Assembly: GCF_003148625.1 (NCBI RefSeq) | Contig: NZ_QGGO01000004.1 | Location: 1-61,489 of the forward strand | DNA: 61,489 nt | From: Arcicella aurantiaca | GTDB taxonomy: Bacteria > Bacteroidota > Bacteroidia > Cytophagales > Spirosomataceae | Direction: 5' to 3' | In this document: piece after piece, positions 1-61,489 of the stretch | How positions within the stretch are numbered: the stretch's first letter is position 1 | How the letters are laid out: each line of letters starts with the position of its first letter | The notes under the pieces: model-generated | Databases searched by the model: none | The model's input: only the letters and a program-made list of their open reading frames with translations | What the model was told of the DNA's origin: nothing | Translations under genes and position numbers: made by a program

Positions 1-288
1 ACTATTGAGTGTTTTTTTAAAGCCATTAAAACCGCTGGTTTTAATATAGAAGATACTCACTTGAAAGACCAAAAACGCCTCGAAAAACTATTAGCAGTTA
101 TTGCCATTGCTTTTGTTTGGGTGTATTTGATTGGTGATTATGAAAATCAACAAAAAACAATCCCTATTTTAGCCCATCAAAGAAGAGCTTTTAGCATTTT
201 TAGGTATGGATTAGACCACCTAATAAAAGCATTAACCTTTGATAGTCAGATAATTAAACATTACTTACAACTTTTGACACGTACTTAG
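1..288 (+). CDS. IS4-family transposase, C-terminal part (cut by window edge)
   Basis: The frame is open from base 1 to the stop at 286–288, so only the last 95 residues are visible. They carry the end of a DDE transposase: a TIECFFKAIKTAGF segment holding the third catalytic residue (Glu of the Y-R-E-K region), followed by NIEDTHLKD and the hydrophobic KLLAVIAIAFVWVY stretch typical of IS4-type enzymes. An internal TTG at 61 is not a real start. The 3' end overlaps by about 35 bp, in the opposite direction, the broken sortase gene that follows, so the right end of the insertion sequence lies at roughly 255–290. The exact terminal inverted repeat cannot be set without the left end. Confidence 0.85.
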   Translation, partial: TIECFFKAIKTAGFNIEDTHLKDQKRLEKLLAVIAIAFVWVYLIGDYENQQKTIPILAHQRRAFSIFRYGLDHLIKALTFDSQIIKHYLQLLTRT

Positions 289-1348
289 CTGAAATATCAT
301 ATAATTGTACACCCACAGGAGCATTAGGAATACTAATAAAACGTTCGGGTAAAGCATTTTGATTAAGATTGAAAACCTTTTCCGTTGTGCCATTCATATC
401 AAAATTTTGTGGGTAAATCAGTTTTAGATATGACACCGAATATTGGTCATTTAAAGAAGCGTTTGAACGTGTTGAAACTCGTAGCTTATCATTTGTAATA
501 TCTTGGAAATTTACAATTTTAGAAGATTTGTGAGTAGAATAATTATTGAAGAAAATAGTATCAATTAATCTTTGTTTTGAGTCTTCATTAAACCAAGTTT
601 CAATCGAATGCTGTCCTGCGGAACGACCTGCAAAAAGGATTTCTAAGGTAGGCTTTATAGAATCCGATTTTATGATATTTTTAAGAATGAAATTAAAACT
701 TGTAGAAATATTCGGTTGCTGAATTTCACCCGACCAACCTTTTCCATACGAATAATTACTATTTAAAATCCCTGAATTTAGGGTCGTTCCAATTGGCTCT
801 GGTTGCCCTTCTGAATATGATAGGGTAAATAATTGCAGACTTTCTTCGAGATGAAAAGTCTCTAATTTTAGATTTCTTTCATTAGTTTTCTGCAAAGCCT
901 TCATTCTTTTACCGACTTGATTATCAGTAGAATATGTCAAGAAATACGAAGCAGTATCGGTGTATAAACTATAATACTGATGAGGTTGAGATTTGGCAGG
1001 AGCATAAAGCAGAGAATCTAAAGAACCGTCGTTTCCTTCGGCATAAAATTCTATAAAATCACCGTTATTAAACTGTTGGTCATCTTCGCCTTTGATAAAA
1101 ATAGCTTGTTCATACCCATTCCTAAATAATTGTATTTTTTGAGGATTGACATTGATTGGAAACCCCGAAGATTTTAATTCTTCGTAGTCAATTTGATAGA
1201 TGCCTTTCTGTGTGATTTTAATTTTAAAATATGACTGTTTATAATTAATCCACTCATTACCAATGTTTTGGGCATTTGTCTTGATTGGGATAATTATGAC
1301 AAAATAGAGTAGGTAGAATAAAGTTTTTGTATAAAAATTGTGTAGCAT
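254..1348 (-). pseudogene. porU2: T9SS sortase PorU2-like protein, N-terminal fragment interrupted by an IS
   Basis: The 364 residues begin with a signal peptide ending at TNAQ. They match the N-terminal beta-sandwich region of PorU/PorU2-type gingipain-like (C25) sortases: YKQSYFKIKITQKGIYQIDY near residue 36, then NGDFIEFYAEGNDGSLDS and a YYSLYTDTASYFLTY segment. The known family is well over 1,000 residues, with the C25 cysteine peptidase domain after this region; here that domain is missing. The reading frame stops inside the end of the IS4-type transposase gene, so the simplest explanation is insertional truncation. Because a T9SS cargo (the CotH protein) is present, the lost gene is more likely the PorU2 paralogue than the essential PorU, but this is inference. 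Confidence 0.8.
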
Positions 1349-1540
1349 ACGTATAAGTTTTATGAATTCCCAAAATTCACATTTTATAAGAAATAAATAA
1401 AATAGTTTGAGATATTTATCTGAAAATGTTTAATCATAATCATATTTTTTCTGTAAATACTCACAATGCTGGACATTTTAGTAGATGAAATTTGAGTATA
1501 TTGCTGTTGAAATTTTCTTCATTCAACCAAATCAAAAACT

Positions 1541-2863
1541 ATGAAAAAAATAATATTATCTCTCCTTTGTTTAGCTACCTCAATTTTTACTTTCGCACAA
1601 ACGGGATACACGCCAACAGCTGAAAACCTGAAAGCCCGTGAAGAATTCCAAAACATGAAATACGGAATGTTTATTCACTGGGGATTGTCGAGCCTTTTGG
1701 GTGATGGCGAGTGGGTGATGCAAAACCAAAATATTCCTGTAAAGGATTATACAAGGCTACAAAAAGTCTTTAATCCTATTGATTTTAATGCCAAAACTTG
1801 GGTAGAAATTGCCAAGAATTCGGGCATGAAATACATTACGTTGATTACTCGCCACCACGATGGGTTCAGTAATTTTGATACCAAACAGTCGGATTGGAAT
1901 ATTATGAAAACGCCTTTCAAACGTGATATTGTAAAAGAAATTGCAGATGAATGTCATAAACAAGGTATTAAAATTTGTTTTTATTATTCGCTATTAGACT
2001 GGTACAGAGATGATTATCCTTACGAAACAGGAAAGACAGGAAAAGGCACAGGACGCACCAAAAAGAGCGATTATGCGAGTTATCTAAAATTTATGAAAGC
2101 TCAATTAACCGAACTTTTGACTAATTACGGCGAAGTTTCAACGATTTGGTTTGATGGACATTGGGACCAATTGGCGAATGACCATGACAAAACTTTGAGT
2201 TCAAAAATTGATTGGAAGTACGAAGAAATTTACTCGTTAATTCATAAGCTTCAACCGCAATGTATGATTGGTAATAATCACCATTTAATGCCAATTGCTG
2301 GAGAAGATTTTCAAATGTTTGAGAAAGATTTACCGGGAGGAAATTCAACAGGTTTTGGCGGTGCCGATATTTCACCGTTACCACTCGAAACTTGCGAAAC
2401 CATCAGTGATGCTTGGGGCTTTAATATCAACGACCATAAATATAAATCAACCAAACAATTGGTGGATTATTTGGTAAAAGCGGCGGGTTTTGGAGCTAAT
2501 TTTTTGTTGAATGTTGGACCAATGCCAAATGGAGAAATTCAACCAGAATTTGTGGAAAGATTAGCTCAAATGGGCGATTGGCTGAAGGTTTATGGAGAAA
2601 CAATCTATGGCTCAAAAGGTGGGTTTGTGCGTCCGCAAGCATGGGGAGCTGTTACTGAAAAAGGTAATAAAATGTACATTCATCTTTTGAATTATAAAGA
2701 CGATAAATTTATGTTGAAAATCCCTCAAAATGTAAAATCGGCTAAGTTTTTTGTGGGAAAATCGCCTGTAAAATTCCAAAAATTGGATAACGATTATTAT
2801 GTTTTTGATGTGGCTTCTTTCGATAAAAATGCTTTGGATAATGTCATTGAATTGGAAAAATAA
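1541..2863 (+). CDS. Alpha-L-fucosidase, glycoside hydrolase family 29
   Basis: A 440-residue secreted enzyme with a cleavable signal peptide (MKKIILSLLCLATSIFTFAQ). It hydrolyses alpha-L-fucosyl linkages with retention. GH29 marks are KYGMFIHWG near residue 43, RHHDGFSNFDTKQSDWN near residue 104 and IWFDGHWDQ, whose Asp (about residue 205) corresponds to the family nucleophile. HGLSPLLLNVGP-type signatures follow as FLLNVGPMPNGEI. The C-terminal 90 residues form the usual beta-sandwich. There is no T9SS tail, so it is probably periplasmic. It stands alone, divergent from the broken sortase gene, with no transporter beside it. Exact linkage specificity cannot be read from sequence. Confidence 0.93.
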   Translation: MKKIILSLLCLATSIFTFAQTGYTPTAENLKAREEFQNMKYGMFIHWGLSSLLGDGEWVMQNQNIPVKDYTRLQKVFNPIDFNAKTWVEIAKNSGMKYITLITRHHDGFSNFDTKQSDWNIMKTPFKRDIVKEIADECHKQGIKICFYYSLLDWYRDDYPYETGKTGKGTGRTKKSDYASYLKFMKAQLTELLTNYGEVSTIWFDGHWDQLANDHDKTLSSKIDWKYEEIYSLIHKLQPQCMIGNNHHLMPIAGEDFQMFEKDLPGGNSTGFGGADISPLPLETCETISDAWGFNINDHKYKSTKQLVDYLVKAAGFGANFLLNVGPMPNGEIQPEFVERLAQMGDWLKVYGETIYGSKGGFVRPQAWGAVTEKGNKMYIHLLNYKDDKFMLKIPQNVKSAKFFVGKSPVKFQKLDNDYYVFDVASFDKNALDNVIELEK

Positions 2864-2880
2864 AATGGAAGTATCAACTA

Positions 2881-2980
2881 TTTGTCGCAGACAAATTTAG
2901 ACCACAGATTGGACTGATTTACACAGATAAAATCAGTATAATCCGTTCAATCTGTGGTCTATTGTTTGTCTTGTGACAAA
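2881..2980. repeat. Long intergenic palindrome (CCACAGATT type)
   Basis: An imperfect inverted repeat of about 100 bp. The outer arms are TTTGTCGCAGACAAA and its counterpart TTTGTCTTGTGACAAA; the inner arms include GACCACAGATTG and CAATCTGTGGTC, with GGACTGATTT and AAATCAGT further in. It follows the fucosidase stop by 17 bp, so the transcript can form a very long hairpin and may act as a terminator or mRNA stabiliser. Related palindromes are known in the intergenic DNA of many Bacteroidota. Confidence 0.85.
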
Positions 2981-3051
2981 CCCTTTATAGTTTCAAAATA
3001 ATATTTGGTTTTTAACACAGTTTATTCCGAAATAACATTCCATATTCACCT

Positions 3052-3059
3052 TATTTTTG
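3052..3059 (+). promoter_or_regulatory. Candidate -7 box TATTTTTG for the DUF2851 gene
   Basis: The octamer matches the Bacteroidota TAnnTTTG consensus and lies 77 bp before the ATG at 3137. No clear -33 TTTG is visible at ideal spacing, so confidence is moderate. Confidence 0.45.
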
Positions 3060-3136
3060 CCATTAATATCATCATATTTAAAACGGATTTATATAAAATG
3101 GCAAGTTTATAAATTCGTACTTAATTCTACTAAAAC

Positions 3137-4432
3137 ATGAATGAATCATTTCTACATTTTTTGTGGCAATTCCAAAATTTCGACAAATTGAATCTGCAAA
3201 CTGCTGATAACGAATTAGTTGAGATTGTTAAAGTTGGACGATTGAACTCCGATTCTGGAGCAGATTTCCAAGATGCTCGCCTTATTATTGGTGATGTTGA
3301 ATGGGCAGGAAGCGTTGAAATTCACCTAAAATCTTCTGATTGGGATATTCATAAACACCAATTTGATACTTCCTATCAAAACGTAATTCTGCACGTGGTT
3401 TGGGAAGATGATAAACCCATTTTACGGAAAGACGGCACAAAAATTCCGACGATTATTTTACGTGAAAGAGCTGATAAAAATCTCCTCCGAAAGTACGAAG
3501 CTTTAATGGAAAGCAGAGCTGAAATGCCTTGCCAAAGCCAATTTAGAGAAGTGGACGACATTAAAAAACTATCCATGTTAGACAAGGTTTTGATGAAACG
3601 TCTGCAAGATAAGTCTTTGATTGTGAGCCAATTTTTGCAAGAAAATAAGCAAGATTGGGAAGAAACAACGTATCAGATTTTAGCCAAAAATTTTGGTTTT
3701 AAATTGAATGCTGAACCATTTTTGAGTCTATCTAAAAATCTTCCTTTGAAAATTCTGCAAAAACATCGGGATAATTTAAAGCAAATTGAAGCCCTAATTT
3801 TTGGCGTTGCGGGTTTTCTACAAAATGAAAATAACGAAATTGAATGGGACGATTATCGAAAAAATCTACAAAAAGAATTTCAGTTTTTAGCTTCAAAATA
3901 TCAATTGCACGATAAAATTTTGGGTCATCACGAATGGAAATATTTAAGGCTTCGTCCTGCCAATTTTCCAACGGTTCGATTGGCTCAATTTGCTAAATTT
4001 ATACATGAAAATGCCAATCTTTTTTCGGTATTAATTCATCTCGAAAATGTAAAAAGTTTAGCTAAAATCTTGAAAGTACAACAATCTGATTATTGGATTG
4101 AGCATTACGTTTTTGGCAAAAAATCGGAAGGGAAAGTGCCAACTTTAGGAAATACTTCGGTAGAAAATGTGGTGATAAATACGGTTGTGCCGTTGTTGGT
4201 TGCTTATGCCAATCAAAAAGATAATCGGGATTATTTAGAAAAAGCCATTCGTTTATTAGAAGAAATTTCCGCCGAAGAAAATAATATCACAAAGCATTGG
4301 CAATCAATGGGTTTGAAAATAAAATCAGCCTTCGATTCACAAGCAAGTATTGAATGGCACAATCATTTTTGCTTGGCTAAAAAGTGTTTAGAATGTAATG
4401 TTGGCGTGGATATTTTGAAGGGGAAAGGCTGA
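3137..4432 (+). CDS. DUF2851 family protein
   Basis: 431 residues with no signal peptide or membrane segment. The N-terminus (ESFLHFLWQFQNFD, then VGRLNSDSGADFQDARLIIGDVEWAGSVEIHLKSSDW split around residue 35–65) is the hallmark of DUF2851, a family largely restricted to Bacteroidota. The conserved GxxNxxxGADFxxA and ExH/KxSDW motifs resemble a nuclease-like core, but no function is established. The C-terminus ends in a CLxKKCLECNVG cysteine pair. The ATG at 3137 is the first in frame and fits the family start. Monocistronic; a repeat-rich region follows. Confidence 0.88.
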   Translation: MNESFLHFLWQFQNFDKLNLQTADNELVEIVKVGRLNSDSGADFQDARLIIGDVEWAGSVEIHLKSSDWDIHKHQFDTSYQNVILHVVWEDDKPILRKDGTKIPTIILRERADKNLLRKYEALMESRAEMPCQSQFREVDDIKKLSMLDKVLMKRLQDKSLIVSQFLQENKQDWEETTYQILAKNFGFKLNAEPFLSLSKNLPLKILQKHRDNLKQIEALIFGVAGFLQNENNEIEWDDYRKNLQKEFQFLASKYQLHDKILGHHEWKYLRLRPANFPTVRLAQFAKFIHENANLFSVLIHLENVKSLAKILKVQQSDYWIEHYVFGKKSEGKVPTLGNTSVENVVINTVVPLLVAYANQKDNRDYLEKAIRLLEEISAEENNITKHWQSMGLKIKSAFDSQASIEWHNHFCLAKKCLECNVGVDILKGKG

Positions 4433-4444
4433 GTATGACATTTC

Positions 4445-4666
4445 GCAAGACCATTAATATACTGATTTTAAATCAGTGCAAGCGAGGTTTGGAGGAACTT
4501 CCCGAAAGTTCTAAAACTTTCGGGAAGTTAATTTTAAAGTTCTCGCTCACCCTGATTTGTAACCCCAGTGGAACTGTCAGGCGTGGTTTGGTCTTGCGTT
4601 TTTAACGCTAATAAATGCGACACAGTCGCAAGACCAAAAATGCACTGATTTTAAATCAGTGCAAGC
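4445..4666. repeat. 39-bp direct repeats flanking a palindromic block
   Basis: Two 39-bp direct repeats (4445–4483 and 4628–4666) each begin GCAAGACC, contain the perfect palindrome ACTGATTTTAAATCAGT and end GCAAGC; they differ only in an 8-bp stretch. Their starts are 183 bp apart. Between them lies an inverted TGGTCTTGC (near 4590) and a perfect 15-bp-arm hairpin. The right copy supplies the last codons and stop of the minus-strand methyltransferase gene. Confidence 0.85.
4496..4529. repeat. Hairpin repeat, AACTTCCCGAAAGTT arms
   Basis: Perfect 15-bp arms (4496–4510 and 4515–4529) around a 4-base loop. The same ACTTCCCGAAAGT core recurs at about 20315, twice at 24948–25045 and at about 57246–57280, so this is a dispersed REP-like family. 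Without a U-tract it is not a classical terminator. Confidence 0.85.
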
Positions 4667-5826
4667 AACCTCTCCAAATGATGATAATCAATCCCAAAAT
4701 ACGCTTTCGTAGCTTTTAATTTCTCTAAAATCTCCACTTGCTTTTTCGGATTTACTTTGCCTTTTATGCCTACCACTAATACGTTTTTAGGCGTGTGTGC
4801 GTCGGAAATAAACTGAAAAACTTTGGTTTTGTAGCCAAAATATTCCAAAATCATGGCTCTGATGCCGTCCGTTACCATTTCGGCTTGGCGTTCTAAGAAA
4901 ATGCCGTATTTGGTTAAAAAGTCCAATTCGTTAGAGGCTTTATTTTTCTCAATTTCTCTTCTGATTTGTTTATGACAACACGGAGCAACCACAATTAAAT
5001 CAGCTTCTGCGGTGATTCCTTTGTAAATGGCATCGTCGGTTGCAGTATCGCAGGCGTGTAGGGCAATGAGAATATTGGTGTCGGTACTGTCGAAGTTTTC
5101 AATCGTTCCTTCCACAAAATTCAAACCGTCAAATCCTGTATTTTGGGCAATTGAATTACATAATTCCACCATATCGGGGCGAAATTCTACGCCAATTACC
5201 GATGGTTTTAATGCCAAAACATTCGTCAAGTAATCGTACAGAGCAAAAGTTAAATAACCTTTTCCCGACCCCATATCAACTACTTTTTTCAGATTTTCGG
5301 CAGGAATTTCTTTGATTAAAGAACTCAAAATATCAACGTAATGATTGATTTGCTTGTATTTATCCTGAGCATTTTTGAAAACATTTCCCTCCGCATCGGT
5401 AATTTTTAGTTCATGCAAATAAGCTTTTGCATTGGTTTCAATCAAACGTTTTTTAGAACGGTCGTGGTCGAGCGAAACTTGTGTTTTTTGAGTTGGATTA
5501 ATTTTCCGCAACGTAATCTTTTGATTATTAAGTTGTTCCCAAATTAAATCAAACTCATTGGTAAAAAGCGTTGAAACTTTAAAACCTTCTTCTAATGCTT
5601 TTTGGATAAGATTTATGCCTTCTTCAATCGTGAAATTTTTGGTAATGTCACGAGTTTTATAACGATAGGTAAAGTTGAGTTTTTCCTCTCTCTTTATCAA
5701 AATTCGCTTGATATAAATATTTTTCAGTCCTTCTTCCGAGCCTTTATAATTGCCCAAAGAAAGTTTAACAAAAGTATTTTGAGCGATACTTTCGGAAAGA
5801 GCATTGATGAATTGGTTAGTTTGCAA
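4651..5826 (-). CDS. SAM-dependent methyltransferase (Methyltransf_32 type)
   Basis: 391 residues, cytosolic. A roughly 170-residue N-terminal extension precedes a Rossmann methyltransferase fold: motif I VDMGSGKGYLTF (about 183–194), motif II VIGVEFRPDM (about 215–224), LIALHACDTATD (about 255–266) and VVAPCCHKQI (about 281–290). The HACD and APCCHK motifs place it with the Methyltransf_32 family, related to eukaryotic METTL25/RRNAD1 and TRM13 types, so an RNA substrate is plausible but not shown. The last residues (LLALI) and the stop come from the 39-bp direct repeat, so the native C-terminus may have been altered. The start at 5826 gives a normal family N-terminus. Confidence 0.85.
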   Translation of the reverse strand: MQTNQFINALSESIAQNTFVKLSLGNYKGSEEGLKNIYIKRILIKREEKLNFTYRYKTRDITKNFTIEEGINLIQKALEEGFKVSTLFTNEFDLIWEQLNNQKITLRKINPTQKTQVSLDHDRSKKRLIETNAKAYLHELKITDAEGNVFKNAQDKYKQINHYVDILSSLIKEIPAENLKKVVDMGSGKGYLTFALYDYLTNVLALKPSVIGVEFRPDMVELCNSIAQNTGFDGLNFVEGTIENFDSTDTNILIALHACDTATDDAIYKGITAEADLIVVAPCCHKQIRREIEKNKASNELDFLTKYGIFLERQAEMVTDGIRAMILEYFGYKTKVFQFISDAHTPKNVLVVGIKGKVNPKKQVEILEKLKATKAYFGIDYHHLERLLALI

Positions 5827-5934
5827 TGTAAGTAAGAGTTGGAATTTAGGTGTTAAGATTTAGCACCATCATGAACTTGATTATCAATGACTTCTGAAAT
5901 TTTAAAATATAGCCTCTGCGTGCCACCATGAAAC

Positions 5935-6501
5935 TTATTCTGATTCTGAGATTTCAAAAACCTTCGGTAGCCCCATTTGTACGGCATAAAAGGAAGTCCC
6001 GTTGCTATAAATATTTTCTAACAATACATTGACATCACTATAAAAATCAAATTGAATATCTGGATGAAGTTTTACTAATTTCTTCATGAGAAAATCTGTC
6101 CTTTTTACGACATAATTTGTGAGTGTATCGGTCTTTGAATTGTATTTTGAAATCCATTTTAATTGCTTCTCAAAACAGTCTTTCAATAGTTTTAAGGTCA
6201 ATTCTACTTCGCCATATTTATCTTTGGTCACTTTTACATGACGAGAAATATCACTGTTTAAATAACGCATATCCATCATTAAATAACCAGACGACATGGC
6301 ATCTAATCGGTAAAGTTTGTCAATGGCAGTTCTGACCTCATCTCTTCTAAACTCAACACTTGTTCCTTCTTCAACCAATGTGAATTGTAATTGCTGAACC
6401 AGAATGTCATCTTTGCCGACAAGTCTCAATAATAGTTTATCTTTATCTTTTTGTGGCATCGATAAAATTGCCAACTGTAAGTCTTTTTCTAATTTTGCCA
6501 T
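5935..6501 (-). CDS. Conserved hypothetical protein
   Basis: 188 residues from the ATG at 6499–6501. The frame can be opened four codons earlier at a GTG (6511–6513), but the ATG gives the more natural start MAKLEKDLQLAIL. The protein is charged, soluble and mostly predicted helical, with no signal peptide, cysteine cluster or recognisable catalytic motif. It lies 108 bp upstream of the methyltransferase gene on the same strand and could be co-transcribed. I do not recognise a function. Confidence 0.7.
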   Translation of the reverse strand: MAKLEKDLQLAILSMPQKDKDKLLLRLVGKDDILVQQLQFTLVEEGTSVEFRRDEVRTAIDKLYRLDAMSSGYLMMDMRYLNSDISRHVKVTKDKYGEVELTLKLLKDCFEKQLKWISKYNSKTDTLTNYVVKRTDFLMKKLVKLHPDIQFDFYSDVNVLLENIYSNGTSFYAVQMGLPKVFEISESE

Positions 6502-6645
6502 CAAATGTAACACGGACAGCCTTGTCCGCCGTTTTAAAACATAACTTGTAACAAAGTTAAGGAATTAGGGGTTAATTCAGCAGTGTTTAGTTTCAGCTTC
6601 AATATAAAGACTTCAAAGGTTCAAGTTTTTATTGATTAAAAATTT

Positions 6646-7344
6646 ATGAAAAATAAAGGAATATTATATGCCATCAGTATTATTTCACTTTGGTTAGTGG
6701 CGTTGGTGTATTTATTAAACTATAAAATTGATTTTTATAATCCGCTTGTTTATGTATTTGTATTGGTACAAACGCATTTATACACAGGGATTTTTATCAC
6801 CGCCCATGATGCTATTCATGGAGTGGTTGCTCCCGACAACAAAAAGTTAAATTATTGGATTGGCTTTCTTTGTGCTACCATTTTTGCGTATAATAATTAT
6901 GAAAAACTTTCACGCAAGCATCATTTGCACCATGCTCATGTGGTAACAGAAAATGACCCCGATTATTATAATGGCAATTTCTTTAGGTGGTATTTGAAAT
7001 TTGCGTTAGAGTACGTAACTGTCTGGCAAATTCTCTTCATGGCTATTACGTATAATATTTTGAAGTTATTTTTCCCGATGGAAAATCTGATTGTTTTTTG
7101 GGAAATTCCTGCCATTCTGAGTACTCTTCAACTGTTTTATTTTGGTACCTATTTACCTCATCGGGGAGAACACGCACCAACTGATAAATACAAAGCTCGT
7201 AGTCAAAAACTCAATCATTTCGTAGCCTTTATGAGCTGTTATTTTTTTGGGTATCATCACGAACATCACGCTTATCCATACCTTCCTTGGTGGAAATTAG
7301 CAGATGCCAAAGAGCGAGAAGCTACTTTAATAAATGAAGTTTAA
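6646..7344 (+). CDS. crtW: Beta-carotene ketolase CrtW-type, fatty-acid-desaturase superfamily
   Basis: 232 residues, a di-iron membrane oxygenase with four hydrophobic segments. The histidine clusters are in family order: ITAHDAIHG (about 52–60), KHHLHHAHVVTENDPDY (about 91–107) and YHHEHHAYPYLPWWKL near residue 205. FYFGTYLPHRGEH between them is characteristic of CrtW rather than general desaturases. CrtW adds 4-keto groups to beta-rings of carotenoids, giving echinenone, canthaxanthin or 2'-hydroxyflexixanthin-like pigments, which fits pink or orange Cytophagales. No other carotenoid gene is adjacent, so it acts with a pathway encoded elsewhere. A hydroxylase of the same superfamily is the main alternative. 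Confidence 0.85.
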   Translation: MKNKGILYAISIISLWLVALVYLLNYKIDFYNPLVYVFVLVQTHLYTGIFITAHDAIHGVVAPDNKKLNYWIGFLCATIFAYNNYEKLSRKHHLHHAHVVTENDPDYYNGNFFRWYLKFALEYVTVWQILFMAITYNILKLFFPMENLIVFWEIPAILSTLQLFYFGTYLPHRGEHAPTDKYKARSQKLNHFVAFMSCYFFGYHHEHHAYPYLPWWKLADAKEREATLINEV

Positions 7345-7456
7345 GTCCAATTTTTAAAAATAAAAAATACGCTTAAATACTTCAAATTCGGCATTTTTAA
7401 TATTTTCCTATCTGATTTCGAATAATTTTATAACAAATTTTAGAATTCTTCGGCAC

Positions 7457-7464
7457 TATTTTTG
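7457..7464 (+). promoter_or_regulatory. Candidate -7 box TATTTTTG for the SdrD-B protein gene
   Basis: An exact TAnnTTTG match 56 bp upstream of the ATG at 7521, in the only intergenic space between crtW and this gene. Confidence 0.5.
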
Positions 7465-7520
7465 CTCAGTTCATACCGTCAGTTTCCAACAATTAAACCG
7501 CCATTAATTGGTAAAAACAA

Positions 7521-10500
7521 ATGAATATTTATGTACCCGTTTGTGGAAGACGGGCAGAGTTGCGTCTATTTAAACACACCAAAAGACTGTTTGCCATTAT
7601 TCCTCTATTTCTATTTTTCACCCTCCCTTTACACGCCCAAGTTTCGGGGCGAGTCTATAAGGATTTTAACGTTAATGGTACTTGGGATAGTACCGCAACT
7701 TATCTTGACCAAGTCTGGGCTGGAGTCAGAGTTGAAGCATACAACAATGCAGGAGTTTTGAAAGGATTTGCCCTTACCAACACTCAAGGAAAGTATTCAA
7801 TTCCTAATGTTACAGGAAACCTTAGAATACATTTCATTTTACCTGAGCATTACACCGATGGTTTTATTACCAAATCAGGGCATAGTAGTCAGTCGAGTAT
7901 CCAAATGGTTAATGCTCCTGTTTCAGGAGTAGATTTGGGAATGAACCTTGCTGATGATTACTGTGGAGATGACCCTTCGGTGGTAGTTCCATGTTATGTA
8001 GTTGGTATCGGAGACCATCTTACCCCTAATGACGCATTGGCTTCTTTTAAGTATTCTGCATCAGGTACAGACCATAGCCAGATAGGAATGCCCAATTCAT
8101 CAATTTTTATGGTTGGCTCTACTTGGGGAGGAGCATATCAGCGAGAAACAGGTTCGTTTTTTGCATCTGCTTTCATGAAAAGGCACGCTGGTTTTGGTAT
8201 AGGTGGTACTGGTGCAATTTATGTTACCAAAAATGTGATGAATCCCACTCAGTCTTCTACTGAGTTGTATCTCAAACTGTCTGATTTTGGTATTAATACA
8301 GGAGATGACCCCCATTCAATACCTAATTTTCAAATGGATACTATTAATGCTAATGGAAACCCTTTTGATGAAGTAGGTAAAATGTCTTTGGGAGATTTAG
8401 ATATTTCCAGCGATGGTAAATATTTATTTGTCGTGAATTTAAAAGAACGAAAATTACACCGAATCTTTATCGACGTTCCTCATAAACCTTCGGGAAGTAT
8501 TACCGCTTCAGATATTACTTCTTGGGATATTCCAAGTGGATTTGATGAATTGAACAAAGGAATTGGTCGTCCATTTGGGCTTTGTGTAAGACAAAATAAA
8601 GTTCTTTTGGGTGTTACTTGTGATGCCTCCATTTCAAAAGATAGTACAGATTTAAAAGCAAGAATTTATGAATTTGAGCCTGACGCTTCAACTCCTAATT
8701 GGAATTTAATGATTGAATTTCCCCTCAATTATAAAAAAGGGCTTGCTACTGGCGAACGTCCAGAATCAGGAAAATGGTATCCTTGGATTTCAGATTGGTA
8801 TGTAGCTGGTTTGCCTGAGTTTATGCGTGGAAGACCAGACCCAACAGTAGATAAATATATAGCTTACTCAATGCCGTTGCTTTCAGATATTGAATTTGAC
8901 TCTGATGGCTCGCTGATTGTTGCTTTTACAGACCGTTTTAGTCATCAAATACGTTTTGCAGGTGTTGATGCACATGGAGAACATCATGGAACATTTGGCT
9001 TTGACCCACGTTTGGGAGGAGACATTCTCAGAATTGGCAAATGTGATGGTATCAATTGGACCTTAGAAAATAACGGTACCGTTTGTGGTAATTCTACTCT
9101 CGGACAAAATAACAATCAAGGTGTTGGAGGAGGAGAGTTTTATATAGGAGATTCTAACGACCCTCTCGGGCATTATGAACTAAGCGTTGGTTCATTAGCT
9201 TTCAAACCCGGCTCACGTGAGATATTACTTGCTTCTACTGACCCAATTAGACCATATTCAGCGGGAGTAACTTGGCTTAGTAATGAGACTGGAGCGAAAA
9301 GAAGAGCCTTTGAGGTAATTGAGGAGTTGAATAATATCATCAACAATGCTCCAGTATATTATGGAAAAGCCAGCTCATTAGGAGATATGAATATGATATG
9401 TGACCCAGCTCCACTTGAAATCGGAAATTTACTTTGGAAAGATAATAACGGTAATGGTATCCAAGATGCGGGAGAACCCGGTCTTGCATCTGTTATACTA
9501 CATTTGGTAAACTCTGATAATAAAACCGTTGGAAAAGACACCACAGATATAAATGGGGTTTATGCTTTTAATCATTTCAATGTTGTAGATACACTTGGGG
9601 TTTTACGTCCTAATTGGTTAGGTCCACAACCAAGAACTCAATATAGAATATTAGTAAAAGGGAAAGCAATTAATGTTGCTCCTACGTTGGTATCTAAGAA
9701 AAAAGCATTAGTAAATACACCTAATGATTTATATTCTGGGTCGATTATTACGGGAGGAAATAAAGTAGCTGTGGATACTACCACCAATAATGGAGGTTGG
9801 AAAATTGATGATAGTGTTTTAGGAAATGTCAATGCTGGTTCTGGTCCCAATCAAGATTTATTAGATTCAGATGGTATTCTTATTGGTAATGATGGTTCTA
9901 TTACTGTTACAACAGGTGGAGTGGGAGAGTCAAATCACTCTTATGATTTTGCCTATTGTCCATTACCAAAATTAGACTTAGTTGCTCAAAAAGCAACTTG
10001 TGATTCTATCACTGACCAACTTAAAAATAATGCTAAAATTATATTGTCAAACTTAGAATTTGCCCAAAAAGTAGGTTATTCAATTGGTACAACTTACACT
10101 GGACCATCATTTGCCAATGCAACAGACCTAAATGGCAAAACCTATTTTGTACTTGATAGTTTGGCAGGAGGTGCTACTGCAACAGTTTATACAGTACGAG
10201 TTTTCAATGCCAGTGATGGCTGCTCAAGAGACGTCCAAGTGACTATTGATGGAACAATTTGTACTCCTTGTAAAATAACTGCAAACATACAAGCTCCTTC
10301 AATTAAAGTCTATCATAACGGAACACTCTATGATGCTACGGATGATTATTTTACAACCTTAATATCAACAAATGTGATTAGTGCTGGAGCATCAGGTTTA
10401 TACGAAGTAGTTGTAAATGCCAATGCCAATGGTACAGGAGGTACAGTATTGAATATAGGAGGTACAGCTTATGGTTCAACTATTCGTGTAGGTTTAGGGA

Positions 10501-10652
10501 AAGAGTTAAAGGCAAATAGCCAACCCGTAAAACTAACCGTAAGAGATATGAATAAACCTGCTTGTTTTGAAACCATTACAGTTCAAGCAGACCCTTTTAC
10601 GATAGTATGTAAAGACAATATTTGTTTACCCGTGAGTATTACCAAAAAATAA
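7521..10652 (+). CDS. Large SdrD B-like domain surface protein
   Basis: 1,043 residues. The n-region is unusually long (about 23 residues) before the hydrophobic LFAIIPLFLFFTLPLHAQ signal core; a TTG at 7560 would shorten it. Domains: an SdrD-B/carboxypeptidase-like module (about 40–135; GRVYKDFNVNGTWDS), a long region of about 480 residues with propeller-like DGKYLFVVNLKERKLHRI and DSDGSLIVAF strands, a second SdrD-B domain (about 633–740; IGNLLWKDNNGNGIQDAGEPG) and two cysteine-rich beta domains (CTPCKI near 915). It ends NICLPVSITKK and lacks the usual T9SS type A tail (KVFPNP). Probably exported and cell-surface bound; partner or ligand unknown. Confidence 0.8.
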   Translation: MNIYVPVCGRRAELRLFKHTKRLFAIIPLFLFFTLPLHAQVSGRVYKDFNVNGTWDSTATYLDQVWAGVRVEAYNNAGVLKGFALTNTQGKYSIPNVTGNLRIHFILPEHYTDGFITKSGHSSQSSIQMVNAPVSGVDLGMNLADDYCGDDPSVVVPCYVVGIGDHLTPNDALASFKYSASGTDHSQIGMPNSSIFMVGSTWGGAYQRETGSFFASAFMKRHAGFGIGGTGAIYVTKNVMNPTQSSTELYLKLSDFGINTGDDPHSIPNFQMDTINANGNPFDEVGKMSLGDLDISSDGKYLFVVNLKERKLHRIFIDVPHKPSGSITASDITSWDIPSGFDELNKGIGRPFGLCVRQNKVLLGVTCDASISKDSTDLKARIYEFEPDASTPNWNLMIEFPLNYKKGLATGERPESGKWYPWISDWYVAGLPEFMRGRPDPTVDKYIAYSMPLLSDIEFDSDGSLIVAFTDRFSHQIRFAGVDAHGEHHGTFGFDPRLGGDILRIGKCDGINWTLENNGTVCGNSTLGQNNNQGVGGGEFYIGDSNDPLGHYELSVGSLAFKPGSREILLASTDPIRPYSAGVTWLSNETGAKRRAFEVIEELNNIINNAPVYYGKASSLGDMNMICDPAPLEIGNLLWKDNNGNGIQDAGEPGLASVILHLVNSDNKTVGKDTTDINGVYAFNHFNVVDTLGVLRPNWLGPQPRTQYRILVKGKAINVAPTLVSKKKALVNTPNDLYSGSIITGGNKVAVDTTTNNGGWKIDDSVLGNVNAGSGPNQDLLDSDGILIGNDGSITVTTGGVGESNHSYDFAYCPLPKLDLVAQKATCDSITDQLKNNAKIILSNLEFAQKVGYSIGTTYTGPSFANATDLNGKTYFVLDSLAGGATATVYTVRVFNASDGCSRDVQVTIDGTICTPCKITANIQAPSIKVYHNGTLYDATDDYFTTLISTNVISAGASGLYEVVVNANANGTGGTVLNIGGTAYGSTIRVGLGKELKANSQPVKLTVRDMNKPACFETITVQADPFTIVCKDNICLPVSITKK

Positions 10653-10727
10653 AAAGTTTTAGGGCTTAGATGAATAGGTTAGTTTATACTGAACCTGTTT
10701 AAAAAGGTATTGCGTATCTGAATCTCA

Positions 10728-10760
10728 ACGGAAATCGTCGTTTTGAACGACGATTTCCGT
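10728..10760. terminator. Strong hairpin after the SdrD-B gene
   Basis: Perfect 15-bp arms ACGGAAATCGTCGTT (10728–10742) and AACGACGATTTCCGT (10746–10760) with a 3-base loop, 76 bp past the stop. No U-tract follows, so it may be a processing or stability hairpin as much as a terminator. Confidence 0.7.
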
Positions 10761-10781
10761 AAACCCTAATCCCTATTTAAT

Positions 10782-10878
10782 TAGACTTCCTGCGAAAGTG
10801 TTTTAAGTCGTAAAACAACATCTTTTCGAGTGAAAATATACCATTTTTCAATCATAAAACACTTTCGCAGGAAGTCTA
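10782..10878. mobile_element. MITE-like element with perfect 24-bp terminal inverted repeats
   Basis: The 24-bp ends 10782–10805 and 10855–10878 are exact reverse complements; both read TAGACTTCCTGCGAAAGTG inwards followed by TTTTA. The 49-bp interior has no ORF. Long perfect arms that look like IS ends, a short non-coding interior and an intergenic site are the marks of a miniature inverted-repeat element, mobilised in trans by a transposase not seen in this window. Confidence 0.7.
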
Positions 10879-10996
10879 TTCTACTTTTGGAGATAGCATT
10901 CAAATACAAAAACTGAAAATCTAACTTGACACATTTTAGGGAATCCCCTCTTTATTTACGTGACTAACTTCGCTTTTTCTTTATTCTCCCCTATTT

Positions 10997-11494
10997 TCAT
11001 TCAAATTCAATAAGAATCTGATTTTTTTCTACGTTTTGTTTTGGTAAAACTTTGATGGTCTTTACAATTCCTTCGCCAACGGCTTTTAATACATTTTCCA
11101 TTTTCATGGCTTCTAAAATCAAGATGGTATCGCCTTTTTTTACAGAGTCCCCCACTTTTACTTTTACGTCCACGATTAAACCTGGCATAGGAGCTTTTAG
11201 GTCGTTTACTTTTGTAGCGTTGGCATTTCCCATTCCCAATTGGTCGAGCAAAATGTCAAAACGGTCTTTTACTGAAACTGAATATTTACTTTTATTGATT
11301 TTAATCAAAAATGATTTTGATTGATAATCTGTTTCTAAAACTTCCGCATTGAATGAGCGATTGTTGTACAGAATATGGAAATTACCATCTTTAATCTCAA
11401 CCATATCCCAATTGAATGGCTGAGCATTTACCGAGATTCCAGATTTATCTAATTGAATATCAAATGTTTGGTTATTAACTGTGGCTTTGAGCAT
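10997..11494 (-). CDS. Biotin carboxyl carrier protein / biotin-lipoyl attachment protein
   Basis: 165 residues, cytosolic. The C-terminal half is a biotinyl domain with PMPG (102–105) and EAMKMEN (128–134); Lys131 is the expected biotinylation site. The N-terminal half is a beta-rich domain found on the carrier subunits of acyl-CoA carboxylases (propionyl-/acetyl-CoA type) in Bacteroidota. In many relatives the gene sits beside the carboxyltransferase and biotin carboxylase genes; here it is alone, so its partners must be elsewhere. It is convergent with the SdrD-B gene across the MITE. Distinction from AccB of the fatty-acid pathway is by inference. Confidence 0.88.
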   Translation of the reverse strand: MLKATVNNQTFDIQLDKSGISVNAQPFNWDMVEIKDGNFHILYNNRSFNAEVLETDYQSKSFLIKINKSKYSVSVKDRFDILLDQLGMGNANATKVNDLKAPMPGLIVDVKVKVGDSVKKGDTILILEAMKMENVLKAVGEGIVKTIKVLPKQNVEKNQILIEFE

Positions 11495-11576
11495 ATCGTT
11501 GAGGAATAAATGATGAATGATAAGTAAAAAGCCACAAGTATTTTCATATTATTGAGTACTTATAACTCATAACTTT

Positions 11577-12482
11577 CTATGATTTATTCACCAAATATAC
11601 ACCAACTAAAATTATTCCCATACCTAAAAAGTGCTGAATTTGTATAGTTTCTCCGTCAATAATTCCCCATATAATTGCTACAATTGGAATAAGATACGTT
11701 ACAGAACTTGCCAATACTGCACTGGTCATTTGTATCAATCTATTGAATAAAACCATAGCAATAGCTGAACCCATTACACCTAAAAGAACACCATAGAAAA
11801 GTGGAGCAATAGCGTCTGAACTTTGCATTTTTTGTAAAAAATCTCCACTAAATAGTACAATTAAAGCTACTGGCCCAATGGTGGTAAATATGAAAGAAGT
11901 AATTTGAAATGGCGTTAGGTCTAAGCCTGTCAGATATTTTTTGGTAATGTTAAGATTTAAGCCATAGAAAACCGTTGCTGCTACTACGTAAAGAGCATAC
12001 ACGTTAAAATTAAGCCCTTTTGCTCCTGCTAAAATCAATAATAAAGCTCCAATAAAACCCAATACAATACCAATTGTCTGTTTAGAAGTTATTTTATTAC
12101 CAAAGAAAAGACCTCCAACAATCAGCGTAAAAAGCGGAGTGGTTGAATTTAATGCCCCCGAAACACCACTGTCTAATTTTGCCCCTGCCAAAGAAAATAA
12201 ATAAGCGGGAAATAAATTGCCCAAACAGCCAACCAATAAAAAAATGTGAGCCTTTTGAAAAGGAATCTTTTTGAGATTTGTTAAAACGAAAGGTAAAAAG
12301 AAAAGAAATGCAGCCCCAATACGTAATGAGCCTACTTGTGAGGCATCAAAAACAACAAGACTTTTCTTGACAAGAATAAATGAACTGCCCCAAATAACGG
12401 CTAATAAAGCTAATAAACTCCAAGCTAAAGTAGGATTTTGAAGTTTTGAAATGGTTTGTTGATTCGTATTTTTTGTTTCCAT
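11577..12482 (-). CDS. EamA/DMT family transporter
   Basis: 301 residues with about ten hydrophobic segments in two EamA repeats. Typical motifs are LLAVIWGSSFILVKKSL near residue 22 and, in the second half, GVMGSAIAMVLFNRLIQ. The DMT (10-TMS) family exports amino acids or other metabolites; the substrate cannot be inferred. It lies 63 bp downstream of the Crp/Fnr gene on the same strand and so is probably co-transcribed with it, a common arrangement where the regulator controls the exporter. Confidence 0.88.
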   Translation of the reverse strand: METKNTNQQTISKLQNPTLAWSLLALLAVIWGSSFILVKKSLVVFDASQVGSLRIGAAFLFFLPFVLTNLKKIPFQKAHIFLLVGCLGNLFPAYLFSLAGAKLDSGVSGALNSTTPLFTLIVGGLFFGNKITSKQTIGIVLGFIGALLLILAGAKGLNFNVYALYVVAATVFYGLNLNITKKYLTGLDLTPFQITSFIFTTIGPVALIVLFSGDFLQKMQSSDAIAPLFYGVLLGVMGSAIAMVLFNRLIQMTSAVLASSVTYLIPIVAIIWGIIDGETIQIQHFLGMGIILVGVYLVNKS

Positions 12483-12545
12483 AAAAATATAACCACCTCA
12501 GTTTCAGGAAAGTTTCATGGTAGGTGAGATACCCCATAACTAAAT

Positions 12546-13142
12546 CTATCCCTTAATACTATTCCGAATTCTGCTCAAACTATCTGGATGAATCCCTAAA
12601 TACGATGCTAAGTCTTTTATTGGAATCAATCGTAAGGCATCTGGCTGATTTTCAAGCAAATGCAAATAGCGATGTTCGGCGGTTTTTGAAATTAAAGTAT
12701 ATGTTCTGCGAGTTTCCCGAATATAAAGTTGTTCGGCAATATGACGATGAAAGCGTTCTGCATTTTTGGAGGTTTCTAATAATTCTAAAACTGGAGGATA
12801 ATATAATCGATAAGCTTTAATATTAGTTACCGCTTGAATTGATATGGCAGACGGAATCTGTGCTAAGCAAGAAGCAAATGAACTTACCAAATTTCCCTGA
12901 AAACCTAAATCAACACAAATTTCCTTGCCGTCTTCAGTAATTGCTTCGTATTTTACTGCACCTTCCAGAATAAAATAAGCATACTTTTCTACGTCTCCTC
13001 TTTTTGTTAGAAACGCTTTCTTCTTGAATGAAACTTCTTCAATAATATTTTGATAAAAATTCCATTCTTCCGATGAAAAATTGGCTAATCTAAAAATAGA
13101 TTCTTTTACAAGATGAATCTTATTGGAAGCTGATAAGGGCAT
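12546..13142 (-). CDS. Crp/Fnr family transcriptional regulator
   Basis: 198 residues. The N-terminal half is a cyclic-nucleotide-binding-like beta roll (KKAFLTKRGDVEKYAYFILEGAVKYEA split about residues 38–67). The C-terminal helix-turn-helix is IPIKDLASYLGIHPDSLSRIR near residue 173. The canonical cAMP-contacting residues and Fnr-type cysteines are not evident, so the signal is unknown. The downstream EamA transporter is the likely target or partner. It has its own candidate promoter. Confidence 0.9.
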   Translation of the reverse strand: MPLSASNKIHLVKESIFRLANFSSEEWNFYQNIIEEVSFKKKAFLTKRGDVEKYAYFILEGAVKYEAITEDGKEICVDLGFQGNLVSSFASCLAQIPSAISIQAVTNIKAYRLYYPPVLELLETSKNAERFHRHIAEQLYIRETRRTYTLISKTAEHRYLHLLENQPDALRLIPIKDLASYLGIHPDSLSRIRNSIKG

Positions 13143-13195
13143 TTTTTAAATTATTGGTTATGGATTTTAAGGGCGGCGTTTTATAGTTTTCCTGA

Positions 13196-13203
13196 CAAAT
13201 ATA
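13196..13203 (-). promoter_or_regulatory. Candidate -7 box (TATATTTG on the minus strand)
   Basis: CAAATATA on the plus strand reads TATATTTG, an exact TAnnTTTG match, 53 bp upstream of the Crp/Fnr start at 13142. Confidence 0.5.
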
Positions 13204-13224
13204 GGTTTTTACGGGTATAAAAAA

Positions 13225-13278
13225 ACTACCGTTTGCTAATAGTCTCAAAAAAATTGAGCGTTTTTAACAAACGGTAGT
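13225..13278 (-). terminator. Rho-independent terminator of the 13307–13843 gene
   Basis: Perfect 11-bp arms ACTACCGTTTG (13225–13235) and CAAACGGTAGT (13268–13278), with an inner CTCAA/TTGAG mini-stem in the loop. On the minus strand the stem is followed by a run of T, as expected for a terminator 29 bp past the stop. Confidence 0.8.
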
Positions 13279-13306
13279 ATATTTTGAAATCTATGTTAGC
13301 AAAAAA

Positions 13307-13843
13307 TTACGCTTCTGCCATTGCTTTTTCACCTACAAAAATATGTTCTTGGTGCTTAAAGAGAACGTTAAATGAAGTGAGTGTTCCGTAAATTTTGGTA
13401 ATATATTGTTGAAGATTTACTTTTTCTTCGTCTTCCAAATTACTCGAATTGATTCTTTGTTCCATCACACGCAGGCGGTCACGTACCATCACAATTTTAT
13501 GAAAAAACGCATCAATGGGCATTTCTTTGTTTGATAAATCTTGTCTGCCCGGTTTCAATATTATCTTTCCACCTTTCCATTTATCGCCCAAAGGTACATT
13601 TTCAGTAAAATCCGACCATTTTTGTAAGATTTTGGAAAGAGACATTTCTACATCTAAAAGGCTCACAAGGTCATTATCTCGTTCAACTTCTTCGATAATT
13701 TCCAACGGAAAATCTAATTTGATAACCTTCATGCCCGATTGCATAAAAGTAATATGATAACCACTTGATTTTACATTGACAATTACTCCATCACCATAGT
13801 CTGCATGACGAATACGTGAGCCTATTCCTAATATTTTTGACAT
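13307..13843 (-). CDS. Conserved Bacteroidota protein with N-terminal Tudor-like segment
   Basis: 178 residues, soluble. The start GSRIRHADYGDGVIVNV (about 7–23) resembles the small beta-barrel (xVxHxxFGxGxV) seen at the C-terminus of UvrD-type helicases and in CarD-like proteins, which bind nucleic acid or protein. The rest is mostly helical with no known motif. The ATG lies only 3 bp from a CAAATTTA sequence (TAAATTTG on the minus strand), so a leaderless or nearly leaderless transcript is possible. I do not recognise a defined function. Confidence 0.75.
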   Translation of the reverse strand: MSKILGIGSRIRHADYGDGVIVNVKSSGYHITFMQSGMKVIKLDFPLEIIEEVERDNDLVSLLDVEMSLSKILQKWSDFTENVPLGDKWKGGKIILKPGRQDLSNKEMPIDAFFHKIVMVRDRLRVMEQRINSSNLEDEEKVNLQQYITKIYGTLTSFNVLFKHQEHIFVGEKAMAEA

Positions 13844-13990
13844 AGCAAATTTACATTTTTAGATTAAAGTAAGGATTATACTGATAGTCTTTACAAAGGG
13901 TATGCCATTTATGATGAGCAAATAGAAATTAGGATTCCTTCAATACAATATATTCCGTAACCCACTAACAATCAGCATTTTCAAAATAAA

Positions 13991-14016
13991 AAAGGAACGC
14001 TTAATGGCGTCCCTTT
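13991..14016 (-). terminator. Terminator of the DUF4249/TonB receptor operon
   Basis: Ten-bp arms (13991–14000 and 14007–14016, one G·U-compatible mismatch) with a 6-base loop. On the minus strand the stem is followed by TTTATTTTGA-like T-rich DNA, 37 bp past the DUF4249 stop. Confidence 0.75.
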
Positions 14017-14052
14017 CTAAATGATAATTCTGTTATTGATTTAATACAGTGT

Positions 14053-15018
14053 TTAATCCGTAAAATCTTTAACTGCTTTTGTTTTATCAACTACAACCTC
14101 CATCGACGTAACGGCTGAAGTACCAAACCAACCTGCGGCTTGTTTGGCTGAATTTGTATTGACATTAATAATATTTGATGGAACACGAGCAGCAGGGCGA
14201 GCAAACAATCCTGCGTTGTTTAGTTCTTGACGCAACTGTGTCCAGAAATCAAAATGAGCTTCAGTAATTGATAATAATTCTACCTTAATTTTATCATTTT
14301 CGTTAAACAATTCTGTGGTTGCCAAACGGCGTAGTGGTGTAATAAATGCTAATGAATCACCAAATGTGCTTTTGTTGGCAATGCCGTCATAGGCAATCAC
14401 AATATTATCAGCACCATTTCTGAGTTTGCCATTTTGATAAACTTTTATTCGATAACAATCTCCTACGCCTTTCAAATCTCGTGCATAAAACTGAGCATCA
14501 TAGCCCTTTTTAGGTTTTCCATCGCCTGTCTGACGGACATTGGCATCATCTAATTTATAGACGATAGAATCAATTTTAGGAACTCTATTTAATTTAGATG
14601 AAGCCTTATAAATTTCTCCTTCTGACTGTATTTCAAGCGAATAAGTTTTACCAATTACTCCCATCACTTCAGTGGCATTTGTGGGTGTCCACACATATTT
14701 TCCTTCATTTTTTAAATCTTTGAATTCATATACTTTTCCTAAATTGTCAGTCACTTTTACCGTAGCATTTTTTACCCCTTCTGGCGTAGCCTCACTCAAA
14801 AGGTCTTGCGATTTGGTAAGTCGAATTACTTGTTCACCTGCCAAATTAGTGATTGAACCATCCACCACTAAATATGGGTCTGTTTTCTGTACATCCAACG
14901 AAATTACGTCTTCGCAACTTATTAGAAAAAGAGCAGAAACAGCGAATAATGAATAACGAATAAATGAATTAAAGGTTGTATTCACTTCTTGATATATATA
15001 TTGTTTTGATATTTTCAT
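14053..15018 (-). CDS. DUF4249 domain lipoprotein
   Basis: 321 residues. A lipoprotein signal ends at the lipobox ALFLISC (Cys35) after a long polar n-region; no shorter in-frame ATG exists. DUF4249 features include YLVVDGSITNLAG and a C-terminal FFDFWTQLRQELNNAGLF-like segment (HFDFWTQLRQELNNAGLF). The family is almost always encoded next to a TonB-dependent receptor, as here (103 bp downstream of it). It is presumed to be a surface-exposed partner or lid of that receptor, like SusD for SusC. The cargo is unknown. The stop overlaps a TTAAACACTGTATTAA sequence related to the ends of the nested repeat element seen at 24.9 and 57.2 kb. Confidence 0.85.
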   Translation of the reverse strand: MKISKQYIYQEVNTTFNSFIRYSLFAVSALFLISCEDVISLDVQKTDPYLVVDGSITNLAGEQVIRLTKSQDLLSEATPEGVKNATVKVTDNLGKVYEFKDLKNEGKYVWTPTNATEVMGVIGKTYSLEIQSEGEIYKASSKLNRVPKIDSIVYKLDDANVRQTGDGKPKKGYDAQFYARDLKGVGDCYRIKVYQNGKLRNGADNIVIAYDGIANKSTFGDSLAFITPLRRLATTELFNENDKIKVELLSITEAHFDFWTQLRQELNNAGLFARPAARVPSNIINVNTNSAKQAAGWFGTSAVTSMEVVVDKTKAVKDFTD

Positions 15019-15121
15019 GATAATTATTTTATCTGAACTATGATTTTTAAGAGTGAAGGATTTAAAAAAATATTCCTAACATTCTCAAATCATGCAAATC
15101 CAAGTTCAGCCATTTTTTCAT

Positions 15122-17533
15122 TTAAAACTTAAAATTATACGTTACTGAAGGAATTAAAGAGCCAATAATTGACAGCCTAACCGCCTCACTTTTAACCACT
15201 TCTTCAGCTTGTTGTTGAGAACCAGCCGTTGCAGTTGATGTTTTAGGTTGCGTATAAATTGAGAAAGGATTACGACGATTGTACAAATTATAAATAGAAA
15301 ATACCCATTCAGATTCGCCCTTGCCAAATAATGCTTTCTTGTTTTTCTTGGTTGCCGAAATATCCAAACGATTATAAACAGGCACACGAATATTGCCACG
15401 CACACCACCTTCTGTAATACCATAAGTTAAGCCTTCTACAACGCCCTGACGCTCTGGTAAAGAATATGGAACACCCGAAATAAAGGCAAAATTTGCTCCA
15501 AAACTCCATTTTTTATTCAGTTCATACTGTCCAACTACGTTTAAAGTATGCGTTCTGTCAAAACGATTGGGATACCAATTTCCTTTGTTCAAACCTTCCA
15601 CTTGGCGTTCTGTACGAGCTAAAGTGTAGCTTGTCCAACCCGTTAATTTTCCTTTATTTTTCTTCACGAATAACTCAACCCCATACGCACGACCTTTCCC
15701 AAACATCAAATCTTTTTCAAAAGTAGGATTCAAGAAAAGATTGGCTCGGTCGGCATAATCAATTTGATTTTGAAAATCCTTGTAATAAACTTCCAAAGAG
15801 GTTTCGTACTCATTTTCGCCAAAATTTTTGAAATATCCCAAAGCCACTTGGTCAGTTAATTGAGGCTTAATATTATTGGTGCTTGAAGTCCAAACGTCCA
15901 AAGGAGTAGCCGCTGCGGTATTCGACATCAAGTGAATGTACTGAGTCATTCTGTTATAACTTGCCTTGATTGAGCTGTTTTCTCCTGTTTCTAATTTCAG
16001 ATTGAAACGTGGTTCAAAATTACTGTACGACTGCAAAATTTTATTTTTGTCGTTTACTTTCGTCACAAGGTCATAGCCCGAAGGGTAGGTATCCGAAAAC
16101 CCAACAAATTTTCTTTCGTAGTAAACATCTTCGCTACTTTTATAATCATACTTTGAAAAACGAATACCGTATTGAAGCGATAATTTAGGCGAAACTTTCC
16201 ATTCATTTCCGATATAAGCAGAATATTCAACCCCATCTTTTGGAGGAGAACCAAAAGAACGAACATCACTCTGAGAACTCGCCGTAGCTGAACCCGGTGT
16301 AAAACTATACGTCAAAACTTGTCCGCCGAAAGTAAGCGTATTATTAGGAGAAATATAATACGTAAAATCAGGTTTAAAACTTAGATTTTCGATATTTGAA
16401 GTCCAACGGAAACGGTTATTTGGACGAACATTCTCCAAGTCTGAATCCAATAAATAATCATAATTACTATAAAATGCCGTGGTATTCAAGAACAATTTAG
16501 AACTGAAAACGTGATTCCAACGAGCCGACAAAGTGCTATTTCCCCAATTGAAACCAAATTGATTTCCGAAAACATCACGTCCAAAATATCCCGATAAAAA
16601 CACGGTATTATTCTGATTGATATTGTAGTTTACTTTTGCCGTTAAATCATAAAAATTAAACTTTGTATTGGCGTTATTGCCCGTCAAAAATGGTTTTGCC
16701 AAAATATCCGCATACGAACGACGAGCTGCCACAATAAACGAAGCTTTGTCTTTTATGATTGGAGCTTCAATAGATAAACGACTGAAAATAAAGCCAATAC
16801 CTCCATTTACTTCTAAATTTTTAGCATTCCCTTCTTTCATTCTTACATCTAAAATAGAAGACGCACGACCGCCATATTGAGCAGGAATTCCACCTTTAAT
16901 CAGTTTTACGTCTTTTACCGCATCAGGATTGAAGATGGAGAAAAAACCAAAAAGGTGAGAAGAATTATACACAGGAGCATCATCTAAAAGCACCAAGTTT
17001 TGGTCAACCGCACCACCACGCACGTTGAAACCCGTTGCTCCCTCTCCTACCGTAGAAACCCCCGGTAATAATTGAATGGCACGAACCAAATCGACTTCCC
17101 CCAACAAAGCAGGAATCTTTTTAATGGTTTTCATTTCAACTTTGTTGACCGACATTTCAATTTCTTTTACATTATCGTCTTCACGTTTGCCTGTTACGAC
17201 CACTTCTTCCAACTCTTGTCCGTCTTCTTGCAACTCTACATTGAGTGTAATATTTTGGTCGTTCAGTTTAATATCTCTAAACGATTTTCTGTAACCAACC
17301 GAAGTAATCACCAAAGTGTAATTTCCTTTTGGTAAAGTAAGCGAGTAAAAACCGTAGGTATTTGTGGTAGTACCCGTCAGCAATTCTTTCACAAAAACAG
17401 ACGCTCCAATTAAGCCTTCTCCGTTTTTATTGTCTTTTACATAACCACTAACCGTTAGTTTTTCATTTTGAGCAAACAGACCTAAAGGAAAAAGCAATAA
17501 CATTAAAAGAGGTTTTTGAATAAATTTTAGCAT
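15122..17533 (-). CDS. TonB-dependent outer-membrane receptor
   Basis: 803 residues. Signal peptide MLKFIQKPLLMLLLFPLGLFAQ, a carboxypeptidase-regulatory-like domain (about 25–110; VSGYVKDNKNGEGLIGASV), LEEVVVTGKRE as junction/TonB-box region, a plug (about 120–235; LPGVSTVGEGATGFNVRGG) and a beta-barrel ending VTYNFKF. It lacks the long SusC-type length (about 1,000) and belongs with receptors paired with DUF4249. TonB-driven import of an unknown ligand across the outer membrane. First gene of a two-gene operon with the DUF4249 lipoprotein. Confidence 0.92.
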   Translation of the reverse strand: MLKFIQKPLLMLLLFPLGLFAQNEKLTVSGYVKDNKNGEGLIGASVFVKELLTGTTTNTYGFYSLTLPKGNYTLVITSVGYRKSFRDIKLNDQNITLNVELQEDGQELEEVVVTGKREDDNVKEIEMSVNKVEMKTIKKIPALLGEVDLVRAIQLLPGVSTVGEGATGFNVRGGAVDQNLVLLDDAPVYNSSHLFGFFSIFNPDAVKDVKLIKGGIPAQYGGRASSILDVRMKEGNAKNLEVNGGIGFIFSRLSIEAPIIKDKASFIVAARRSYADILAKPFLTGNNANTKFNFYDLTAKVNYNINQNNTVFLSGYFGRDVFGNQFGFNWGNSTLSARWNHVFSSKLFLNTTAFYSNYDYLLDSDLENVRPNNRFRWTSNIENLSFKPDFTYYISPNNTLTFGGQVLTYSFTPGSATASSQSDVRSFGSPPKDGVEYSAYIGNEWKVSPKLSLQYGIRFSKYDYKSSEDVYYERKFVGFSDTYPSGYDLVTKVNDKNKILQSYSNFEPRFNLKLETGENSSIKASYNRMTQYIHLMSNTAAATPLDVWTSSTNNIKPQLTDQVALGYFKNFGENEYETSLEVYYKDFQNQIDYADRANLFLNPTFEKDLMFGKGRAYGVELFVKKNKGKLTGWTSYTLARTERQVEGLNKGNWYPNRFDRTHTLNVVGQYELNKKWSFGANFAFISGVPYSLPERQGVVEGLTYGITEGGVRGNIRVPVYNRLDISATKKNKKALFGKGESEWVFSIYNLYNRRNPFSIYTQPKTSTATAGSQQQAEEVVKSEAVRLSIIGSLIPSVTYNFKF

Positions 17534-17757
17534 TTGAATATTAGAATAGTTAAAATTATTATTTTTTATTGCAGTTTAATATTAAACGTTTATCAAATAG
17601 ATTTAGTTATCATTTTCATGCTTTTTTTCAACAATAGATAAATCAAAAAATTCATCTTATTGATTTTCAAATACTTAAAAAACCAAGATATTAACTCCAA
17701 CTTTATAATTAATGTAGTACAGTGATTTAAGCATAATAAACCTACATTTGAATAGTA

Positions 17758-17765
17758 CAAAATTA
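17758..17765 (-). promoter_or_regulatory. Candidate -7 box (TAATTTTG, minus strand) for the TonB receptor
   Basis: CAAAATTA on the plus strand matches TAnnTTTG in reverse. It is 225 bp from the receptor start, implying a long leader, so support is weak. Confidence 0.3.
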
Positions 17766-18023
17766 CTTTTTAGCATCACAACAAACCTCAATTATTTGAT
17801 AAACGGTTATAAACGTATAACTCTGACAAACACGATTGGTATCCCCCCTACTCGATTCTTCATTTTTAACATTAAATTAATTTAGCCATTTCTCATTTTT
17901 GAAGCGTAAAGCAGTATAAAGTTTTCAGTCATTTATCATAAATTCATTGAACGCATCGGTATTTACCCCTCCATTTTCAGTAATATTTTACAAATACTTA
18001 GAAAATTTCAAATATTTTTCATC

Positions 18024-18047
18024 AATTCGGAATTATAATTCCGAATT
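18024..18047. promoter_or_regulatory. Perfect 24-bp palindrome, candidate operator of the HTH protein
   Basis: AATTCGGAATT-AT-AATTCCGAATT is self-complementary over 24 bp. It ends 27 bp before the -7 box of the small HTH gene, i.e. just upstream of where the -33 element would lie. This fits autoregulation by a HipB-like dimer; inference. Confidence 0.65.
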
Positions 18048-18073
18048 ACATTTTTTATTTCAATTTTTACTTA

Positions 18074-18081
18074 TACCTTTG
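18074..18081 (+). promoter_or_regulatory. Candidate -7 box TACCTTTG for the HTH–nagB transcript
   Basis: An exact TAnnTTTG match, 31 bp upstream of the ATG at 18113. Confidence 0.6.
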
Positions 18082-18112
18082 CAAAACAATCAGCAACATA
18101 ACTCAAATATGT

Positions 18113-18313
18113 ATGAACCTTGAACAATTAGGCAATATTATTCGTGAAAGAAGAAACGAACTCTCATTCAGTCAGGAAGTTTTAAGCAATAAAAGCGATG
18201 TTGCCATCAAAACAATTCACTCCATAGAATTAGGGAAAGCGAATCCTTCTGTAAAAACACTCGAAAGAATCCTTGATAATTTAGGATTACAAATAATAGT
18301 AGTGAATAAATAA
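18113..18313 (+). CDS. HipB-like XRE-family HTH protein (orphan antitoxin type)
   Basis: 66 residues, nearly the whole protein being a Cro/C1 helix-turn-helix: LGNIIRERRNELSFSQEVLSNKS, VAIKTIHSIELGKANPSVKTL and a short LGLQIIVVNK tail. This is the form found as the first gene of HipBA-type modules, where it represses its own promoter and binds a HipA kinase. No hipA follows; the next gene, 84 bp on in the same direction, is nagB. A 24-bp palindrome sits upstream. It may be a leftover antitoxin or a regulator recruited to the amino-sugar gene. Confidence 0.85.
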   Translation: MNLEQLGNIIRERRNELSFSQEVLSNKSDVAIKTIHSIELGKANPSVKTLERILDNLGLQIIVVNK

Positions 18314-18397
18314 ATCGCAAAACAGGAAATATATTACCGAATACCTATCAATAACAGACTCACAACAAATTAGAATCATCTTTGATTTACAACAAAC

Positions 18398-20299
18398 ATG
18401 GAACAAGCTATTAGTTACGAAAGAATTCCAACCAGTATTTATGCAGATTCTGATGCAGCATCAAAAGCTATTGCTCATGAAATCGCCGCAATTATCCGTC
18501 AAAAAGCCCATGAAGACAAACCAGCAGTTTTGGGTTTAGCAACGGGGTCATCTCCTAAAAAAGTATATTCTGAATTAATCAGAATGCACCGTGAGGAAGG
18601 CTTGAGTTTTCAGAATGTAGTAACTTATAACCTTGATGAATATTATCCAATGGAAGCTGATGCCGTGCAGAGTTATGTGCGTTTCATGCGGGAACAATTG
18701 TTTGACCACGTAGATATTCCTGCGGGAAATTGGCATTTGCCAGACGGAACTTTATCGCTTGATAAAATCGGGGAATTTTGTAAAGATTATGAAACACAAA
18801 TTGAACGTTACGGAGGTTTAGACTTTCAATTATTAGGAATTGGTAGAAATGGACATATTGGTTTTAATGAACCGGGTTCGCTTATCAATTCTCGTACACG
18901 TTTAATGACCCTCGATTTGACAACTCAGATTGATGCCGCAGGAGATTTTGGAGGTTTAGCCAAAGTTTCTAAAAAGGCTATCACAATGGGGGTTCAGAAA
19001 ATCATGGAAGCAAAAAGAGTGGTTCTTTGTGCTTGGGGTGAACACAAAGCCATGAACGTGGCTCGTGCCGTAGAAGGTCAAGTTTCTTCTGATGTTCCTG
19101 CTTCTTACTTACAATTACACGAAAACGCATCTTTCATTATTGATACTTCGGCAGCATCGCAATTAACTCGTATGCGTACTCCGTGGATGGTTGATGCTGT
19201 AAATTGGGACAGACCGATGATTAAGAAAGCGGTTATTCACTTGGCTTTAACGGTGAATAAACCTGTCTTGAAATTAACAAATTCTGATTATAACGAAAAT
19301 GGTTTATCTGACCTTTTAGCACTTTATGGTCAGGCGTATGATATTAATATTGAGGTATTTAACTTTTTACAACACTCTATTACGGGTTGGCCGGGTGGAA
19401 AACCAAACGCTGACGATTCTAACCGTCCAGAGCGTGCTTATCCTGCCAAGAAAAAAGTTATTATCTTTAGTCCACACCCAGATGACGACATTATTTCAAT
19501 GGGGGGTACTTTTCAAAGACTTCACGACCAAGGGCATGATGTTCATGTAGTGTATCAAACGTCTGGAAACATTGCCGTAGCTGACGACGAGGCTTTACGT
19601 TTTGCAGAATTTGTGGTTGACTTTAACGAAAAATTTGAAGCAAATAATCCAAAAGCAAACCGAATTTATAAAGAGGCAGCCAAATTCTTGAAAGCTAAAA
19701 AGGATTCTGAAATTGATACTGAAGAAGTTAGATATATTAAAGGTTTGATTCGTAGAGGAGAAGCCAAAAATACTTGTCGCTACGTTGGAATCAAAAAAGA
19801 AAATATGCACTTTTTGGATATGCCTTTTTATGAAACAGGAACGGTTCAGAAAAACCCAATTGGTAAAGAAGATGTGGAAATTGTCATGAATATTATCGAC
19901 GAAATTCAACCGCATCAAATTTATGCCGCAGGAGATTTAGCCGACCCACACGGAACACACAAAGTTTGTTTGGATGCCATTATGGAAGCCGTTCAAAAAT
20001 TAAAACACCGTGAATACATGAATAGCTGTTGGGTGTGGTTATACAAAGGAGCTTGGCAAGAATGGGACATCGACCAAATTGAAATGGCTGTTCCAATGTC
20101 GCCAGACCAAGTTTTGAAGAAACGTTATGGTATTTTCAAACACCAATCTCAAAAAGACGGTGTGCCATTCCAAGGAACAGATGCTCGTGAATTCTGGCAA
20201 CGTGCCGAAGACCGAAATAGTAACACTGCTAAATTATATAACCAATTAGGTTTGGCAGAATACGAAGCAATGGAAGCATTTGTGAGATGGAAATTTTAA
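18398..20299 (+). CDS. nagB: Glucosamine-6-phosphate deaminase fused to a PIG-L/LmbE deacetylase-like domain
   Basis: 633 residues. The N-terminal about 270 residues are NagB, which converts glucosamine-6-phosphate to fructose-6-phosphate and ammonia: GLATGSSPKKVY (about 46–57), NLDEYYPM (Asp80/Glu81 region) and GIGRNGHIGFNEPG (about 147–160, catalytic His). A linker leads to a PIG-L-type zinc deacetylase domain beginning VIIFSPHPDDDIISMGGT near residue 355. The two-domain form is usual in Bacteroidota and suggests coupled deacetylation and deamination of amino sugars, although the role of the second domain is not well established. ATG at 18398 fits the family. Confidence 0.92.
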   Translation: MEQAISYERIPTSIYADSDAASKAIAHEIAAIIRQKAHEDKPAVLGLATGSSPKKVYSELIRMHREEGLSFQNVVTYNLDEYYPMEADAVQSYVRFMREQLFDHVDIPAGNWHLPDGTLSLDKIGEFCKDYETQIERYGGLDFQLLGIGRNGHIGFNEPGSLINSRTRLMTLDLTTQIDAAGDFGGLAKVSKKAITMGVQKIMEAKRVVLCAWGEHKAMNVARAVEGQVSSDVPASYLQLHENASFIIDTSAASQLTRMRTPWMVDAVNWDRPMIKKAVIHLALTVNKPVLKLTNSDYNENGLSDLLALYGQAYDINIEVFNFLQHSITGWPGGKPNADDSNRPERAYPAKKKVIIFSPHPDDDIISMGGTFQRLHDQGHDVHVVYQTSGNIAVADDEALRFAEFVVDFNEKFEANNPKANRIYKEAAKFLKAKKDSEIDTEEVRYIKGLIRRGEAKNTCRYVGIKKENMHFLDMPFYETGTVQKNPIGKEDVEIVMNIIDEIQPHQIYAAGDLADPHGTHKVCLDAIMEAVQKLKHREYMNSCWVWLYKGAWQEWDIDQIEMAVPMSPDQVLKKRYGIFKHQSQKDGVPFQGTDAREFWQRAEDRNSNTAKLYNQLGLAEYEAMEAFVRWKF

Positions 20300-20342
20300 A
20301 TAAATATTTCGGCTCAACTTCCCGAAAGTTCTTATTGCAGTA

Positions 20343-20394
20343 AAAATGTCAAAACCTCCTAAGAGTTACGATTCTTAGGAGGTTTTGACATTTT
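20343..20394 (+). terminator. Terminator hairpin of nagB
   Basis: Perfect 22-bp arms (20343–20364 and 20373–20394; core ACCTCCTAAGA / TCTTAGGAGGT) with an 8-base loop. Both ends carry A/T runs, so it could work on either strand. An incomplete ACTTCCCGAAAGT repeat lies just before it (about 20315) and a CCCGAAATTTATTTCGGG hairpin after it (about 20434). Confidence 0.8.
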
Positions 20395-20476
20395 AAAACT
20401 TACCAGAGCCGTAGGCTCGGGAGATTTTGTAGCCCCGAAATTTATTTCGGGAAAAAGAAGTAGCATTAGGAGTTTT

Positions 20477-21223
20477 TTATAAAAAACACACCAAAGCGAC
20501 ATTCCAATTAAAATCTTTCACAACCAAATTTCTTTTCATCAAAGGTTCAGTTGCTTGAAATGATAATCCAAATGAACTTTTAGGCTTTTTTATCATAATA
20601 TTTTGCGTGGTAAAAACGCCTTCATTTCCACCTGTATAGTTTAAATAAAACACAGACGGTGATAAAGTCATTTCAAATTGCTTTCCAATATTAATTCCGC
20701 CAAAAGTTGCTCCAACAGTTAGTAAATCAAGTGAAATACCATCGCTTGATGTTGGGATTCCGTGTAAATGTGAAAGCGTTAAGCTATTCTTACTGGTCAT
20801 TTTGTAAGTAAAAAGTTGCTCAGTAATAACATTTCTATCAATTTTGATAATTTCATTGACACTCCCCGCCTTTAATTCTTCACCAGTTTTATACAAAAAA
20901 GCATAACCTACCGAAGTCCGATAATCAATTTTCTTTCCTTCAATCAATCTGTATCTCAACCATTGATTCATAAACCACGGACGAGCTTTATAATCAAAAG
21001 AAAATTGTGGACTGTACGAAAAACGTTTCTTGCTAACGTCTAAAAAAGCAAGTAAAGCGGGTTTGTCGAGAGAAAAAGCAGGCACTAACGAAATACCATT
21101 ATTCGTAACTTGAAGCACTCCCGAAAACTTAGCACTTTGAGGTATTGTATCTTTCTGTACCTCCGAAAAAGAAGAAGGAATGCACAAAAAGTACATTCCT
21201 ATTAATAGTAAAATTGGGTTCAT
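20477..21223 (-). CDS. Predicted outer-membrane beta-barrel protein
   Basis: 248 residues with an N-terminal hydrophobic signal (MNPILLLIGMYFLCIPSSFS) and many alternating beta strands. The end WNVALVCFL finishes in an aromatic/hydrophobic residue, as barrel proteins do. I do not recognise a named family. It is divergent from the NrtR-like regulator gene, with a palindromic operator candidate between them. Its own leader also contains a TTGGTCA/TGACCAA inverted pair (21246–21252, 21265–21271), 22 bp before the start. It may be under control of that regulator. Confidence 0.65.
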   Translation of the reverse strand: MNPILLLIGMYFLCIPSSFSEVQKDTIPQSAKFSGVLQVTNNGISLVPAFSLDKPALLAFLDVSKKRFSYSPQFSFDYKARPWFMNQWLRYRLIEGKKIDYRTSVGYAFLYKTGEELKAGSVNEIIKIDRNVITEQLFTYKMTSKNSLTLSHLHGIPTSSDGISLDLLTVGATFGGINIGKQFEMTLSPSVFYLNYTGGNEGVFTTQNIMIKKPKSSFGLSFQATEPLMKRNLVVKDFNWNVALVCFL

Positions 21224-21540
21224 TAATTAGTGGTTAGATAACAATTTGGTCAAGACTGTCGCCCTGACCAAGCTATTTATATATGTATGTACTCAGATAT
21301 TTAAGATTGGGATAATCACTCAACAATAGCAACCATTGTATCAAAGTGATACAATATTAGACCTTTTTTCATTCTGATTAAAATAATTCAGCCATATTTA
21401 AGGTAATTTTAATTTCAGGAAGGATAAAACAACGTATTTTAAGGACAAAAAATGTAATTTTATATCTAACACTTCTATTTAAGAAATTTCTAACCACAAC
21501 AACACTAAAGCAAATAAGCTTTGCCATTTTATCAATTTTT
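21224..21540. other. 317-bp divergent regulatory region
   Basis: No gene. It contains the palindrome at 21335–21355 and a TTGGTCA…TGACCAA inverted pair at 21246–21271; otherwise AT-rich. Confidence 0.6.
21335..21355. promoter_or_regulatory. 21-bp palindrome, candidate operator of the NrtR-like regulator
   Basis: ATTGTATCA-AAG-TGATACAAT has perfect 9-bp arms. It lies in the divergent spacer between the outer-membrane protein gene and the regulator gene, the expected place for a shared operator. Confidence 0.6.
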
Positions 21541-22311
21541 ATGCACAAAAAAATAGCAGACGAAGACCTATTAGGCGAAAAGTTCCTATCAAATATTTCT
21601 GTTGATATTGTCATTTTTGGATTTCATAATCGGCAATTAAAAATTTTATTACTTCGTTTTAAAAATACATCCTTGTATGCTTTACCGGGTGGATTTATCA
21701 ATGAAGAAGAGGAAGATATTGAAGAAGCCGTAGAGCGAGTTTTGACAGAAAGGACAGGTATCAAAGATATTTATTTGGAACAATTTGGGGTTTTTGGGTC
21801 GAAAAAAAGAGCTTTTGGTGCAACCCACAAACATATTCATGAATCAGCAGGAAAAACGACCGAACTAAATCCGTGGATAACACAACGCTTTGTAACGGTT
21901 GGCTATTATGCTTTGGTAAATCTCAAAGAAACCGTCCCAAATCCTGACGATGTATCAGATTTTTGTGGTTGGATAGACATCAATGAAATTCCAACCTTGG
22001 CATTTGACCATAAAAGTATTATTGAAAAGGCTCTTGAATCTTTACGAATGATGCTTGATTTGAAATTGGCGGTATTCAATTTAATGCCCGAATCATTTAC
22101 GATGAATGATTTGCAAAGCTTGTACGAAACCATTTTGGGCAAAAAATTACAACGTACCAATTTTCAAAGAAAAATGTTGAGTTTGGGAATTTTGGAACGC
22201 TTAGATAAACATTGGACAGGCGGAGCTCATAAAGCCGCTTATTTATATCGTTTTGATAAAAATAAATACAATGAAATGCAAAAAGAAGAAATGAATACTA
22301 ATAAATTTTGA
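21541..22311 (+). CDS. NrtR-like regulator: degenerate Nudix domain plus winged HTH
   Basis: 256 residues. The N-terminal Nudix fold has YALPGGFINEEEEDIEEAVE, but the catalytic RExxEE box has become RVLTER (about 66–71), losing two metal-binding glutamates. The C-terminal part (about 170–250; AVFNLMPESFTMNDLQSLYE, NFQRKMLSLGILER) is the winged helix of the NrtR family. Such proteins sense ADP-ribose or, in Bacteroidota, sugars or their products (AraR type) rather than hydrolyse nucleotides. It is divergent from an outer-membrane protein and convergent with carbonic anhydrase. The ligand is unknown; active Nudix hydrolysis is unlikely. Confidence 0.85.
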   Translation: MHKKIADEDLLGEKFLSNISVDIVIFGFHNRQLKILLLRFKNTSLYALPGGFINEEEEDIEEAVERVLTERTGIKDIYLEQFGVFGSKKRAFGATHKHIHESAGKTTELNPWITQRFVTVGYYALVNLKETVPNPDDVSDFCGWIDINEIPTLAFDHKSIIEKALESLRMMLDLKLAVFNLMPESFTMNDLQSLYETILGKKLQRTNFQRKMLSLGILERLDKHWTGGAHKAAYLYRFDKNKYNEMQKEEMNTNKF

Positions 22312-22315
22312 GCTT

Positions 22316-22353
22316 TAAGTCCTAAGTATCAACAACTTAATACTTAGGACTTA
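22316..22353. terminator. Bidirectional terminator between the regulator and carbonic anhydrase genes
   Basis: Perfect 13-bp arms TAAGTCCTAAGTA (22316–22328) and TACTTAGGACTTA (22341–22353) between two convergent stops (22311 and 22358). Confidence 0.8.
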
Positions 22354-22357
22354 GATT

Positions 22358-23023
22358 TTAATGAATTGAGCTATTAGATATTTCTTCTTTGGTATGGAAA
22401 TTATATCTAAATATTTCATCTACCTCTGCATTGGCTTCAATATTGATAACTTCATTAATAATTCCAGTTCTCATATCAAAAACCCAACCGTGCAAATGCG
22501 GAAAGTTACGATTTGCCCAAGCTCTTTGTACAATTGTTGTTTTAGAAAGATTTTTCACTTGTTCTTCCACATTCAGTTCAACCAATCTATCAAAACGAAG
22601 TTGCTCATCAGATACATTTTTGAGTTCATAATTATGTTTATCATAAACCTCTTTGATATTACGTAACCACTTGTTAATCAAGCCTAAATCGTCATTTCCC
22701 ATTGCTGCTTTTACACCACCACAACCATAATGACCGCATACAATTACGTGCTTCACTTTTAAAACTTCCACTGCATATTGCAAAACTGACAATAAATTCA
22801 TATCTGTATGCACCACCATATTTGCCACATTTCTATGCACAAATACTTCACCGGGTTGGGTGTTAGTTACTTCTTCGGCAGGTACACGGCTATCAGCACA
22901 ACCAATCCAGAGGAAAAGCGGTTTTTGGTCTTTTGCAAGATTTGTAAAATAATCTTCGTCTAAGTCCAAACGTTCTTTTGCCCATGCCTTGTTGGCTAAT
23001 AATAATCTGTTATATTCTTTCAT
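22358..23023 (-). CDS. can: Beta-class carbonic anhydrase
   Basis: 221 residues, cytosolic zinc enzyme interconverting CO2 and bicarbonate. The zinc and active-site residues are all present: CADSR (Cys42, Asp44, Arg46) and HYGC (His98, Cys101), with GCGGVKAAM after them. Length and motifs match the standard bacterial Can family. It lies 73 bp downstream of a SulP-family anion transporter on the same strand, a common pairing that suggests bicarbonate transport coupled to CO2/bicarbonate equilibration. Confidence 0.95.
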
Positions 23024-23096
23024 AAACTGTTATAATTTAATACTGTTATTTTTGAAATTATGGTTTAAAATGATGGATTATCCATTTGAAGATTTG

Positions 23097-24668
23097 CTAT
23101 TCTTCCGCAATTTCTTCGTATTTACTACTTTTATTTATATTTTTAAATTCTACAATCATTCCCTTCTTTTTTGCACTTTTCTTAAACTCAAAAAGAATTT
23201 TCAAGACATCATGGTCAATAAAAGTGGCTTTAGTTCCGTCTATAAAAACTTCGTCACCTTCTTCCAAAGACATTAAAATTTCTTTCATTTTAGGCTTATT
23301 CAAAAAATGAACATCTTTATTAAACTTAATTAGCACATTACGGTTGTCTCGCACAAAGGAAATAACATTCTTGAAATTGGTTCTTAAAACAAATATTAAA
23401 CCTACCAAAGTACCAATGAAAATTCCCCACAATAAGTCTTTGAAAACAATAACCAAAATGGTAATTACAAAGGGAATAAATTGGTCGAAACCTTCCTTAA
23501 AAACTTTTTTGAAAATATCTGGATTTGCTAATTTATAGCCTACCATCAACAAAATAGCGGCTAAAGCAGCCAACGGGATTTTATTAAGAATGGTAGGAAT
23601 TAAAATAACAGAAATCACTAAAAGTAAACCATGTACAATGGTTGACATTCGGGTTTTACCTCCAGAATAAACATTAGCTGACGTTCGTACTACTACTGAC
23701 GTTACGGGCAAACCTCCTAAAAAACCTGCGATAATATTACCAACTCCTTGTGCAACCAATTCTTTGTCTGATGAAGAAATCCGTTTTTCGGGGTCAAGAC
23801 TATCAGCAGCCTCTAAACTTAATAATGACTCTAAACTGGCAACAATAGCCAGCGTGATGGCTACTGTATAAATTTTGGGATTAGTTAAAAAGGTGAAATC
23901 TGGAGAAATAAGGGTGGTTGTAAAATCTGAAAAACTCTTAAACAATGGCACTGAAACCATGTGAATTGGGGAGTTTCCTAAATAATATTCTGGGCGAAAA
24001 TTGGCATACAATTCATTAATTAAAATACCTACTCCAACCGCAGCCAATGAAGAGGGGAAACTCTGAAAAAATGCGATTTTCTTCTTGGCAAGTCTATCCC
24101 AAACTATCATTAAAATCAAACAAACAATAGTAATATTGACAGCTCCATAATTAAAATCAACAAAAGAACGTATTAATTCAGTAATCGTATTCTGACTATC
24201 AGCTACTTGTTCAAATTCAAATTCTCCTTCATAATCTTGGTCGTCACCCAAAGCATGAGGAATTTGTTTCAAAATAATTACTAAGCCAATAGCCACTAAC
24301 ATTCCTTTAATAACACTATCTGGGAAATAAGCACTAAAACGACCTCCTTTCAAAAAGCCAAAGCCTAATTGTAAAATTCCTGCCAAAATTACGGCAACTA
24401 AAAACCCTTGATACGAACCTAAATCTTTAATGGCAGTAGCCACAATGATAGTTAAACCCGCCGCAGGACCACTCACAGAAATCTCAGAGCCAGATAAAGC
24501 TCCGACGATAATTCCACCAATAATTCCAGAAATTAATCCCGCAAAAAGTGGAGCTCCAGAAGCAAGGGCAATTCCCAAACATAACGGAAGGGCAACTAAA
24601 AAGACAGAAATCCCTGATTTCCAGTCTGTTTTCAATAATGATTTTTGATAATAGCTAAAGTCTTGCAT
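23097..24668 (-). CDS. SulP family anion (probably bicarbonate) transporter
   Basis: 523 residues: about 11–14 hydrophobic segments (GISVFLVALPLCLGIALASG near residue 18; SGPAAGLTIIVATAI near 66), the second-half signature LESLLSLEAAD and GNIIAGFLGGLPVTSVVVRTSANV, then a cytoplasmic STAS-like tail (about 430–510; VFIDGTKATFIDHDVL). SulP proteins carry sulfate, bicarbonate or other anions. The carbonic anhydrase gene directly downstream argues for bicarbonate. Upstream is a nested repeat element; no clear promoter box was found. Confidence 0.92.
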   Translation of the reverse strand: MQDFSYYQKSLLKTDWKSGISVFLVALPLCLGIALASGAPLFAGLISGIIGGIIVGALSGSEISVSGPAAGLTIIVATAIKDLGSYQGFLVAVILAGILQLGFGFLKGGRFSAYFPDSVIKGMLVAIGLVIILKQIPHALGDDQDYEGEFEFEQVADSQNTITELIRSFVDFNYGAVNITIVCLILMIVWDRLAKKKIAFFQSFPSSLAAVGVGILINELYANFRPEYYLGNSPIHMVSVPLFKSFSDFTTTLISPDFTFLTNPKIYTVAITLAIVASLESLLSLEAADSLDPEKRISSSDKELVAQGVGNIIAGFLGGLPVTSVVVRTSANVYSGGKTRMSTIVHGLLLVISVILIPTILNKIPLAALAAILLMVGYKLANPDIFKKVFKEGFDQFIPFVITILVIVFKDLLWGIFIGTLVGLIFVLRTNFKNVISFVRDNRNVLIKFNKDVHFLNKPKMKEILMSLEEGDEVFIDGTKATFIDHDVLKILFEFKKSAKKKGMIVEFKNINKSSKYEEIAEE

Positions 24669-25155
24669 TTATATATTTTAAAACAGCGTTTAATAATGGG
24701 TTTTGGATACTCCTCAAAATCATATCAAATCAATTTCAGGTAAAAATCCCGATAATTTCAGTTGATAATATTAATCGTTAAAACATTGGATTAGCCTTTA
24801 AAGCTTTGGGAGAAAGCATTGCACACATTTTCAGAAACTACTGACTTACAATAGTTTGCAGAAAAAAGGAGAAATTTCCTTTATCTGTACAACTTAGTAC
24901 ACTGTTTAATAAGTTATCTGGATAATTTTTATTCCAAAATCTTGTAGAACTTCCCGAAAGTAGAAAGAACTTTCGGGAAGTAGTCGAGAGGTTCACTTCC
25001 CGAAAGTTTTTTTTACCCACAATGGATATTGTTTCGGGAAGTTGAAGAAACTTATTAAACACTGTACTTAGTTTAAAGAGAATAATCGATACGTTTTATG
25101 AAGTTTTGAGCATAACGAAACTGCTTCTTTCGCAAAAAAGAAGTTTCACAACAAA
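24669..25155. other. 487-bp intergenic region dominated by a repeat element
   Basis: No gene. Most of it is the nested inverted-repeat element at 24897–25068; the rest is AT-rich without recognisable signals. Confidence 0.6.
24897..25068. repeat. Nested inverted-repeat element, copy 1
   Basis: Outer ends AGTACACTGTTTAATAAGTT (24897–24915 region) and AACTTATTAAACACTGTACT (25049–25068) are inverted repeats with one mismatch. Inside is a conserved TCTGGATAATTTTTATTCC segment and two hairpins of the ACTTCCCGAAAGT family (24948–24981 and about 24995–25043). The second copy lies at 57183–57312 with the same order of parts. Confidence 0.8.
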
Positions 25156-25512
25156 CTAAGCTCGGGGAGGAGGAATTTGTATATCGTAATGTAACTGAGG
25201 TAAAATAACAGAGAAGAAATGAAAGCGTTGTTTGGGAAGAAAAACCAATGATTCATGGTTAATCTGGGCATTGTAGGAAAAAAACGATTCAACTAAATAA
25301 TCGTCGTCTATATCATCAAAAGAATCAGATTCTGAGGTTTTTCCATTAGCGTCTGCTTCTTCCTCTTCTAAATCTACATTTTTTGTAATCCCAGATTTAG
25401 ACGTTTGTCCAATCAATTTTAAATAATAATTATCACAAATATTCATTGCAAGCAAATGCAACGAAAGCATTAGGCACAATGTTTTAAATATTTTGTAAAA
25501 TTTCGTATTCAT
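25156..25512 (-). CDS. Small exported acidic protein, unknown (1 of 3)
   Basis: 118 residues: hydrophobic signal-like N-terminus (LCLMLSLHLLAMNIC), a strongly acidic middle (VDLEEEEADANGK, then SFDDIDDDYLVE) and an aromatic/histidine C-terminus ending IQIPPPRA. Two further small exported proteins of similar size lie at 32026–32394 and 40068–40418; the third has a near-identical DDSDDDDYV segment. It follows czcA by 85 bp but a terminator lies between them, so it may have its own promoter. Similar small ORFs are often seen beside metal-efflux genes in Cytophagales. I do not know its function; metal binding by the acidic/His-rich parts is a guess. Confidence 0.7.
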   Translation of the reverse strand: MNTKFYKIFKTLCLMLSLHLLAMNICDNYYLKLIGQTSKSGITKNVDLEEEEADANGKTSESDSFDDIDDDYLVESFFSYNAQINHESLVFLPKQRFHFFSVILPQLHYDIQIPPPRA

Positions 25513-25538
25513 TTCACAAAATTGCAGATAAAAAATAA

Positions 25539-25574
25539 AAGTCCCAAGTAATTCTAATGAATTGCTTGGGGCTT
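25539..25574 (-). terminator. Terminator of the czc block
   Basis: 15-bp arms (25539–25553 and 25560–25574) with two G·U-type mismatches and a 6-base loop; on the minus strand the stem is followed by a T-rich run. It lies 23 bp past the czcA stop. Confidence 0.75.
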
Positions 25575-25597
25575 TGTTTTATGTTGTAAATTATATT

Positions 25598-28500
25598 TTA
25601 ATGATTAATCAAATCAAAATATTTACGATAGAATCTTTCGAAGATTAACGGGAAAATAAAAAGCGTTAAAATTGTTGCTCCAATCAAGCCACCAATTACT
25701 ACAATAGCTAAAGGTTTTTGCGATTCTGAGCCAATTCCTGATGAAATTGCAGCAGGCAACATCCCGAAAATCCCCATAAAAGCCGTCATCGTAACGGGGC
25801 GAACTCTCGACTTAACACCCTCTATCACAGCCGTTTGCAGGGTCATTTTTTTCTTTATATTTTCCTTAAAAACTTCTATCATAATTACGCCATTCTGAAT
25901 ACAAATCCCGAATAAAGCAATAAAGCCAATACCCGCCGAGATACTAAAATTTGTTCCCGTTACCAATAAAGCTATCGAACCACCAATAATAGCAAATGGC
26001 ACATTGGTAAATACTAAACCCGCATCTTTTAAATTTCCGAAAAGTAAATAAAGAATAAAGAAAATACCAATCATTGAAAGTGGTACTACTTGGGTAAGAC
26101 GCTTAGTGGCACGTTGTTGGTTTTCAAAATCACCTTTCCATTTCATCTCATAACCTTTTGGTAACGAAGGAATTACCTTTAAAACTTGACTTTGGGCTTC
26201 TTCAATGGTGCTACCCATGTCACGTCCACGAACTGAGAATTTAACGGCTATAAAACGGCGAGTATCTTCTCTAAAAATCAAACTTGGTCCTGTTAAAGAT
26301 TTAATCGTTGCAATTTCTTTAATCGGGATTTTAGTACCATTCATCGTAGGAACCATCAAATTCCCAATTTCCACTTCCGACTTTCTGTAATCTGACTGAA
26401 AACGAACTCGAATGTCAAATTTACGTTCACCTTCAAACAATTGACTTGCCGTTTGCCCACCAATTGCCATTGAAACTACGGCATCAGCATCGGCAGTTTG
26501 CACACCGTACAAGTCCATTTTTTGTTGGTCAAGTTCAATTCGGAGTTCTGGTTGTCCTAAGTTTTTAATAATTCCTAAATCTTCAATTCCTTGTACTTTA
26601 GACAATGTTTCGTTTACTTTTTCGGCTTGTTTCTCTAAAAATTCAAAATCTGTTCCATAAATTTTTACAGCAATTGAACCTTTCACACCCGAAACGGCTT
26701 CTTCAACATTATCCATAATTGGTTGAGAAAAACCAAAAGTAACTCCTTGAAAAACAGACAAACGTTGTTCCATTTTTTCAATTAATTGGGCTTTTGTCAA
26801 TCCACTTTTCCATTCTTTTTGTGGGTAAATATCTACGAAAAACTCAACGTTATAAAAACCCGTTGGGTCAGTTCCATCATTCGGGCGACCAGCTTGTGAA
26901 AGCACTTTTCTGACTTCTGGATAACCCTCAAAAACCTTTCTCATTTGGTTGGCATAACGCACAGATTCGTCCAAACTGATACTTCTTGGCATATTGGCAC
27001 GTACATAAATTGAGCCTTCATTGAGTTGTGGTAAAAATTCTGTTCCGTGTAAAGAGAGCGTCCAAAAACCTACCACCGTAATGATAATTGTAGCAATGAA
27101 AGTCTGAGTTTTATGTCCAAAACAGTAATAAAAAAACTTCATTGAGTATTTCAAAATAGCGTCAACAAAGAAGTTAGACTTTTCTTTAACATTCTTTTTC
27201 ATCATCATACTAACCATTACGGGTACAAGCGTAAGTGTGAAAATTAATGCTCCGATAAGAGCCGCACCGAGCGTCCAAGCTAAAGGCGTAAACATTTTCC
27301 CTTCTACTTTTTGGAAAGCAAAAATGGGCAATAGAGCTACCAAAATAATGATTTTAGAAGTAAAAATGGCTTTTCCCATGCTTGAACCCGTCCGACGAAT
27401 CATTGAAAGTTTGGTTAAACCATTAAACTTTTCCATGCCTACTTCATGGGCTTTTTCTGCCAAAACAACCATTAAACCTTCCACTACTACCACCGTTCCA
27501 TCAATGATAATTCCGAAATCGACAGCCCCTAATGAAAGTAAGTTTACATTCATGCCCAATAACTTCAGACAAGTAAACGCAAATAATAAAGCCAAAGGAA
27601 TAATCATTGACACAATGAGTGAAGCTCGCCAATCAGCCAAGAATATCAACACGATTAAAGTCACCAAAACGATACCTTCAATTAAGTTGTGCGTAACGGT
27701 TTCAATACAAAAATCTAAAAGTGTTTGGCGATTATAAAACTCCTTAATTTTTACGCCTTCGGGCAAAATTTTAGTGTTCAATTCCTCTACTTTATCATTC
27801 AGATTTTTAATAACCTCCGAAGGGTTTTCACCTTTACGCATTACCACAATTCCCTCAACGGCATTTGAATTATTATCACGACCCACTTGCCCCAATTTTG
27901 GCAAAGCAGATTCAGAAACTGTTGCCACCGTTTTTACGTAAACAGGGACACCTTTGATATTCTGTACTAAAATATTCTCAATGTCATGGATATTGGTCAA
28001 TAAACCTATTCCACGCACTACATACGCCTGATTGTTTTTCGTGATTACGTCTCCACCAACGTTAATATTACTTTTTTGAACGGCTTGAAAAACATCTAAC
28101 GGCGTAATGTCATAATCTTGAAGCAAATTTGGATTAACACTAATTTCATACGTTTTTACTTCGCCACCAAAACTCACAATATCCGCTACACCCGGTACAG
28201 AACGAATATTTCGGTCAATTACCCAATCTTGAATTTCCTTTAATTTTCGAGCTGATAAGGTTTTTGAATCGAGCGTATATCTAAAAATTTCGCCTGTTGG
28301 CCCATACGGCGGTTGAATGTCGGGTTCAACGCCATCGGGTAAATCAATGCCTTGCAAAGCATTATTGATTTGAGTTCGAGCAAAATTATTATCTACGCCA
28401 TCATCAAACATAATGTTCACAACCGATAAACCAAACAAGGTTGTAGAGCGTACCGAAGTCTTTTTCTGAACGCCATTCATCGCAATTTCAAGCGGAGCAG

Positions 28501-28693
28501 TGACAAATTTTTCAATTTCTTCGGCACTTCTACCCTGCCATTGCGTAATAATAGTTACTTGCGTATTGGTTACGTCAGGAAAGGCATCAATGGGAGTATT
28601 CATGAAACTCAAAACACCACTTACCACAATGAGAGCCGTGAAAAAGAATACGGCAAATTTATATTTAAGGGAAAGTCCCAATAGTTTTTTCAT
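25598..28693 (-). CDS. czcA: CzcA/CusA family heavy-metal efflux RND pump
   Basis: 1,031 residues, full length for the family: an inner-membrane proton-driven trimer with 12 membrane segments and two large periplasmic loops. The intramembrane signature DFGIIIDGTVVVVEG places Asp392, Asp398 and Glu405 in the pattern typical of divalent (Zn/Co/Cd) HME-RND pumps rather than Cu/Ag ones. It is separated from the adaptor gene by a toxin–antitoxin pair in reverse orientation, leaving 38 bp between its start and the divergent antitoxin start. With the adaptor and TolC-like protein it would form a tripartite CzcCBA-type efflux system. Confidence 0.93.
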   Translation of the reverse strand: MKKLLGLSLKYKFAVFFFTALIVVSGVLSFMNTPIDAFPDVTNTQVTIITQWQGRSAEEIEKFVTAPLEIAMNGVQKKTSVRSTTLFGLSVVNIMFDDGVDNNFARTQINNALQGIDLPDGVEPDIQPPYGPTGEIFRYTLDSKTLSARKLKEIQDWVIDRNIRSVPGVADIVSFGGEVKTYEISVNPNLLQDYDITPLDVFQAVQKSNINVGGDVITKNNQAYVVRGIGLLTNIHDIENILVQNIKGVPVYVKTVATVSESALPKLGQVGRDNNSNAVEGIVVMRKGENPSEVIKNLNDKVEELNTKILPEGVKIKEFYNRQTLLDFCIETVTHNLIEGIVLVTLIVLIFLADWRASLIVSMIIPLALLFAFTCLKLLGMNVNLLSLGAVDFGIIIDGTVVVVEGLMVVLAEKAHEVGMEKFNGLTKLSMIRRTGSSMGKAIFTSKIIILVALLPIFAFQKVEGKMFTPLAWTLGAALIGALIFTLTLVPVMVSMMMKKNVKEKSNFFVDAILKYSMKFFYYCFGHKTQTFIATIIITVVGFWTLSLHGTEFLPQLNEGSIYVRANMPRSISLDESVRYANQMRKVFEGYPEVRKVLSQAGRPNDGTDPTGFYNVEFFVDIYPQKEWKSGLTKAQLIEKMEQRLSVFQGVTFGFSQPIMDNVEEAVSGVKGSIAVKIYGTDFEFLEKQAEKVNETLSKVQGIEDLGIIKNLGQPELRIELDQQKMDLYGVQTADADAVVSMAIGGQTASQLFEGERKFDIRVRFQSDYRKSEVEIGNLMVPTMNGTKIPIKEIATIKSLTGPSLIFREDTRRFIAVKFSVRGRDMGSTIEEAQSQVLKVIPSLPKGYEMKWKGDFENQQRATKRLTQVVPLSMIGIFFILYLLFGNLKDAGLVFTNVPFAIIGGSIALLVTGTNFSISAGIGFIALFGICIQNGVIMIEVFKENIKKKMTLQTAVIEGVKSRVRPVTMTAFMGIFGMLPAAISSGIGSESQKPLAIVVIGGLIGATILTLFIFPLIFERFYRKYFDLINH

Positions 28694-28731
28694 TATCTTA
28701 TTTTTATTTATATTTACTTAAAAAAAGAATT

Positions 28732-28959
28732 ATGTTACTATCAAATCGAATAACAATTGACCCTTTAATTTGCCACGGAAAACCATGTGTACGTGGCATG
28801 AGGTGGCCTGTTGAAGTAATTTTGGATATGATTGAATCAGAAATGACTTTTGAAGAAATCCTTTCCGACCATCCAGAACTTGAAAGAGAAGACATTATTG
28901 CATCTTTGAGTTATGCCAGATTATTGGTATCTGGACGTGCATTACAAAATGTTGCGTAA
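28732..28959 (+). CDS. DUF433 family antitoxin
   Basis: 75 residues with the DUF433 pattern ITIDPLICHGKPCVRGMRWPVE, MTFEEILSDHPELEREDI and SYARLL, a small DNA-binding-type fold. DUF433 proteins are antitoxins of VapBC-like modules with PIN-like DUF5615 toxins, and the partner follows directly: the stop TAA touches the next ATG. It is divergent from czcA (38-bp spacer) and encoded against the flow of the efflux operon. Confidence 0.9.
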   Translation: MLLSNRITIDPLICHGKPCVRGMRWPVEVILDMIESEMTFEEILSDHPELEREDIIASLSYARLLVSGRALQNVA

Positions 28960-29316
28960 ATGAAATTTCTCTGTGATGTTCATATATCGTACAAACTATG
29001 TAAGTTTTTTGAAAGTAAGGGCTTTGAGTGTATTCATATCAATAAGGTTCTTGAAAAATGGCATACTCCCGACAATATAATTTGTCAATATGCAGATGCC
29101 AATGATTTTGTCGTTATTACCAAAGATGAAGATTTTAGAGATAGTCATATCTTTCGTAATACACCTAAAAAACTTATCAGAATCATCTTAGGAAATATAT
29201 CAAATAAACTGATGATTGACCTTTTTGATGAATACTTACCCTTAATTCAATCCCTTGAAAACGAAGAAGCATTCTTTGTTGAAATAGGAAGTTCTTTCGT
29301 ATTATATCCCGATTAA
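28960..29316 (+). CDS. DUF5615 PIN-like toxin
   Basis: 118 residues. MKFLCDVHIS (first acidic residue, Asp6), a middle PDNIICQYADANDFVVITKDEDF (KDxDF metal-site motif) and IRIILGN are the DUF5615 PIN-like signatures. Members are predicted RNases. Its stop (29316) is one base from the end of the convergent adaptor gene (29318), so the pair fills the space between the adaptor and pump genes exactly. Confidence 0.9.
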   Translation: MKFLCDVHISYKLCKFFESKGFECIHINKVLEKWHTPDNIICQYADANDFVVITKDEDFRDSHIFRNTPKKLIRIILGNISNKLMIDLFDEYLPLIQSLENEEAFFVEIGSSFVLYPD

Positions 29317-29317
29317 C

Positions 29318-30409
29318 TCAATTATTCAAAGCATTATAAATCATCAATTGATTCTGCAACATTACTTGCTCTCCTTCATTTAAACCCTTGAAAATGTACG
29401 ACTTACCGTTGGTGGTTTGGGCAATTTGTATCTCACGGGTTGTTACGTCTTTAGGATTTTTATAAACAACCACGTAGTTTTTATTCTTATCAAAAATCAC
29501 GGCTTCGGCAGGAATTGAAACCATTTTTTTGTTTTGGTCAAAATCAACTTTAATCTGAGCAAACATTTCGGGTTTTAATAAATTTGCTTGATTTTTAAGA
29601 TTGATTCTTACATTCATTGTACGAGTTTGTGGGTCGAGAACATTGCTGATTTTATCAATTTTTCCCATAAAAACTTTATCAGGATAGGCTATCAAAGTTA
29701 CTTTTACGGGATAACCTAATTTTACTTTTGCAATATCCGACTCATAGACATTTGCTACAATTTGTACGTCTGACAAATCTGCAATGGTAAAAAATGCTCC
29801 TGTTTCCCCTTCATGATAAGCCATTTTATCAGAAATTGAGCTATTTTTTTCAACCACAAATCCAGAAATAGGCGATTTTAAGGTATAAAATGAATCTTTC
29901 ACTCCGTAAATTTTTGATACTTCGTTCGCACGATTCAACGCTCCTTTTTCTTTGGTAACATCGTTTTGAGCGAGTGTTACGTCTTTTTCTGAAGCCAAAC
30001 CTGCTTTAAATAAATCTTGCTGAACTTGTAGGTTTTTCTGTGCCGATAACAAATCTGATTTTGAGCCAATGGTCTGATTTTCAAGGTCTGCTACGTCTGT
30101 ACTATGAACAACGGCTAACACTTTTCCCTTCTGAACATAGTCGCCTAAATTGGCAGAAAGCTTTTCGATAATTCCATCTACCAAAGGTGAAACTTTTACC
30201 TGACGGTCTTCAAAAGGCATTACTTTTCCAGTTAATACAAGCGTATTTTGGACATTCTCAGATACTGCTGGAGCTAAAGACAACTCGCTTTTGGTATGTT
30301 CTGAAAGCTCCAAATTGGCATTTTCAACTTTTGCAGATTCTGTTTTTTTCGTACAAGACATTAAGCTTGTTAGAAATATGATTGAGAAGATTAATTGTGT
30401 TGTTTTCAT
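29318..30409 (-). CDS. czcB: RND efflux periplasmic adaptor subunit (lipoprotein)
   Basis: 363 residues. A lipoprotein signal ends at TSLMSC (Cys19). A membrane-fusion-protein layout follows: barrel-sandwich/lipoyl half (VKVSPLVDGIIEKLSANLGDYVQKG split about 66–90), an alpha-hairpin (about 100–155), the second lipoyl half (FYTLKSPISGFVVEKN) and a beta-barrel with PETRTMNVR-type DPQTRTMNVRI. It joins the inner-membrane pump to the TolC-like channel. It lies 157 bp downstream of the TolC-like gene, with an intergenic repeat between. Confidence 0.9.
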   Translation of the reverse strand: MKTTQLIFSIIFLTSLMSCTKKTESAKVENANLELSEHTKSELSLAPAVSENVQNTLVLTGKVMPFEDRQVKVSPLVDGIIEKLSANLGDYVQKGKVLAVVHSTDVADLENQTIGSKSDLLSAQKNLQVQQDLFKAGLASEKDVTLAQNDVTKEKGALNRANEVSKIYGVKDSFYTLKSPISGFVVEKNSSISDKMAYHEGETGAFFTIADLSDVQIVANVYESDIAKVKLGYPVKVTLIAYPDKVFMGKIDKISNVLDPQTRTMNVRINLKNQANLLKPEMFAQIKVDFDQNKKMVSIPAEAVIFDKNKNYVVVYKNPKDVTTREIQIAQTTNGKSYIFKGLNEGEQVMLQNQLMIYNALNN

Positions 30410-30426
30410 GTTTTGTTTGCCAAGAT

Positions 30427-30562
30427 GGCTCTAAGACTCTATTTTTTTGCTCTTATTTCGTTTTGCCACGAAGGCTCTAAGACTCTATTTTTTTGTTTCT
30501 CTATAAAATATTGCTTTGTCAGTTTTACACTTACTTAGTGTCTTCGTGACTTGGTGGCAATT
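30427..30562. repeat. Intergenic repeat (CACGAAG type) inside the efflux operon
   Basis: A 23-bp direct repeat GGCTCTAAGACTCTATTTTT(TTG) occurs at 30427–30449 and 30473–30495. TTGCCACGAAGGCTCTAAG near 30464 is roughly inverted against CTTAGTGTCTTCGTGACTTG… GGCAA near 30534–30560. This belongs to the widespread CCACGAAG/CTTCGTG palindromic repeats of environmental bacteria. Confidence 0.75.
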
Positions 30563-30566
30563 ATTC

Positions 30567-31835
30567 TTATATTACTTTTTTCCCAACCACAAAATTCAAG
30601 TTTTCAAAAGCTTGCATTCTGTTACTTTGAAGGGTATTTAGTTGGCTCACTGTGTTTTTGTATGATTCCAAAAAATCGGTAAACTCAATAAGCGTTAGGT
30701 TTCTTTTTTGATAATTTTCTAAAACTCCTTCAATTAATTTTTCAAAACCATCTTGATAAGTTGGGTCGATTTTACGGAATAGTTTTTCGCCTTCTTGTGC
30801 TTTCGTAAATGCTTGCAAAACCTCATTTTCAAGTTGATTGGTGGTTTGAGCAAAATACTGTTTGTTGGCTTCTATTTGGTTTTCGGCAGCTTTAATGTTT
30901 CCTTGATTTTTGTTGAAAAAAGGTAAATCCATTGAAACCGTAAATGCGTGGTAATTATTAACGTAATTGCCTGCACGGTCATAACTGTACCCAACGGTTA
31001 CATCGGGTTTAGCTAAGGCTTTTTGTAAATTCAAATTGGCATTTGCCAAACGTGTTGAGGCTTCTTGCATTTTTAAATCTGGGCGATTTTCATTGGCTGA
31101 ACCAATTAATGTTTCTAAATTCATTCCTGCCAAATCGAGCGTTCTTAGTTTGGCATCATCTACAACAGGTTCAATGAATTGGGTAGTATTTTCAGCTAAC
31201 AAAATCCTCAAAGTTGTCTCATTGTCAGCAATTTGACTTCTGATATTACTTTCCTCAGTTTGAAGTGTAATCAAAAAAGATTGCAAACGAATCAATTCTT
31301 TTTGTGGTAAATTTCCTTTCTGAACTTGCTCCTGATAGGCACTTACCAAACGGCTGATGCTCAAAATTTCTTCATCGTACATTAAAAGTGTTTTCTCCAA
31401 AAAGTGAATTTGGTAAAAACTACTTCTCAGTTGAAAAAGCAATTCTCTTATGATTTCAGAAAACTGATATTCCGAGATTTCCGCCCCAATTTTAGCCACT
31501 GTCACTTGTTTGTTACGCTTACCAGCCACTTGAATTAACTGCTGAATTTGAATGGCTCTTTGTCCAAAAGCTCCAATTTGCACATCATTGGCAATGGTAG
31601 ATTTGGGAATGATGGTTTGCTCTAAACTTACGTTTGGATTCGGCAATAAATTAGCCTGAATGATAGCCGCTTTTGCAACTTCAATGTTGTATTTCTGTGC
31701 CAACAAAAAGAAGTTTTTTTGTGTAAACTGTTGTTCCACTTCGGGTAAAGTCAGTTTGAGAGAATCTGCCTTTTGAGCATAAATTCCTTGTGCCAGAAGC
31801 ATAAAACTTCCGAACATTACCAATAAGAATTTCAT
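30567..31835 (-). CDS. czcC: TolC family outer-membrane efflux protein
   Basis: 422 residues with a signal peptide (MKFLLVMFGSFMLLAQGIYAQ) and two outer-membrane-efflux repeats rich in long helices (LRSSFYQIHFLEKTLLMYDE; ENQIEANKQYFAQTTNQLE). It forms the outer-membrane channel of the CzcCBA-type system and is the first gene of that operon. There is a candidate promoter 72 bp upstream. Length is typical for CzcC-like proteins. Confidence 0.9.
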   Translation of the reverse strand: MKFLLVMFGSFMLLAQGIYAQKADSLKLTLPEVEQQFTQKNFFLLAQKYNIEVAKAAIIQANLLPNPNVSLEQTIIPKSTIANDVQIGAFGQRAIQIQQLIQVAGKRNKQVTVAKIGAEISEYQFSEIIRELLFQLRSSFYQIHFLEKTLLMYDEEILSISRLVSAYQEQVQKGNLPQKELIRLQSFLITLQTEESNIRSQIADNETTLRILLAENTTQFIEPVVDDAKLRTLDLAGMNLETLIGSANENRPDLKMQEASTRLANANLNLQKALAKPDVTVGYSYDRAGNYVNNYHAFTVSMDLPFFNKNQGNIKAAENQIEANKQYFAQTTNQLENEVLQAFTKAQEGEKLFRKIDPTYQDGFEKLIEGVLENYQKRNLTLIEFTDFLESYKNTVSQLNTLQSNRMQAFENLNFVVGKKVI

Positions 31836-31907
31836 GAATGAGAGGATTAGCTTGTGAAGCGAGCGTAAAATTGACCTTTAATTAATTGGCTAACAATATG
31901 AGCCAAG

Positions 31908-31915
31908 CAAAATTA
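31908..31915 (-). promoter_or_regulatory. Candidate -7 box (TAATTTTG, minus strand) for the czc operon
   Basis: CAAAATTA on the plus strand reads as TAnnTTTG on the minus strand, 72 bp before the TolC-like start. Confidence 0.5.
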
Positions 31916-32025
31916 TTTCGACAAGGACGAAAATTCAATCAATTAAAAATCAACAACTTACACACTTCAAAAGTCAATTTGAGAGTTTAAATAATTGTAA
32001 AAAGAATGAGAAATGATTTGAGAAA

Positions 32026-32394
32026 TCAAATCAAGAATGTGCAATTCAGAACGTGGATTTTCTGATTGGCACTAATTGGGAAAGAATAATAAGGAGATGA
32101 TACGCTGCCACTAATTTCAGAGCCAGCAAAAGTTAAAAAATCTGAAGTTTGAACATCAAATGGAAAGCTAAAATGCGTTTCCGTATCTTCAGTATTTTCA
32201 TTTTCTTCAACAAAATTACAAGCCGCCACCGCAATAATGGGCGTATGTTTTTGATGATTTATTTGTAACGATAAAATGCTTTTTGAAGATTTTAGCAAAC
32301 CTTCACTCCCAGAATTTAATACGTCTTTTCCAGTTATCACTCCGATGAGTAATAACAATGAGAAGAAATATTTTTGAAAAACAGGGAGTTTCAT
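32026..32394 (-). CDS. Small exported protein, unknown (2 of 3)
   Basis: 122 residues: hydrophobic signal (FFSLLLLIGVITG), a central AVAACNFVEENENTEDTETHF acidic/His stretch (split) and a hydrophobic C-terminus ending VLNCTFLI. It has two cysteines, unlike the other two small proteins nearby, and its acidic part is weaker, so the kinship is by size, export and context rather than clear identity. It lies 190 bp upstream of the TolC-like gene, in the same direction, and has its own promoter candidate. Function unknown. Confidence 0.6.
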   Translation of the reverse strand: MKLPVFQKYFFSLLLLIGVITGKDVLNSGSEGLLKSSKSILSLQINHQKHTPIIAVAACNFVEENENTEDTETHFSFPFDVQTSDFLTFAGSEISGSVSSPYYSFPISANQKIHVLNCTFLI

Positions 32395-32440
32395 TTTTTG
32401 TTACCATTTTACCCCAAATATTGGGCATTAATTCGTATTA

Positions 32441-32448
32441 CAAAAGTA
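32441..32448 (-). promoter_or_regulatory. Candidate -7 box (TACTTTTG, minus strand)
   Basis: CAAAAGTA on the plus strand, 46 bp upstream of the small protein start at 32394; exact TAnnTTTG match. Confidence 0.55.
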
Positions 32449-32670
32449 CAAATATTATTCAAAAAATACAATTAAGTAAAGATGAGGTTTTAACTAATAC
32501 TTATCAACGTAAATTGCAGACGGGGAAAAACCGCCGTCTTGCGATTATTGAAGTCATTATTTGTATTGCGTCAATAAGGATAAACGTTCGAAATTTAAAC
32601 TATATTTTAAATTTTATAATTCGCTAAAAACCAAACACATAAATATTTGAAATAAATAAATTGATATTGT

Positions 32671-32831
32671 GTAGGGGCGTATGCGATACCAATGCAGTCA
32701 ATTTAGTGTCTTTTGAATTGTTCCAAAATTTAGATAATTCCAGTTTCAACGCTGTCAGGGTTCAAACCCATGTCAGCGTTAGGCGGATAAATTTGTTAAG
32801 TTGACAGCATTGGTATGCGATACGCCCCTAC
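32671..32831. repeat. Dispersed repeat element, copy A
   Basis: Outer arms GTAGGGGCGTATGCGATAC and GTATGCGATACGCCCCTAC bracket about 160 bp; the flanks are inverted, but the GTATGCGATAC core is repeated directly. Inside are AACGCTGTCA / TGTCAGCGTT arms. A diverged copy in opposite orientation lies at about 35375–35485. Confidence 0.8.
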
Positions 32832-32932
32832 GTCATAATGACAATATCTATATTATCAATTAATTTGTTCTCTTACTTAGCAATATTAATCGCTGAATTA
32901 CAAGCCTTACTTATTTGTTAATTTTAAATATT

Positions 32933-34519
32933 TTATCCTTTTCGAGCAGCCAATTTATGGTCTGAAACAGGCGTATGATTTTCGTGACCAATGATAGTTA
33001 CTTTACCACCAGTAGCCGCATAATCATGCTCAAAATGGTGTAAATTTTCCATCACAGAGTGGTCAATCATACGTGTATTTTTTAGGTCGATGGTTACGTT
33101 AAATCCTGGAGGAATAGCCTCCAATTTGCTTTTAATGCCCATATAGTTACTAAAAACTGCCGATTTATCAATTTCTACTAAATATTCATCATCCGTAAAT
33201 GAAACTTCCGTAGGCGTAACAAAAAGCGTTTTTAATAAATCCCAATCAACAATATTAATCAAGATTTGTAAGACAATACCTGCGGCAATACCAACCAATA
33301 AATCTTCATAAAGTGTAAAGAAAATTGTCACTAAAAATATAGCTAATTGTTCCTTACCGATTTTGAAGGTCTGTATAAATTCTCTTGGGTGAGCCAACTT
33401 AATACCAACCGTAATCAACATGGCTGCCAAAGCAGTATTTGGAATCAATTCGATAAGATGAGAAGCCAATAATAAGAATACCAAAATGAAAAATCCGTGG
33501 AAGAAATTTGCCCAACGAGTTTTAGCTCCATTCCCCACATTTGACGAACTACGAGCAACTTCTGAAATCATTGGTAAACCTCCTAAAATAGCCGCTAAAG
33601 TATTTCCAATTCCTACCGCAATAAGGTCTTTATTTGTATCAGATTTACGACGATATGGGTCTAACATATCAATAGCTTTTACGGTCAATAATGATTCTAA
33701 TGTTCCAACTAAGGCAAACATAATTACATATTTCACAAAAACACCCGTTTGAGCAAATCCAGAAAAATCAACGTTTACTTTTACATTATCCAATAAATTT
33801 CCGATATGAACAAGGGCATAAGCAGGTTCTGTTGTTTGGAAATCCATCATTAATTCGGCAGGAATGGCAATCAATAACACTACCAAAGGAGCAGGAATTT
33901 TCTTGATTAATGGATTTTTGATAAAAGGCCAACCCAACATAATGGCTAAACTTATCACGCCAATTAATGTAGCTTTTGGGTCGAGATGCAATAAAAACTC
34001 TGGAATAGACGCCAATAATCCGAATGGACCTTTTCCTTTAGTCATGGCTGGATTTACGTCTAATAATACAGGAATTTGTTTGGCAATAATGATTAAACCA
34101 ATAGCTGCCAACATTCCGTGAATAGCTGAAAGCGGGAAGAAATCGGCTAATTTACCCAATTTGAAAACCCCAAAAAGGATTTGGACAATTCCTGCAACCA
34201 CCATTGCTCCTAAAGCTAAGTGCCAGCCTGTTTCGCCACCGCCAAATTCAGATACTGCCCCTGCTACAATGACTATTAAACCTGCCGCTGGGCCTTTTAT
34301 CGTTAAGCGAGAACCCGAAAGTAAACTCACCACAATACCACCAATGATAGCCGTGATAAGTCCCATAATTGGCGGGAATTCTGATGCTTTGGCAATACCC
34401 AAACTCAAAGGCAATGCTAATAAAAATACAATAAAGCCAGAAATGGCATCTGTCGAGAAATTCTCTTTAAGCCCTTCGATACCATCTTTAGGCAATGTTA
34501 ATTTATTTTTAATTTCCAT
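32933..34519 (-). CDS. SulP family anion (probably bicarbonate) transporter, second copy
   Basis: 528 residues with the SulP layout: FIVFLLALPLSLGIAKAS near residue 30, IKGPAAGLIVIVAGAV, LESLLTVKAIDMLDP and GNTLAAILGGLPMISEVARSSSNV, followed by a STAS-like C-terminal domain (about 435–515; FNVTIDLKNTRMIDHSVM). It is clearly related to the SulP at 23097–24668 but well diverged. It is the last gene of the dabA–dabB–DUF2490–SulP run (47 bp after the DUF2490 gene), which points to bicarbonate as substrate. The C-terminus is unusually histidine-rich (GHENHTPVSDHKL). Confidence 0.92.
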   Translation of the reverse strand: MEIKNKLTLPKDGIEGLKENFSTDAISGFIVFLLALPLSLGIAKASEFPPIMGLITAIIGGIVVSLLSGSRLTIKGPAAGLIVIVAGAVSEFGGGETGWHLALGAMVVAGIVQILFGVFKLGKLADFFPLSAIHGMLAAIGLIIIAKQIPVLLDVNPAMTKGKGPFGLLASIPEFLLHLDPKATLIGVISLAIMLGWPFIKNPLIKKIPAPLVVLLIAIPAELMMDFQTTEPAYALVHIGNLLDNVKVNVDFSGFAQTGVFVKYVIMFALVGTLESLLTVKAIDMLDPYRRKSDTNKDLIAVGIGNTLAAILGGLPMISEVARSSSNVGNGAKTRWANFFHGFFILVFLLLASHLIELIPNTALAAMLITVGIKLAHPREFIQTFKIGKEQLAIFLVTIFFTLYEDLLVGIAAGIVLQILINIVDWDLLKTLFVTPTEVSFTDDEYLVEIDKSAVFSNYMGIKSKLEAIPPGFNVTIDLKNTRMIDHSVMENLHHFEHDYAATGGKVTIIGHENHTPVSDHKLAARKG

Positions 34520-34566
34520 GAATGTTGTTTGTTTAATATTCTATTTTGTGACTGAATTTCAATGAC

Positions 34567-35358
34567 TTACTTCTTGGCAAATGAAAAATTGGTATAATAA
34601 GATAATCTAACCGTTGGGTTACTTTCTTCAATAGTATCAGTGAAATTCCAAACGTTTTGATGAATGTAACTCAACTGAATTTGATGATGCGGATTGATGT
34701 TGTACCCAAAACCTGCAATAATTCTATTCTGATTCATAAAAGTTGCTCCAACGTCTGAATCTGCATTGGGTGTTGACTTAATTGAACCCAAATTGAAAAA
34801 TGCTTCGTCGCCCAAAATCCCGAATAATTTGGTGGCTTTCTTCTCATCTTTTATCAAAGGATAATTCAATAAAAGCATATAACGAAAACGGTTTCTGTAC
34901 GCATAGCGGTCGATTGCATAGCTACCATCTGCTTCTTTTACGGCAATTCCTACGTATCTATTTTCATCTCTCAATCGGTTCGTAATTTTCAAATCTCCAA
35001 ACTGATGCGTAAACTGTGCTTGTAACCAAATATGATTTTCAGGAATGGTTGTTTTATTAATAGCAGGGCTTCCATACACATAAGTTGCATAATGCGAATA
35101 CCCTAAACTTCCAACCAAATGCTTCGTAAGCTGATAATCTATGGATGGACGAATGAAATATTGTTGTTTTTCACTGAATCCATTGGCAAATCTGGCAACT
35201 CCTTCAAGGGTGAATGACAACTTTTTAGTTAGCATATTTTTACCGAAATAATGTAACCAAATGTCATTATTTTGACTTGACGTTTGCGTATAGGTTTTTG
35301 ATGATATCGTTAACGCTAATACGCTGATAATTAAAAACTTATTTATGTGAGTTTGCAT
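34567..35358 (-). CDS. DUF2490 outer-membrane beta-barrel protein
   Basis: 263 residues from the ATG at 35356–35358, which opens directly on a signal peptide (HINKFLIISVLALTISSKTYTQ). The frame extends 11 codons further to 35391, but that stretch comes from the dispersed repeat (copy B) and would spoil the signal peptide. The body is a DUF2490 barrel: NDIWLHYFGKNMLTKKLSFTLE, RPSIDYQLTKHLVGSLGYSH, RLRDENRYVG and a final SYYTNFSF-type strand. DUF2490 proteins are outer-membrane proteins of unknown role. Its place between dabB and SulP suggests an outer-membrane step for inorganic-carbon uptake; inference. Confidence 0.85.
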   Translation of the reverse strand: MQTHINKFLIISVLALTISSKTYTQTSSQNNDIWLHYFGKNMLTKKLSFTLEGVARFANGFSEKQQYFIRPSIDYQLTKHLVGSLGYSHYATYVYGSPAINKTTIPENHIWLQAQFTHQFGDLKITNRLRDENRYVGIAVKEADGSYAIDRYAYRNRFRYMLLLNYPLIKDEKKATKLFGILGDEAFFNLGSIKSTPNADSDVGATFMNQNRIIAGFGYNINPHHQIQLSYIHQNVWNFTDTIEESNPTVRLSYYTNFSFAKK

Positions 35359-35374
35359 GAATTTTTGATTTTTT

Positions 35375-35485
35375 GTAGGAGCATATCGCATATCATTGCT
35401 ATCAACTTAAGAAATTTATCCCCTAACGCTGGCAGGATTTTGAACTCTGACAGCGTTGAAACTGGAACTATCTAAATTTTTGATA
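35375..35485. repeat. Dispersed repeat element, copy B (inverted relative to copy A)
   Basis: Reverse-complement copy of the 32671–32831 element: GTAGGAGCATATCGCATAT, TCAACTTAAGAAATTTATCC, CTAACGCTGGCA and GACAGCGTTGAAACTGGAA all match with scattered changes. It occupies the dabB–DUF2490 spacer. The two copies bracket the DUF2490 and SulP genes. Confidence 0.75.
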
Positions 35486-35505
35486 TGCAAAACCTCCCTT
35501 ATTTT

Positions 35506-37377
35506 TTAACTACTTCTATACGCTACCTCATGCTGAGATTTTGTATGTGGTCCAATAAATACTCTTGCGTAAATTCTGATAATTGCCAAACCGTCGATAA
35601 TTAGGCTCAAAGAAACAAATGAGGCTAAGACGATTTGATTTTCATGAATATGTGTAAATATTAAATCTTCGCCCACAAATGTTGGCGTAATTGGGAAGCC
35701 CGAAATACCCAAACAGGCTAATAAAAACAAGAAAGCTAATTTTGGGTGTTTGTATGAATGTCCATGAAATTGGTCTAAGTCAATGGTGTTTTCATGCGAT
35801 TTTAGTTTTCGTAAACAGAAAAAGCCAAAAGCACCTGCCACCACAACGCCACTCAAATACAAATAGACTTGATTGAAAGTGAATAACTCATTGAACGAAA
35901 CCGCCAAAGCAATCCAAAAGTGATTCATCACCACTAAAACCCAACTCATCGTGGCACGTCTTCTTTCTGTAAACGCCTTCAAAACCATGATTAAACCAAT
36001 AGTTGCAAAAGTGACAGGCAAATACGCTTGAATAGTTGGTGAAATTAATTCTTTATGATGCACACAGAAAAGCCCCACGCCATACACAACCGAGAAGAAT
36101 ATCAAAACCCGACGGAGTGTCATGAAATTGAGTTTATTGCCTCCCCATTTCAAAGGATTCCACAATAAGCGATACATAAAAGAATCTAAATTCCATTCTT
36201 TGGTACACAAAATGTAAAAAGTGTTTTGCAATTTTTTCGAGAAAATAGATACTTCAACTGAGCTTTCATGCGGTGAAAAATTATAGAATTGTTCACGAAT
36301 CAAATAACTCGCCACCGACGGAGAAACCAATAATTGGTATGTTCTTAGAAAGGCATTTCCTGCAAAATGAAAAAGAGCTAAATTTTCAAACCCAAGAGCG
36401 ACTTCTATAAAAATTAAACCAATTTGAGAAATCGAAGCATAGGCAATTTGACTTTTCACAGATGACTGTACACGAGCAATACCCGTTGTAATAATTGCCG
36501 TAGATAAACCCAAAAGTCCGATAAGAATTCTTACAGAAGTTTGTTGTTCCCAAAAAGAGAAGGTTCTCATCAATAAAAACACGCCTAAATGCACCGACAA
36601 CGAACCATAGAAAATAGCTGTTGAAGGCGTTGGACCTTCCATTGCTCTTGGCAACCAAGAAGAAAATGGTAATTGTGCCGATTTGGCAGCGGCAGTTATC
36701 AAAATCATTAACGAAATGAAAACACCTATAAACGAATGACTTTGTAAGTGTTCGTGGACTAATTCAAAATTATTCAATTTCAAAAAAGTGATGTTTTCGT
36801 GCCATAAATGATGGCTCATCCACATAGCTAAAATCAAACCTACGTCGCCAATTCGGTATATTGAGAATACTTTCACCGCATTTTTAACGGGCAAATAACG
36901 CTCACGATAAAAAGCAATTAATAAGAATGAAGACAAACCTAAAACTTCCCAACCGATGAAAAGCGTTTCGAGATTTCCTGAGAAAATCGCTACGTTATAA
37001 CCCACATAGAAAAATAAAATGGTATTATAAAAACGCTTATAGCCAGCTTCACGGTGAAGATAATAACGGCTGTAAATAGTTACCATGAAAGTCAATAACG
37101 CTCCAACCAGAAGATAAACTATCGTGATTTTATCTAAATATAAATCCACAAAAAAGTCATATCCTGTTGTTCTGAAAACGTCAATATCTTTCACATTTAG
37201 CGTTGGACAACCTTTTATAAACCACGAAATGGCAAAAAGAATAGCACTCACTAAATGTAAACCAACCGTTCCAAATGCCACAGACGAAATAAAAGTCTCT
37301 TTTTTATCAGGAATTAATAAGCTTATTAAAAACCCGAAAACTGGCAATAATATAAAATAATTAAGTAATTGAGTCAT
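35506..37377 (-). CDS. dabB: DabB: proton-conducting membrane subunit of the DAB inorganic-carbon pump
   Basis: 623 residues, about 14–16 membrane segments, related to the NuoL/MrpA proton-channel family. Family features are FIGWEVLGLSSFLLIAFYRER (Glu in the key helix; split around residue 140–160) and AKSAQLPFSSWLPRAMEGPT near residue 235. No other complex I or Mrp gene is nearby, and dabA follows immediately upstream (11-bp spacer), so this is the DabB partner rather than NuoL. DabB supplies the cation gradient coupling that makes DabA take up CO2/bicarbonate in one direction. Membrane-embedded in the inner membrane. Confidence 0.88.
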   Translation of the reverse strand: MTQLLNYFILLPVFGFLISLLIPDKKETFISSVAFGTVGLHLVSAILFAISWFIKGCPTLNVKDIDVFRTTGYDFFVDLYLDKITIVYLLVGALLTFMVTIYSRYYLHREAGYKRFYNTILFFYVGYNVAIFSGNLETLFIGWEVLGLSSFLLIAFYRERYLPVKNAVKVFSIYRIGDVGLILAMWMSHHLWHENITFLKLNNFELVHEHLQSHSFIGVFISLMILITAAAKSAQLPFSSWLPRAMEGPTPSTAIFYGSLSVHLGVFLLMRTFSFWEQQTSVRILIGLLGLSTAIITTGIARVQSSVKSQIAYASISQIGLIFIEVALGFENLALFHFAGNAFLRTYQLLVSPSVASYLIREQFYNFSPHESSVEVSIFSKKLQNTFYILCTKEWNLDSFMYRLLWNPLKWGGNKLNFMTLRRVLIFFSVVYGVGLFCVHHKELISPTIQAYLPVTFATIGLIMVLKAFTERRRATMSWVLVVMNHFWIALAVSFNELFTFNQVYLYLSGVVVAGAFGFFCLRKLKSHENTIDLDQFHGHSYKHPKLAFLFLLACLGISGFPITPTFVGEDLIFTHIHENQIVLASFVSLSLIIDGLAIIRIYARVFIGPHTKSQHEVAYRSS

Positions 37378-37388
37378 GAAATTAATGT

Positions 37389-39914
37389 TTATGCACCAAT
37401 GAGATAAACTGGGAAATTATCCTGTGTTGATTCCAATAAAGGCGTGATGTCTGAAATCTTTTGTAAGTCTTTCGTCAAAGGATTGTAGGGTACAAATTCC
37501 CCTTTTTGGAAAGAAAACAACTCTTTTGTCTCAGGATTTACCACTACCAAATTCACCCATTCATTGATAAACCATTCGTAAGTTGCGTACAAACGCTTGA
37601 TGGTATCCAAAACCACATCAGGGAAATGTTCAACGATAAAAAGGATTCTCACAGGGTCATGCACTTCAATCATTTGGCTTGGTAATCCCGGTCTTAAATC
37701 TCCATCAATTCCGTTGGCAACACCAATCAAACCCATTACGTTATGTGGCAATTTTGTTCCTGCTCCCAACTTCTGATTATCCACTCTTGAGAAATAATAT
37801 TCCAAATTGATACCTCCGCAAACTGGAGCGGCGGCTTTCATGATATTGAAAAGGTATTTTCCTTCTGGGTCGATAGAATAATCGTAAGAATTAAGGAACG
37901 AACGCCTATCCAAGAATAAGCCTTTGGTCAAATTTCTACGACCCACAATACACAAAGCATTGGTAGCATGATTTAATTCTGGACGTGGTTCAAACAAGGA
38001 AACTGAACGAATTTTGATTTTCTCATGAATCATCGCAGGAGTCAAATTCGTAGCAATTGACTCAAATCTTCTTGAACGCTCTTTGGCATTATAGTCCAAT
38101 GATTTTTCAAAAATTTTCTCGTATTTCAAATGATTCGCATAATTGGCTTCTGAAAGCAATTTTTCATCAAAAAAGGCAACTTCATCACGAGTGGTATCGT
38201 GCAATGCTCCCACAAATTGTGTTGTGTCAGGAATGTCAATACCTCTTTCTCTCAGCATAGTTCTCACTTCTGGTTTATTTGCCATTTCGCTCAATACACG
38301 TGCATTGGCAGAACCCGCACGTCCACAACAAGCACCACAATCATACGCCGCAAAGTGAGGATTATTGACACTACTTGCCCCATGACCAACCACATAAACA
38401 ATAGGAGCAAAATCTTTGACCAATCCAATACTTTTCAAAGTACCTTCTACACGGTCAACCATTTCGTTGATTTCAAAACCTACTTGTAAACCGTTTTCTT
38501 CTTGCTCATGATGTGTATGTTGTACCGTCAAGCCAGCGTGTTTGTCCATGTGTTTGAAGGACGAAGATGTTGCTGGACTCATAGATGGACGGAAAATACT
38601 ACCAAATAGTTTGACAGCCGACCAAAAACCTAAAGTCTGTGAAATCAACCAACCACTATAAAATGAATGAGAATGTTTAGAAAAGTGAAGGTCTTTTTTA
38701 AGTTTAACACCTTTAAATGCAACCTCATTTTTCTCTTTCACCAAATATTTAGGCGTTACAGGAGCTGGACAAACTTTTGTATAGAATTGACCTCCTTCTG
38801 GTTGAAAGAAAAATTCAACACCAAAGAAACCCGGTGTTCCAAAAGTCTCGCAAGAAGTATCAAACTGTTCCAAATATCGACGAATTGAACACTCTCTATC
38901 ATCAATACAAAACATTGCCTGAAAAGTAAGCTCGTGAGCAGGTTTACTTGTAGCGTTCTTTAGCTTAATTCCTGCTAAAACTTCATCATAATAAGTCCAT
39001 TCAAAAGCTTCTTGCCAAATTTTCAAGACTTTATGAACTTCAGTTTCTTCAACGTCTGCAAATAAATCAATTGGTTTATCACTCAAATTTTGAGATAAAG
39101 GCGACCAATTATTTCCACAATGAAAATCTATGGCGTCAATTTCAAGCAATAACTCAAACGTGATAGCATCTTGCAATGAAATTTTACGAGAATCCAAAAG
39201 CGTTTCTGGAAAATCTTCCACCGCAGAAACCATCCCAGACCAACCTTGATGAGCAAATTGTTGGTCGTATAAATATTGCGTATAGAGAGATTCGTCTCCT
39301 ACCAAAATTTGGAGTAAATCTTTAATTCTACAATCCGTTTTTAACAATAAATCTTTGGCTCTTTTTCCTCTAAAATAACTCGAATAGCTATTTCTCTCCA
39401 TTTCTTTGAGAGAATCTAAAAAGCCTTTATCTTTTTCTGGAAAACCCCAAATAGCAATTCCTTGGTCAAGAAAACCACAGATTATTCTAAAAAGCGTTGG
39501 ATGCACCATTGAATCCAAATCTATTTGATAAGACTTTTTCCAATTGGCTCTTAAATTCCCAATTCTTGGTAAAAAATTGGCTTCATAGGTTTCTGAAACC
39601 AATTTATTTTTCCAATTTTTGACATTACTTGCCCCAAATTTTTCTAATAAAATTTTATCAAGAACATCCTCTCTGATACGCCCTTGTGCATATAATGCTC
39701 TGTATTCATCCAACGATAAAGACACATTATACCCAAAAATTTCAGATGCTCTTCTTATGCCTTCAAAGAATTTCATATCTTGAAAAGCATGGAGTGTATT
39801 ATGATGAACAAAGTCTTTTAAAGGATTTTGAGCAGGCAAAAAATGCTTTAACTCATGAATCACTTCTTTTTCATCAAACACGTGTTTGTTGTGAGATACC
39901 GTTTTTGTACTCAT
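37389..39914 (-). CDS. dabA: DabA (DUF2309/UPF0753), zinc-dependent inorganic-carbon uptake subunit
   Basis: 841 residues, cytoplasmic peripheral protein bound to DabB. The four residues expected at the beta-carbonic-anhydrase-like zinc site are visible: FCIDDRE (Cys336, Asp338), VVGHGASS (His511) and YDCGACCGR (Cys526). The opening HELKHFLPAQNPLKDFVHHN is also characteristic. DabAB is an energy-coupled system that hydrates CO2 to bicarbonate in the cytosol; it is known from chemoautotrophs and some heterotrophs. First of four co-directional genes (dabA, dabB, DUF2490, SulP). All key residues are intact, so it should be functional. Confidence 0.93.
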   Translation of the reverse strand: MSTKTVSHNKHVFDEKEVIHELKHFLPAQNPLKDFVHHNTLHAFQDMKFFEGIRRASEIFGYNVSLSLDEYRALYAQGRIREDVLDKILLEKFGASNVKNWKNKLVSETYEANFLPRIGNLRANWKKSYQIDLDSMVHPTLFRIICGFLDQGIAIWGFPEKDKGFLDSLKEMERNSYSSYFRGKRAKDLLLKTDCRIKDLLQILVGDESLYTQYLYDQQFAHQGWSGMVSAVEDFPETLLDSRKISLQDAITFELLLEIDAIDFHCGNNWSPLSQNLSDKPIDLFADVEETEVHKVLKIWQEAFEWTYYDEVLAGIKLKNATSKPAHELTFQAMFCIDDRECSIRRYLEQFDTSCETFGTPGFFGVEFFFQPEGGQFYTKVCPAPVTPKYLVKEKNEVAFKGVKLKKDLHFSKHSHSFYSGWLISQTLGFWSAVKLFGSIFRPSMSPATSSSFKHMDKHAGLTVQHTHHEQEENGLQVGFEINEMVDRVEGTLKSIGLVKDFAPIVYVVGHGASSVNNPHFAAYDCGACCGRAGSANARVLSEMANKPEVRTMLRERGIDIPDTTQFVGALHDTTRDEVAFFDEKLLSEANYANHLKYEKIFEKSLDYNAKERSRRFESIATNLTPAMIHEKIKIRSVSLFEPRPELNHATNALCIVGRRNLTKGLFLDRRSFLNSYDYSIDPEGKYLFNIMKAAAPVCGGINLEYYFSRVDNQKLGAGTKLPHNVMGLIGVANGIDGDLRPGLPSQMIEVHDPVRILFIVEHFPDVVLDTIKRLYATYEWFINEWVNLVVVNPETKELFSFQKGEFVPYNPLTKDLQKISDITPLLESTQDNFPVYLIGA

Positions 39915-39963
39915 TGAAAATCAGCAGTTTAGAAATTAACCACAATTATTTTCGCAAACGGTT

Positions 39964-39996
39964 TTTAGCCTTATAATGTGGTTATAAGTGGCTAAA
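39964..39996. promoter_or_regulatory. Hairpin between the small exported protein gene and dabA
   Basis: TTTAGCC (39964–39970) pairs with GGCTAAA (39990–39996), and CTTATAA (39970–39976) with TTATAAG (39982–39988), around a 5-base loop, 50 bp upstream of dabA. It could be a leader hairpin, an attenuator or an operator. Confidence 0.5.
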
Positions 39997-40067
39997 CACC
40001 AAATGAAAATAACGAGAAAAGTGCTTCAACTCTTATGAATTGAAGAATAGCAAGAAATCGAGAAAAA

Positions 40068-40418
40068 TTAGCAGTGTAATTTAAGCGAGCAGTAAAGGAT
40101 AAAACGCTTTACGGAATGATTGGAAAAGGAATAAGAATATAAATGTGTGTTGGTATGTTCATCAAAAATAACAACATTTTTTGTCGTTAAAATATGTACG
40201 TAGTCATCATCATCCGAGTCGTCCGAATCTTCTTCAAGGTCAAAGTCTTCATCAGGAAATGTATCATCAACAAAAGTGCTTAACGTAGTTGGGTGATGAT
40301 TTTCGTTGACAACAACAGTCTTTTTTTCTGAAAAATTATTCGACAAATTCTTCGCTATTCCATTATTAATCAATAATAATGAGATAAGCAAAACGAATAT
40401 GTTTCTAAATTTATTCAT
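40068..40418 (-). CDS. Small exported acidic protein, unknown (3 of 3)
   Basis: 116 residues: signal peptide (NIFVLLISLLLINNGIAK), a very acidic middle (FPDEDFDLEEDSDDSDDDDYV) and a Tyr/Ser/His-rich tail ending CSLKLHC. The DDxDDDDYV core closely resembles DDIDDDYLV of the small protein at 25156–25512. It lies 153 bp upstream of dabA in the same direction, with a hairpin between, and carries its own promoter box. It is probably periplasmic or outer-membrane facing. Function unknown; recurrence next to carbon and metal transport blocks suggests an accessory or sensor role. Confidence 0.7.
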   Translation of the reverse strand: MNKFRNIFVLLISLLLINNGIAKNLSNNFSEKKTVVVNENHHPTTLSTFVDDTFPDEDFDLEEDSDDSDDDDYVHILTTKNVVIFDEHTNTHLYSYSFSNHSVKRFILYCSLKLHC

Positions 40419-40491
40419 TCAAAAAAGCCAAATTTAATACTCAGCCGATAATTTATTGTACTATTTAAAGAATGTTGATATTTTTCTAATA

Positions 40492-40499
40492 CAAAGATA
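40492..40499 (-). promoter_or_regulatory. Candidate -7 box (TATCTTTG, minus strand) for the small protein/dab block
   Basis: CAAAGATA on the plus strand is an exact TAnnTTTG match, 73 bp before the small protein start at 40418. Confidence 0.6.
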
Positions 40500-40622
40500 T
40501 AATTTTTTTGAGAAACAGAATCCTTTTTAACATTTTTTTCAATTCTACTATTGAGTTTACAGTTTTTAAGTCCTTCAATATTTAGGTTATTTTACATCAT
40601 CAGTCAATAAACCTATCGAATT

Positions 40623-40712
40623 ATGAAACAAACGATTACTCTTCTGTTAATAGTATCGTCGTATTGTCAAGGACAAATAAATGGTAATGCTTCTATCATT
40701 TCAGGTGGATGA
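40623..40712 (+). pseudogene. Possible remnant of an exported-protein gene (29 codons)
   Basis: An ATG opens MKQTITLLLIVSSYCQGQ, a good signal-peptide start, then stops after NGNASIISGG. No continuation in other frames was evident before the next gene's end. It looks like the 5' end of a lost secreted-protein gene; a real small peptide is possible but unlikely. Confidence 0.35.
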
Positions 40713-40780
40713 TGCAGGATTTCAAAGCTATCTTTTAAAATGGAGTATTTTGAGGATTTCCCATTAAAATTTATCTCCAT

Positions 40781-41908
40781 TTACACCAACACAACTTCTC
40801 CAAACTTTACAATTTTTAATTCATCAGCTCCAATTTTATTTTCTGCTTTGAGTTTTTCTAAAACGATGGCAGGTTCGTTCAGAGGTTCATCAGATAAATC
40901 GAATGTTCCAAAATGAAAAGGAATTAAATGCTTTGCTTTACAGTCTTTAAAAGCACGAACAGTGTCATTAGGCTCTTGGTGATTATATTTCATAAACCAA
41001 GTTGGAGCAAAAGCACCTGCACCAATTATGGCAACATCTATATTGGGAAACAACTCTCCTATTTTCTTAAAATGTGTGCCATTTCCATAGCCCGAATCTC
41101 CACCAAAATAAATGGTTTTAGTCGCTGATTTTAAGATAAAACCACCCCAAAGCGTTTCATTGGCATCATTCATTCCACGGTTCGACCAATGACATGAGGG
41201 AACAAATACGATTTCAAGATTATTATCTGTTTTATATTTCTGAAACCAACCAGCTTCTTGAATTTCATGATTTGGCATCCAATTTTGAAGTAATGATTGC
41301 ATTTTCAAACCTGTCAAAACCTTCGCATTTGGATTTTGCTTCTGAAGTAGTTTCAAGCTGTTCTTATCACAATGGTCATAATGCGAATGAGAAATGAGAA
41401 TATAATCCAGATTAGTTAGTTTCTGAGGGTCAATCGGGAATTCAGAAAACCGTTTGCTTGACGACAGAAATTCCATATAAGGCACAGGAACATTTCCTAA
41501 AAGTGGGTCAATTAAAATGCGTTTTCCTGCTAAACGAATAAAAATTGTGGCATGACCCAACATTACAATAACATCATCTGTACCATTCAAAAATGAATCA
41601 TCTTTAATGACCTGTGTTCCTTGTGTTTGGTTGTTTTTTCGTTCTTTGAAAGGGTTTTTAGAAGTCTGCCATTTTAATACATTTCCAAATGAAGCTTTCT
41701 CATAACCAACGGTATCCATATTCAAGAATAATCCATTTTCATCAGTGGGGTTTCCACCGTTTTTCTCCCATTCTCCCCAAACTGTTTCTAATGCAGCGTT
41801 TTTAGTTATTTGTTTCATTTGTCTTTTTTGAGATAAAAGGATTCCCCCTCCGAGTGTGGAAACAGCCGTTATCGCAACAGTATTTTTAATAAACTTTCTT
41901 CGTTTCAT
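40781..41908 (-). CDS. Tat-exported MBL-fold metallo-hydrolase, NAPE-PLD-like
   Basis: 375 residues. The N-terminus MKRRKFIKNTVAITAVSTLGGG is a twin-arginine-type signal. A metallo-beta-lactamase fold follows: MLGHATIFIRLAGKRILIDP, the metal motif SHSHYDHCDKNSL, later ligands in FGGDSGYGNGTHF and IPFHFGTFD. This matches UlaG/NAPE-PLD-type hydrolases, which cleave phosphodiester or lactone bonds; the substrate here is unknown. It lies downstream of the SusCD–DUF1735 operon but beyond that operon's terminator, so it is probably separate. Confidence 0.85.
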   Translation of the reverse strand: MKRRKFIKNTVAITAVSTLGGGILLSQKRQMKQITKNAALETVWGEWEKNGGNPTDENGLFLNMDTVGYEKASFGNVLKWQTSKNPFKERKNNQTQGTQVIKDDSFLNGTDDVIVMLGHATIFIRLAGKRILIDPLLGNVPVPYMEFLSSSKRFSEFPIDPQKLTNLDYILISHSHYDHCDKNSLKLLQKQNPNAKVLTGLKMQSLLQNWMPNHEIQEAGWFQKYKTDNNLEIVFVPSCHWSNRGMNDANETLWGGFILKSATKTIYFGGDSGYGNGTHFKKIGELFPNIDVAIIGAGAFAPTWFMKYNHQEPNDTVRAFKDCKAKHLIPFHFGTFDLSDEPLNEPAIVLEKLKAENKIGADELKIVKFGEVVLV

Positions 41909-41979
41909 AATTAACTACACATTTTTAGCGTGTTTTAAATGCTAACAAAAAAGACATATTTTTCATCCCATTTAGCAAC

Positions 41980-42011
41980 AAAAAAGGCTCATCTTTCGAC
42001 GAGCCTTTTTT
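41980..42011 (-). terminator. Terminator of the SusC–SusD–DUF1735 operon
   Basis: 11-bp arms AAAAAAGGCTC (41980–41990) and GAGCCTTTTTT (42001–42011) with a 10-base loop and flanking A/T runs, 21 bp past the DUF1735 stop. Confidence 0.85.
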
Positions 42012-42032
42012 TAATAGCTAATTCTTTGAAAT

Positions 42033-42974
42033 CTATCGTTTAGCTTTGAAAGTGAATGTTTCATCAAAACTTACACGGTGAGGAGTAATTACAGATGGTT
42101 GGTTCATCCAATATTTAATTTTCAAAGTTTTTGTCGCAGGGTCCCATTTATTTACACCAGATGGGTCTAATTCAGCAGAACGACCATTAGAAGCTGGCTG
42201 CCCATACACATTAATAATACTTGCAACAGTATTATCTTCTTTGAAATTAATAGCTAAACCAAAAGCACCATAATATGAAAGAGAACCTGCATTCAAGATA
42301 GAATGGAATGGATTTGAAGACAAAGCCTTATCTCTCATAATTACTTTCAACGCTCCATCAGTTACTAACTCCATTTCAGTAGGATAGTTACCTGTAAGAG
42401 CTGCATTAGCCAAGTCAACCATTGTACCAGTAGTTGTATAAACGGCATCAAATCGGTTTTTAGCAATCACCTGAAAAATAGCAGTTGACAAACCATTTCT
42501 TAATTTATAAGCTCCTGCATTTGCAATTTTAACTGCAATTGCATACGTTTTAGAAGCGTCTAATTTTGTTGGGTCAAATGTTAATTTGATTGTTCTGGCA
42601 AAATCTCCACCTTTCATAGCAACCTCCGTTTCCGACAATTTATATAAATTGGTAGGTAGTGGAGTGAAAGTTGTCTGATGTGCAGTATTGTATGCCGTAA
42701 TAGCGGCATCATTAAGCTGTAAACTTATGTTAAGCGAGTTATTAGCTAATTCAGAGATTGAATTTGCCTCTCTAACTACTTCAAAAAGATCAATAGTTTT
42801 ATCGCCTGCCACCAAATCAACACCTACGATATTTAGTTCCTCGCCTCCCGTAGGAATTTTCACAAAATTATCGCCTTTCCCTGATATAATATCTGAACCT
42901 TCTTGAACGCAAGCAAATGTTAATGCAAGCATTACAAGGGGTAAAATTTTGATTGATTTGAAATATTTTCTCAT
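42033..42974 (-). CDS. DUF1735 domain lipoprotein
   Basis: 313 residues. Lipoprotein signal ending at LALTFAC (Cys22). Beta-rich DUF1735 domain (about 35–170; AITAYNTAHQTTFTPLPTNLYKLSE, split, and DPTKLDASKTYAIAVKI), then a second beta domain. Such lipoproteins accompany SusCD pairs (often written SusE/F-like or BT_3987-like) and bind ligand at the cell surface. Third gene of the operon, 43 bp after susD. Confidence 0.88.
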   Translation of the reverse strand: MRKYFKSIKILPLVMLALTFACVQEGSDIISGKGDNFVKIPTGGEELNIVGVDLVAGDKTIDLFEVVREANSISELANNSLNISLQLNDAAITAYNTAHQTTFTPLPTNLYKLSETEVAMKGGDFARTIKLTFDPTKLDASKTYAIAVKIANAGAYKLRNGLSTAIFQVIAKNRFDAVYTTTGTMVDLANAALTGNYPTEMELVTDGALKVIMRDKALSSNPFHSILNAGSLSYYGAFGLAINFKEDNTVASIINVYGQPASNGRSAELDPSGVNKWDPATKTLKIKYWMNQPSVITPHRVSFDETFTFKAKR

Positions 42975-43017
42975 TTTTTTACAAATTTATTTTGATATAA
43001 ATTATAATAATACCCTA

Positions 43018-44457
43018 TTACTTATCCCACCAAACTCTTGAATCTTGTGTATCGCCACCAGTTAATTTTGCAGCAGCTGCTTTATAATTAACACCATTGA
43101 TTGTTGATTCGTTTGTTCCATAAGCATAACGACGAGGGATTTGTTTACTACTATTCGTTGCATTTACAGAAGGTTTCAAAGCAGGCACTCCTGTTCTACG
43201 CCATTCAGCCCATCCCATATTTCCGTCTGGGAAAAATGCTACATAACGTTGTGTCTGGATTTTCGTCATTGCGTTAGAAGCCAAATCAATATTAGCAGAA
43301 GTCATGAAAGTATTAAACTTAGTTTGGTCAAAAACACCCCATTGTTTCCAAGACATTTCAATTCCTTTGCTATACATATCCTTAACGTTCTCGCTTGTCC
43401 AACCTAATTGAGCAGCTTCAGCTCTTGCAAGATAAGCATGAGCGGCTGTCAGAATGAAAGATTGAGAAGTAGCTGCACGAAGAGCAGGTGCTAATACAAA
43501 AGAAAAGTCAGCATAAGTTGCAGAAGTTGCCACATCACGAGTCAAACCATAAGGCATTGGAGCAATTTGTCCTTTACCATTTGGAGCAGCGGCAGTTTGC
43601 AACCTTGCATCTTGGTTATCACTCAAGATTGTAGCAAATTGAGAACTCAAAGCATAATCTTTACGTCCATCATATAAAGAAAACCAAGGGTTTTTGAAAG
43701 TTCCACCCGGATAAGTAATTGCAGCATTATCAGCATTTGCATCGATTACACCACCTGATAAAGCATCAATAAATTGAGCCTTACCTGTTGTTGGGTCAAT
43801 TTTAGAAATACGCAAAGCCATAACCAAACGAAGAGAGTTTGCAAACTTTTTCCATTTAGTAGCATCTCCAGCGAAAAGGATATCACCTTTTACCGCAACA
43901 CCGCCATCAAATTGAGCAGCAGCTTCTTTTAATTCTTTAAATAGAGCTGTATAGACTTCCTGCTGAGAATCATATTTAGGATTGATTTTCTCTTGCAATG
44001 CCTCCGACATAGGAATGTCACCCCAACGGTCAGTCATGGTTAAGAATGTATAAGCCTTGATAATTCTTGCAATCGCAATTTGGTTCTTATTAGACCCATT
44101 ATTAGAGGCATAAACAGCCGTAGCAGCGTTTGAGTTTTGATTGATGATATTTTGTAAGTCATATAACATTCCTGCATATATACCATCCCAAGCTACTTGT
44201 TGAGTAGAGTAGTTTGATGATTCTGTATATTGAGTTTCTGAAATATATTGACAATACAAAGAGCCTAAAAGTCCTCCTGTTGTAGCAGGACCATCCATTG
44301 CTATTAATGAGTTCGTTAGCAAAGCAGATGTTACAGGCGTGGCAATTGCATTTGGAGTTACATTCATATCTCCAAAATCAGTTAGACTACAACTTGATGC
44401 AGCAAAAAGCACAGAAGTAAGACCTAACGTTTTTATGATGTTTTTATTTATCTTCAT
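43018..44457 (-). CDS. SusD/RagB-like nutrient-binding outer-membrane lipoprotein
   Basis: 479 residues; lipobox LFAASSC (Cys23), then the SusD-like_2 pattern: LTDFGDMNVTPNAIATPVTSA, helical TPR-like repeats (IARIIKAYTFLTMTDRWGDIP) and a C-terminal MGWAEWRRTGVPAL and IPRRYAYGTNES. It binds the substrate above the SusC barrel. 24 bp after susC, clearly co-transcribed. No glycan-degrading enzyme lies in the operon, so the ligand cannot be told. Confidence 0.93.
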   Translation of the reverse strand: MKINKNIIKTLGLTSVLFAASSCSLTDFGDMNVTPNAIATPVTSALLTNSLIAMDGPATTGGLLGSLYCQYISETQYTESSNYSTQQVAWDGIYAGMLYDLQNIINQNSNAATAVYASNNGSNKNQIAIARIIKAYTFLTMTDRWGDIPMSEALQEKINPKYDSQQEVYTALFKELKEAAAQFDGGVAVKGDILFAGDATKWKKFANSLRLVMALRISKIDPTTGKAQFIDALSGGVIDANADNAAITYPGGTFKNPWFSLYDGRKDYALSSQFATILSDNQDARLQTAAAPNGKGQIAPMPYGLTRDVATSATYADFSFVLAPALRAATSQSFILTAAHAYLARAEAAQLGWTSENVKDMYSKGIEMSWKQWGVFDQTKFNTFMTSANIDLASNAMTKIQTQRYVAFFPDGNMGWAEWRRTGVPALKPSVNATNSSKQIPRRYAYGTNESTINGVNYKAAAAKLTGGDTQDSRVWWDK

Positions 44458-44481
44458 TTTACTAAAATTTTAAAGAAATAA

Positions 44482-47400
44482 TTAGAATCCTAATCTTACG
44501 TTAACACCGAATGATCTTGTTCCTGGGAACTGACCATTTTCACCATAGATTGTTGACAATTCAGAAGGGTCATAATTTCTATTTTTTGCATAGATTAACC
44601 AAGGGTTACGAGCCACAAATGAAACAGTTGCAGTTTGTAACACTTTTTTACCTTTCAATGGAATTTTATAACCAATACTCACTTCACGTAATTTGATAAA
44701 GTCTAAATCATGGACAAACTCTTCTGCAATGTTTCTATTACGGAATTGATGATAATACGTTTGAGCATCTACATAAGTATCAACGGCTTTACCTTCTTTG
44801 GTTACACCTACTACGTGTACACCACCACCATCAGCAACAGCATCACGAATTGGATTTCCTTTATCATTCATTCCTGCTGTTTTTTCTAACAAACCTGAAT
44901 AAGTACCCCAGCTATCAGATAGAGAGAAGTATTTACCACCCTTCGAGAACTCAACATTGGCACTCAATGTAAAATCTTTATAAGTCACTTGGTTTACCCA
45001 ACCACCCGTAAAGTCTGGAAGAACACTACCTAAATATTGTGCAGGATTTTGGACATAAAGACCGCTTTCATCTACCACTTTTACGCCATCTTTATAAGTA
45101 AATCCACCACCTCTGATTTGTCCCCAACCTAAACCAATTTGGTGAATAGTCGAAGCTCCAGAACTTGCAGAGAATGCACCATTAGCCAAGCTTCCACTTG
45201 CATCACGAGCTGTAACAGTCTCTACACCGTCAGCTAAAGAAACAATTTTAGAGGTATTTTTAGCAAAGTTCAAAGTAGAAGTCCAAGTAACATCTTTAGT
45301 CTTCACAGGCGTTGCATCTATGCTGATTTCTAAACCATTTCTTGTTAATTGCCCAGCGTTAATCAATTTTGAAGTAAATCCACTTGCTCCAGAAACAGGT
45401 ACGTTTAAGATTTCGTTAATTTTGTCTTCATTATAATAAGTAACGGCCAAACCATATCTATTCTTAAAGAATTTCAAGTCAATACCAAATTCATAAGAAG
45501 ATGATAAAGCTGGTTTGATATTAGCATCAACAATGGCATTTGGTGTACCCATAACTGCATTACCATTAAATTTATCTGTACCTAAAGTATAATTTAATGA
45601 TAATAAATAAGGGTCTAAGTCAGACCCAACTTGAGCCCAGCTACCTCTTACTTTTGCAAATGATAAAGCAGGAATTTTATCTTTCAATAATTCACTTGCT
45701 ACAAAACTACCGCCAATAGAAGGATAAGTATAAGAATTTGCACCCGCTGGAAGAGCAGAACTATTATCATTACGAAGTGACCCTTCTAAGAAAATCATAT
45801 CTTTATAACCCAATGATGCTCTTGCATAAATACTTCTTACTTCTTTTTTAGATCTAAAAGAAGACACAACTGGTGTTGAAACCGAGTTACTTAAAGCAAA
45901 ATAATCAGGAACAATTAAACCATCAACAGTATTACTTGATAATACACGGTATGTATCCTGACGAATGTTTCCACCAGCAATTAAATCAACGCTATAAGTA
46001 TCATTAAATTTATTGTTGTAAGTAGCAATTAATTCATAGTTATTTTCATTAGGAGTCCATCTATTGTTTACAAAGTTCCCTTGGTATTCAACTAAAGCAT
46101 AACTTGCTTTAAGACCCGTTTGAGTAGCACTTGTTTGTAAAATACTTGGAATAGCACTTTCAAAAGTAGTTGCTCCTCTATTAATACGTGCAAAACCTGC
46201 TACTTTAAGATGGTCATTAAATTTATACGTCAAATTAATATCACCAAAAAGTCTTTTTCTATTCTCAGTATATTTAACATTGTCAAAATAACTATGGAAA
46301 TTATACCAATAGTTTGCACCGTAAAATGCCACAGGATTACTTGCATCATACGAAGAAGGGTTATTATGATTCCAGCTTGCCAAAATTCCTTCTGGAGAAC
46401 GTAAATCTTTCAATTCTTTCACTTTGCCCATATCTACGTTTCTATGAAACCAAGAGTTAAAAGACCCAGTTGATTGATTTGAATAAGCATCATCAAATTG
46501 ACCATTAATGGTATAATCAACATAATTGAAATTGATACCTACCGTTAAGTTTTTACTTAAATCAATCGTTGTTTGAGAAGCAATTGTATATTTCGTACCT
46601 TTTGAATTATACAACATACCATTCTGATTTGTACCTGTCAATGAAATACGAGTTGAAAAATTCTCACCTGCTTTAGAGAAGTTCAAGTTTGTATTTGTCG
46701 CTACCTGAGACTCGAAGAAATCTCTAATATTATTTGGCTGAGGTGTCAATTTCTCAGTTTTTCCAGAATATTGAGTTCCCGGATACCACGAATACCAAGG
46801 AATATATTCTTGACCTACCATTCTTGGTCCCCATGAAGCATCATCAGAATAATCATGATAATATTTACCATCCAATGCTTTCCAAGCTGTTGGCATACCA
46901 TCTTGATAATTGAACTTAATCAAATCAGCAGAAGAACCTCCAGCATAAGAGTTTTGATAACTTGGTAAAATATAAACATTATCTACATAAACACTTTGAT
47001 TTACTTCAAGCCCAATTCCCTTTTTAACAACTCCTTTTTTAGAAGTCATCAAGATAACACCTGCATCACCTCTTTGTCCATAAAGAGCTGTTGCACTTGG
47101 TCCTTTCAATACAGAAACAGACTCAACGTCATCTAAGTTAATATCTGAAGAACCAACTGGTGTTCCATCCAATATATACAATGGAGCTTTATCCGAAAGA
47201 GAACCTGCACCTCTAATTCTGATAGAAGCATCACGTCCTAAGGCAACAGAAGACTGACTTCTTACTTGAATACCTGCAATTTTACCCGCTAAAGCATTGT
47301 TTAAGTTGGTTTGACGAATAGTGTTTAATTGTTCTTCTTTAACACTCTGAACCGAATATGAAAGAGCTTTTTCTGAACGTCTTTCACCAAGAGCAGTAAC

Positions 47401-47718
47401 TACAACTTCTTGTAACTGTGACGCATTTGAGCCAAGAGCAACATTGATAACAGTCTGATTACCAACCGATATGGTTTTACTATCAAAGCCAACAAAAGAA
47501 AATGTAAGTGAAGCACCACTACCCACGCTGATTTTGAAGCTACCGTCTGCACCAGTCGTTGTTCCTCGTGAAGTCCCCTTCACGGCAATACTAACTCCAG
47601 GTAATGGCGAATTATCTTCAGCAGATACCACCTTTCCTGAAACTTGTCTATCCTGAGCGTTGGTGTGTAACGCAAGCCCAAAAAATAGCACAGTAATAAT
47701 GAGTAAGAGTTTTCTCAT
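44482..47718 (-). CDS. SusC/RagA family TonB-linked outer-membrane protein
   Basis: 1,078 residues. Signal peptide MRKLLLIITVLFFGLALHTNAQ, carboxypeptidase-like domain (about 23–105; VSGKVVSAEDNSPLPGVSIA), LQEVVVTALGERRSEKALSY junction, plug (IRIRGAGSLSDKAPLYILDG; VSVLKGPSATALYGQRGDAG) and a barrel ending GVNVRLGF. TonB-driven importer paired with SusD. First gene of a three-gene operon. Confidence 0.95.
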   Translation of the reverse strand: MRKLLLIITVLFFGLALHTNAQDRQVSGKVVSAEDNSPLPGVSIAVKGTSRGTTTGADGSFKISVGSGASLTFSFVGFDSKTISVGNQTVINVALGSNASQLQEVVVTALGERRSEKALSYSVQSVKEEQLNTIRQTNLNNALAGKIAGIQVRSQSSVALGRDASIRIRGAGSLSDKAPLYILDGTPVGSSDINLDDVESVSVLKGPSATALYGQRGDAGVILMTSKKGVVKKGIGLEVNQSVYVDNVYILPSYQNSYAGGSSADLIKFNYQDGMPTAWKALDGKYYHDYSDDASWGPRMVGQEYIPWYSWYPGTQYSGKTEKLTPQPNNIRDFFESQVATNTNLNFSKAGENFSTRISLTGTNQNGMLYNSKGTKYTIASQTTIDLSKNLTVGINFNYVDYTINGQFDDAYSNQSTGSFNSWFHRNVDMGKVKELKDLRSPEGILASWNHNNPSSYDASNPVAFYGANYWYNFHSYFDNVKYTENRKRLFGDINLTYKFNDHLKVAGFARINRGATTFESAIPSILQTSATQTGLKASYALVEYQGNFVNNRWTPNENNYELIATYNNKFNDTYSVDLIAGGNIRQDTYRVLSSNTVDGLIVPDYFALSNSVSTPVVSSFRSKKEVRSIYARASLGYKDMIFLEGSLRNDNSSALPAGANSYTYPSIGGSFVASELLKDKIPALSFAKVRGSWAQVGSDLDPYLLSLNYTLGTDKFNGNAVMGTPNAIVDANIKPALSSSYEFGIDLKFFKNRYGLAVTYYNEDKINEILNVPVSGASGFTSKLINAGQLTRNGLEISIDATPVKTKDVTWTSTLNFAKNTSKIVSLADGVETVTARDASGSLANGAFSASSGASTIHQIGLGWGQIRGGGFTYKDGVKVVDESGLYVQNPAQYLGSVLPDFTGGWVNQVTYKDFTLSANVEFSKGGKYFSLSDSWGTYSGLLEKTAGMNDKGNPIRDAVADGGGVHVVGVTKEGKAVDTYVDAQTYYHQFRNRNIAEEFVHDLDFIKLREVSIGYKIPLKGKKVLQTATVSFVARNPWLIYAKNRNYDPSELSTIYGENGQFPGTRSFGVNVRLGF

Positions 47719-48082
47719 TTTGTGTTTGGTTTAAGTTAATTGATTTTGAAATATTACAAATTTGAAAGTGTAATCTTGACTAAACAGCATACAGGCGTCA
47801 TGACCTAACGATGGCAGTATCATTACGCTAATGTTTAAATTGCAGAATTTTACGATATGTTAATCTAATTAATAAGTAGTAGATAAATTACAACCTGTTA
47901 AATGGTAAATTCATATAATTTATAAAATACAAGGATTTAGAGATGTATATATAATCATATAGATTACACATACCAATAAAGGAGATGTTTGGGGAATTTT
48001 TAGTTTTAGTTAATGAAAATATTAATCTGTTTTAACTTATTATTTTATAATAATGTTAAGCTTTCAGATTTAAAATTAATAA
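47719..48082. other. 364-bp spacer upstream of susC
   Basis: AT-rich; no TAnnTTTG box on the minus strand and no strong palindrome seen. It must contain the susC promoter. Confidence 0.4.
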
Positions 48083-49729
48083 TTATTTCACAAATATACT
48101 CGTAAATGAAAAATTTTCTCCATCAAATAATCCTAAATCAGATAATTTGAGGTTCGGAATCACTAATAATGCCATAAACGAAAGACTCATAAAGGGTGAT
48201 TGTAAAGTACAGCCTAAATCTTTGGCAAAACGGTCAATTGCAGAATATTCTTTGGCGACCTCATAGCCGTCTTCACCGCTCATTATGCCTGCTATTGGTA
48301 ATTTCAAGACACTTTTTTGATTTTGTCCATCAAAACAAGAAACTCCCCCTTGTGCTTCTATAATTAAATTAACAGCTTCACAAATTGAGGCATCATCCAC
48401 TCCTACCGCAATAATATTATGAGAATCATGTGCAACTGATGAGGCTATTGCACCTTGTTTTAATCCAAAATTTTTAATAAATGCTACCGCTGGCGGAACA
48501 TTTTGATAACGGTTTACGACAGTTATTTTCAGAATATCATTTTCTACATCAGATACAATATTATTTCCTACACTTTTATAATTAGCTTCTGATTTTAACG
48601 TTATCAATTGTCCATCAAGCACTTCAATTACCTTGATTTTCGTACCCTCTTCCGAAGTCAAAACTTGAAAATCTTTGATTTGTTTTAGCTTACAATTAAA
48701 GTTATTGACAATCTTACTTGGCAAATTTGAAATATTAGAGCTTCCATTTTCAGCAACAATTTCTCCATTAATATAAGTTCGCAAAACGGTAAACGCTGTT
48801 AAATCTTCCACCATAATAAAATCGGCGGGGTCGCCTTCACGGAGTAACCCTACGGGTAAATGATAATGTAAAATAGGATTGACAGATGCCACTTGCAGAA
48901 TTTCAAATAATAATTCTGGGTATTTACTTAAAGCTCTTTTTACTAATTGATTGATATGTCCTTCTACTAAATTATCAGGATGTTTATCGTCTGAACAAAA
49001 CATCATATTTTGGTAATGGTCGGGCAATAGTCCTATTAATGCTTCAAAGTTTTTGGCAGCCGAACCTTCTCTAATCAAGATTTTCATGCCGTATTTCAAT
49101 TTATCTAAAGCTTCTTCTGCCGTAAAACATTCGTGGTCAGTTTCACAACCCGCTTCTATATATCTTCGAGCATCGTCTCCACGCAAACCTGGAGCATGAC
49201 CGTCAACAGGTTTCTGGTAGCGTTTTGCCAAAGCAATTTTCGCCATCATGTCAGGGTCTTGATTCAACACACCTGGAAAATTCATCACCTCCGCTAAATA
49301 GCCAATTTCTGTATAGTTCTTAAATAAATCCTCAATATCATCGGGCGTTATGGTTGCTCCTGCCGTTTCAAAAATAGTTGCAGGTACACATGAAGGAGCT
49401 CCAAAACAAAATTTGAAAGGTGTTTGACGAGCATTTTCAATCATGTATTCAACGCCTGCTTTTCCTAACACATTGCCAATTTCATGAGGGTCAGAAATGG
49501 TTGCAACCGTTCCATGAACAACCGCTAAACGAGCAAATTGTGCAGGAGTAAGCATTGAACTTTCTATGTGAACATGGGCATCTACAAAGCCCGAAAGAAT
49601 ATATGGACAATCTGATTTTTCCGTTGTGGATTCTATCTCAATTTTTTGGATAAATCCATTTTCAATTGTAATAGTACCGTATTGAATTGTACGTTCAAAA
49701 ATGTTAATAATATTCGCTGTTACTTGCAT
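48083..49729 (-). CDS. ade: Adenine deaminase
   Basis: 548 residues, cytosolic amidohydrolase converting adenine to hypoxanthine and ammonia in purine salvage. Metal-site motif [16 protein letters not shown] (about 47–62), [21 protein letters not shown] and [10 protein letters not shown] (metal-binding Asp/His) are all present; the C-terminal adenine-deaminase domain has [12 protein letters not shown] and GVSCFDGQ. Length is normal. It is encoded upstream of the SusCD operon on the same strand, 364 bp away, so co-transcription is unlikely. Confidence 0.95.
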
Positions 49730-49995
49730 TTTAAATGATGTTTTCCAGATGAAGTTTGAATCCTATATTGCATAAATACACTATTTTACGTTATAAATTG
49801 TTAATTTCGTAGCTAAATTCTTCGCTAATGCACGCCAAATCAATCGTCAACTACTGATTGAGAATAAATTAATCTCCTAATATTCAACACGTTATTCTAT
49901 TAAAATAATCATAAATGTTCATGCTTTTCACTGTCCCGAAGCATGGGTCTTTTTAACAAAAACTCTATTTTATCAATTGGGACTACTCTTGCATT

Positions 49996-50949
49996 ATGAA
50001 AAAAATATCATTTTTATTCCTTGCTATTATTGTTGCTTTGATGACTTCTTGTGGAATTACTCCCGATGTACAACCAGTAACCGACGACCTAACATTACCC
50101 CTTGCAGACGGAACATTAGACATCGCATTTACCGATTCGTTGACTAACAAAACTGGAACGGTAACCGCTGCCAGTGGCGACAATGTAAATGTTTCCTTAA
50201 TCATCAAAAAAACGCCAACAGGTGAAAAACCACGTATTATGCGTATTTTCATTACTGACAAGGCAAATTATCGTGGAAAAACAGACCAACCTTTGTTTGA
50301 AATCAAGTTGAAAAACATTGATGAACAAACCCAAACAATTGATTATACAGTTTCGCCAACTTCTGGAAAAGTGTATATTCATTGTGATGTTTATGACAAT
50401 AAGGACAAGGTAACTCGTAAGACTTTGATTGTAAATATTGCTTCGGAAGCTCAAATTGCTTCTTGGCAAAACGTTACACTCGGAGCTCAGTCAAATGCCG
50501 CAGCATCAAGACTTGCATCTGCCACAGGTGATTTATACAAAGTGTGTGACTTAGATTCAAATATCAGATACGTAGATATTACTTATGCAGCTTTAGGTTC
50601 GCCGTCGGTTAAACCTACATTTTTATCAAACCCACGTAGAGCAGCATTAGGTCTTTCTACTACAATTCCTACATCAAATACAGTTTGTGGAGGCGGAAGC
50701 ACTGCGGGAGGTTTAGCAACGTATTTTGTATTAGCTCCAACTACTGTTGATTTCGTAACAGCGAATGATGCAATTTTGGGAGGTTTAACAATTCCAGCAA
50801 CAGCACAAGACATTGTAGCTGAAGTTGGAAAAACATACGCATTCTTGAATGGTAGAAATAAGAAAGGCTTGATAAAAGTAACCAAAATTACAGCGGGAAC
50901 TACCGATTTCAACGGTACTATTACCTTTGATTTGAAAGTTCAGAAGTAA
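49996..50949 (+). CDS. Lipoprotein of unknown function
   Basis: 317 residues; lipoprotein signal MKKISFLFLAIIVALMTSC (Cys19), then beta-rich sequence with an Ig-like stretch (IMRIFITDKANYRGK … TQTIDYTVSPTSGKVYIHCDVYD) and a C-terminal domain containing two cysteines and TVCGGGSTAGGLATYF. I recognise no named family. Preceded by a 266-bp spacer divergent from ade and followed by a good terminator, so monocistronic. Confidence 0.75.
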   Translation: MKKISFLFLAIIVALMTSCGITPDVQPVTDDLTLPLADGTLDIAFTDSLTNKTGTVTAASGDNVNVSLIIKKTPTGEKPRIMRIFITDKANYRGKTDQPLFEIKLKNIDEQTQTIDYTVSPTSGKVYIHCDVYDNKDKVTRKTLIVNIASEAQIASWQNVTLGAQSNAAASRLASATGDLYKVCDLDSNIRYVDITYAALGSPSVKPTFLSNPRRAALGLSTTIPTSNTVCGGGSTAGGLATYFVLAPTTVDFVTANDAILGGLTIPATAQDIVAEVGKTYAFLNGRNKKGLIKVTKITAGTTDFNGTITFDLKVQK

Positions 50950-50969
50950 ATTTTTCTTTATGAAATACG

Positions 50970-50999
50970 AAAAGCCAAACCCAAAAAGGTTTGGCTTTT
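50970..50999 (+). terminator. Rho-independent terminator
   Basis: Perfect 12-bp arms AAAAGCCAAACC (50970–50981) and GGTTTGGCTTTT (50988–50999), loop of 6, T-run on the plus strand, 21 bp past the lipoprotein stop. Confidence 0.9.
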
Positions 51000-51033
51000 T
51001 AATGCGTAAATTTTCCGAATTGCCCTTTTCCTC

Positions 51034-51041
51034 TATCTTTG
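51034..51041 (+). promoter_or_regulatory. -7 box TATCTTTG of cmk
   Basis: An exact TAnnTTTG match 18 bp before the ATG at 51060. It also overlaps the TTG that would open a longer frame (51039), which rules that start out. Confidence 0.7.
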
Positions 51042-51059
51042 CAAACAAAAATCACAAAC

Positions 51060-51743
51060 ATGAAGAAAACAATTATTGCTCTTGATGGTCATTCGAGTTG
51101 TGGCAAAAGCACCACCGCAAAGCAAGTAGCTAAAAAATTAGGATACGCTTTTATTGATACAGGAGCAATGTATAGAGCGGTAAGCTTATATTTTCACGAA
51201 AATCACATCACACTTACCAATCCTAAAGAAGTTGAAAAAGCACTTTCGGAAGTCCATATAACTTTCCATTTTAACGAACATCGTGGGGCGAGTGACGTTT
51301 ATTTGAATGGATTGAATGTTGAAGAAGAAATCAGGAAAATGTACATTTCTCAAATGGTTTCAGAAGTGAGTGCAATTACAGTTGTAAGAAAAGCAATGGT
51401 GGCTCAACAACAAAAAATGGCAAAACATCGTGGCGTTGTAATGGACGGAAGAGATATTGGCACAAAGGTTTTTCCAGATGCAGAAGTAAAGGTTTTTATG
51501 ACTGCCGACCCAACAATTCGTGCAGGGCGTCGTCAGCAAGAGTTGCTCTCAAAAGGCGAAATGGTTGATTTAGATGTCATCATAGAAAATCTGAAGAAAA
51601 GAGATATTATTGACTCAACAAGAGAAGAAGGACCTCTAAGCCAAGCTAATGATGCCGTTTTAATGGATACATCATTTATGACAATCGACGAGCAAGTCGA
51701 TTTTGTAATTCAATTGCATGATTCTGTTTTGGCTCGGTTGTAG
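51060..51743 (+). CDS. cmk: (d)CMP kinase (cytidylate kinase)
   Basis: 227 residues from the ATG at 51060. Transfers phosphate from ATP to CMP/dCMP. P-loop ALDGHSSCGKST at residues 6–17, FIDTGAMYRAVS for nucleotide binding, VVMDGRDIGTKVFPDA and the lid region RAGRRQQEL. A TTG seven codons upstream keeps the frame but lies in the promoter box. Full length and all motifs intact. Confidence 0.95.
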   Translation: MKKTIIALDGHSSCGKSTTAKQVAKKLGYAFIDTGAMYRAVSLYFHENHITLTNPKEVEKALSEVHITFHFNEHRGASDVYLNGLNVEEEIRKMYISQMVSEVSAITVVRKAMVAQQQKMAKHRGVVMDGRDIGTKVFPDAEVKVFMTADPTIRAGRRQQELLSKGEMVDLDVIIENLKKRDIIDSTREEGPLSQANDAVLMDTSFMTIDEQVDFVIQLHDSVLARL

Positions 51744-51791
51744 AATAATACCCCCAAAGTCATCACCTAATAAAAATTTAAACATTGTTCT

Positions 51792-52715
51792 ATGAAAGAA
51801 AGTATCAGTAGAGATATTTTATGGAAAGGAATTATTGAAGATTTATTCGAAGATTTCCTAATATATTTCTATCCTAACGATTTCCACCTTTTTGATTTTT
51901 CGAAAGGTTTTATTTTCTTGGATAAAGAACTGGAACAGATTAGTATCCCATCTCCAAGTAAAAATCGAATTGCAGATAAGTTGGTGAAAGTATTTACCAA
52001 CGAAGGAAAAGAAAAATGGATTCTAATTCATATTGAAGTTCAGGGCTATGAAGACAAACATTTCTCTGAAAGAATGTTCACTTACTATTACAGAATTTTT
52101 GATAAATACAAACAACGAATTGGAGCATTAGCGTTATTTACCGATGATATTCCCAATTTCAGACCTAATAATTTCGAAAATTCATTTTTAGAGACGGATA
52201 TTCGTTTTTCATATAAAACATTTAAACTTTCAGACCATCAACCTAACGATTTTCAAATGAGTGAAAACCCTTTTGCTATCGTAATGGAAACAGCGTGGTA
52301 TGGTTTGAAAAAGAATAAATTGACAGATGAAAATCTATTTTCACTCAAACTTGATTTAGCGAGAAGACTCAACAAAAAGGGATTTCACAAGGATACTTTT
52401 GGAAAACTCTGTTCTTTCATCAAAACGTATGTGACATTTGAAAATTCCGAATTATTACCTAAATTGGACTCAGAAATTGACTCCATTAATCAAACAGCAA
52501 GACCAATGGGTATAATAGAAGCAATACAGGAAGAAAGAATTCGACAAGCAACTGAAAGAGTTACTAAAAAAGTAACAAAAGAAGTAACTCAGAAAGTAAT
52601 GAATGAGTTTATGCAAGAAAGTTGTCAGAAACTTTTTAATAAAGGTTTTTCGGCAGAATCTATTGCAGAAATGTTGGACTATCCAATTGATACAGTTAAG
52701 AAATTCATTTCATAA
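51792..52715 (+). CDS. Rpn family / PD-(D/E)XK nuclease family transposase-like protein
   Basis: 307 residues. The N-terminal half is the PD-(D/E)XK-type fold of the Rpn/PDDEXK_2 family: ADKLVKVF, WILIHIEVQGYEDKHFSERM (ExQ active-site pattern) and YYYRIFDKYKQRIGALALFTD. The C-terminal third is a helical tail with a repetitive RVTKKVTKEVTQKV stretch (12-bp tandem repeat near 52558–52600) and a final FSAESIAEMLDYPIDTVKKF helix-turn-helix-like end. Rpn proteins are nucleases tied to recombination; internal starts making inhibitory short forms are known in the family, and several in-frame ATGs are present here. 48 bp after cmk. Confidence 0.82.
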   Translation: MKESISRDILWKGIIEDLFEDFLIYFYPNDFHLFDFSKGFIFLDKELEQISIPSPSKNRIADKLVKVFTNEGKEKWILIHIEVQGYEDKHFSERMFTYYYRIFDKYKQRIGALALFTDDIPNFRPNNFENSFLETDIRFSYKTFKLSDHQPNDFQMSENPFAIVMETAWYGLKKNKLTDENLFSLKLDLARRLNKKGFHKDTFGKLCSFIKTYVTFENSELLPKLDSEIDSINQTARPMGIIEAIQEERIRQATERVTKKVTKEVTQKVMNEFMQESCQKLFNKGFSAESIAEMLDYPIDTVKKFIS

Positions 52716-52731
52716 AAAAATATTCAACATT

Positions 52732-52758
52732 AAAAGCCCAACCATAAATTGGGCTTTT
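52732..52758 (+). terminator. Rho-independent terminator of the cmk–rpn unit
   Basis: 10-bp arms AAAAGCCCAA (52732–52741) and TTGGGCTTTT (52749–52758), loop of 7, followed by TG; T-run within the arm. Confidence 0.85.
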
Positions 52759-52778
52759 TGCATTTAATTTAATCTTTA

Positions 52779-53840
52779 ATGAACGACGTTCAAATTAATT
52801 CATCAGCAAAATTTATCATTATCGGACAAGGACTTGCGGGGTCTATTTTGGCATATTTTCTTTTACAGGAAGGACAAGAAGTTCAAATTATTGATACACC
52901 AGAATTTCCTTCTTCTTCAAAAGTTGCGGCTGGACTTTATAATCCTGTAACGGGTAGAAAATTAGTAAAAACATGGTTAGCTGATAAATTATTCCCTTTT
53001 TTAGAATATTTCTACGCTCAATTAGAAAAAGAATTAAACGCTAAATTCTTTCACCCACAAGCCATTTATAGACCTTTCGTGAATGAGGATTCTCAAAAAT
53101 ATTTTAAAAGCGACCACGTTCCCGACGATTTTTCTGATTTTGGAACATTGACTTTCGATAATGTGAAGTATCAAAACATTGTCAATAGTCAATTGGGCGG
53201 TGTTACTACCAAACATTCGGGTTGGGTAGATTTAAAAGTTATGTTGTCGGCTTTTAGAAGCTATTTTTTAGAAAAAGGAATTTTGAAAGAGGAAAATTTT
53301 TCGCTAAAAAACGAGTACGAAAATCAAAAAGTCATATTTTGTGAAGGTTTTGAGGGACGCAATAATCCACACTTTAACTACCTTCCATTCAATCCCGTAA
53401 AAGGTGAAATTTTAGATATTGAAATTGAAAATATCGAACTAAAAGAAATCATTAATCAAGGTGCATTTGTCGTTCCATTGGGTGAAAATAAATTTAGACT
53501 TGGTGCAACATACAGTTGGCATGATTTAGATTTTACGCCCACCGAACAAGGCAAAAACGATTTGATAGAAAAATATCAAAAACTAATGAAGCCTTCTATG
53601 CGTATATTAGCCCATAATGCAGGTGTACGCCCTGCCACCAAAGACCGCCGACCTTTAATTGGTTTACATCCAGAGATTAAAAATATTGGTATTTTTAATG
53701 GATTGGGGTCAAAAGGGGTATCTCTTGCACCATATTTTGCCAAACAATTTGTCGATTTTTTAGTCTATCAAAAAGAACTTCAGTCCGAAGTCAATATAAA
53801 TCGTTTTGCTTCGTTATATTTAGGCGTTGATAAGGTTTAA
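52779..53840 (+). CDS. FAD-dependent oxidoreductase (DAO family)
   Basis: 353 residues. N-terminal Rossmann FAD motif FIIIGQGLAGSILAYFLLQEG (split, about 12–32), VAAGLYNPVTGRKL, a middle substrate domain, and the C-terminal FAD motif NAGVRPATKDRRPLIG then GLGSKGVSLAPYFA. Similar to D-amino-acid-oxidase/glycine-oxidase-like proteins. Substrate unknown. Alone between a terminator and the next secreted-protein gene. Confidence 0.88.
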   Translation: MNDVQINSSAKFIIIGQGLAGSILAYFLLQEGQEVQIIDTPEFPSSSKVAAGLYNPVTGRKLVKTWLADKLFPFLEYFYAQLEKELNAKFFHPQAIYRPFVNEDSQKYFKSDHVPDDFSDFGTLTFDNVKYQNIVNSQLGGVTTKHSGWVDLKVMLSAFRSYFLEKGILKEENFSLKNEYENQKVIFCEGFEGRNNPHFNYLPFNPVKGEILDIEIENIELKEIINQGAFVVPLGENKFRLGATYSWHDLDFTPTEQGKNDLIEKYQKLMKPSMRILAHNAGVRPATKDRRPLIGLHPEIKNIGIFNGLGSKGVSLAPYFAKQFVDFLVYQKELQSEVNINRFASLYLGVDKV

Positions 53841-53938
53841 TTTTTAAAAGCATCCATTCTGAAAATTATTACGTAATGTTAAAACTTAGAAAATAATCAA
53901 ACCTATCTTCTGATACCTAATACCTGAATTATTTTGCA

Positions 53939-56900
53939 ATGAAAAAAAGTTTACTATTCATATCCTTGTTTTTGACGACCTTCTTTACTGAGGCTCAGAA
54001 TTATTTCCCTTCCCAAGAACCATTTGGAAAGAACAGGATTCAATTCCGACCTTTTAAATGGCAGGTTTTAACTTCACAAAACTTTGAAGTTTACTTTTAT
54101 GATGGCGGGCAACAAACGGCTACATTGGCTGCTCAATTAGCTGAAACAGATTTTGACCGTATCACAGAAGTTTTGGGATACTCGCCTTTTAGTCGTACCA
54201 AAATATTTATTTACACTTCTACACAAGACCTCAACCAAAGCAATGTTGGCTTGAATTTATCAAGTGAAAGAGAAATCAAAGAAGAAAATTTGGCTAAATC
54301 ACGCATTGAAATTGCTTATGCGGGCAATTCTGTTTCGTTCAGAAAAGATTTAGTTCGTGAAATTTCTCATGTCTTCGTTCATGATATGCTTTATGGTGGG
54401 AGTATCAAAGAATCCTTGCAAAATTCTTTACTTTTAAGTGTCCCTGACTGGTTTATGAATGGAATAACAGCCTATATTTCAGAAGGTTGGAGTACAGAAA
54501 TGGATTCTTATCTGAGAGACGTTATCCTGACCAAAAACCTCAAACGCCCAAGCCAAACCAATGGGAAAGAATCGGTTTTAGTTGGACAAGCCATTTGGAA
54601 TTTTGTAGCTGAAAAATATGGAAAAGATAATATTGCGAATATTCTAAATCTTACCAGAATTATCCGAAATGAACAAACCTCAATTTCAAGTACAATCGGA
54701 ATGCCATTTAGCAAATTTTTGAAAGAATGGCGTGAATATTATGCTGCAATGGCAGAAACTACTGCTTCAAAATACACTTCTATCAACTATGATTTTAAGG
54801 TTAAAGAATCAAAATTTAATAATCCTGAAAGAATCAACAAATTCAAAATAAGTCCAGATGGTGCGTTTTTGGCATATTCAAAAAATGAATTAGGTCGTGC
54901 CAGTGTAGAAATCATGGATTTGAAAACCAAAAACAACGTTACTTTATTCACTTCGGGCTACAAAACACTTCACCAATCAATTGATTATAATACGCCACTT
55001 TTATCATGGACAAAAGGCGGAAGTTTAGCGGTTGTTTATGAAAGTCAGGGAAATGTAATTTTGAATGTTTATAATGATATTACCGAAAAGGATTTAACAG
55101 GAAAATTTGCAACGAAAAAGGTTTTCAAAAATTTCGACCAAGTTCAAGATTTTGATATTTCAGACAATGGTACTACGCTCATTTTGAGTGCTATCAGTAA
55201 AGGTCAAAATGATTTATTTCTTTATGATATTGCCAGAGGAAAAGAACAACAATTGACTAACGATATTTATGATGATTTAAGTCCTCGATTTGTAGGTTCG
55301 GCAGGCAAATTCATGTTTACGTCAAATCGTTTAAAAGATTCTTTAGAAATTGATAAAGGTTCTTATAAAACCTTAAACAATAAATTCAACTTGTTTCTTC
55401 ACGAAGGGAAAGTTAAACCTGATGTCGTAAAACGATTAGTTGACTCTTTCGGGAATATCACAAACCCAATTGTTGCTGACGGAAATTCAGTCTATTTTTT
55501 GAGTGATGAAAAAGGAATCCGTAACGTTTATAGACTAAATGCAGGTGATTCGACGGCAGTACAAATGACGGATTCTAAAACGGACATTGACGATTTTGAT
55601 TATTCTCCCATCTCAAAAGGATTGGTTTTTAAAGCATTAGAGCCAAATGCCGAATTTATTGCTTTTAAAGCAAACGCAAATTTCAGCCCTAAAAACGATT
55701 TGATTTATACAGGAAGAAATATCAAATTATTTGGACTTTCTAATAACATTACACCTGTTAATGATAAAACAAAAACTGAAAATGCAACGAATAAAATTGT
55801 TGCTGCCGAAGTAATAACACCCGTAAAATCTAAAATAATTTTAGAATCTGGAGAAATAGACACAGACAATTATCAGTTTGATTCAGGTACGTTCTCGAAG
55901 AAAAGCGAAAGCTCAATTAGTGGTTCTTCTAAAAATGATAAAAAGAATAAGGTTGAGAAAATCATTGCTTCTAAACAAAATCGTAAAGAAAATATTAAGC
56001 TCCGAGGTCCCATTGACTACAACAATCCTTTCGTTGTCAATAACACTGACCTTGATTTTATGATTGACCCACTTCCACAACGTGGTTTTGGCTTGAAAGG
56101 AACAATCAACATGAATGATTTGCTCGAAAATCATCATTTGCAAGGAGGTATTTTTATTACACCCAACTTAAAAAACTCTGATTTGTGGGGGCAATATTCG
56201 TATTTAGCTAACAGAATTGATTATAGTATTCGTTATGACCGCCGCACCATTGCTGAAGAAGATGAGCAAAGTTTTAAGAAATATAGATTCAATAAAGTTA
56301 CCCTTTCGGCTTCGTATCCAATCAATACAAATACCCGAATAACGATTTCGCCCTCTTATACAACCAACCGCTTTTTAGATTTGGTAAATCTCCCTGCTCC
56401 AGACGGCTTTGCAGATTATGCAGGCGGAAGAGCCGAATTTGTGTATGACAATACGATTAGTCATGGCATAAATCAATTGGAAGGTACTCGTTTCCGCCTT
56501 CGTTTCGACCATTACACAGGTTTGACCAATAGCCAAGATGGCTTCAATCGCTTCTATGCAGACCTTCGTCATTATGTTCGTTTTGGCAGAGGGGTTATTT
56601 TAGCTGGTCGTGTTTCGGGTGGACATTCTTTCGGAAATGCCCCAAAACAAACTGTTATGGGCGGAATGGATAATTGGTTAGAATGTCAATACGAAAACAG
56701 AACCGACGTTAATAATCCATTTAGTAGCTCAAGAATTGACAATAAAGATGTTTTCTTTTTAGATTATTCAACACCATTAAGAGGCTTTAATGTCAATAAA
56801 TTATCAGGAACGAGCCATTTAGCGATGAATATTGAACTAAGATTTCCGATTGCAAAATATCTTTACAACGGACCAATCTATAATAATTTCTTCAAAAATT

Positions 56901-57175
56901 TACAGATAAATACCTTTACAGATATTGGAACTGCTTGGACGGGCGTTGGCCCATTTGCACGTAAAAATGGATTCAATACCAGTGTAATTGGAGGAGGAAC
57001 GTTACCTTTTCAAGCAACGGTTACAGATTTCAGAAACCCATTCTTGATTGGTTATGGCGTTGGTGCAAGAACCACATTGTTGGGTTATTTCATCAAATAT
57101 GACATTGGTTGGGGTTGGGAAAACAAAGAAGTTAAAGCTCCAATTTCTTATATTACTTTGGGTTACGATTTTTAG
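53939..57175 (+). CDS. Very large exported propeller/beta-barrel protein with inactive peptidase-MA-like domain
   Basis: 1,078 residues with signal peptide MKKSLLFISLFLTTFFTEAQ. The N-terminal 250 residues resemble peptidase MA-like domains, but the expected HExxH is replaced by REISHVFVHD near residue 142, so catalysis is doubtful. Residues about 285–560 contain TolB/WD40-like repeats (INKFKISPDGAFLAYSKNE; DFDISDNGTTLILSAIS; LSPRFVGSAGKFMFTSNR). A Lys/Ser/Asn-rich linker (about 610–690) leads to a C-terminal outer-membrane barrel ending SYITLGYDF. This three-part architecture recurs in Bacteroidota, function unknown. Confidence 0.8.
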   Translation: MKKSLLFISLFLTTFFTEAQNYFPSQEPFGKNRIQFRPFKWQVLTSQNFEVYFYDGGQQTATLAAQLAETDFDRITEVLGYSPFSRTKIFIYTSTQDLNQSNVGLNLSSEREIKEENLAKSRIEIAYAGNSVSFRKDLVREISHVFVHDMLYGGSIKESLQNSLLLSVPDWFMNGITAYISEGWSTEMDSYLRDVILTKNLKRPSQTNGKESVLVGQAIWNFVAEKYGKDNIANILNLTRIIRNEQTSISSTIGMPFSKFLKEWREYYAAMAETTASKYTSINYDFKVKESKFNNPERINKFKISPDGAFLAYSKNELGRASVEIMDLKTKNNVTLFTSGYKTLHQSIDYNTPLLSWTKGGSLAVVYESQGNVILNVYNDITEKDLTGKFATKKVFKNFDQVQDFDISDNGTTLILSAISKGQNDLFLYDIARGKEQQLTNDIYDDLSPRFVGSAGKFMFTSNRLKDSLEIDKGSYKTLNNKFNLFLHEGKVKPDVVKRLVDSFGNITNPIVADGNSVYFLSDEKGIRNVYRLNAGDSTAVQMTDSKTDIDDFDYSPISKGLVFKALEPNAEFIAFKANANFSPKNDLIYTGRNIKLFGLSNNITPVNDKTKTENATNKIVAAEVITPVKSKIILESGEIDTDNYQFDSGTFSKKSESSISGSSKNDKKNKVEKIIASKQNRKENIKLRGPIDYNNPFVVNNTDLDFMIDPLPQRGFGLKGTINMNDLLENHHLQGGIFITPNLKNSDLWGQYSYLANRIDYSIRYDRRTIAEEDEQSFKKYRFNKVTLSASYPINTNTRITISPSYTTNRFLDLVNLPAPDGFADYAGGRAEFVYDNTISHGINQLEGTRFRLRFDHYTGLTNSQDGFNRFYADLRHYVRFGRGVILAGRVSGGHSFGNAPKQTVMGGMDNWLECQYENRTDVNNPFSSSRIDNKDVFFLDYSTPLRGFNVNKLSGTSHLAMNIELRFPIAKYLYNGPIYNNFFKNLQINTFTDIGTAWTGVGPFARKNGFNTSVIGGGTLPFQATVTDFRNPFLIGYGVGARTTLLGYFIKYDIGWGWENKEVKAPISYITLGYDF

Positions 57176-57491
57176 TAACACAGACTTTAGTACACTGTTT
57201 AATAAGTTTTCTGAATAATTTTTATCCTAAAATGTTTGATTAGGGGACTTCCCGAAAGTTATTTCTACTTTCGGGAAGTTGAAATAACTTATTAAACAGT
57301 GTATTAAGTCTGTATTATTAATGATAGGAAATGAATTATTGTAGAACATCGTTTCGAAAATAATCCATTTCCTATTTTTATTTACTCCATTTTCAATATA
57401 TAGATTTTCCCTTCCCGCTCAACAGGATAAAGGTTCGCATTCAGTCAATTACCTTCGTTTATACCATTTTATCATATTCAAAAACAACTCT
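57176..57491. other. 316-bp spacer with repeat element copy 2
   Basis: Contains the nested repeat at 57183–57312; the rest shows no clear promoter box. Confidence 0.5.
57183..57312. repeat. Nested inverted-repeat element, copy 2
   Basis: Outer ends AGACTTTAGTACACTG and CAGTGTATTAAGTCT, continuing as TTTAATAAGTT / AACTTATTAAA, are inverted with few mismatches (about 26 bp). A conserved TCTGAATAATTTTTATCC segment and one GACTTCCCGAAAGT…ACTTTCGGGAAGT hairpin lie inside. Same order of parts as at 24897–25068, but shorter by one hairpin. Confidence 0.8.
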
Positions 57492-59138
57492 ATGAAACTA
57501 TTTTATACCCTTTTTATCTTGGCATTCTTCTGTATTTTAAAAACAAATGCACAAAGCCAAGTATCAACTAACTTACCCATTATCAAGGTAAATACAAACG
57601 GAAATGTAATATACGATGAACCTAAAATTTTGGCAGATTTAGAGATAATTAACAATGGTTCAAGCACCAATAATTCAACGGACAAACCTAATATTTATGC
57701 AGGGAAAGTAGGCATTGAGTATCGAGGTTCAACGTCTCAAGACCTTTTTCCGAAGAAACCTTTTGGCTTGGAACTTTGGGTTGATTCTACTCAAAAAAGC
57801 AGGAAAGTAGCTTTATTAGGAATGCCCGAAGAATCTGACTGGGTACTGAATGCAACCTACAATGATAAAACCCTCATGCGAGACGTACTTTCTTATGACT
57901 TAGCCAACCGCATGGGACGTTACGCCACTCGGACTCGCTATTGCGAATTGATGCTCAATAATCAATATCATGGTTTGTATATTTTAATGGAGAAAATAAA
58001 ACGAGACAAAAATCGAGTTGATGTTTCTTCTTTAAAAACAACTGACAATTCTGGTGACGATGTTACAGGTGGATATATCCTAAAAATAGATAAAACAGAA
58101 GGTTCGATATCAAGAAGTTGGCGAACAAATGTGACTAATGGCTTACAAAAATTCACTATTCCTATACAAATTGAATATCCTAAAATGGCAGATATTACCG
58201 ATGCTCAATTTAACTATATCAAAGATTATGTTACCGAATTTGAAACGTCTCTTTTGAGTACAGATTTCAAAAACTCAAAAGCAAAATGGCGTGATTTAAT
58301 TGATTTAGATTCATTTATCGACTATTTCTTGATTACAGAATTTACAAAAAACGTAGATGGTTATCGACTCAGCACATACTTTTATAAGGACAAAAATAGT
58401 AAAGGAGGTAAATTGAAAATGGGTCCCGCTTGGGACTACAACTTGGCTTTTGGTAATGCTTATTACCATGAAGGATACCTTACTTCGGGTTGGCAATACA
58501 AGGTCAATGACTTAGCCATTTTGGCAAAAGATGTCAATTTCCTTTCACCAAATTGGTGGGAACAATTCGCCCAAGATTCTACTTTCAAATACAGGGTTGC
58601 GAATAGATGGGGAGTTCTCAGAAATAAAGTATTGAGTACCGAAAGAATTAATAATTGGATAGATTCTACGGCTAAAGTTTTACAACCAGCAATGGAGCGA
58701 AATAATAACCGTTGGACAGGTGTTTTAGGTAAAAGTGTATGGCCAAATTATTATGTTGGAGCAACTTATCAAGATGAATTAAATTGGATGAAAGAGTGGA
58801 TTCGTCAGCGTAGTATTTGGTTGGACGGACAATTTAAAGCATGGGTTACGCCTTTGGCTAACGAAAATGAAATTTCAAGGGAATTTGCCTTAAAAGTTTT
58901 CCCAAATCCATACGAAAGCGAAACAACAATAGAATATATCGTTGCAAAAAAAGGAAAAGCTAAAATTAGTATTTACGATTTCATGGGCAGATTAATAAAT
59001 GTCGTAATTAATGAAGAAAAAAATGCCAATACTCATCAAATAAAAATCAATAACGAAGCCCTCCAATCTGGCACATATATCATTGATTATCAATTAGATG
59101 AAATCCCAGCTGGAAGGGTAAAAATGATTAAGAAATGA
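57492..59138 (+). CDS. CotH kinase family protein with T9SS type A sorting tail
   Basis: 548 residues. Signal peptide MKLFYTLFILAFFCILKTNAQ; CotH-like domain with IEYRGSTSQDLFPKKPFGLEL, MRDVLSYDLANRMGRYATRT, GLYILMEKIKRDKNRV, YILKIDKTEG and MGPAWDYNLAFGN. CotH proteins are atypical protein kinases. The last 80 residues (from ALKVFPNPYESETTIEY, ending GRVKMIKK) are a T9SS type A C-terminal domain, so the protein is secreted and surface attached by the T9SS, whose PorU2-like sortase gene is broken at 254–1348. Followed directly by a 7-bp repeat array. Confidence 0.92.
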   Translation: MKLFYTLFILAFFCILKTNAQSQVSTNLPIIKVNTNGNVIYDEPKILADLEIINNGSSTNNSTDKPNIYAGKVGIEYRGSTSQDLFPKKPFGLELWVDSTQKSRKVALLGMPEESDWVLNATYNDKTLMRDVLSYDLANRMGRYATRTRYCELMLNNQYHGLYILMEKIKRDKNRVDVSSLKTTDNSGDDVTGGYILKIDKTEGSISRSWRTNVTNGLQKFTIPIQIEYPKMADITDAQFNYIKDYVTEFETSLLSTDFKNSKAKWRDLIDLDSFIDYFLITEFTKNVDGYRLSTYFYKDKNSKGGKLKMGPAWDYNLAFGNAYYHEGYLTSGWQYKVNDLAILAKDVNFLSPNWWEQFAQDSTFKYRVANRWGVLRNKVLSTERINNWIDSTAKVLQPAMERNNNRWTGVLGKSVWPNYYVGATYQDELNWMKEWIRQRSIWLDGQFKAWVTPLANENEISREFALKVFPNPYESETTIEYIVAKKGKAKISIYDFMGRLINVVINEEKNANTHQIKINNEALQSGTYIIDYQLDEIPAGRVKMIKK

Positions 59139-59460
59139 GATATTAGGTATGAGGTCGTAGGTATGAGGTATTAGGTCGTAGGTATGACGTACAACCTCTT
59201 AAATTCATACCTACGGCCTCATACCTAAAACCTACGACCTCATACCTACGACCTCATACCTAAAACCTACGACCTAAAACCTAAAACCTACGACCTAAAA
59301 CCTAAAACCTACGACCTAAAACCTAAAACCTACGACCTAAAACCTCATACCTAAAACCTAAAACCTCATACCTAAAACCTCATACCTAAAACCTAAAACC
59401 TCATACCTAAAACCTAAAACCTCATACCTAAAACCTCATACCTAAAACCTAATCCCTAAT
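59139..59460. repeat. Heptanucleotide array, 46 units in perfect register, folding back on itself
   Basis: From the base after the CotH stop, 322 bp divide exactly into 46 heptamers. The left 7 units are GGTATGA, GGTCGTA or GGTATTA; three irregular units follow; the right 35 units (59209–59453) are ACCT followed by AAA, ACG or CAT, plus one final variant. The right units are the reverse complement of the left, so a large hairpin can form. No spacers and no ORF. Confidence 0.92.
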
Positions 59461-59467
59461 AAAAAAA

Positions 59468-59890
59468 TCACCCCTGAAACGCCGTCGTTACGTGAGAGCC
59501 ATCACAATAAGGTTTATTTTGCGATGCTCCACAGCGACAAAATGCCGTCGTTTGTGATTTTATAGATTCCTGCCCATCTTTATCTTTTACCTTCAAATTT
59601 CCATAAACTAATAAAGGTCCATTTTTCAAAACCTCCACAACCGTATTGATGCTCGTTTGGCTTTCTTGATTATCCTCCGCATTCATAAAATACGTCAATG
59701 CTGCCGATGGACAAGCCTTTACTTGGCTTACTATTTCTTCGGTTTTACCATGTTCAAGTGTTACCCAAGGGCGTTTGCGTGGGTCAAAAACTTGTGGAAG
59801 TCCACGAAAGCAAATAGCAGAGTGAATACATTTTGAAGGTTCCCAAACAACTGTAACCTCTCCGTTTGTGTATTTCTTTTTAATTTCCAT
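59468..59890 (-). CDS. Fer4_19 + CDGSH iron-sulfur protein
   Basis: 140 residues. N-terminal divergent 4Fe-4S-type domain (VVWEPSKCIHSAICFRGLPQVFDP split, Cys21/Cys27; KACPSAAL, Cys60) and a C-terminal CDGSH domain FCRCGASQNKPYCDGSH (Cys118, Cys120, Cys129, His133), the ligand set of a 2Fe-2S mitoNEET-type cluster. Found widely in bacteria as a small electron-transfer or redox-sensing protein; physiological partner unknown. It is flanked by two repeat arrays and is convergent with the CotH gene. Confidence 0.92.
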   Translation of the reverse strand: MEIKKKYTNGEVTVVWEPSKCIHSAICFRGLPQVFDPRKRPWVTLEHGKTEEIVSQVKACPSAALTYFMNAEDNQESQTSINTVVEVLKNGPLLVYGNLKVKDKDGQESIKSQTTAFCRCGASQNKPYCDGSHVTTAFQG

Positions 59891-60036
59891 ATCTAAGATT
59901 TTCAGTAAAATAAAATTGTAAAATGAATGATTTTTGACAGAAAATATAAATTAAATAATAACTATTCTCCATTCTCTATCCTCTATTCACTCATTTTCAC
60001 GACCTTTACATTGAATTTATACAAAATAATTGAAAA

Positions 60037-61311
60037 ATGGAATTGGAAACCTTAGAACTTCCTAAAACAATTGTACCGCTTTTAGAGAAAACCCACGCAG
60101 CTTCTGCCGAAGTGAGACGCTTGACTGATACCCAGAAAAAAGGCATTCTCAATCGTTTGGCAGTTGTTTTAGTAGAAAACACAGACGCAATCATCACGGA
60201 AAATCAGAAAGATTTAGACCGTATGGATATGGCTGACCCCAAATACGACCGACTAAAATTAACCCCCGAACGCATACAAGATTTAGCAAACAGCATGAAA
60301 GAAGTAGCTGATTTGCAAGATCCTTCTGGACAAATTCTTTTAGAACGTGAATTGGTCAATGGTCTGAAAATCAAAAAGATTGCCGTACCAATGGGCGTTG
60401 TGGGAGTAATTTTTGAAGCTCGTCCCAATGTAACTGTTGATGTAACGGCATTGTGTATTCGTTCTGGAAACGCAGTGGTTTTACGTGGTGGAACAGACGC
60501 TTTTGATACTAATTCTTATTTGGTTGGATTGATTCATCATGTTTTGGCGGAATTTGAAGTAAATACTAATTGTATCACCCTCCTCCCACCCGACCGTGAG
60601 TTGGTGAAAGAGCTTTTAACTGCCACTCGTTTTGTTGATTTAATTATTCCACGTGGCTCAGAATCCTTGATTCAATTTGTTCGTAAACATTCGCTTGTGC
60701 CAACCATCGAAACAGGTGCGGGCGTGTGTCATACCTACGTGGAGACTTCGGCCGATTTACAAAAAGCGGCTGACATTGTGATTAATGCCAAAGTTACTCG
60801 CCCATCGGTTTGTAATTCTTTGGATACCGTTGTGATTGACGAAGCCGTTGCAGGGCAATTTTTACCAATGTTACAAGAAGGTTTCTTGAAATGGAATGTA
60901 GAAGTTTTTGCTGACGAAATCTCTTACCCAATTTTTGCAGAAATCAATTATCCATACCTTCAAAAAGCCACCGCTGACGATTTTGGAAGAGAATTTTTAG
61001 ATTATAAATGTTCTGTAAAAGTGGTTTCTGGAATTACTGAGGCTATTTCACATATTGGCAAATATTCATCTCGTCATTCAGAAGCAATTATTTCTAAAAA
61101 CGAAGATTACTGTCAGCAATTTATCCAAGAAATTGATGCTGCTGCCGTTTATAGCAATGCTTCAACTCGTTTTACAGATGGAGGACAATTTGGTTTAGGA
61201 GCTGAAATCGGCATTTCAACTCAAAAACTACACGCTCGTGGACCTTTTGCTTTGGAAAAATTAGTTACAGAGAAATGGATTATCACAGGTGATGGACAAA
61301 TAAGACAGTAA
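60037..61311 (+). CDS. proA: Glutamate-5-semialdehyde dehydrogenase (gamma-glutamyl phosphate reductase)
   Basis: 424 residues, cytosolic, NADPH-dependent second step of proline synthesis from glutamate. Motifs: VPMGVVGVIFEARPNVT, LRGGTDAFDTN, RGSESLIQFVRKHS, ETGAGVCHTYVE and RPSVCNSLDTVVI with catalytic Cys259. Full length. No proB is adjacent within the window. The stop is immediately followed by the second heptamer array. Confidence 0.95.
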   Translation: MELETLELPKTIVPLLEKTHAASAEVRRLTDTQKKGILNRLAVVLVENTDAIITENQKDLDRMDMADPKYDRLKLTPERIQDLANSMKEVADLQDPSGQILLERELVNGLKIKKIAVPMGVVGVIFEARPNVTVDVTALCIRSGNAVVLRGGTDAFDTNSYLVGLIHHVLAEFEVNTNCITLLPPDRELVKELLTATRFVDLIIPRGSESLIQFVRKHSLVPTIETGAGVCHTYVETSADLQKAADIVINAKVTRPSVCNSLDTVVIDEAVAGQFLPMLQEGFLKWNVEVFADEISYPIFAEINYPYLQKATADDFGREFLDYKCSVKVVSGITEAISHIGKYSSRHSEAIISKNEDYCQQFIQEIDAAAVYSNASTRFTDGGQFGLGAEIGISTQKLHARGPFALEKLVTEKWIITGDGQIRQ

Positions 61312-61489
61312 TTCAGTGAACAGTTAGCAGTTATCAGTAAACAGTAAACAGTAAACAGTAAACAGTAAGCAGTAAGCAGTAAGCAGTAGTTCGTTCATTG
61401 TTCACTGATTACTGTTCACTGTTTAATATTCACAAATAGCTGATTACAGATAACTGAACTACTAACTGTTAACTGTTCATTGTTAACTG
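61312..61489. repeat. Second heptanucleotide array with inverted half (runs off the window)
   Basis: Directly after the proA stop: units TTCAGTG, AACAGTT, AGCAGTT, ATCAGTA, then AACAGTA ×4 and AGCAGTA ×3 (to about 61388). The rest reads in the complementary sense (CATTGTT, TACTGTT, CACTGTT, AACTGTT), so the halves can pair. Sequence unrelated to the 59139–59460 array but with the same 7-bp period and fold-back design. Confidence 0.88.

Follow-up and report, generated by a model that had tools for sequence, protein, structure and literature searches.

How does a heterotrophic bacterium switch on the uptake of CO2 and bicarbonate? To our knowledge, this has been little studied. We analyzed a window of 61,489 nucleotides from Arcicella aurantiaca (contig NZ_QGGO01000004.1), part of which carries genes of a DAB-type system, a carbonic anhydrase and two SulP transporters. 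DAB (MpsAB) systems in heterotrophs are already known, according to PMC6689103 and PMC8552792; what stands out here is that the dab and sulP units, and the RND pump between them, all begin with a small leader ORF that had been overlooked. We lean modestly towards the view that these leaders are cis-acting exported regulators of the inorganic-carbon uptake units and of the RND pump lying beside them.

Results

Two carbon units separated by an RND pump

The original prediction placed genes for a beta-carbonic anhydrase, DabA, DabB, two SulP proteins and DUF2490 on one strand, and all of them are present on the minus strand (Table 1). The zinc ligands it took to be complete could be located in both sequences (Cys-Asp-His-Cys in each): C42/D44/H98/C101 in Can, and C336/D338/H511/C526 in DabA, the latter aligning with DabA2 of PDB 9rd0 and being invariant across 12 aligned DabA sequences, the window's own among them. 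However, the description of the 18 kb as one inorganic-carbon region has to be given up. The carbon genes form two units, dabA-dabB-DUF2490-sulP2 and sulP1-can, which are split by a cusCBA-type RND pump (25598-31835), and three small ORFs, each the first gene of its unit, had been omitted.

Table 1. Features of the analyzed region, from the head of the dab unit to can
Feature	Position	Strand	Evidence or remark
TAnnTTTG promoter-like element, 81 nt upstream of sm40068	40492..40499	-	without TTG at the usual spacing
Leader ORF sm40068, 116 aa, heads dab unit	40068..40418	-	hydrophobic N-terminus, C-terminal codon constraint
dabA, zinc subunit of DAB	37389..39914	-	PF10070 744 bits; 9rd0 DabA2 E 6e-60
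dabB, NuoL/Mrp-like subunit, adjoins dabA	35506..37377	-	Proton_antipo_M; 9rd0 DabB2 E 2e-25
DUF2490, predicted outer-membrane barrel	34567..35391	-	PF10677 150 bits, cut-off 29.8
sulP2 anion transporter	32933..34519	-	PF00916 226 bits; BicA model 148.5 bits
TAnnTTTG element + upstream TTG, 54 nt before sm32026	32441..32448	-	promoter-like pattern
Leader ORF sm32026, 122 aa, heads cusCBA	32026..32394	-	profile score 13.8; codon constraint
cusC/tolC-like outer membrane efflux protein	30567..31835	-	PF02321
cusB-like adaptor	29318..30409	-	HlyD_D23; RND_mfp 163 bits, cut-off 95
cusA/czcA-like RND permease	25598..28693	-	TIGR00914 913 bits, cut-off 701
Terminator-like hairpin + T run, 3' of cusA	25536..25571	-	by eye; approximate position
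Leader ORF sm25156, 118 aa, heads sulP1-can	25156..25512	-	codon constraint; PP-type end
sulP1 anion transporter	23097..24668	-	PF00916 203 bits
can, beta-carbonic anhydrase	22358..23023	-	PF00484 (Pro_CA) 188 bits; 1i6o (YadF) E 1e-67

What the structural genes are likely to do

The sequences bear out the membership of DabA/DabB and Can in CO2/bicarbonate families, and by that membership energy-coupled CO2 hydration is a putative function of the DAB. The same claim for the SulP proteins is weaker as to substrate, as both fall far under the NCBIfam BicA cut-off of 880 (134.6 and 148.5 bits), although SulP1 directly adjoins can. No further SulP was found in the genome, which has cysD/cysN/cysH-like genes and gave no match to SLC13 or CysT/CysW-type sulfate permease models; together with the low BicA scores, this suggests that one SulP may carry sulfate. 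That one or both of them carry sulfate instead of bicarbonate, a matter independent of the leader question, is possible but doubtful: besides the adjacency of sulP1 and can, 39 of the 56 loci with a length of at least 15 kb (from the best 80 of 578 matches) have a SulP gene no more than 3 kb away from dabA.

The claim that no carbon-fixation gene is visible is true of the region, but one RuBisCO-family protein is encoded elsewhere in the genome. Among solved structures its closest relative is 3nwr, a rubisco-like protein, and its gene neighbors look sugar-catabolic by eye, so we judged it to be rubisco-like and probably not a fixing enzyme. The genome encodes one pyruvate carboxylase-type protein (PYC_OADA), gave no match for PEP carboxylase, and has the window's can as the only beta-carbonic anhydrase found. 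With this set and the DabA/DabB and Can families, the anaplerotic bicarbonate supply put forward originally is the natural reading in a heterotroph, weaker on the SulP side; most likely, the structural genes supply bicarbonate for anaplerotic carboxylation.

The joining of DAB, DUF2490 and SulP was noted at first as not known to be described. It recurs in 5 of 81 dab chains (80 loci, the best 80 of 578 matches), but as the local version of a broader arrangement recurrent in Bacteroidota, in which DAB is joined by SulP and a barrel of the outer membrane: SulP plus a porin-like barrel occurs in 18 of these chains, and near dab the porin-like type was found at 19 of 56 loci and DUF2490, the rarer of the two, at 7 (same best 80 matches). 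Since the porin-like barrel occupies more loci, we rejected the DUF2490 arrangement as the main novelty. The AlphaFold2 model of DUF2490 has 11 strands (pLDDT 82) and gave weak Foldseek matches to the Omp32 and NanC porins.

Leader ORFs at the head of each unit

The three leaders follow a common plan: a hydrophobic N-terminus, a variable middle, an acidic cluster placed roughly 57 residues before the end, and a conserved C-terminus that ends at the stop codon. In sm40068 the cluster is DDTFPDEDFDLEEDSDDSDDDD and the C-terminus RFILYCSLKLHC; in sm32026 they are VEENENTEDTE and IHVLNCTFLI; sm25156 has an acidic middle and ends in HYDIQIPPPRA, a PP-type end like that of four SulP1 leaders elsewhere. 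PP within the last 15 residues occurs only in sm25156 (PPPRA), not in sm40068 or sm32026. The export signal was judged from hydropathy and by eye. Against the three leaders, Pfam gave only chance-level matches (E 0.09-0.13) and no family, DUF2946 included, and NCBIfam gave no match; a phage link of sm40068 was also considered, with no match.

To detect leaders we scored ORFs on a leave-one-locus-out profile built from their last 12 residues, and took as controls the first genes in these loci that do not belong to dab or sulP units. Of 72 dab/sulP first genes, 51 have a qualifying ORF in front of them, compared with 1 of the 173 controls (Fisher 2e-34), though this p-value, like the others, overstates independence since the loci, the best 80 of 578 matches, are related to each other. 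The single non-carbon case precedes NuoL/NuoH-like genes. Four further SulP1 units are headed by a PP-type ORF, and 12 of the 72 carbon first genes are without such a leader (both among the same best 80 matches). The score of sm40068 in the 12-residue profile is only -1.0, and its genus has a C-terminal end two residues longer. Searched against the whole genome, a leader profile HMM found only sm40068 and sm32026, both of which are rows of that profile.

These counts bear on the plainest account of the locus, that is, an ordinary DAB/SulP/carbonic anhydrase bicarbonate supply next to a metal pump, with small ORFs of no importance. The large genes do all come from known families, but the concentration of leaders at carbon first genes and the codon constraint within them make this account very unlikely.

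Constraint on the C-terminus and placement of the acidic cluster

In the dab leaders, synonymous/nonsynonymous changes number 13/5 in the last 14 codons and 34/130 in the middle (p 1.7e-5; the three window-containing pairs of five compared, four genomes). The corresponding counts for the last 12 codons and the middle are 22/26 and 75/594 in the cus leaders (all pairs, five genomes), and 22/27 and 60/269 in the SulP1 leaders (all pairs, four genomes). The constraint is thus at the peptide level in the C-terminus and is nearly absent from the middle.

Counted back from the stop, the acidic cluster is centered at 57.5 residues (IQR 55-61; 56 leaders from the best 80 of 578 matches). Over 70 ORFs the SD of its position is 9.1, against 19.8 when the middle is shuffled (minimum 16.6 in 300 shuffles). 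Between residues 47 and 66 from the end of the 56 leaders, Glu is enriched 2.6-fold and Asp 1.9-fold, while Cys (0.9-fold) and His (0.4-fold) are not, and for this reason metal sensing by the carbon leaders was rejected; His is mildly enriched (1.5-1.7-fold) just before the segment. Leaders of other metal RND pumps have Cys clusters 51-54 residues from the end (3 leaders) or His motifs at 63.5-71.5 (9 leaders).

An export-like N-terminus, an acidic cluster and a conserved place in the operon would also suit an ordinary small periplasmic accessory protein, CusF-like or a scaffold, that acts after its release, and other cusA genes do have small ORFs in front of them whose middles are rich in Cys or His. 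Such a protein, however, would hardly be expected to have a middle almost free at the codon level, with the last 12-14 residues held and the conserved residues ending at the stop codon. The cus loci argue in the same direction. A leader is present in 9 of 20, in none of which a response regulator or kinase was seen upstream, whereas 7 of the other 11 loci have a response regulator-kinase pair upstream, five of them directly (Fisher 0.005); leader and pair were not seen together in this sample. Pfam matches bear out the two partners at five loci and the regulator at two; in L137 and L138 one or two genes lie between the pair and cusB, and without both loci the one-sided chance is 0.03. A similar swap at dab is weaker, with a pair upstream in only two (L037 and L053) of the 15 loci examined that had no detected leader. 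Altogether, we regard the accessory protein as fairly unlikely.

Promoter-like elements and the gaps behind the leaders

TAnnTTTG elements, expected by chance 0.18 times per 250 nt, precede sm40068 and sm32026 (Table 1), with a second one 18 nt upstream of sm40068; before sm25156 there is none within 250 nt. From this placement, the sm40068 leader would be co-transcribed with dab. A similar element lies 80 nt before cusC, and because it is inside the leader-cusC gap, cusC may in addition be transcribed from a promoter of its own.

The leaders might alternatively be upstream ORFs for translational coupling, or part of an RNA attenuator, with the peptide itself not being read. Gaps of about 100 nt across loci (153, 190 and 487 nt in the window) and the strong predicted folds of the three window gaps (z -2.6, -3.2 and -8.0) would suit this, but the C-terminus tolerates synonymous and not amino-acid change. 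Moreover, in the stretch between leader end and next gene, where a CutF-like regulator would have a stem-loop shielding the next start, z below -2 was obtained for 26 of 60 leader-to-gene gaps and for 43 of 110 control intergenic regions drawn from 172 (p 0.049; medians -1.8 and -1.2), and no Rfam family reached its gathering score in the window. Because structure around the leader ends is so near that of controls and no Rfam family reached that score, the attenuator is disfavored; we consider the uORF or attenuator explanation as a whole quite unlikely.

Discussion

Under the reading that we favor, the small leader protein at the head of each operon would control the genes behind it in cis. 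The leader would be translated and its hydrophobic N-terminus brought to SecYEG; once about a dozen codons are left to translate, the acidic cluster would have just passed through the inner membrane or be on its way through. Unless the exported part is pulled, the ribosome might now pause or stall at the leader end on account of the conserved C-terminal residues, and the length of the pause would set the expression of the downstream transporter genes. The sequences themselves show the ORFs and where they lie, the constraint on the C-terminal peptide, the narrow placement of the acidic cluster and the lack of two-component pairs at cus loci with a leader; we infer that the leader is exported, that it stalls the ribosome, that an RNA step follows, and that membrane potential, pH or a cation acts as the signal.

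A more specific version, which is unlikely, though worth stating, is that each leader, as a nascent chain, gauges the membrane voltage (or periplasmic pH), with the electric pull on the acidic cluster setting the amount of transporter. At the moment when the ribosome holds the arrest-like C-terminal residues, the cluster would be inside the electric field of the inner membrane or slightly past it. The machines behind the leaders (DAB, SulP, RND pumps and, once, NuoL/NuoH-like proteins) use or build ion gradients, judging by family. We know of no natural regulator that uses the pull of the membrane potential on a nascent chain. As summarized in a review (PMC6028853), Ismail 2015 found that the membrane potential aids acidic residues through SecYEG, releasing SecM arrest, although it is not the sole force.

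If the leaders do regulate, Bacteroidota would monitor their carbon or energy status at the membrane with a disposable exported protein that is read while its chain is still growing, and the sensing of external conditions by nascent chains would extend beyond metals. The leaders could serve as a simple marker for regulated transporter operons phylum-wide, and they offer a use for small ORFs that belong to no Pfam or NCBIfam family. Our literature search, which covered mainly open-access papers and, for CutF, the main text, showed no leader before dab or sulP.

Among known systems, DAB2 of Halothiobacillus neapolitanus, as presented in PMC13144422, shares the DabA zinc site and the gene pair with DabB. 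Its host is a chemolithoautotroph, whereas the window comes from a probable heterotroph, and the window operon adds a SulP and an outer-membrane barrel. TonB-receptor leaders beside dab at two loci belong to NCBIfam NF047658 (HYC_CC_PP): L115 (6320-6724) with 150 bits and L084 (6093-6518) with 144 bits. Their ends resemble those of the carbon leaders by eye but score only -8.1 and -11.1 on the carbon profile; at the 28-bit cut-off of this family, neither the three window leaders nor two further carbon leaders match.

The main text of Ozturk et al. (2023, PMC9973294) offers closer parallels. CutF of Rhodobacter capsulatus and the CutF-like proteins are small, exported and operon-first; the window leaders, also first in their operons and probably exported judging by hydropathy, are under 150 aa (116, 122 and 118), as are the CutF-like proteins. 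CutF has one sensor motif some 45-60 residues before its end and a special C-terminus near the stop, a layout that the window leaders share. RND and TonB genes, too, are found behind CutF-like proteins, and Bacteroidota account for 40% (normalized) of these proteins. The differences, as far as that main text goes, are threefold: CutF clusters have Cys and/or His metal sites where the window leaders have an acidic cluster; they were selected for a PP motif, which two of the three window leaders do not have; and two of the three window leaders precede CO2/bicarbonate genes, unlike the CutF-like set. The words sulfate, carbonic, DabA and DUF2309 are absent from the main text. By its description there, the closest analogue of the window cus leader is CzcI of Cupriavidus metallidurans, a small protein before czcCBA that was suggested to be a metal-sensing regulator and has no C-terminal proline motif; the window leader has the acidic cluster. 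In the same text, SecM, VemP and MifM combine an export signal, a stalling sequence near the C-terminus and control of a downstream gene. They regulate SecA, SecDF and YidC2, and the window leaders, if they arrest the ribosome in a comparable manner, would do so ahead of transporter genes.

Carbon genes of the window and their likely role

The reading frames and family names originally given to the six carbon genes were correct (see the table), but what had been treated as one carbon region also holds a cusCBA-type RND pump, which the original prediction had missed. The source genome is a draft (5.9 Mb, 70 contigs). The DAB2 structure PDB 9rd0 has counterparts of both DabA (E 6e-60) and DabB (E 2e-25), the zinc ligands of DabA are invariant across 12 aligned sequences (the window's being one of them), and can encodes the sole beta-type carbonic anhydrase detected in the genome. 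The genome encodes a single RuBisCO-family protein, which is closest to the rubisco-like protein 3nwr, and a single pyruvate carboxylase-type protein; PEP carboxylase had no match. Because of this gene content, the proposed use of these genes for anaplerotic bicarbonate supply is plausible; however, a share of the SulP proteins in bicarbonate transport is not backed by a BicA match, as SulP1 and SulP2 both score far under the BicA cut-off. Neither SLC13 nor CysT/CysW-type sulfate permeases had a match in the genome, which carries cysDN/cysH-like genes.

The rubisco-like protein gene (L035:9862-11226, minus strand) has neighbors resembling a sugar-acid kinase and a sugar transporter, and its surroundings look sugar-catabolic by eye; it may belong to an isoapionate-type pathway. 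A DUF5615/PIN-like ORF is present at 28960-29316 (plus strand) of the window, between cusA and cusB.

Coordinates of the carbon genes, the pump and one carbon-type leader (L042, a compared locus; other positions refer to the window)
Feature	Position	Strand	Description
can	22358-23023	minus	beta-carbonic anhydrase
sulP1	23097-24668	minus	SulP family
cusCBA-type RND pump	25598-31835		between the two carbon units
sulP2	32933-34519	minus	SulP family
DUF2490	34567-35391	minus	DUF2490 family
dabB	35506-37377	minus	DabB
dabA	37389-39914	minus	DabA
carbon-type leader	L042:9297-9659	minus	score 6.9; first ORF before NuoL-like and NuoH-like genes that run divergently from dabA

How widely the arrangement recurs

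dabA is present in 13 of the 29 genomes searched, our own genome counted. Neighborhoods were compared at 80 named loci, the best 80 of at least 578 matches; the nearest belongs to an Arcicella MAG (DabA 80% identical), the window's own genome possibly having been excluded from the scan. Within these best 80 of at least 578, 56 loci span at least 15 kb; 39 of the 56 have SulP no more than 3 kb from dabA, and the neighbor of SulP is a member of a porin-like family (about 450 aa) in 19 and DUF2490 in seven. The same-strand chains containing dabA (n = 81, from the same best 80 of at least 578; several end at contig ends) were: DabA-DabB alone, 35; DabA-DabB-SulP, 11; DabA-DabB-SulP-porin, 10; SulP-porin-DabA-DabB, 7; DUF2490-containing, 5, in three orders; and others, 13. 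DAB with SulP and a predicted barrel recurs; the exact order of the window was found once only (L036, the Arcicella MAG) among these best 80 of at least 578. In a relative (L119), dabB-DUF2490-sulP2 is followed by a leader and cusC.

The porin-like family resembles ExtI porins with a score under the cut-off, and general porins by fold (predicted structure, pLDDT 62), while DUF2490 is predicted to be a barrel of 11 strands (pLDDT 82) with weak matches to Omp32 and NanC. The chain counts together with these predictions suggest that a putative outer-membrane channel, from either of two families, often accompanies SulP and DAB in Bacteroidota.

cusCBA adjoins carbon units in several Arcicella-group genomes (L119-L122, L130), the layouts being sulP1-can-leader-cusC, or DUF2490-sulP2 followed by cusC; the pump and carbon uptake thus travel together.

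Leader ORFs with a maintained C-terminus

A short ORF opens each of the three units of the window: sm40068 for dab, sm32026 for cus and sm25156 for sulP1-can. The dab and sulP units of many relatives likewise begin with such a leader. The layout is a hydrophobic N-terminus, a variable middle, an acidic cluster and a C-terminus at the stop codon. The 56 leaders without a PP motif end in I (34/56) or L (12/56), with F, L or I at position -3 in 50 and P at position -11 in 33. A profile built from the 12 C-terminal residues was applied to 358 other ORFs that begin hydrophobically. It gave scores above 4 to nine of them: six lie before dabA, one is the cus leader of the window (13.8), another precedes a NuoL-like gene, and the last (L103) has no long gene close downstream. 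With a leave-one-locus-out profile, a leader was found before 51 of 72 carbon-unit first genes versus 1 of 173 other first genes (every locus except the Nitrotoga ones was used, two titled Planctomycetota MAGs among them; the Azotobacter locus is given both as left out and as entered). Of the 21 missed first genes, four belong to SulP1 units whose leader is of the PP type, five follow a small ORF with a different end and 12 have none. The ORF survey detected no leader in the two Nitrotoga loci and the one Azotobacter locus, which lie outside Bacteroidota. The window's dab leader scores -1.0; in this genus its end, FIL[YF]C[ST]LKLxC, is two residues longer.

The leader C-terminus is maintained as a peptide, and the middle far less so, as the ratios of synonymous to nonsynonymous differences demonstrate. 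In four Arcicella-group genomes (three pairs with the window, out of five pairs compared), these were 13/5 for the dab leader's final 14 codons and 34/130 for its middle. For the last 12 codons they were 22/26 versus 75/594 in five cus leaders, and 22/27 versus 60/269 in four sulP1 leaders (all pairs, not independent).

The acidic cluster is centered 57.5 residues from the leader end (IQR 55-61, 56 leaders). Adding 14 more ORFs, of which three are TonB-receptor leaders, gives this position an SD of 9.1 versus 19.8 with a shuffled middle (minimum 16.6 in 300 shuffles). Nine cus leaders were measured, namely that of the window and eight of nine sampled (L133 left out); the distance was 50-60 residues in eight and 71.5 in one. 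For the effect of acidic residues described by Ismail in 2015, the distance is reportedly 47-49 residues from the P site.

Exchange with two-component systems

Of the first 23 CusA matches outside our own genome, 20 had their upstream DNA inspected. Nine of the 20 loci have a leader, and no response regulator or kinase was seen upstream of these (by eye, ORFs of at least 180 aa), whereas 7 of the 11 leaderless loci have a response regulator upstream together with a kinase-like ORF (Fisher 0.005 for the swap). The pair is directly upstream in L126, L129, L131, L132 and L134, Pfam confirming both partners; in L137 and L138, where Pfam confirms the regulator, one or two genes intervene. Dropping these two loci gives a one-sided probability of 462/15504 = 0.03. 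At L136, an ORF resembling a regulator lies at a greater distance (by eye). The swap holds poorly for dab, where 2 of the 15 inspected loci without a detected leader have a two-component pair upstream (L037, L053). The pattern still suggests that the leader is regulatory, at least in front of cus.

Proposed mechanism

The likeliest mechanism, which we favor by a modest margin over even odds, is that the leader would be exported during translation while its C-terminus would slow the ribosome, and the exported part would report on the periplasm or membrane. The indirect pairs of L137 and L138 and the dab swap, which covers only 2 of 15 loci, keep our confidence down to this level. The boldest candidate for the signal is voltage or pH, given the acidic cluster, the energy-linked downstream machines, and the sensitivity of acidic residues to membrane potential in SecYEG (Ismail 2015, as summarized in a review, PMC6028853).

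Folding of the leader gaps versus controls gives no support for the stem-loop of the model for CutF, an exported nascent-chain metal regulator; the three window gaps are individually well folded. Repeats (CTTCCCGAAA/TTTCGGGAAG) occur at about 24940-25050 of the window, between sm25156 and sulP1, in a gap that is predicted to fold strongly (z -8.0 over its whole length). A promoter-like element within the leader-cusC gap would free cusC from leader control.

Comparison with known systems

The comparison also took in 20 RND loci that are more distant. Directly before cusA, 12 of them carry a short ORF that ends in PP[KR] plus up to five residues; such an ORF is further upstream in one and absent from seven. 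Cys clusters lie 51-54 residues from the end in three of these 12 leaders, and His motifs 63.5-71.5 residues in nine. The copper site of CutF is 45 residues from its C-terminal motif and is placed by its authors in the SecY periplasmic vestibule; CutF-like proteins are known in Bacteroidota, also upstream of RND and TonB genes (PMC9973294). The PP-ended metal leaders are of this CutF-like kind. Since CzcI, which lacks a PP motif and precedes czcCBA, is discussed in the same paper, an RND pump headed by a leader without PP is also already known in kind. Two more leaders ending in PP[KR] sit immediately ahead of further cusA genes in our own genome (L156 and L158, contigs C38 and C27), that of L156 being Cys-rich.

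Leader-like small ORFs are also present at TonB-receptor-type genes near dab in Flavobacteriaceae (L115:6320-6724, L084:6093-6518, L114 from 3537). Two of the three were compared with NCBIfam, and both are HYC_CC_PP, a name that carries no function and of which no mention was found in the literature searched.

The words sulfate, carbonic, DabA and DUF2309 are absent from the main text of PMC9973294, and the three window leaders matched nothing beyond chance among Pfam and NCBIfam models. Unlike CutF, the carbon leaders have no metal site, and two of the three window leaders have no PP; these two differences and the lack of a family match for the window leaders are why we do not file the carbon leaders as CutF-like proteins. 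By analogy, however, they look as if they work in the CutF manner.
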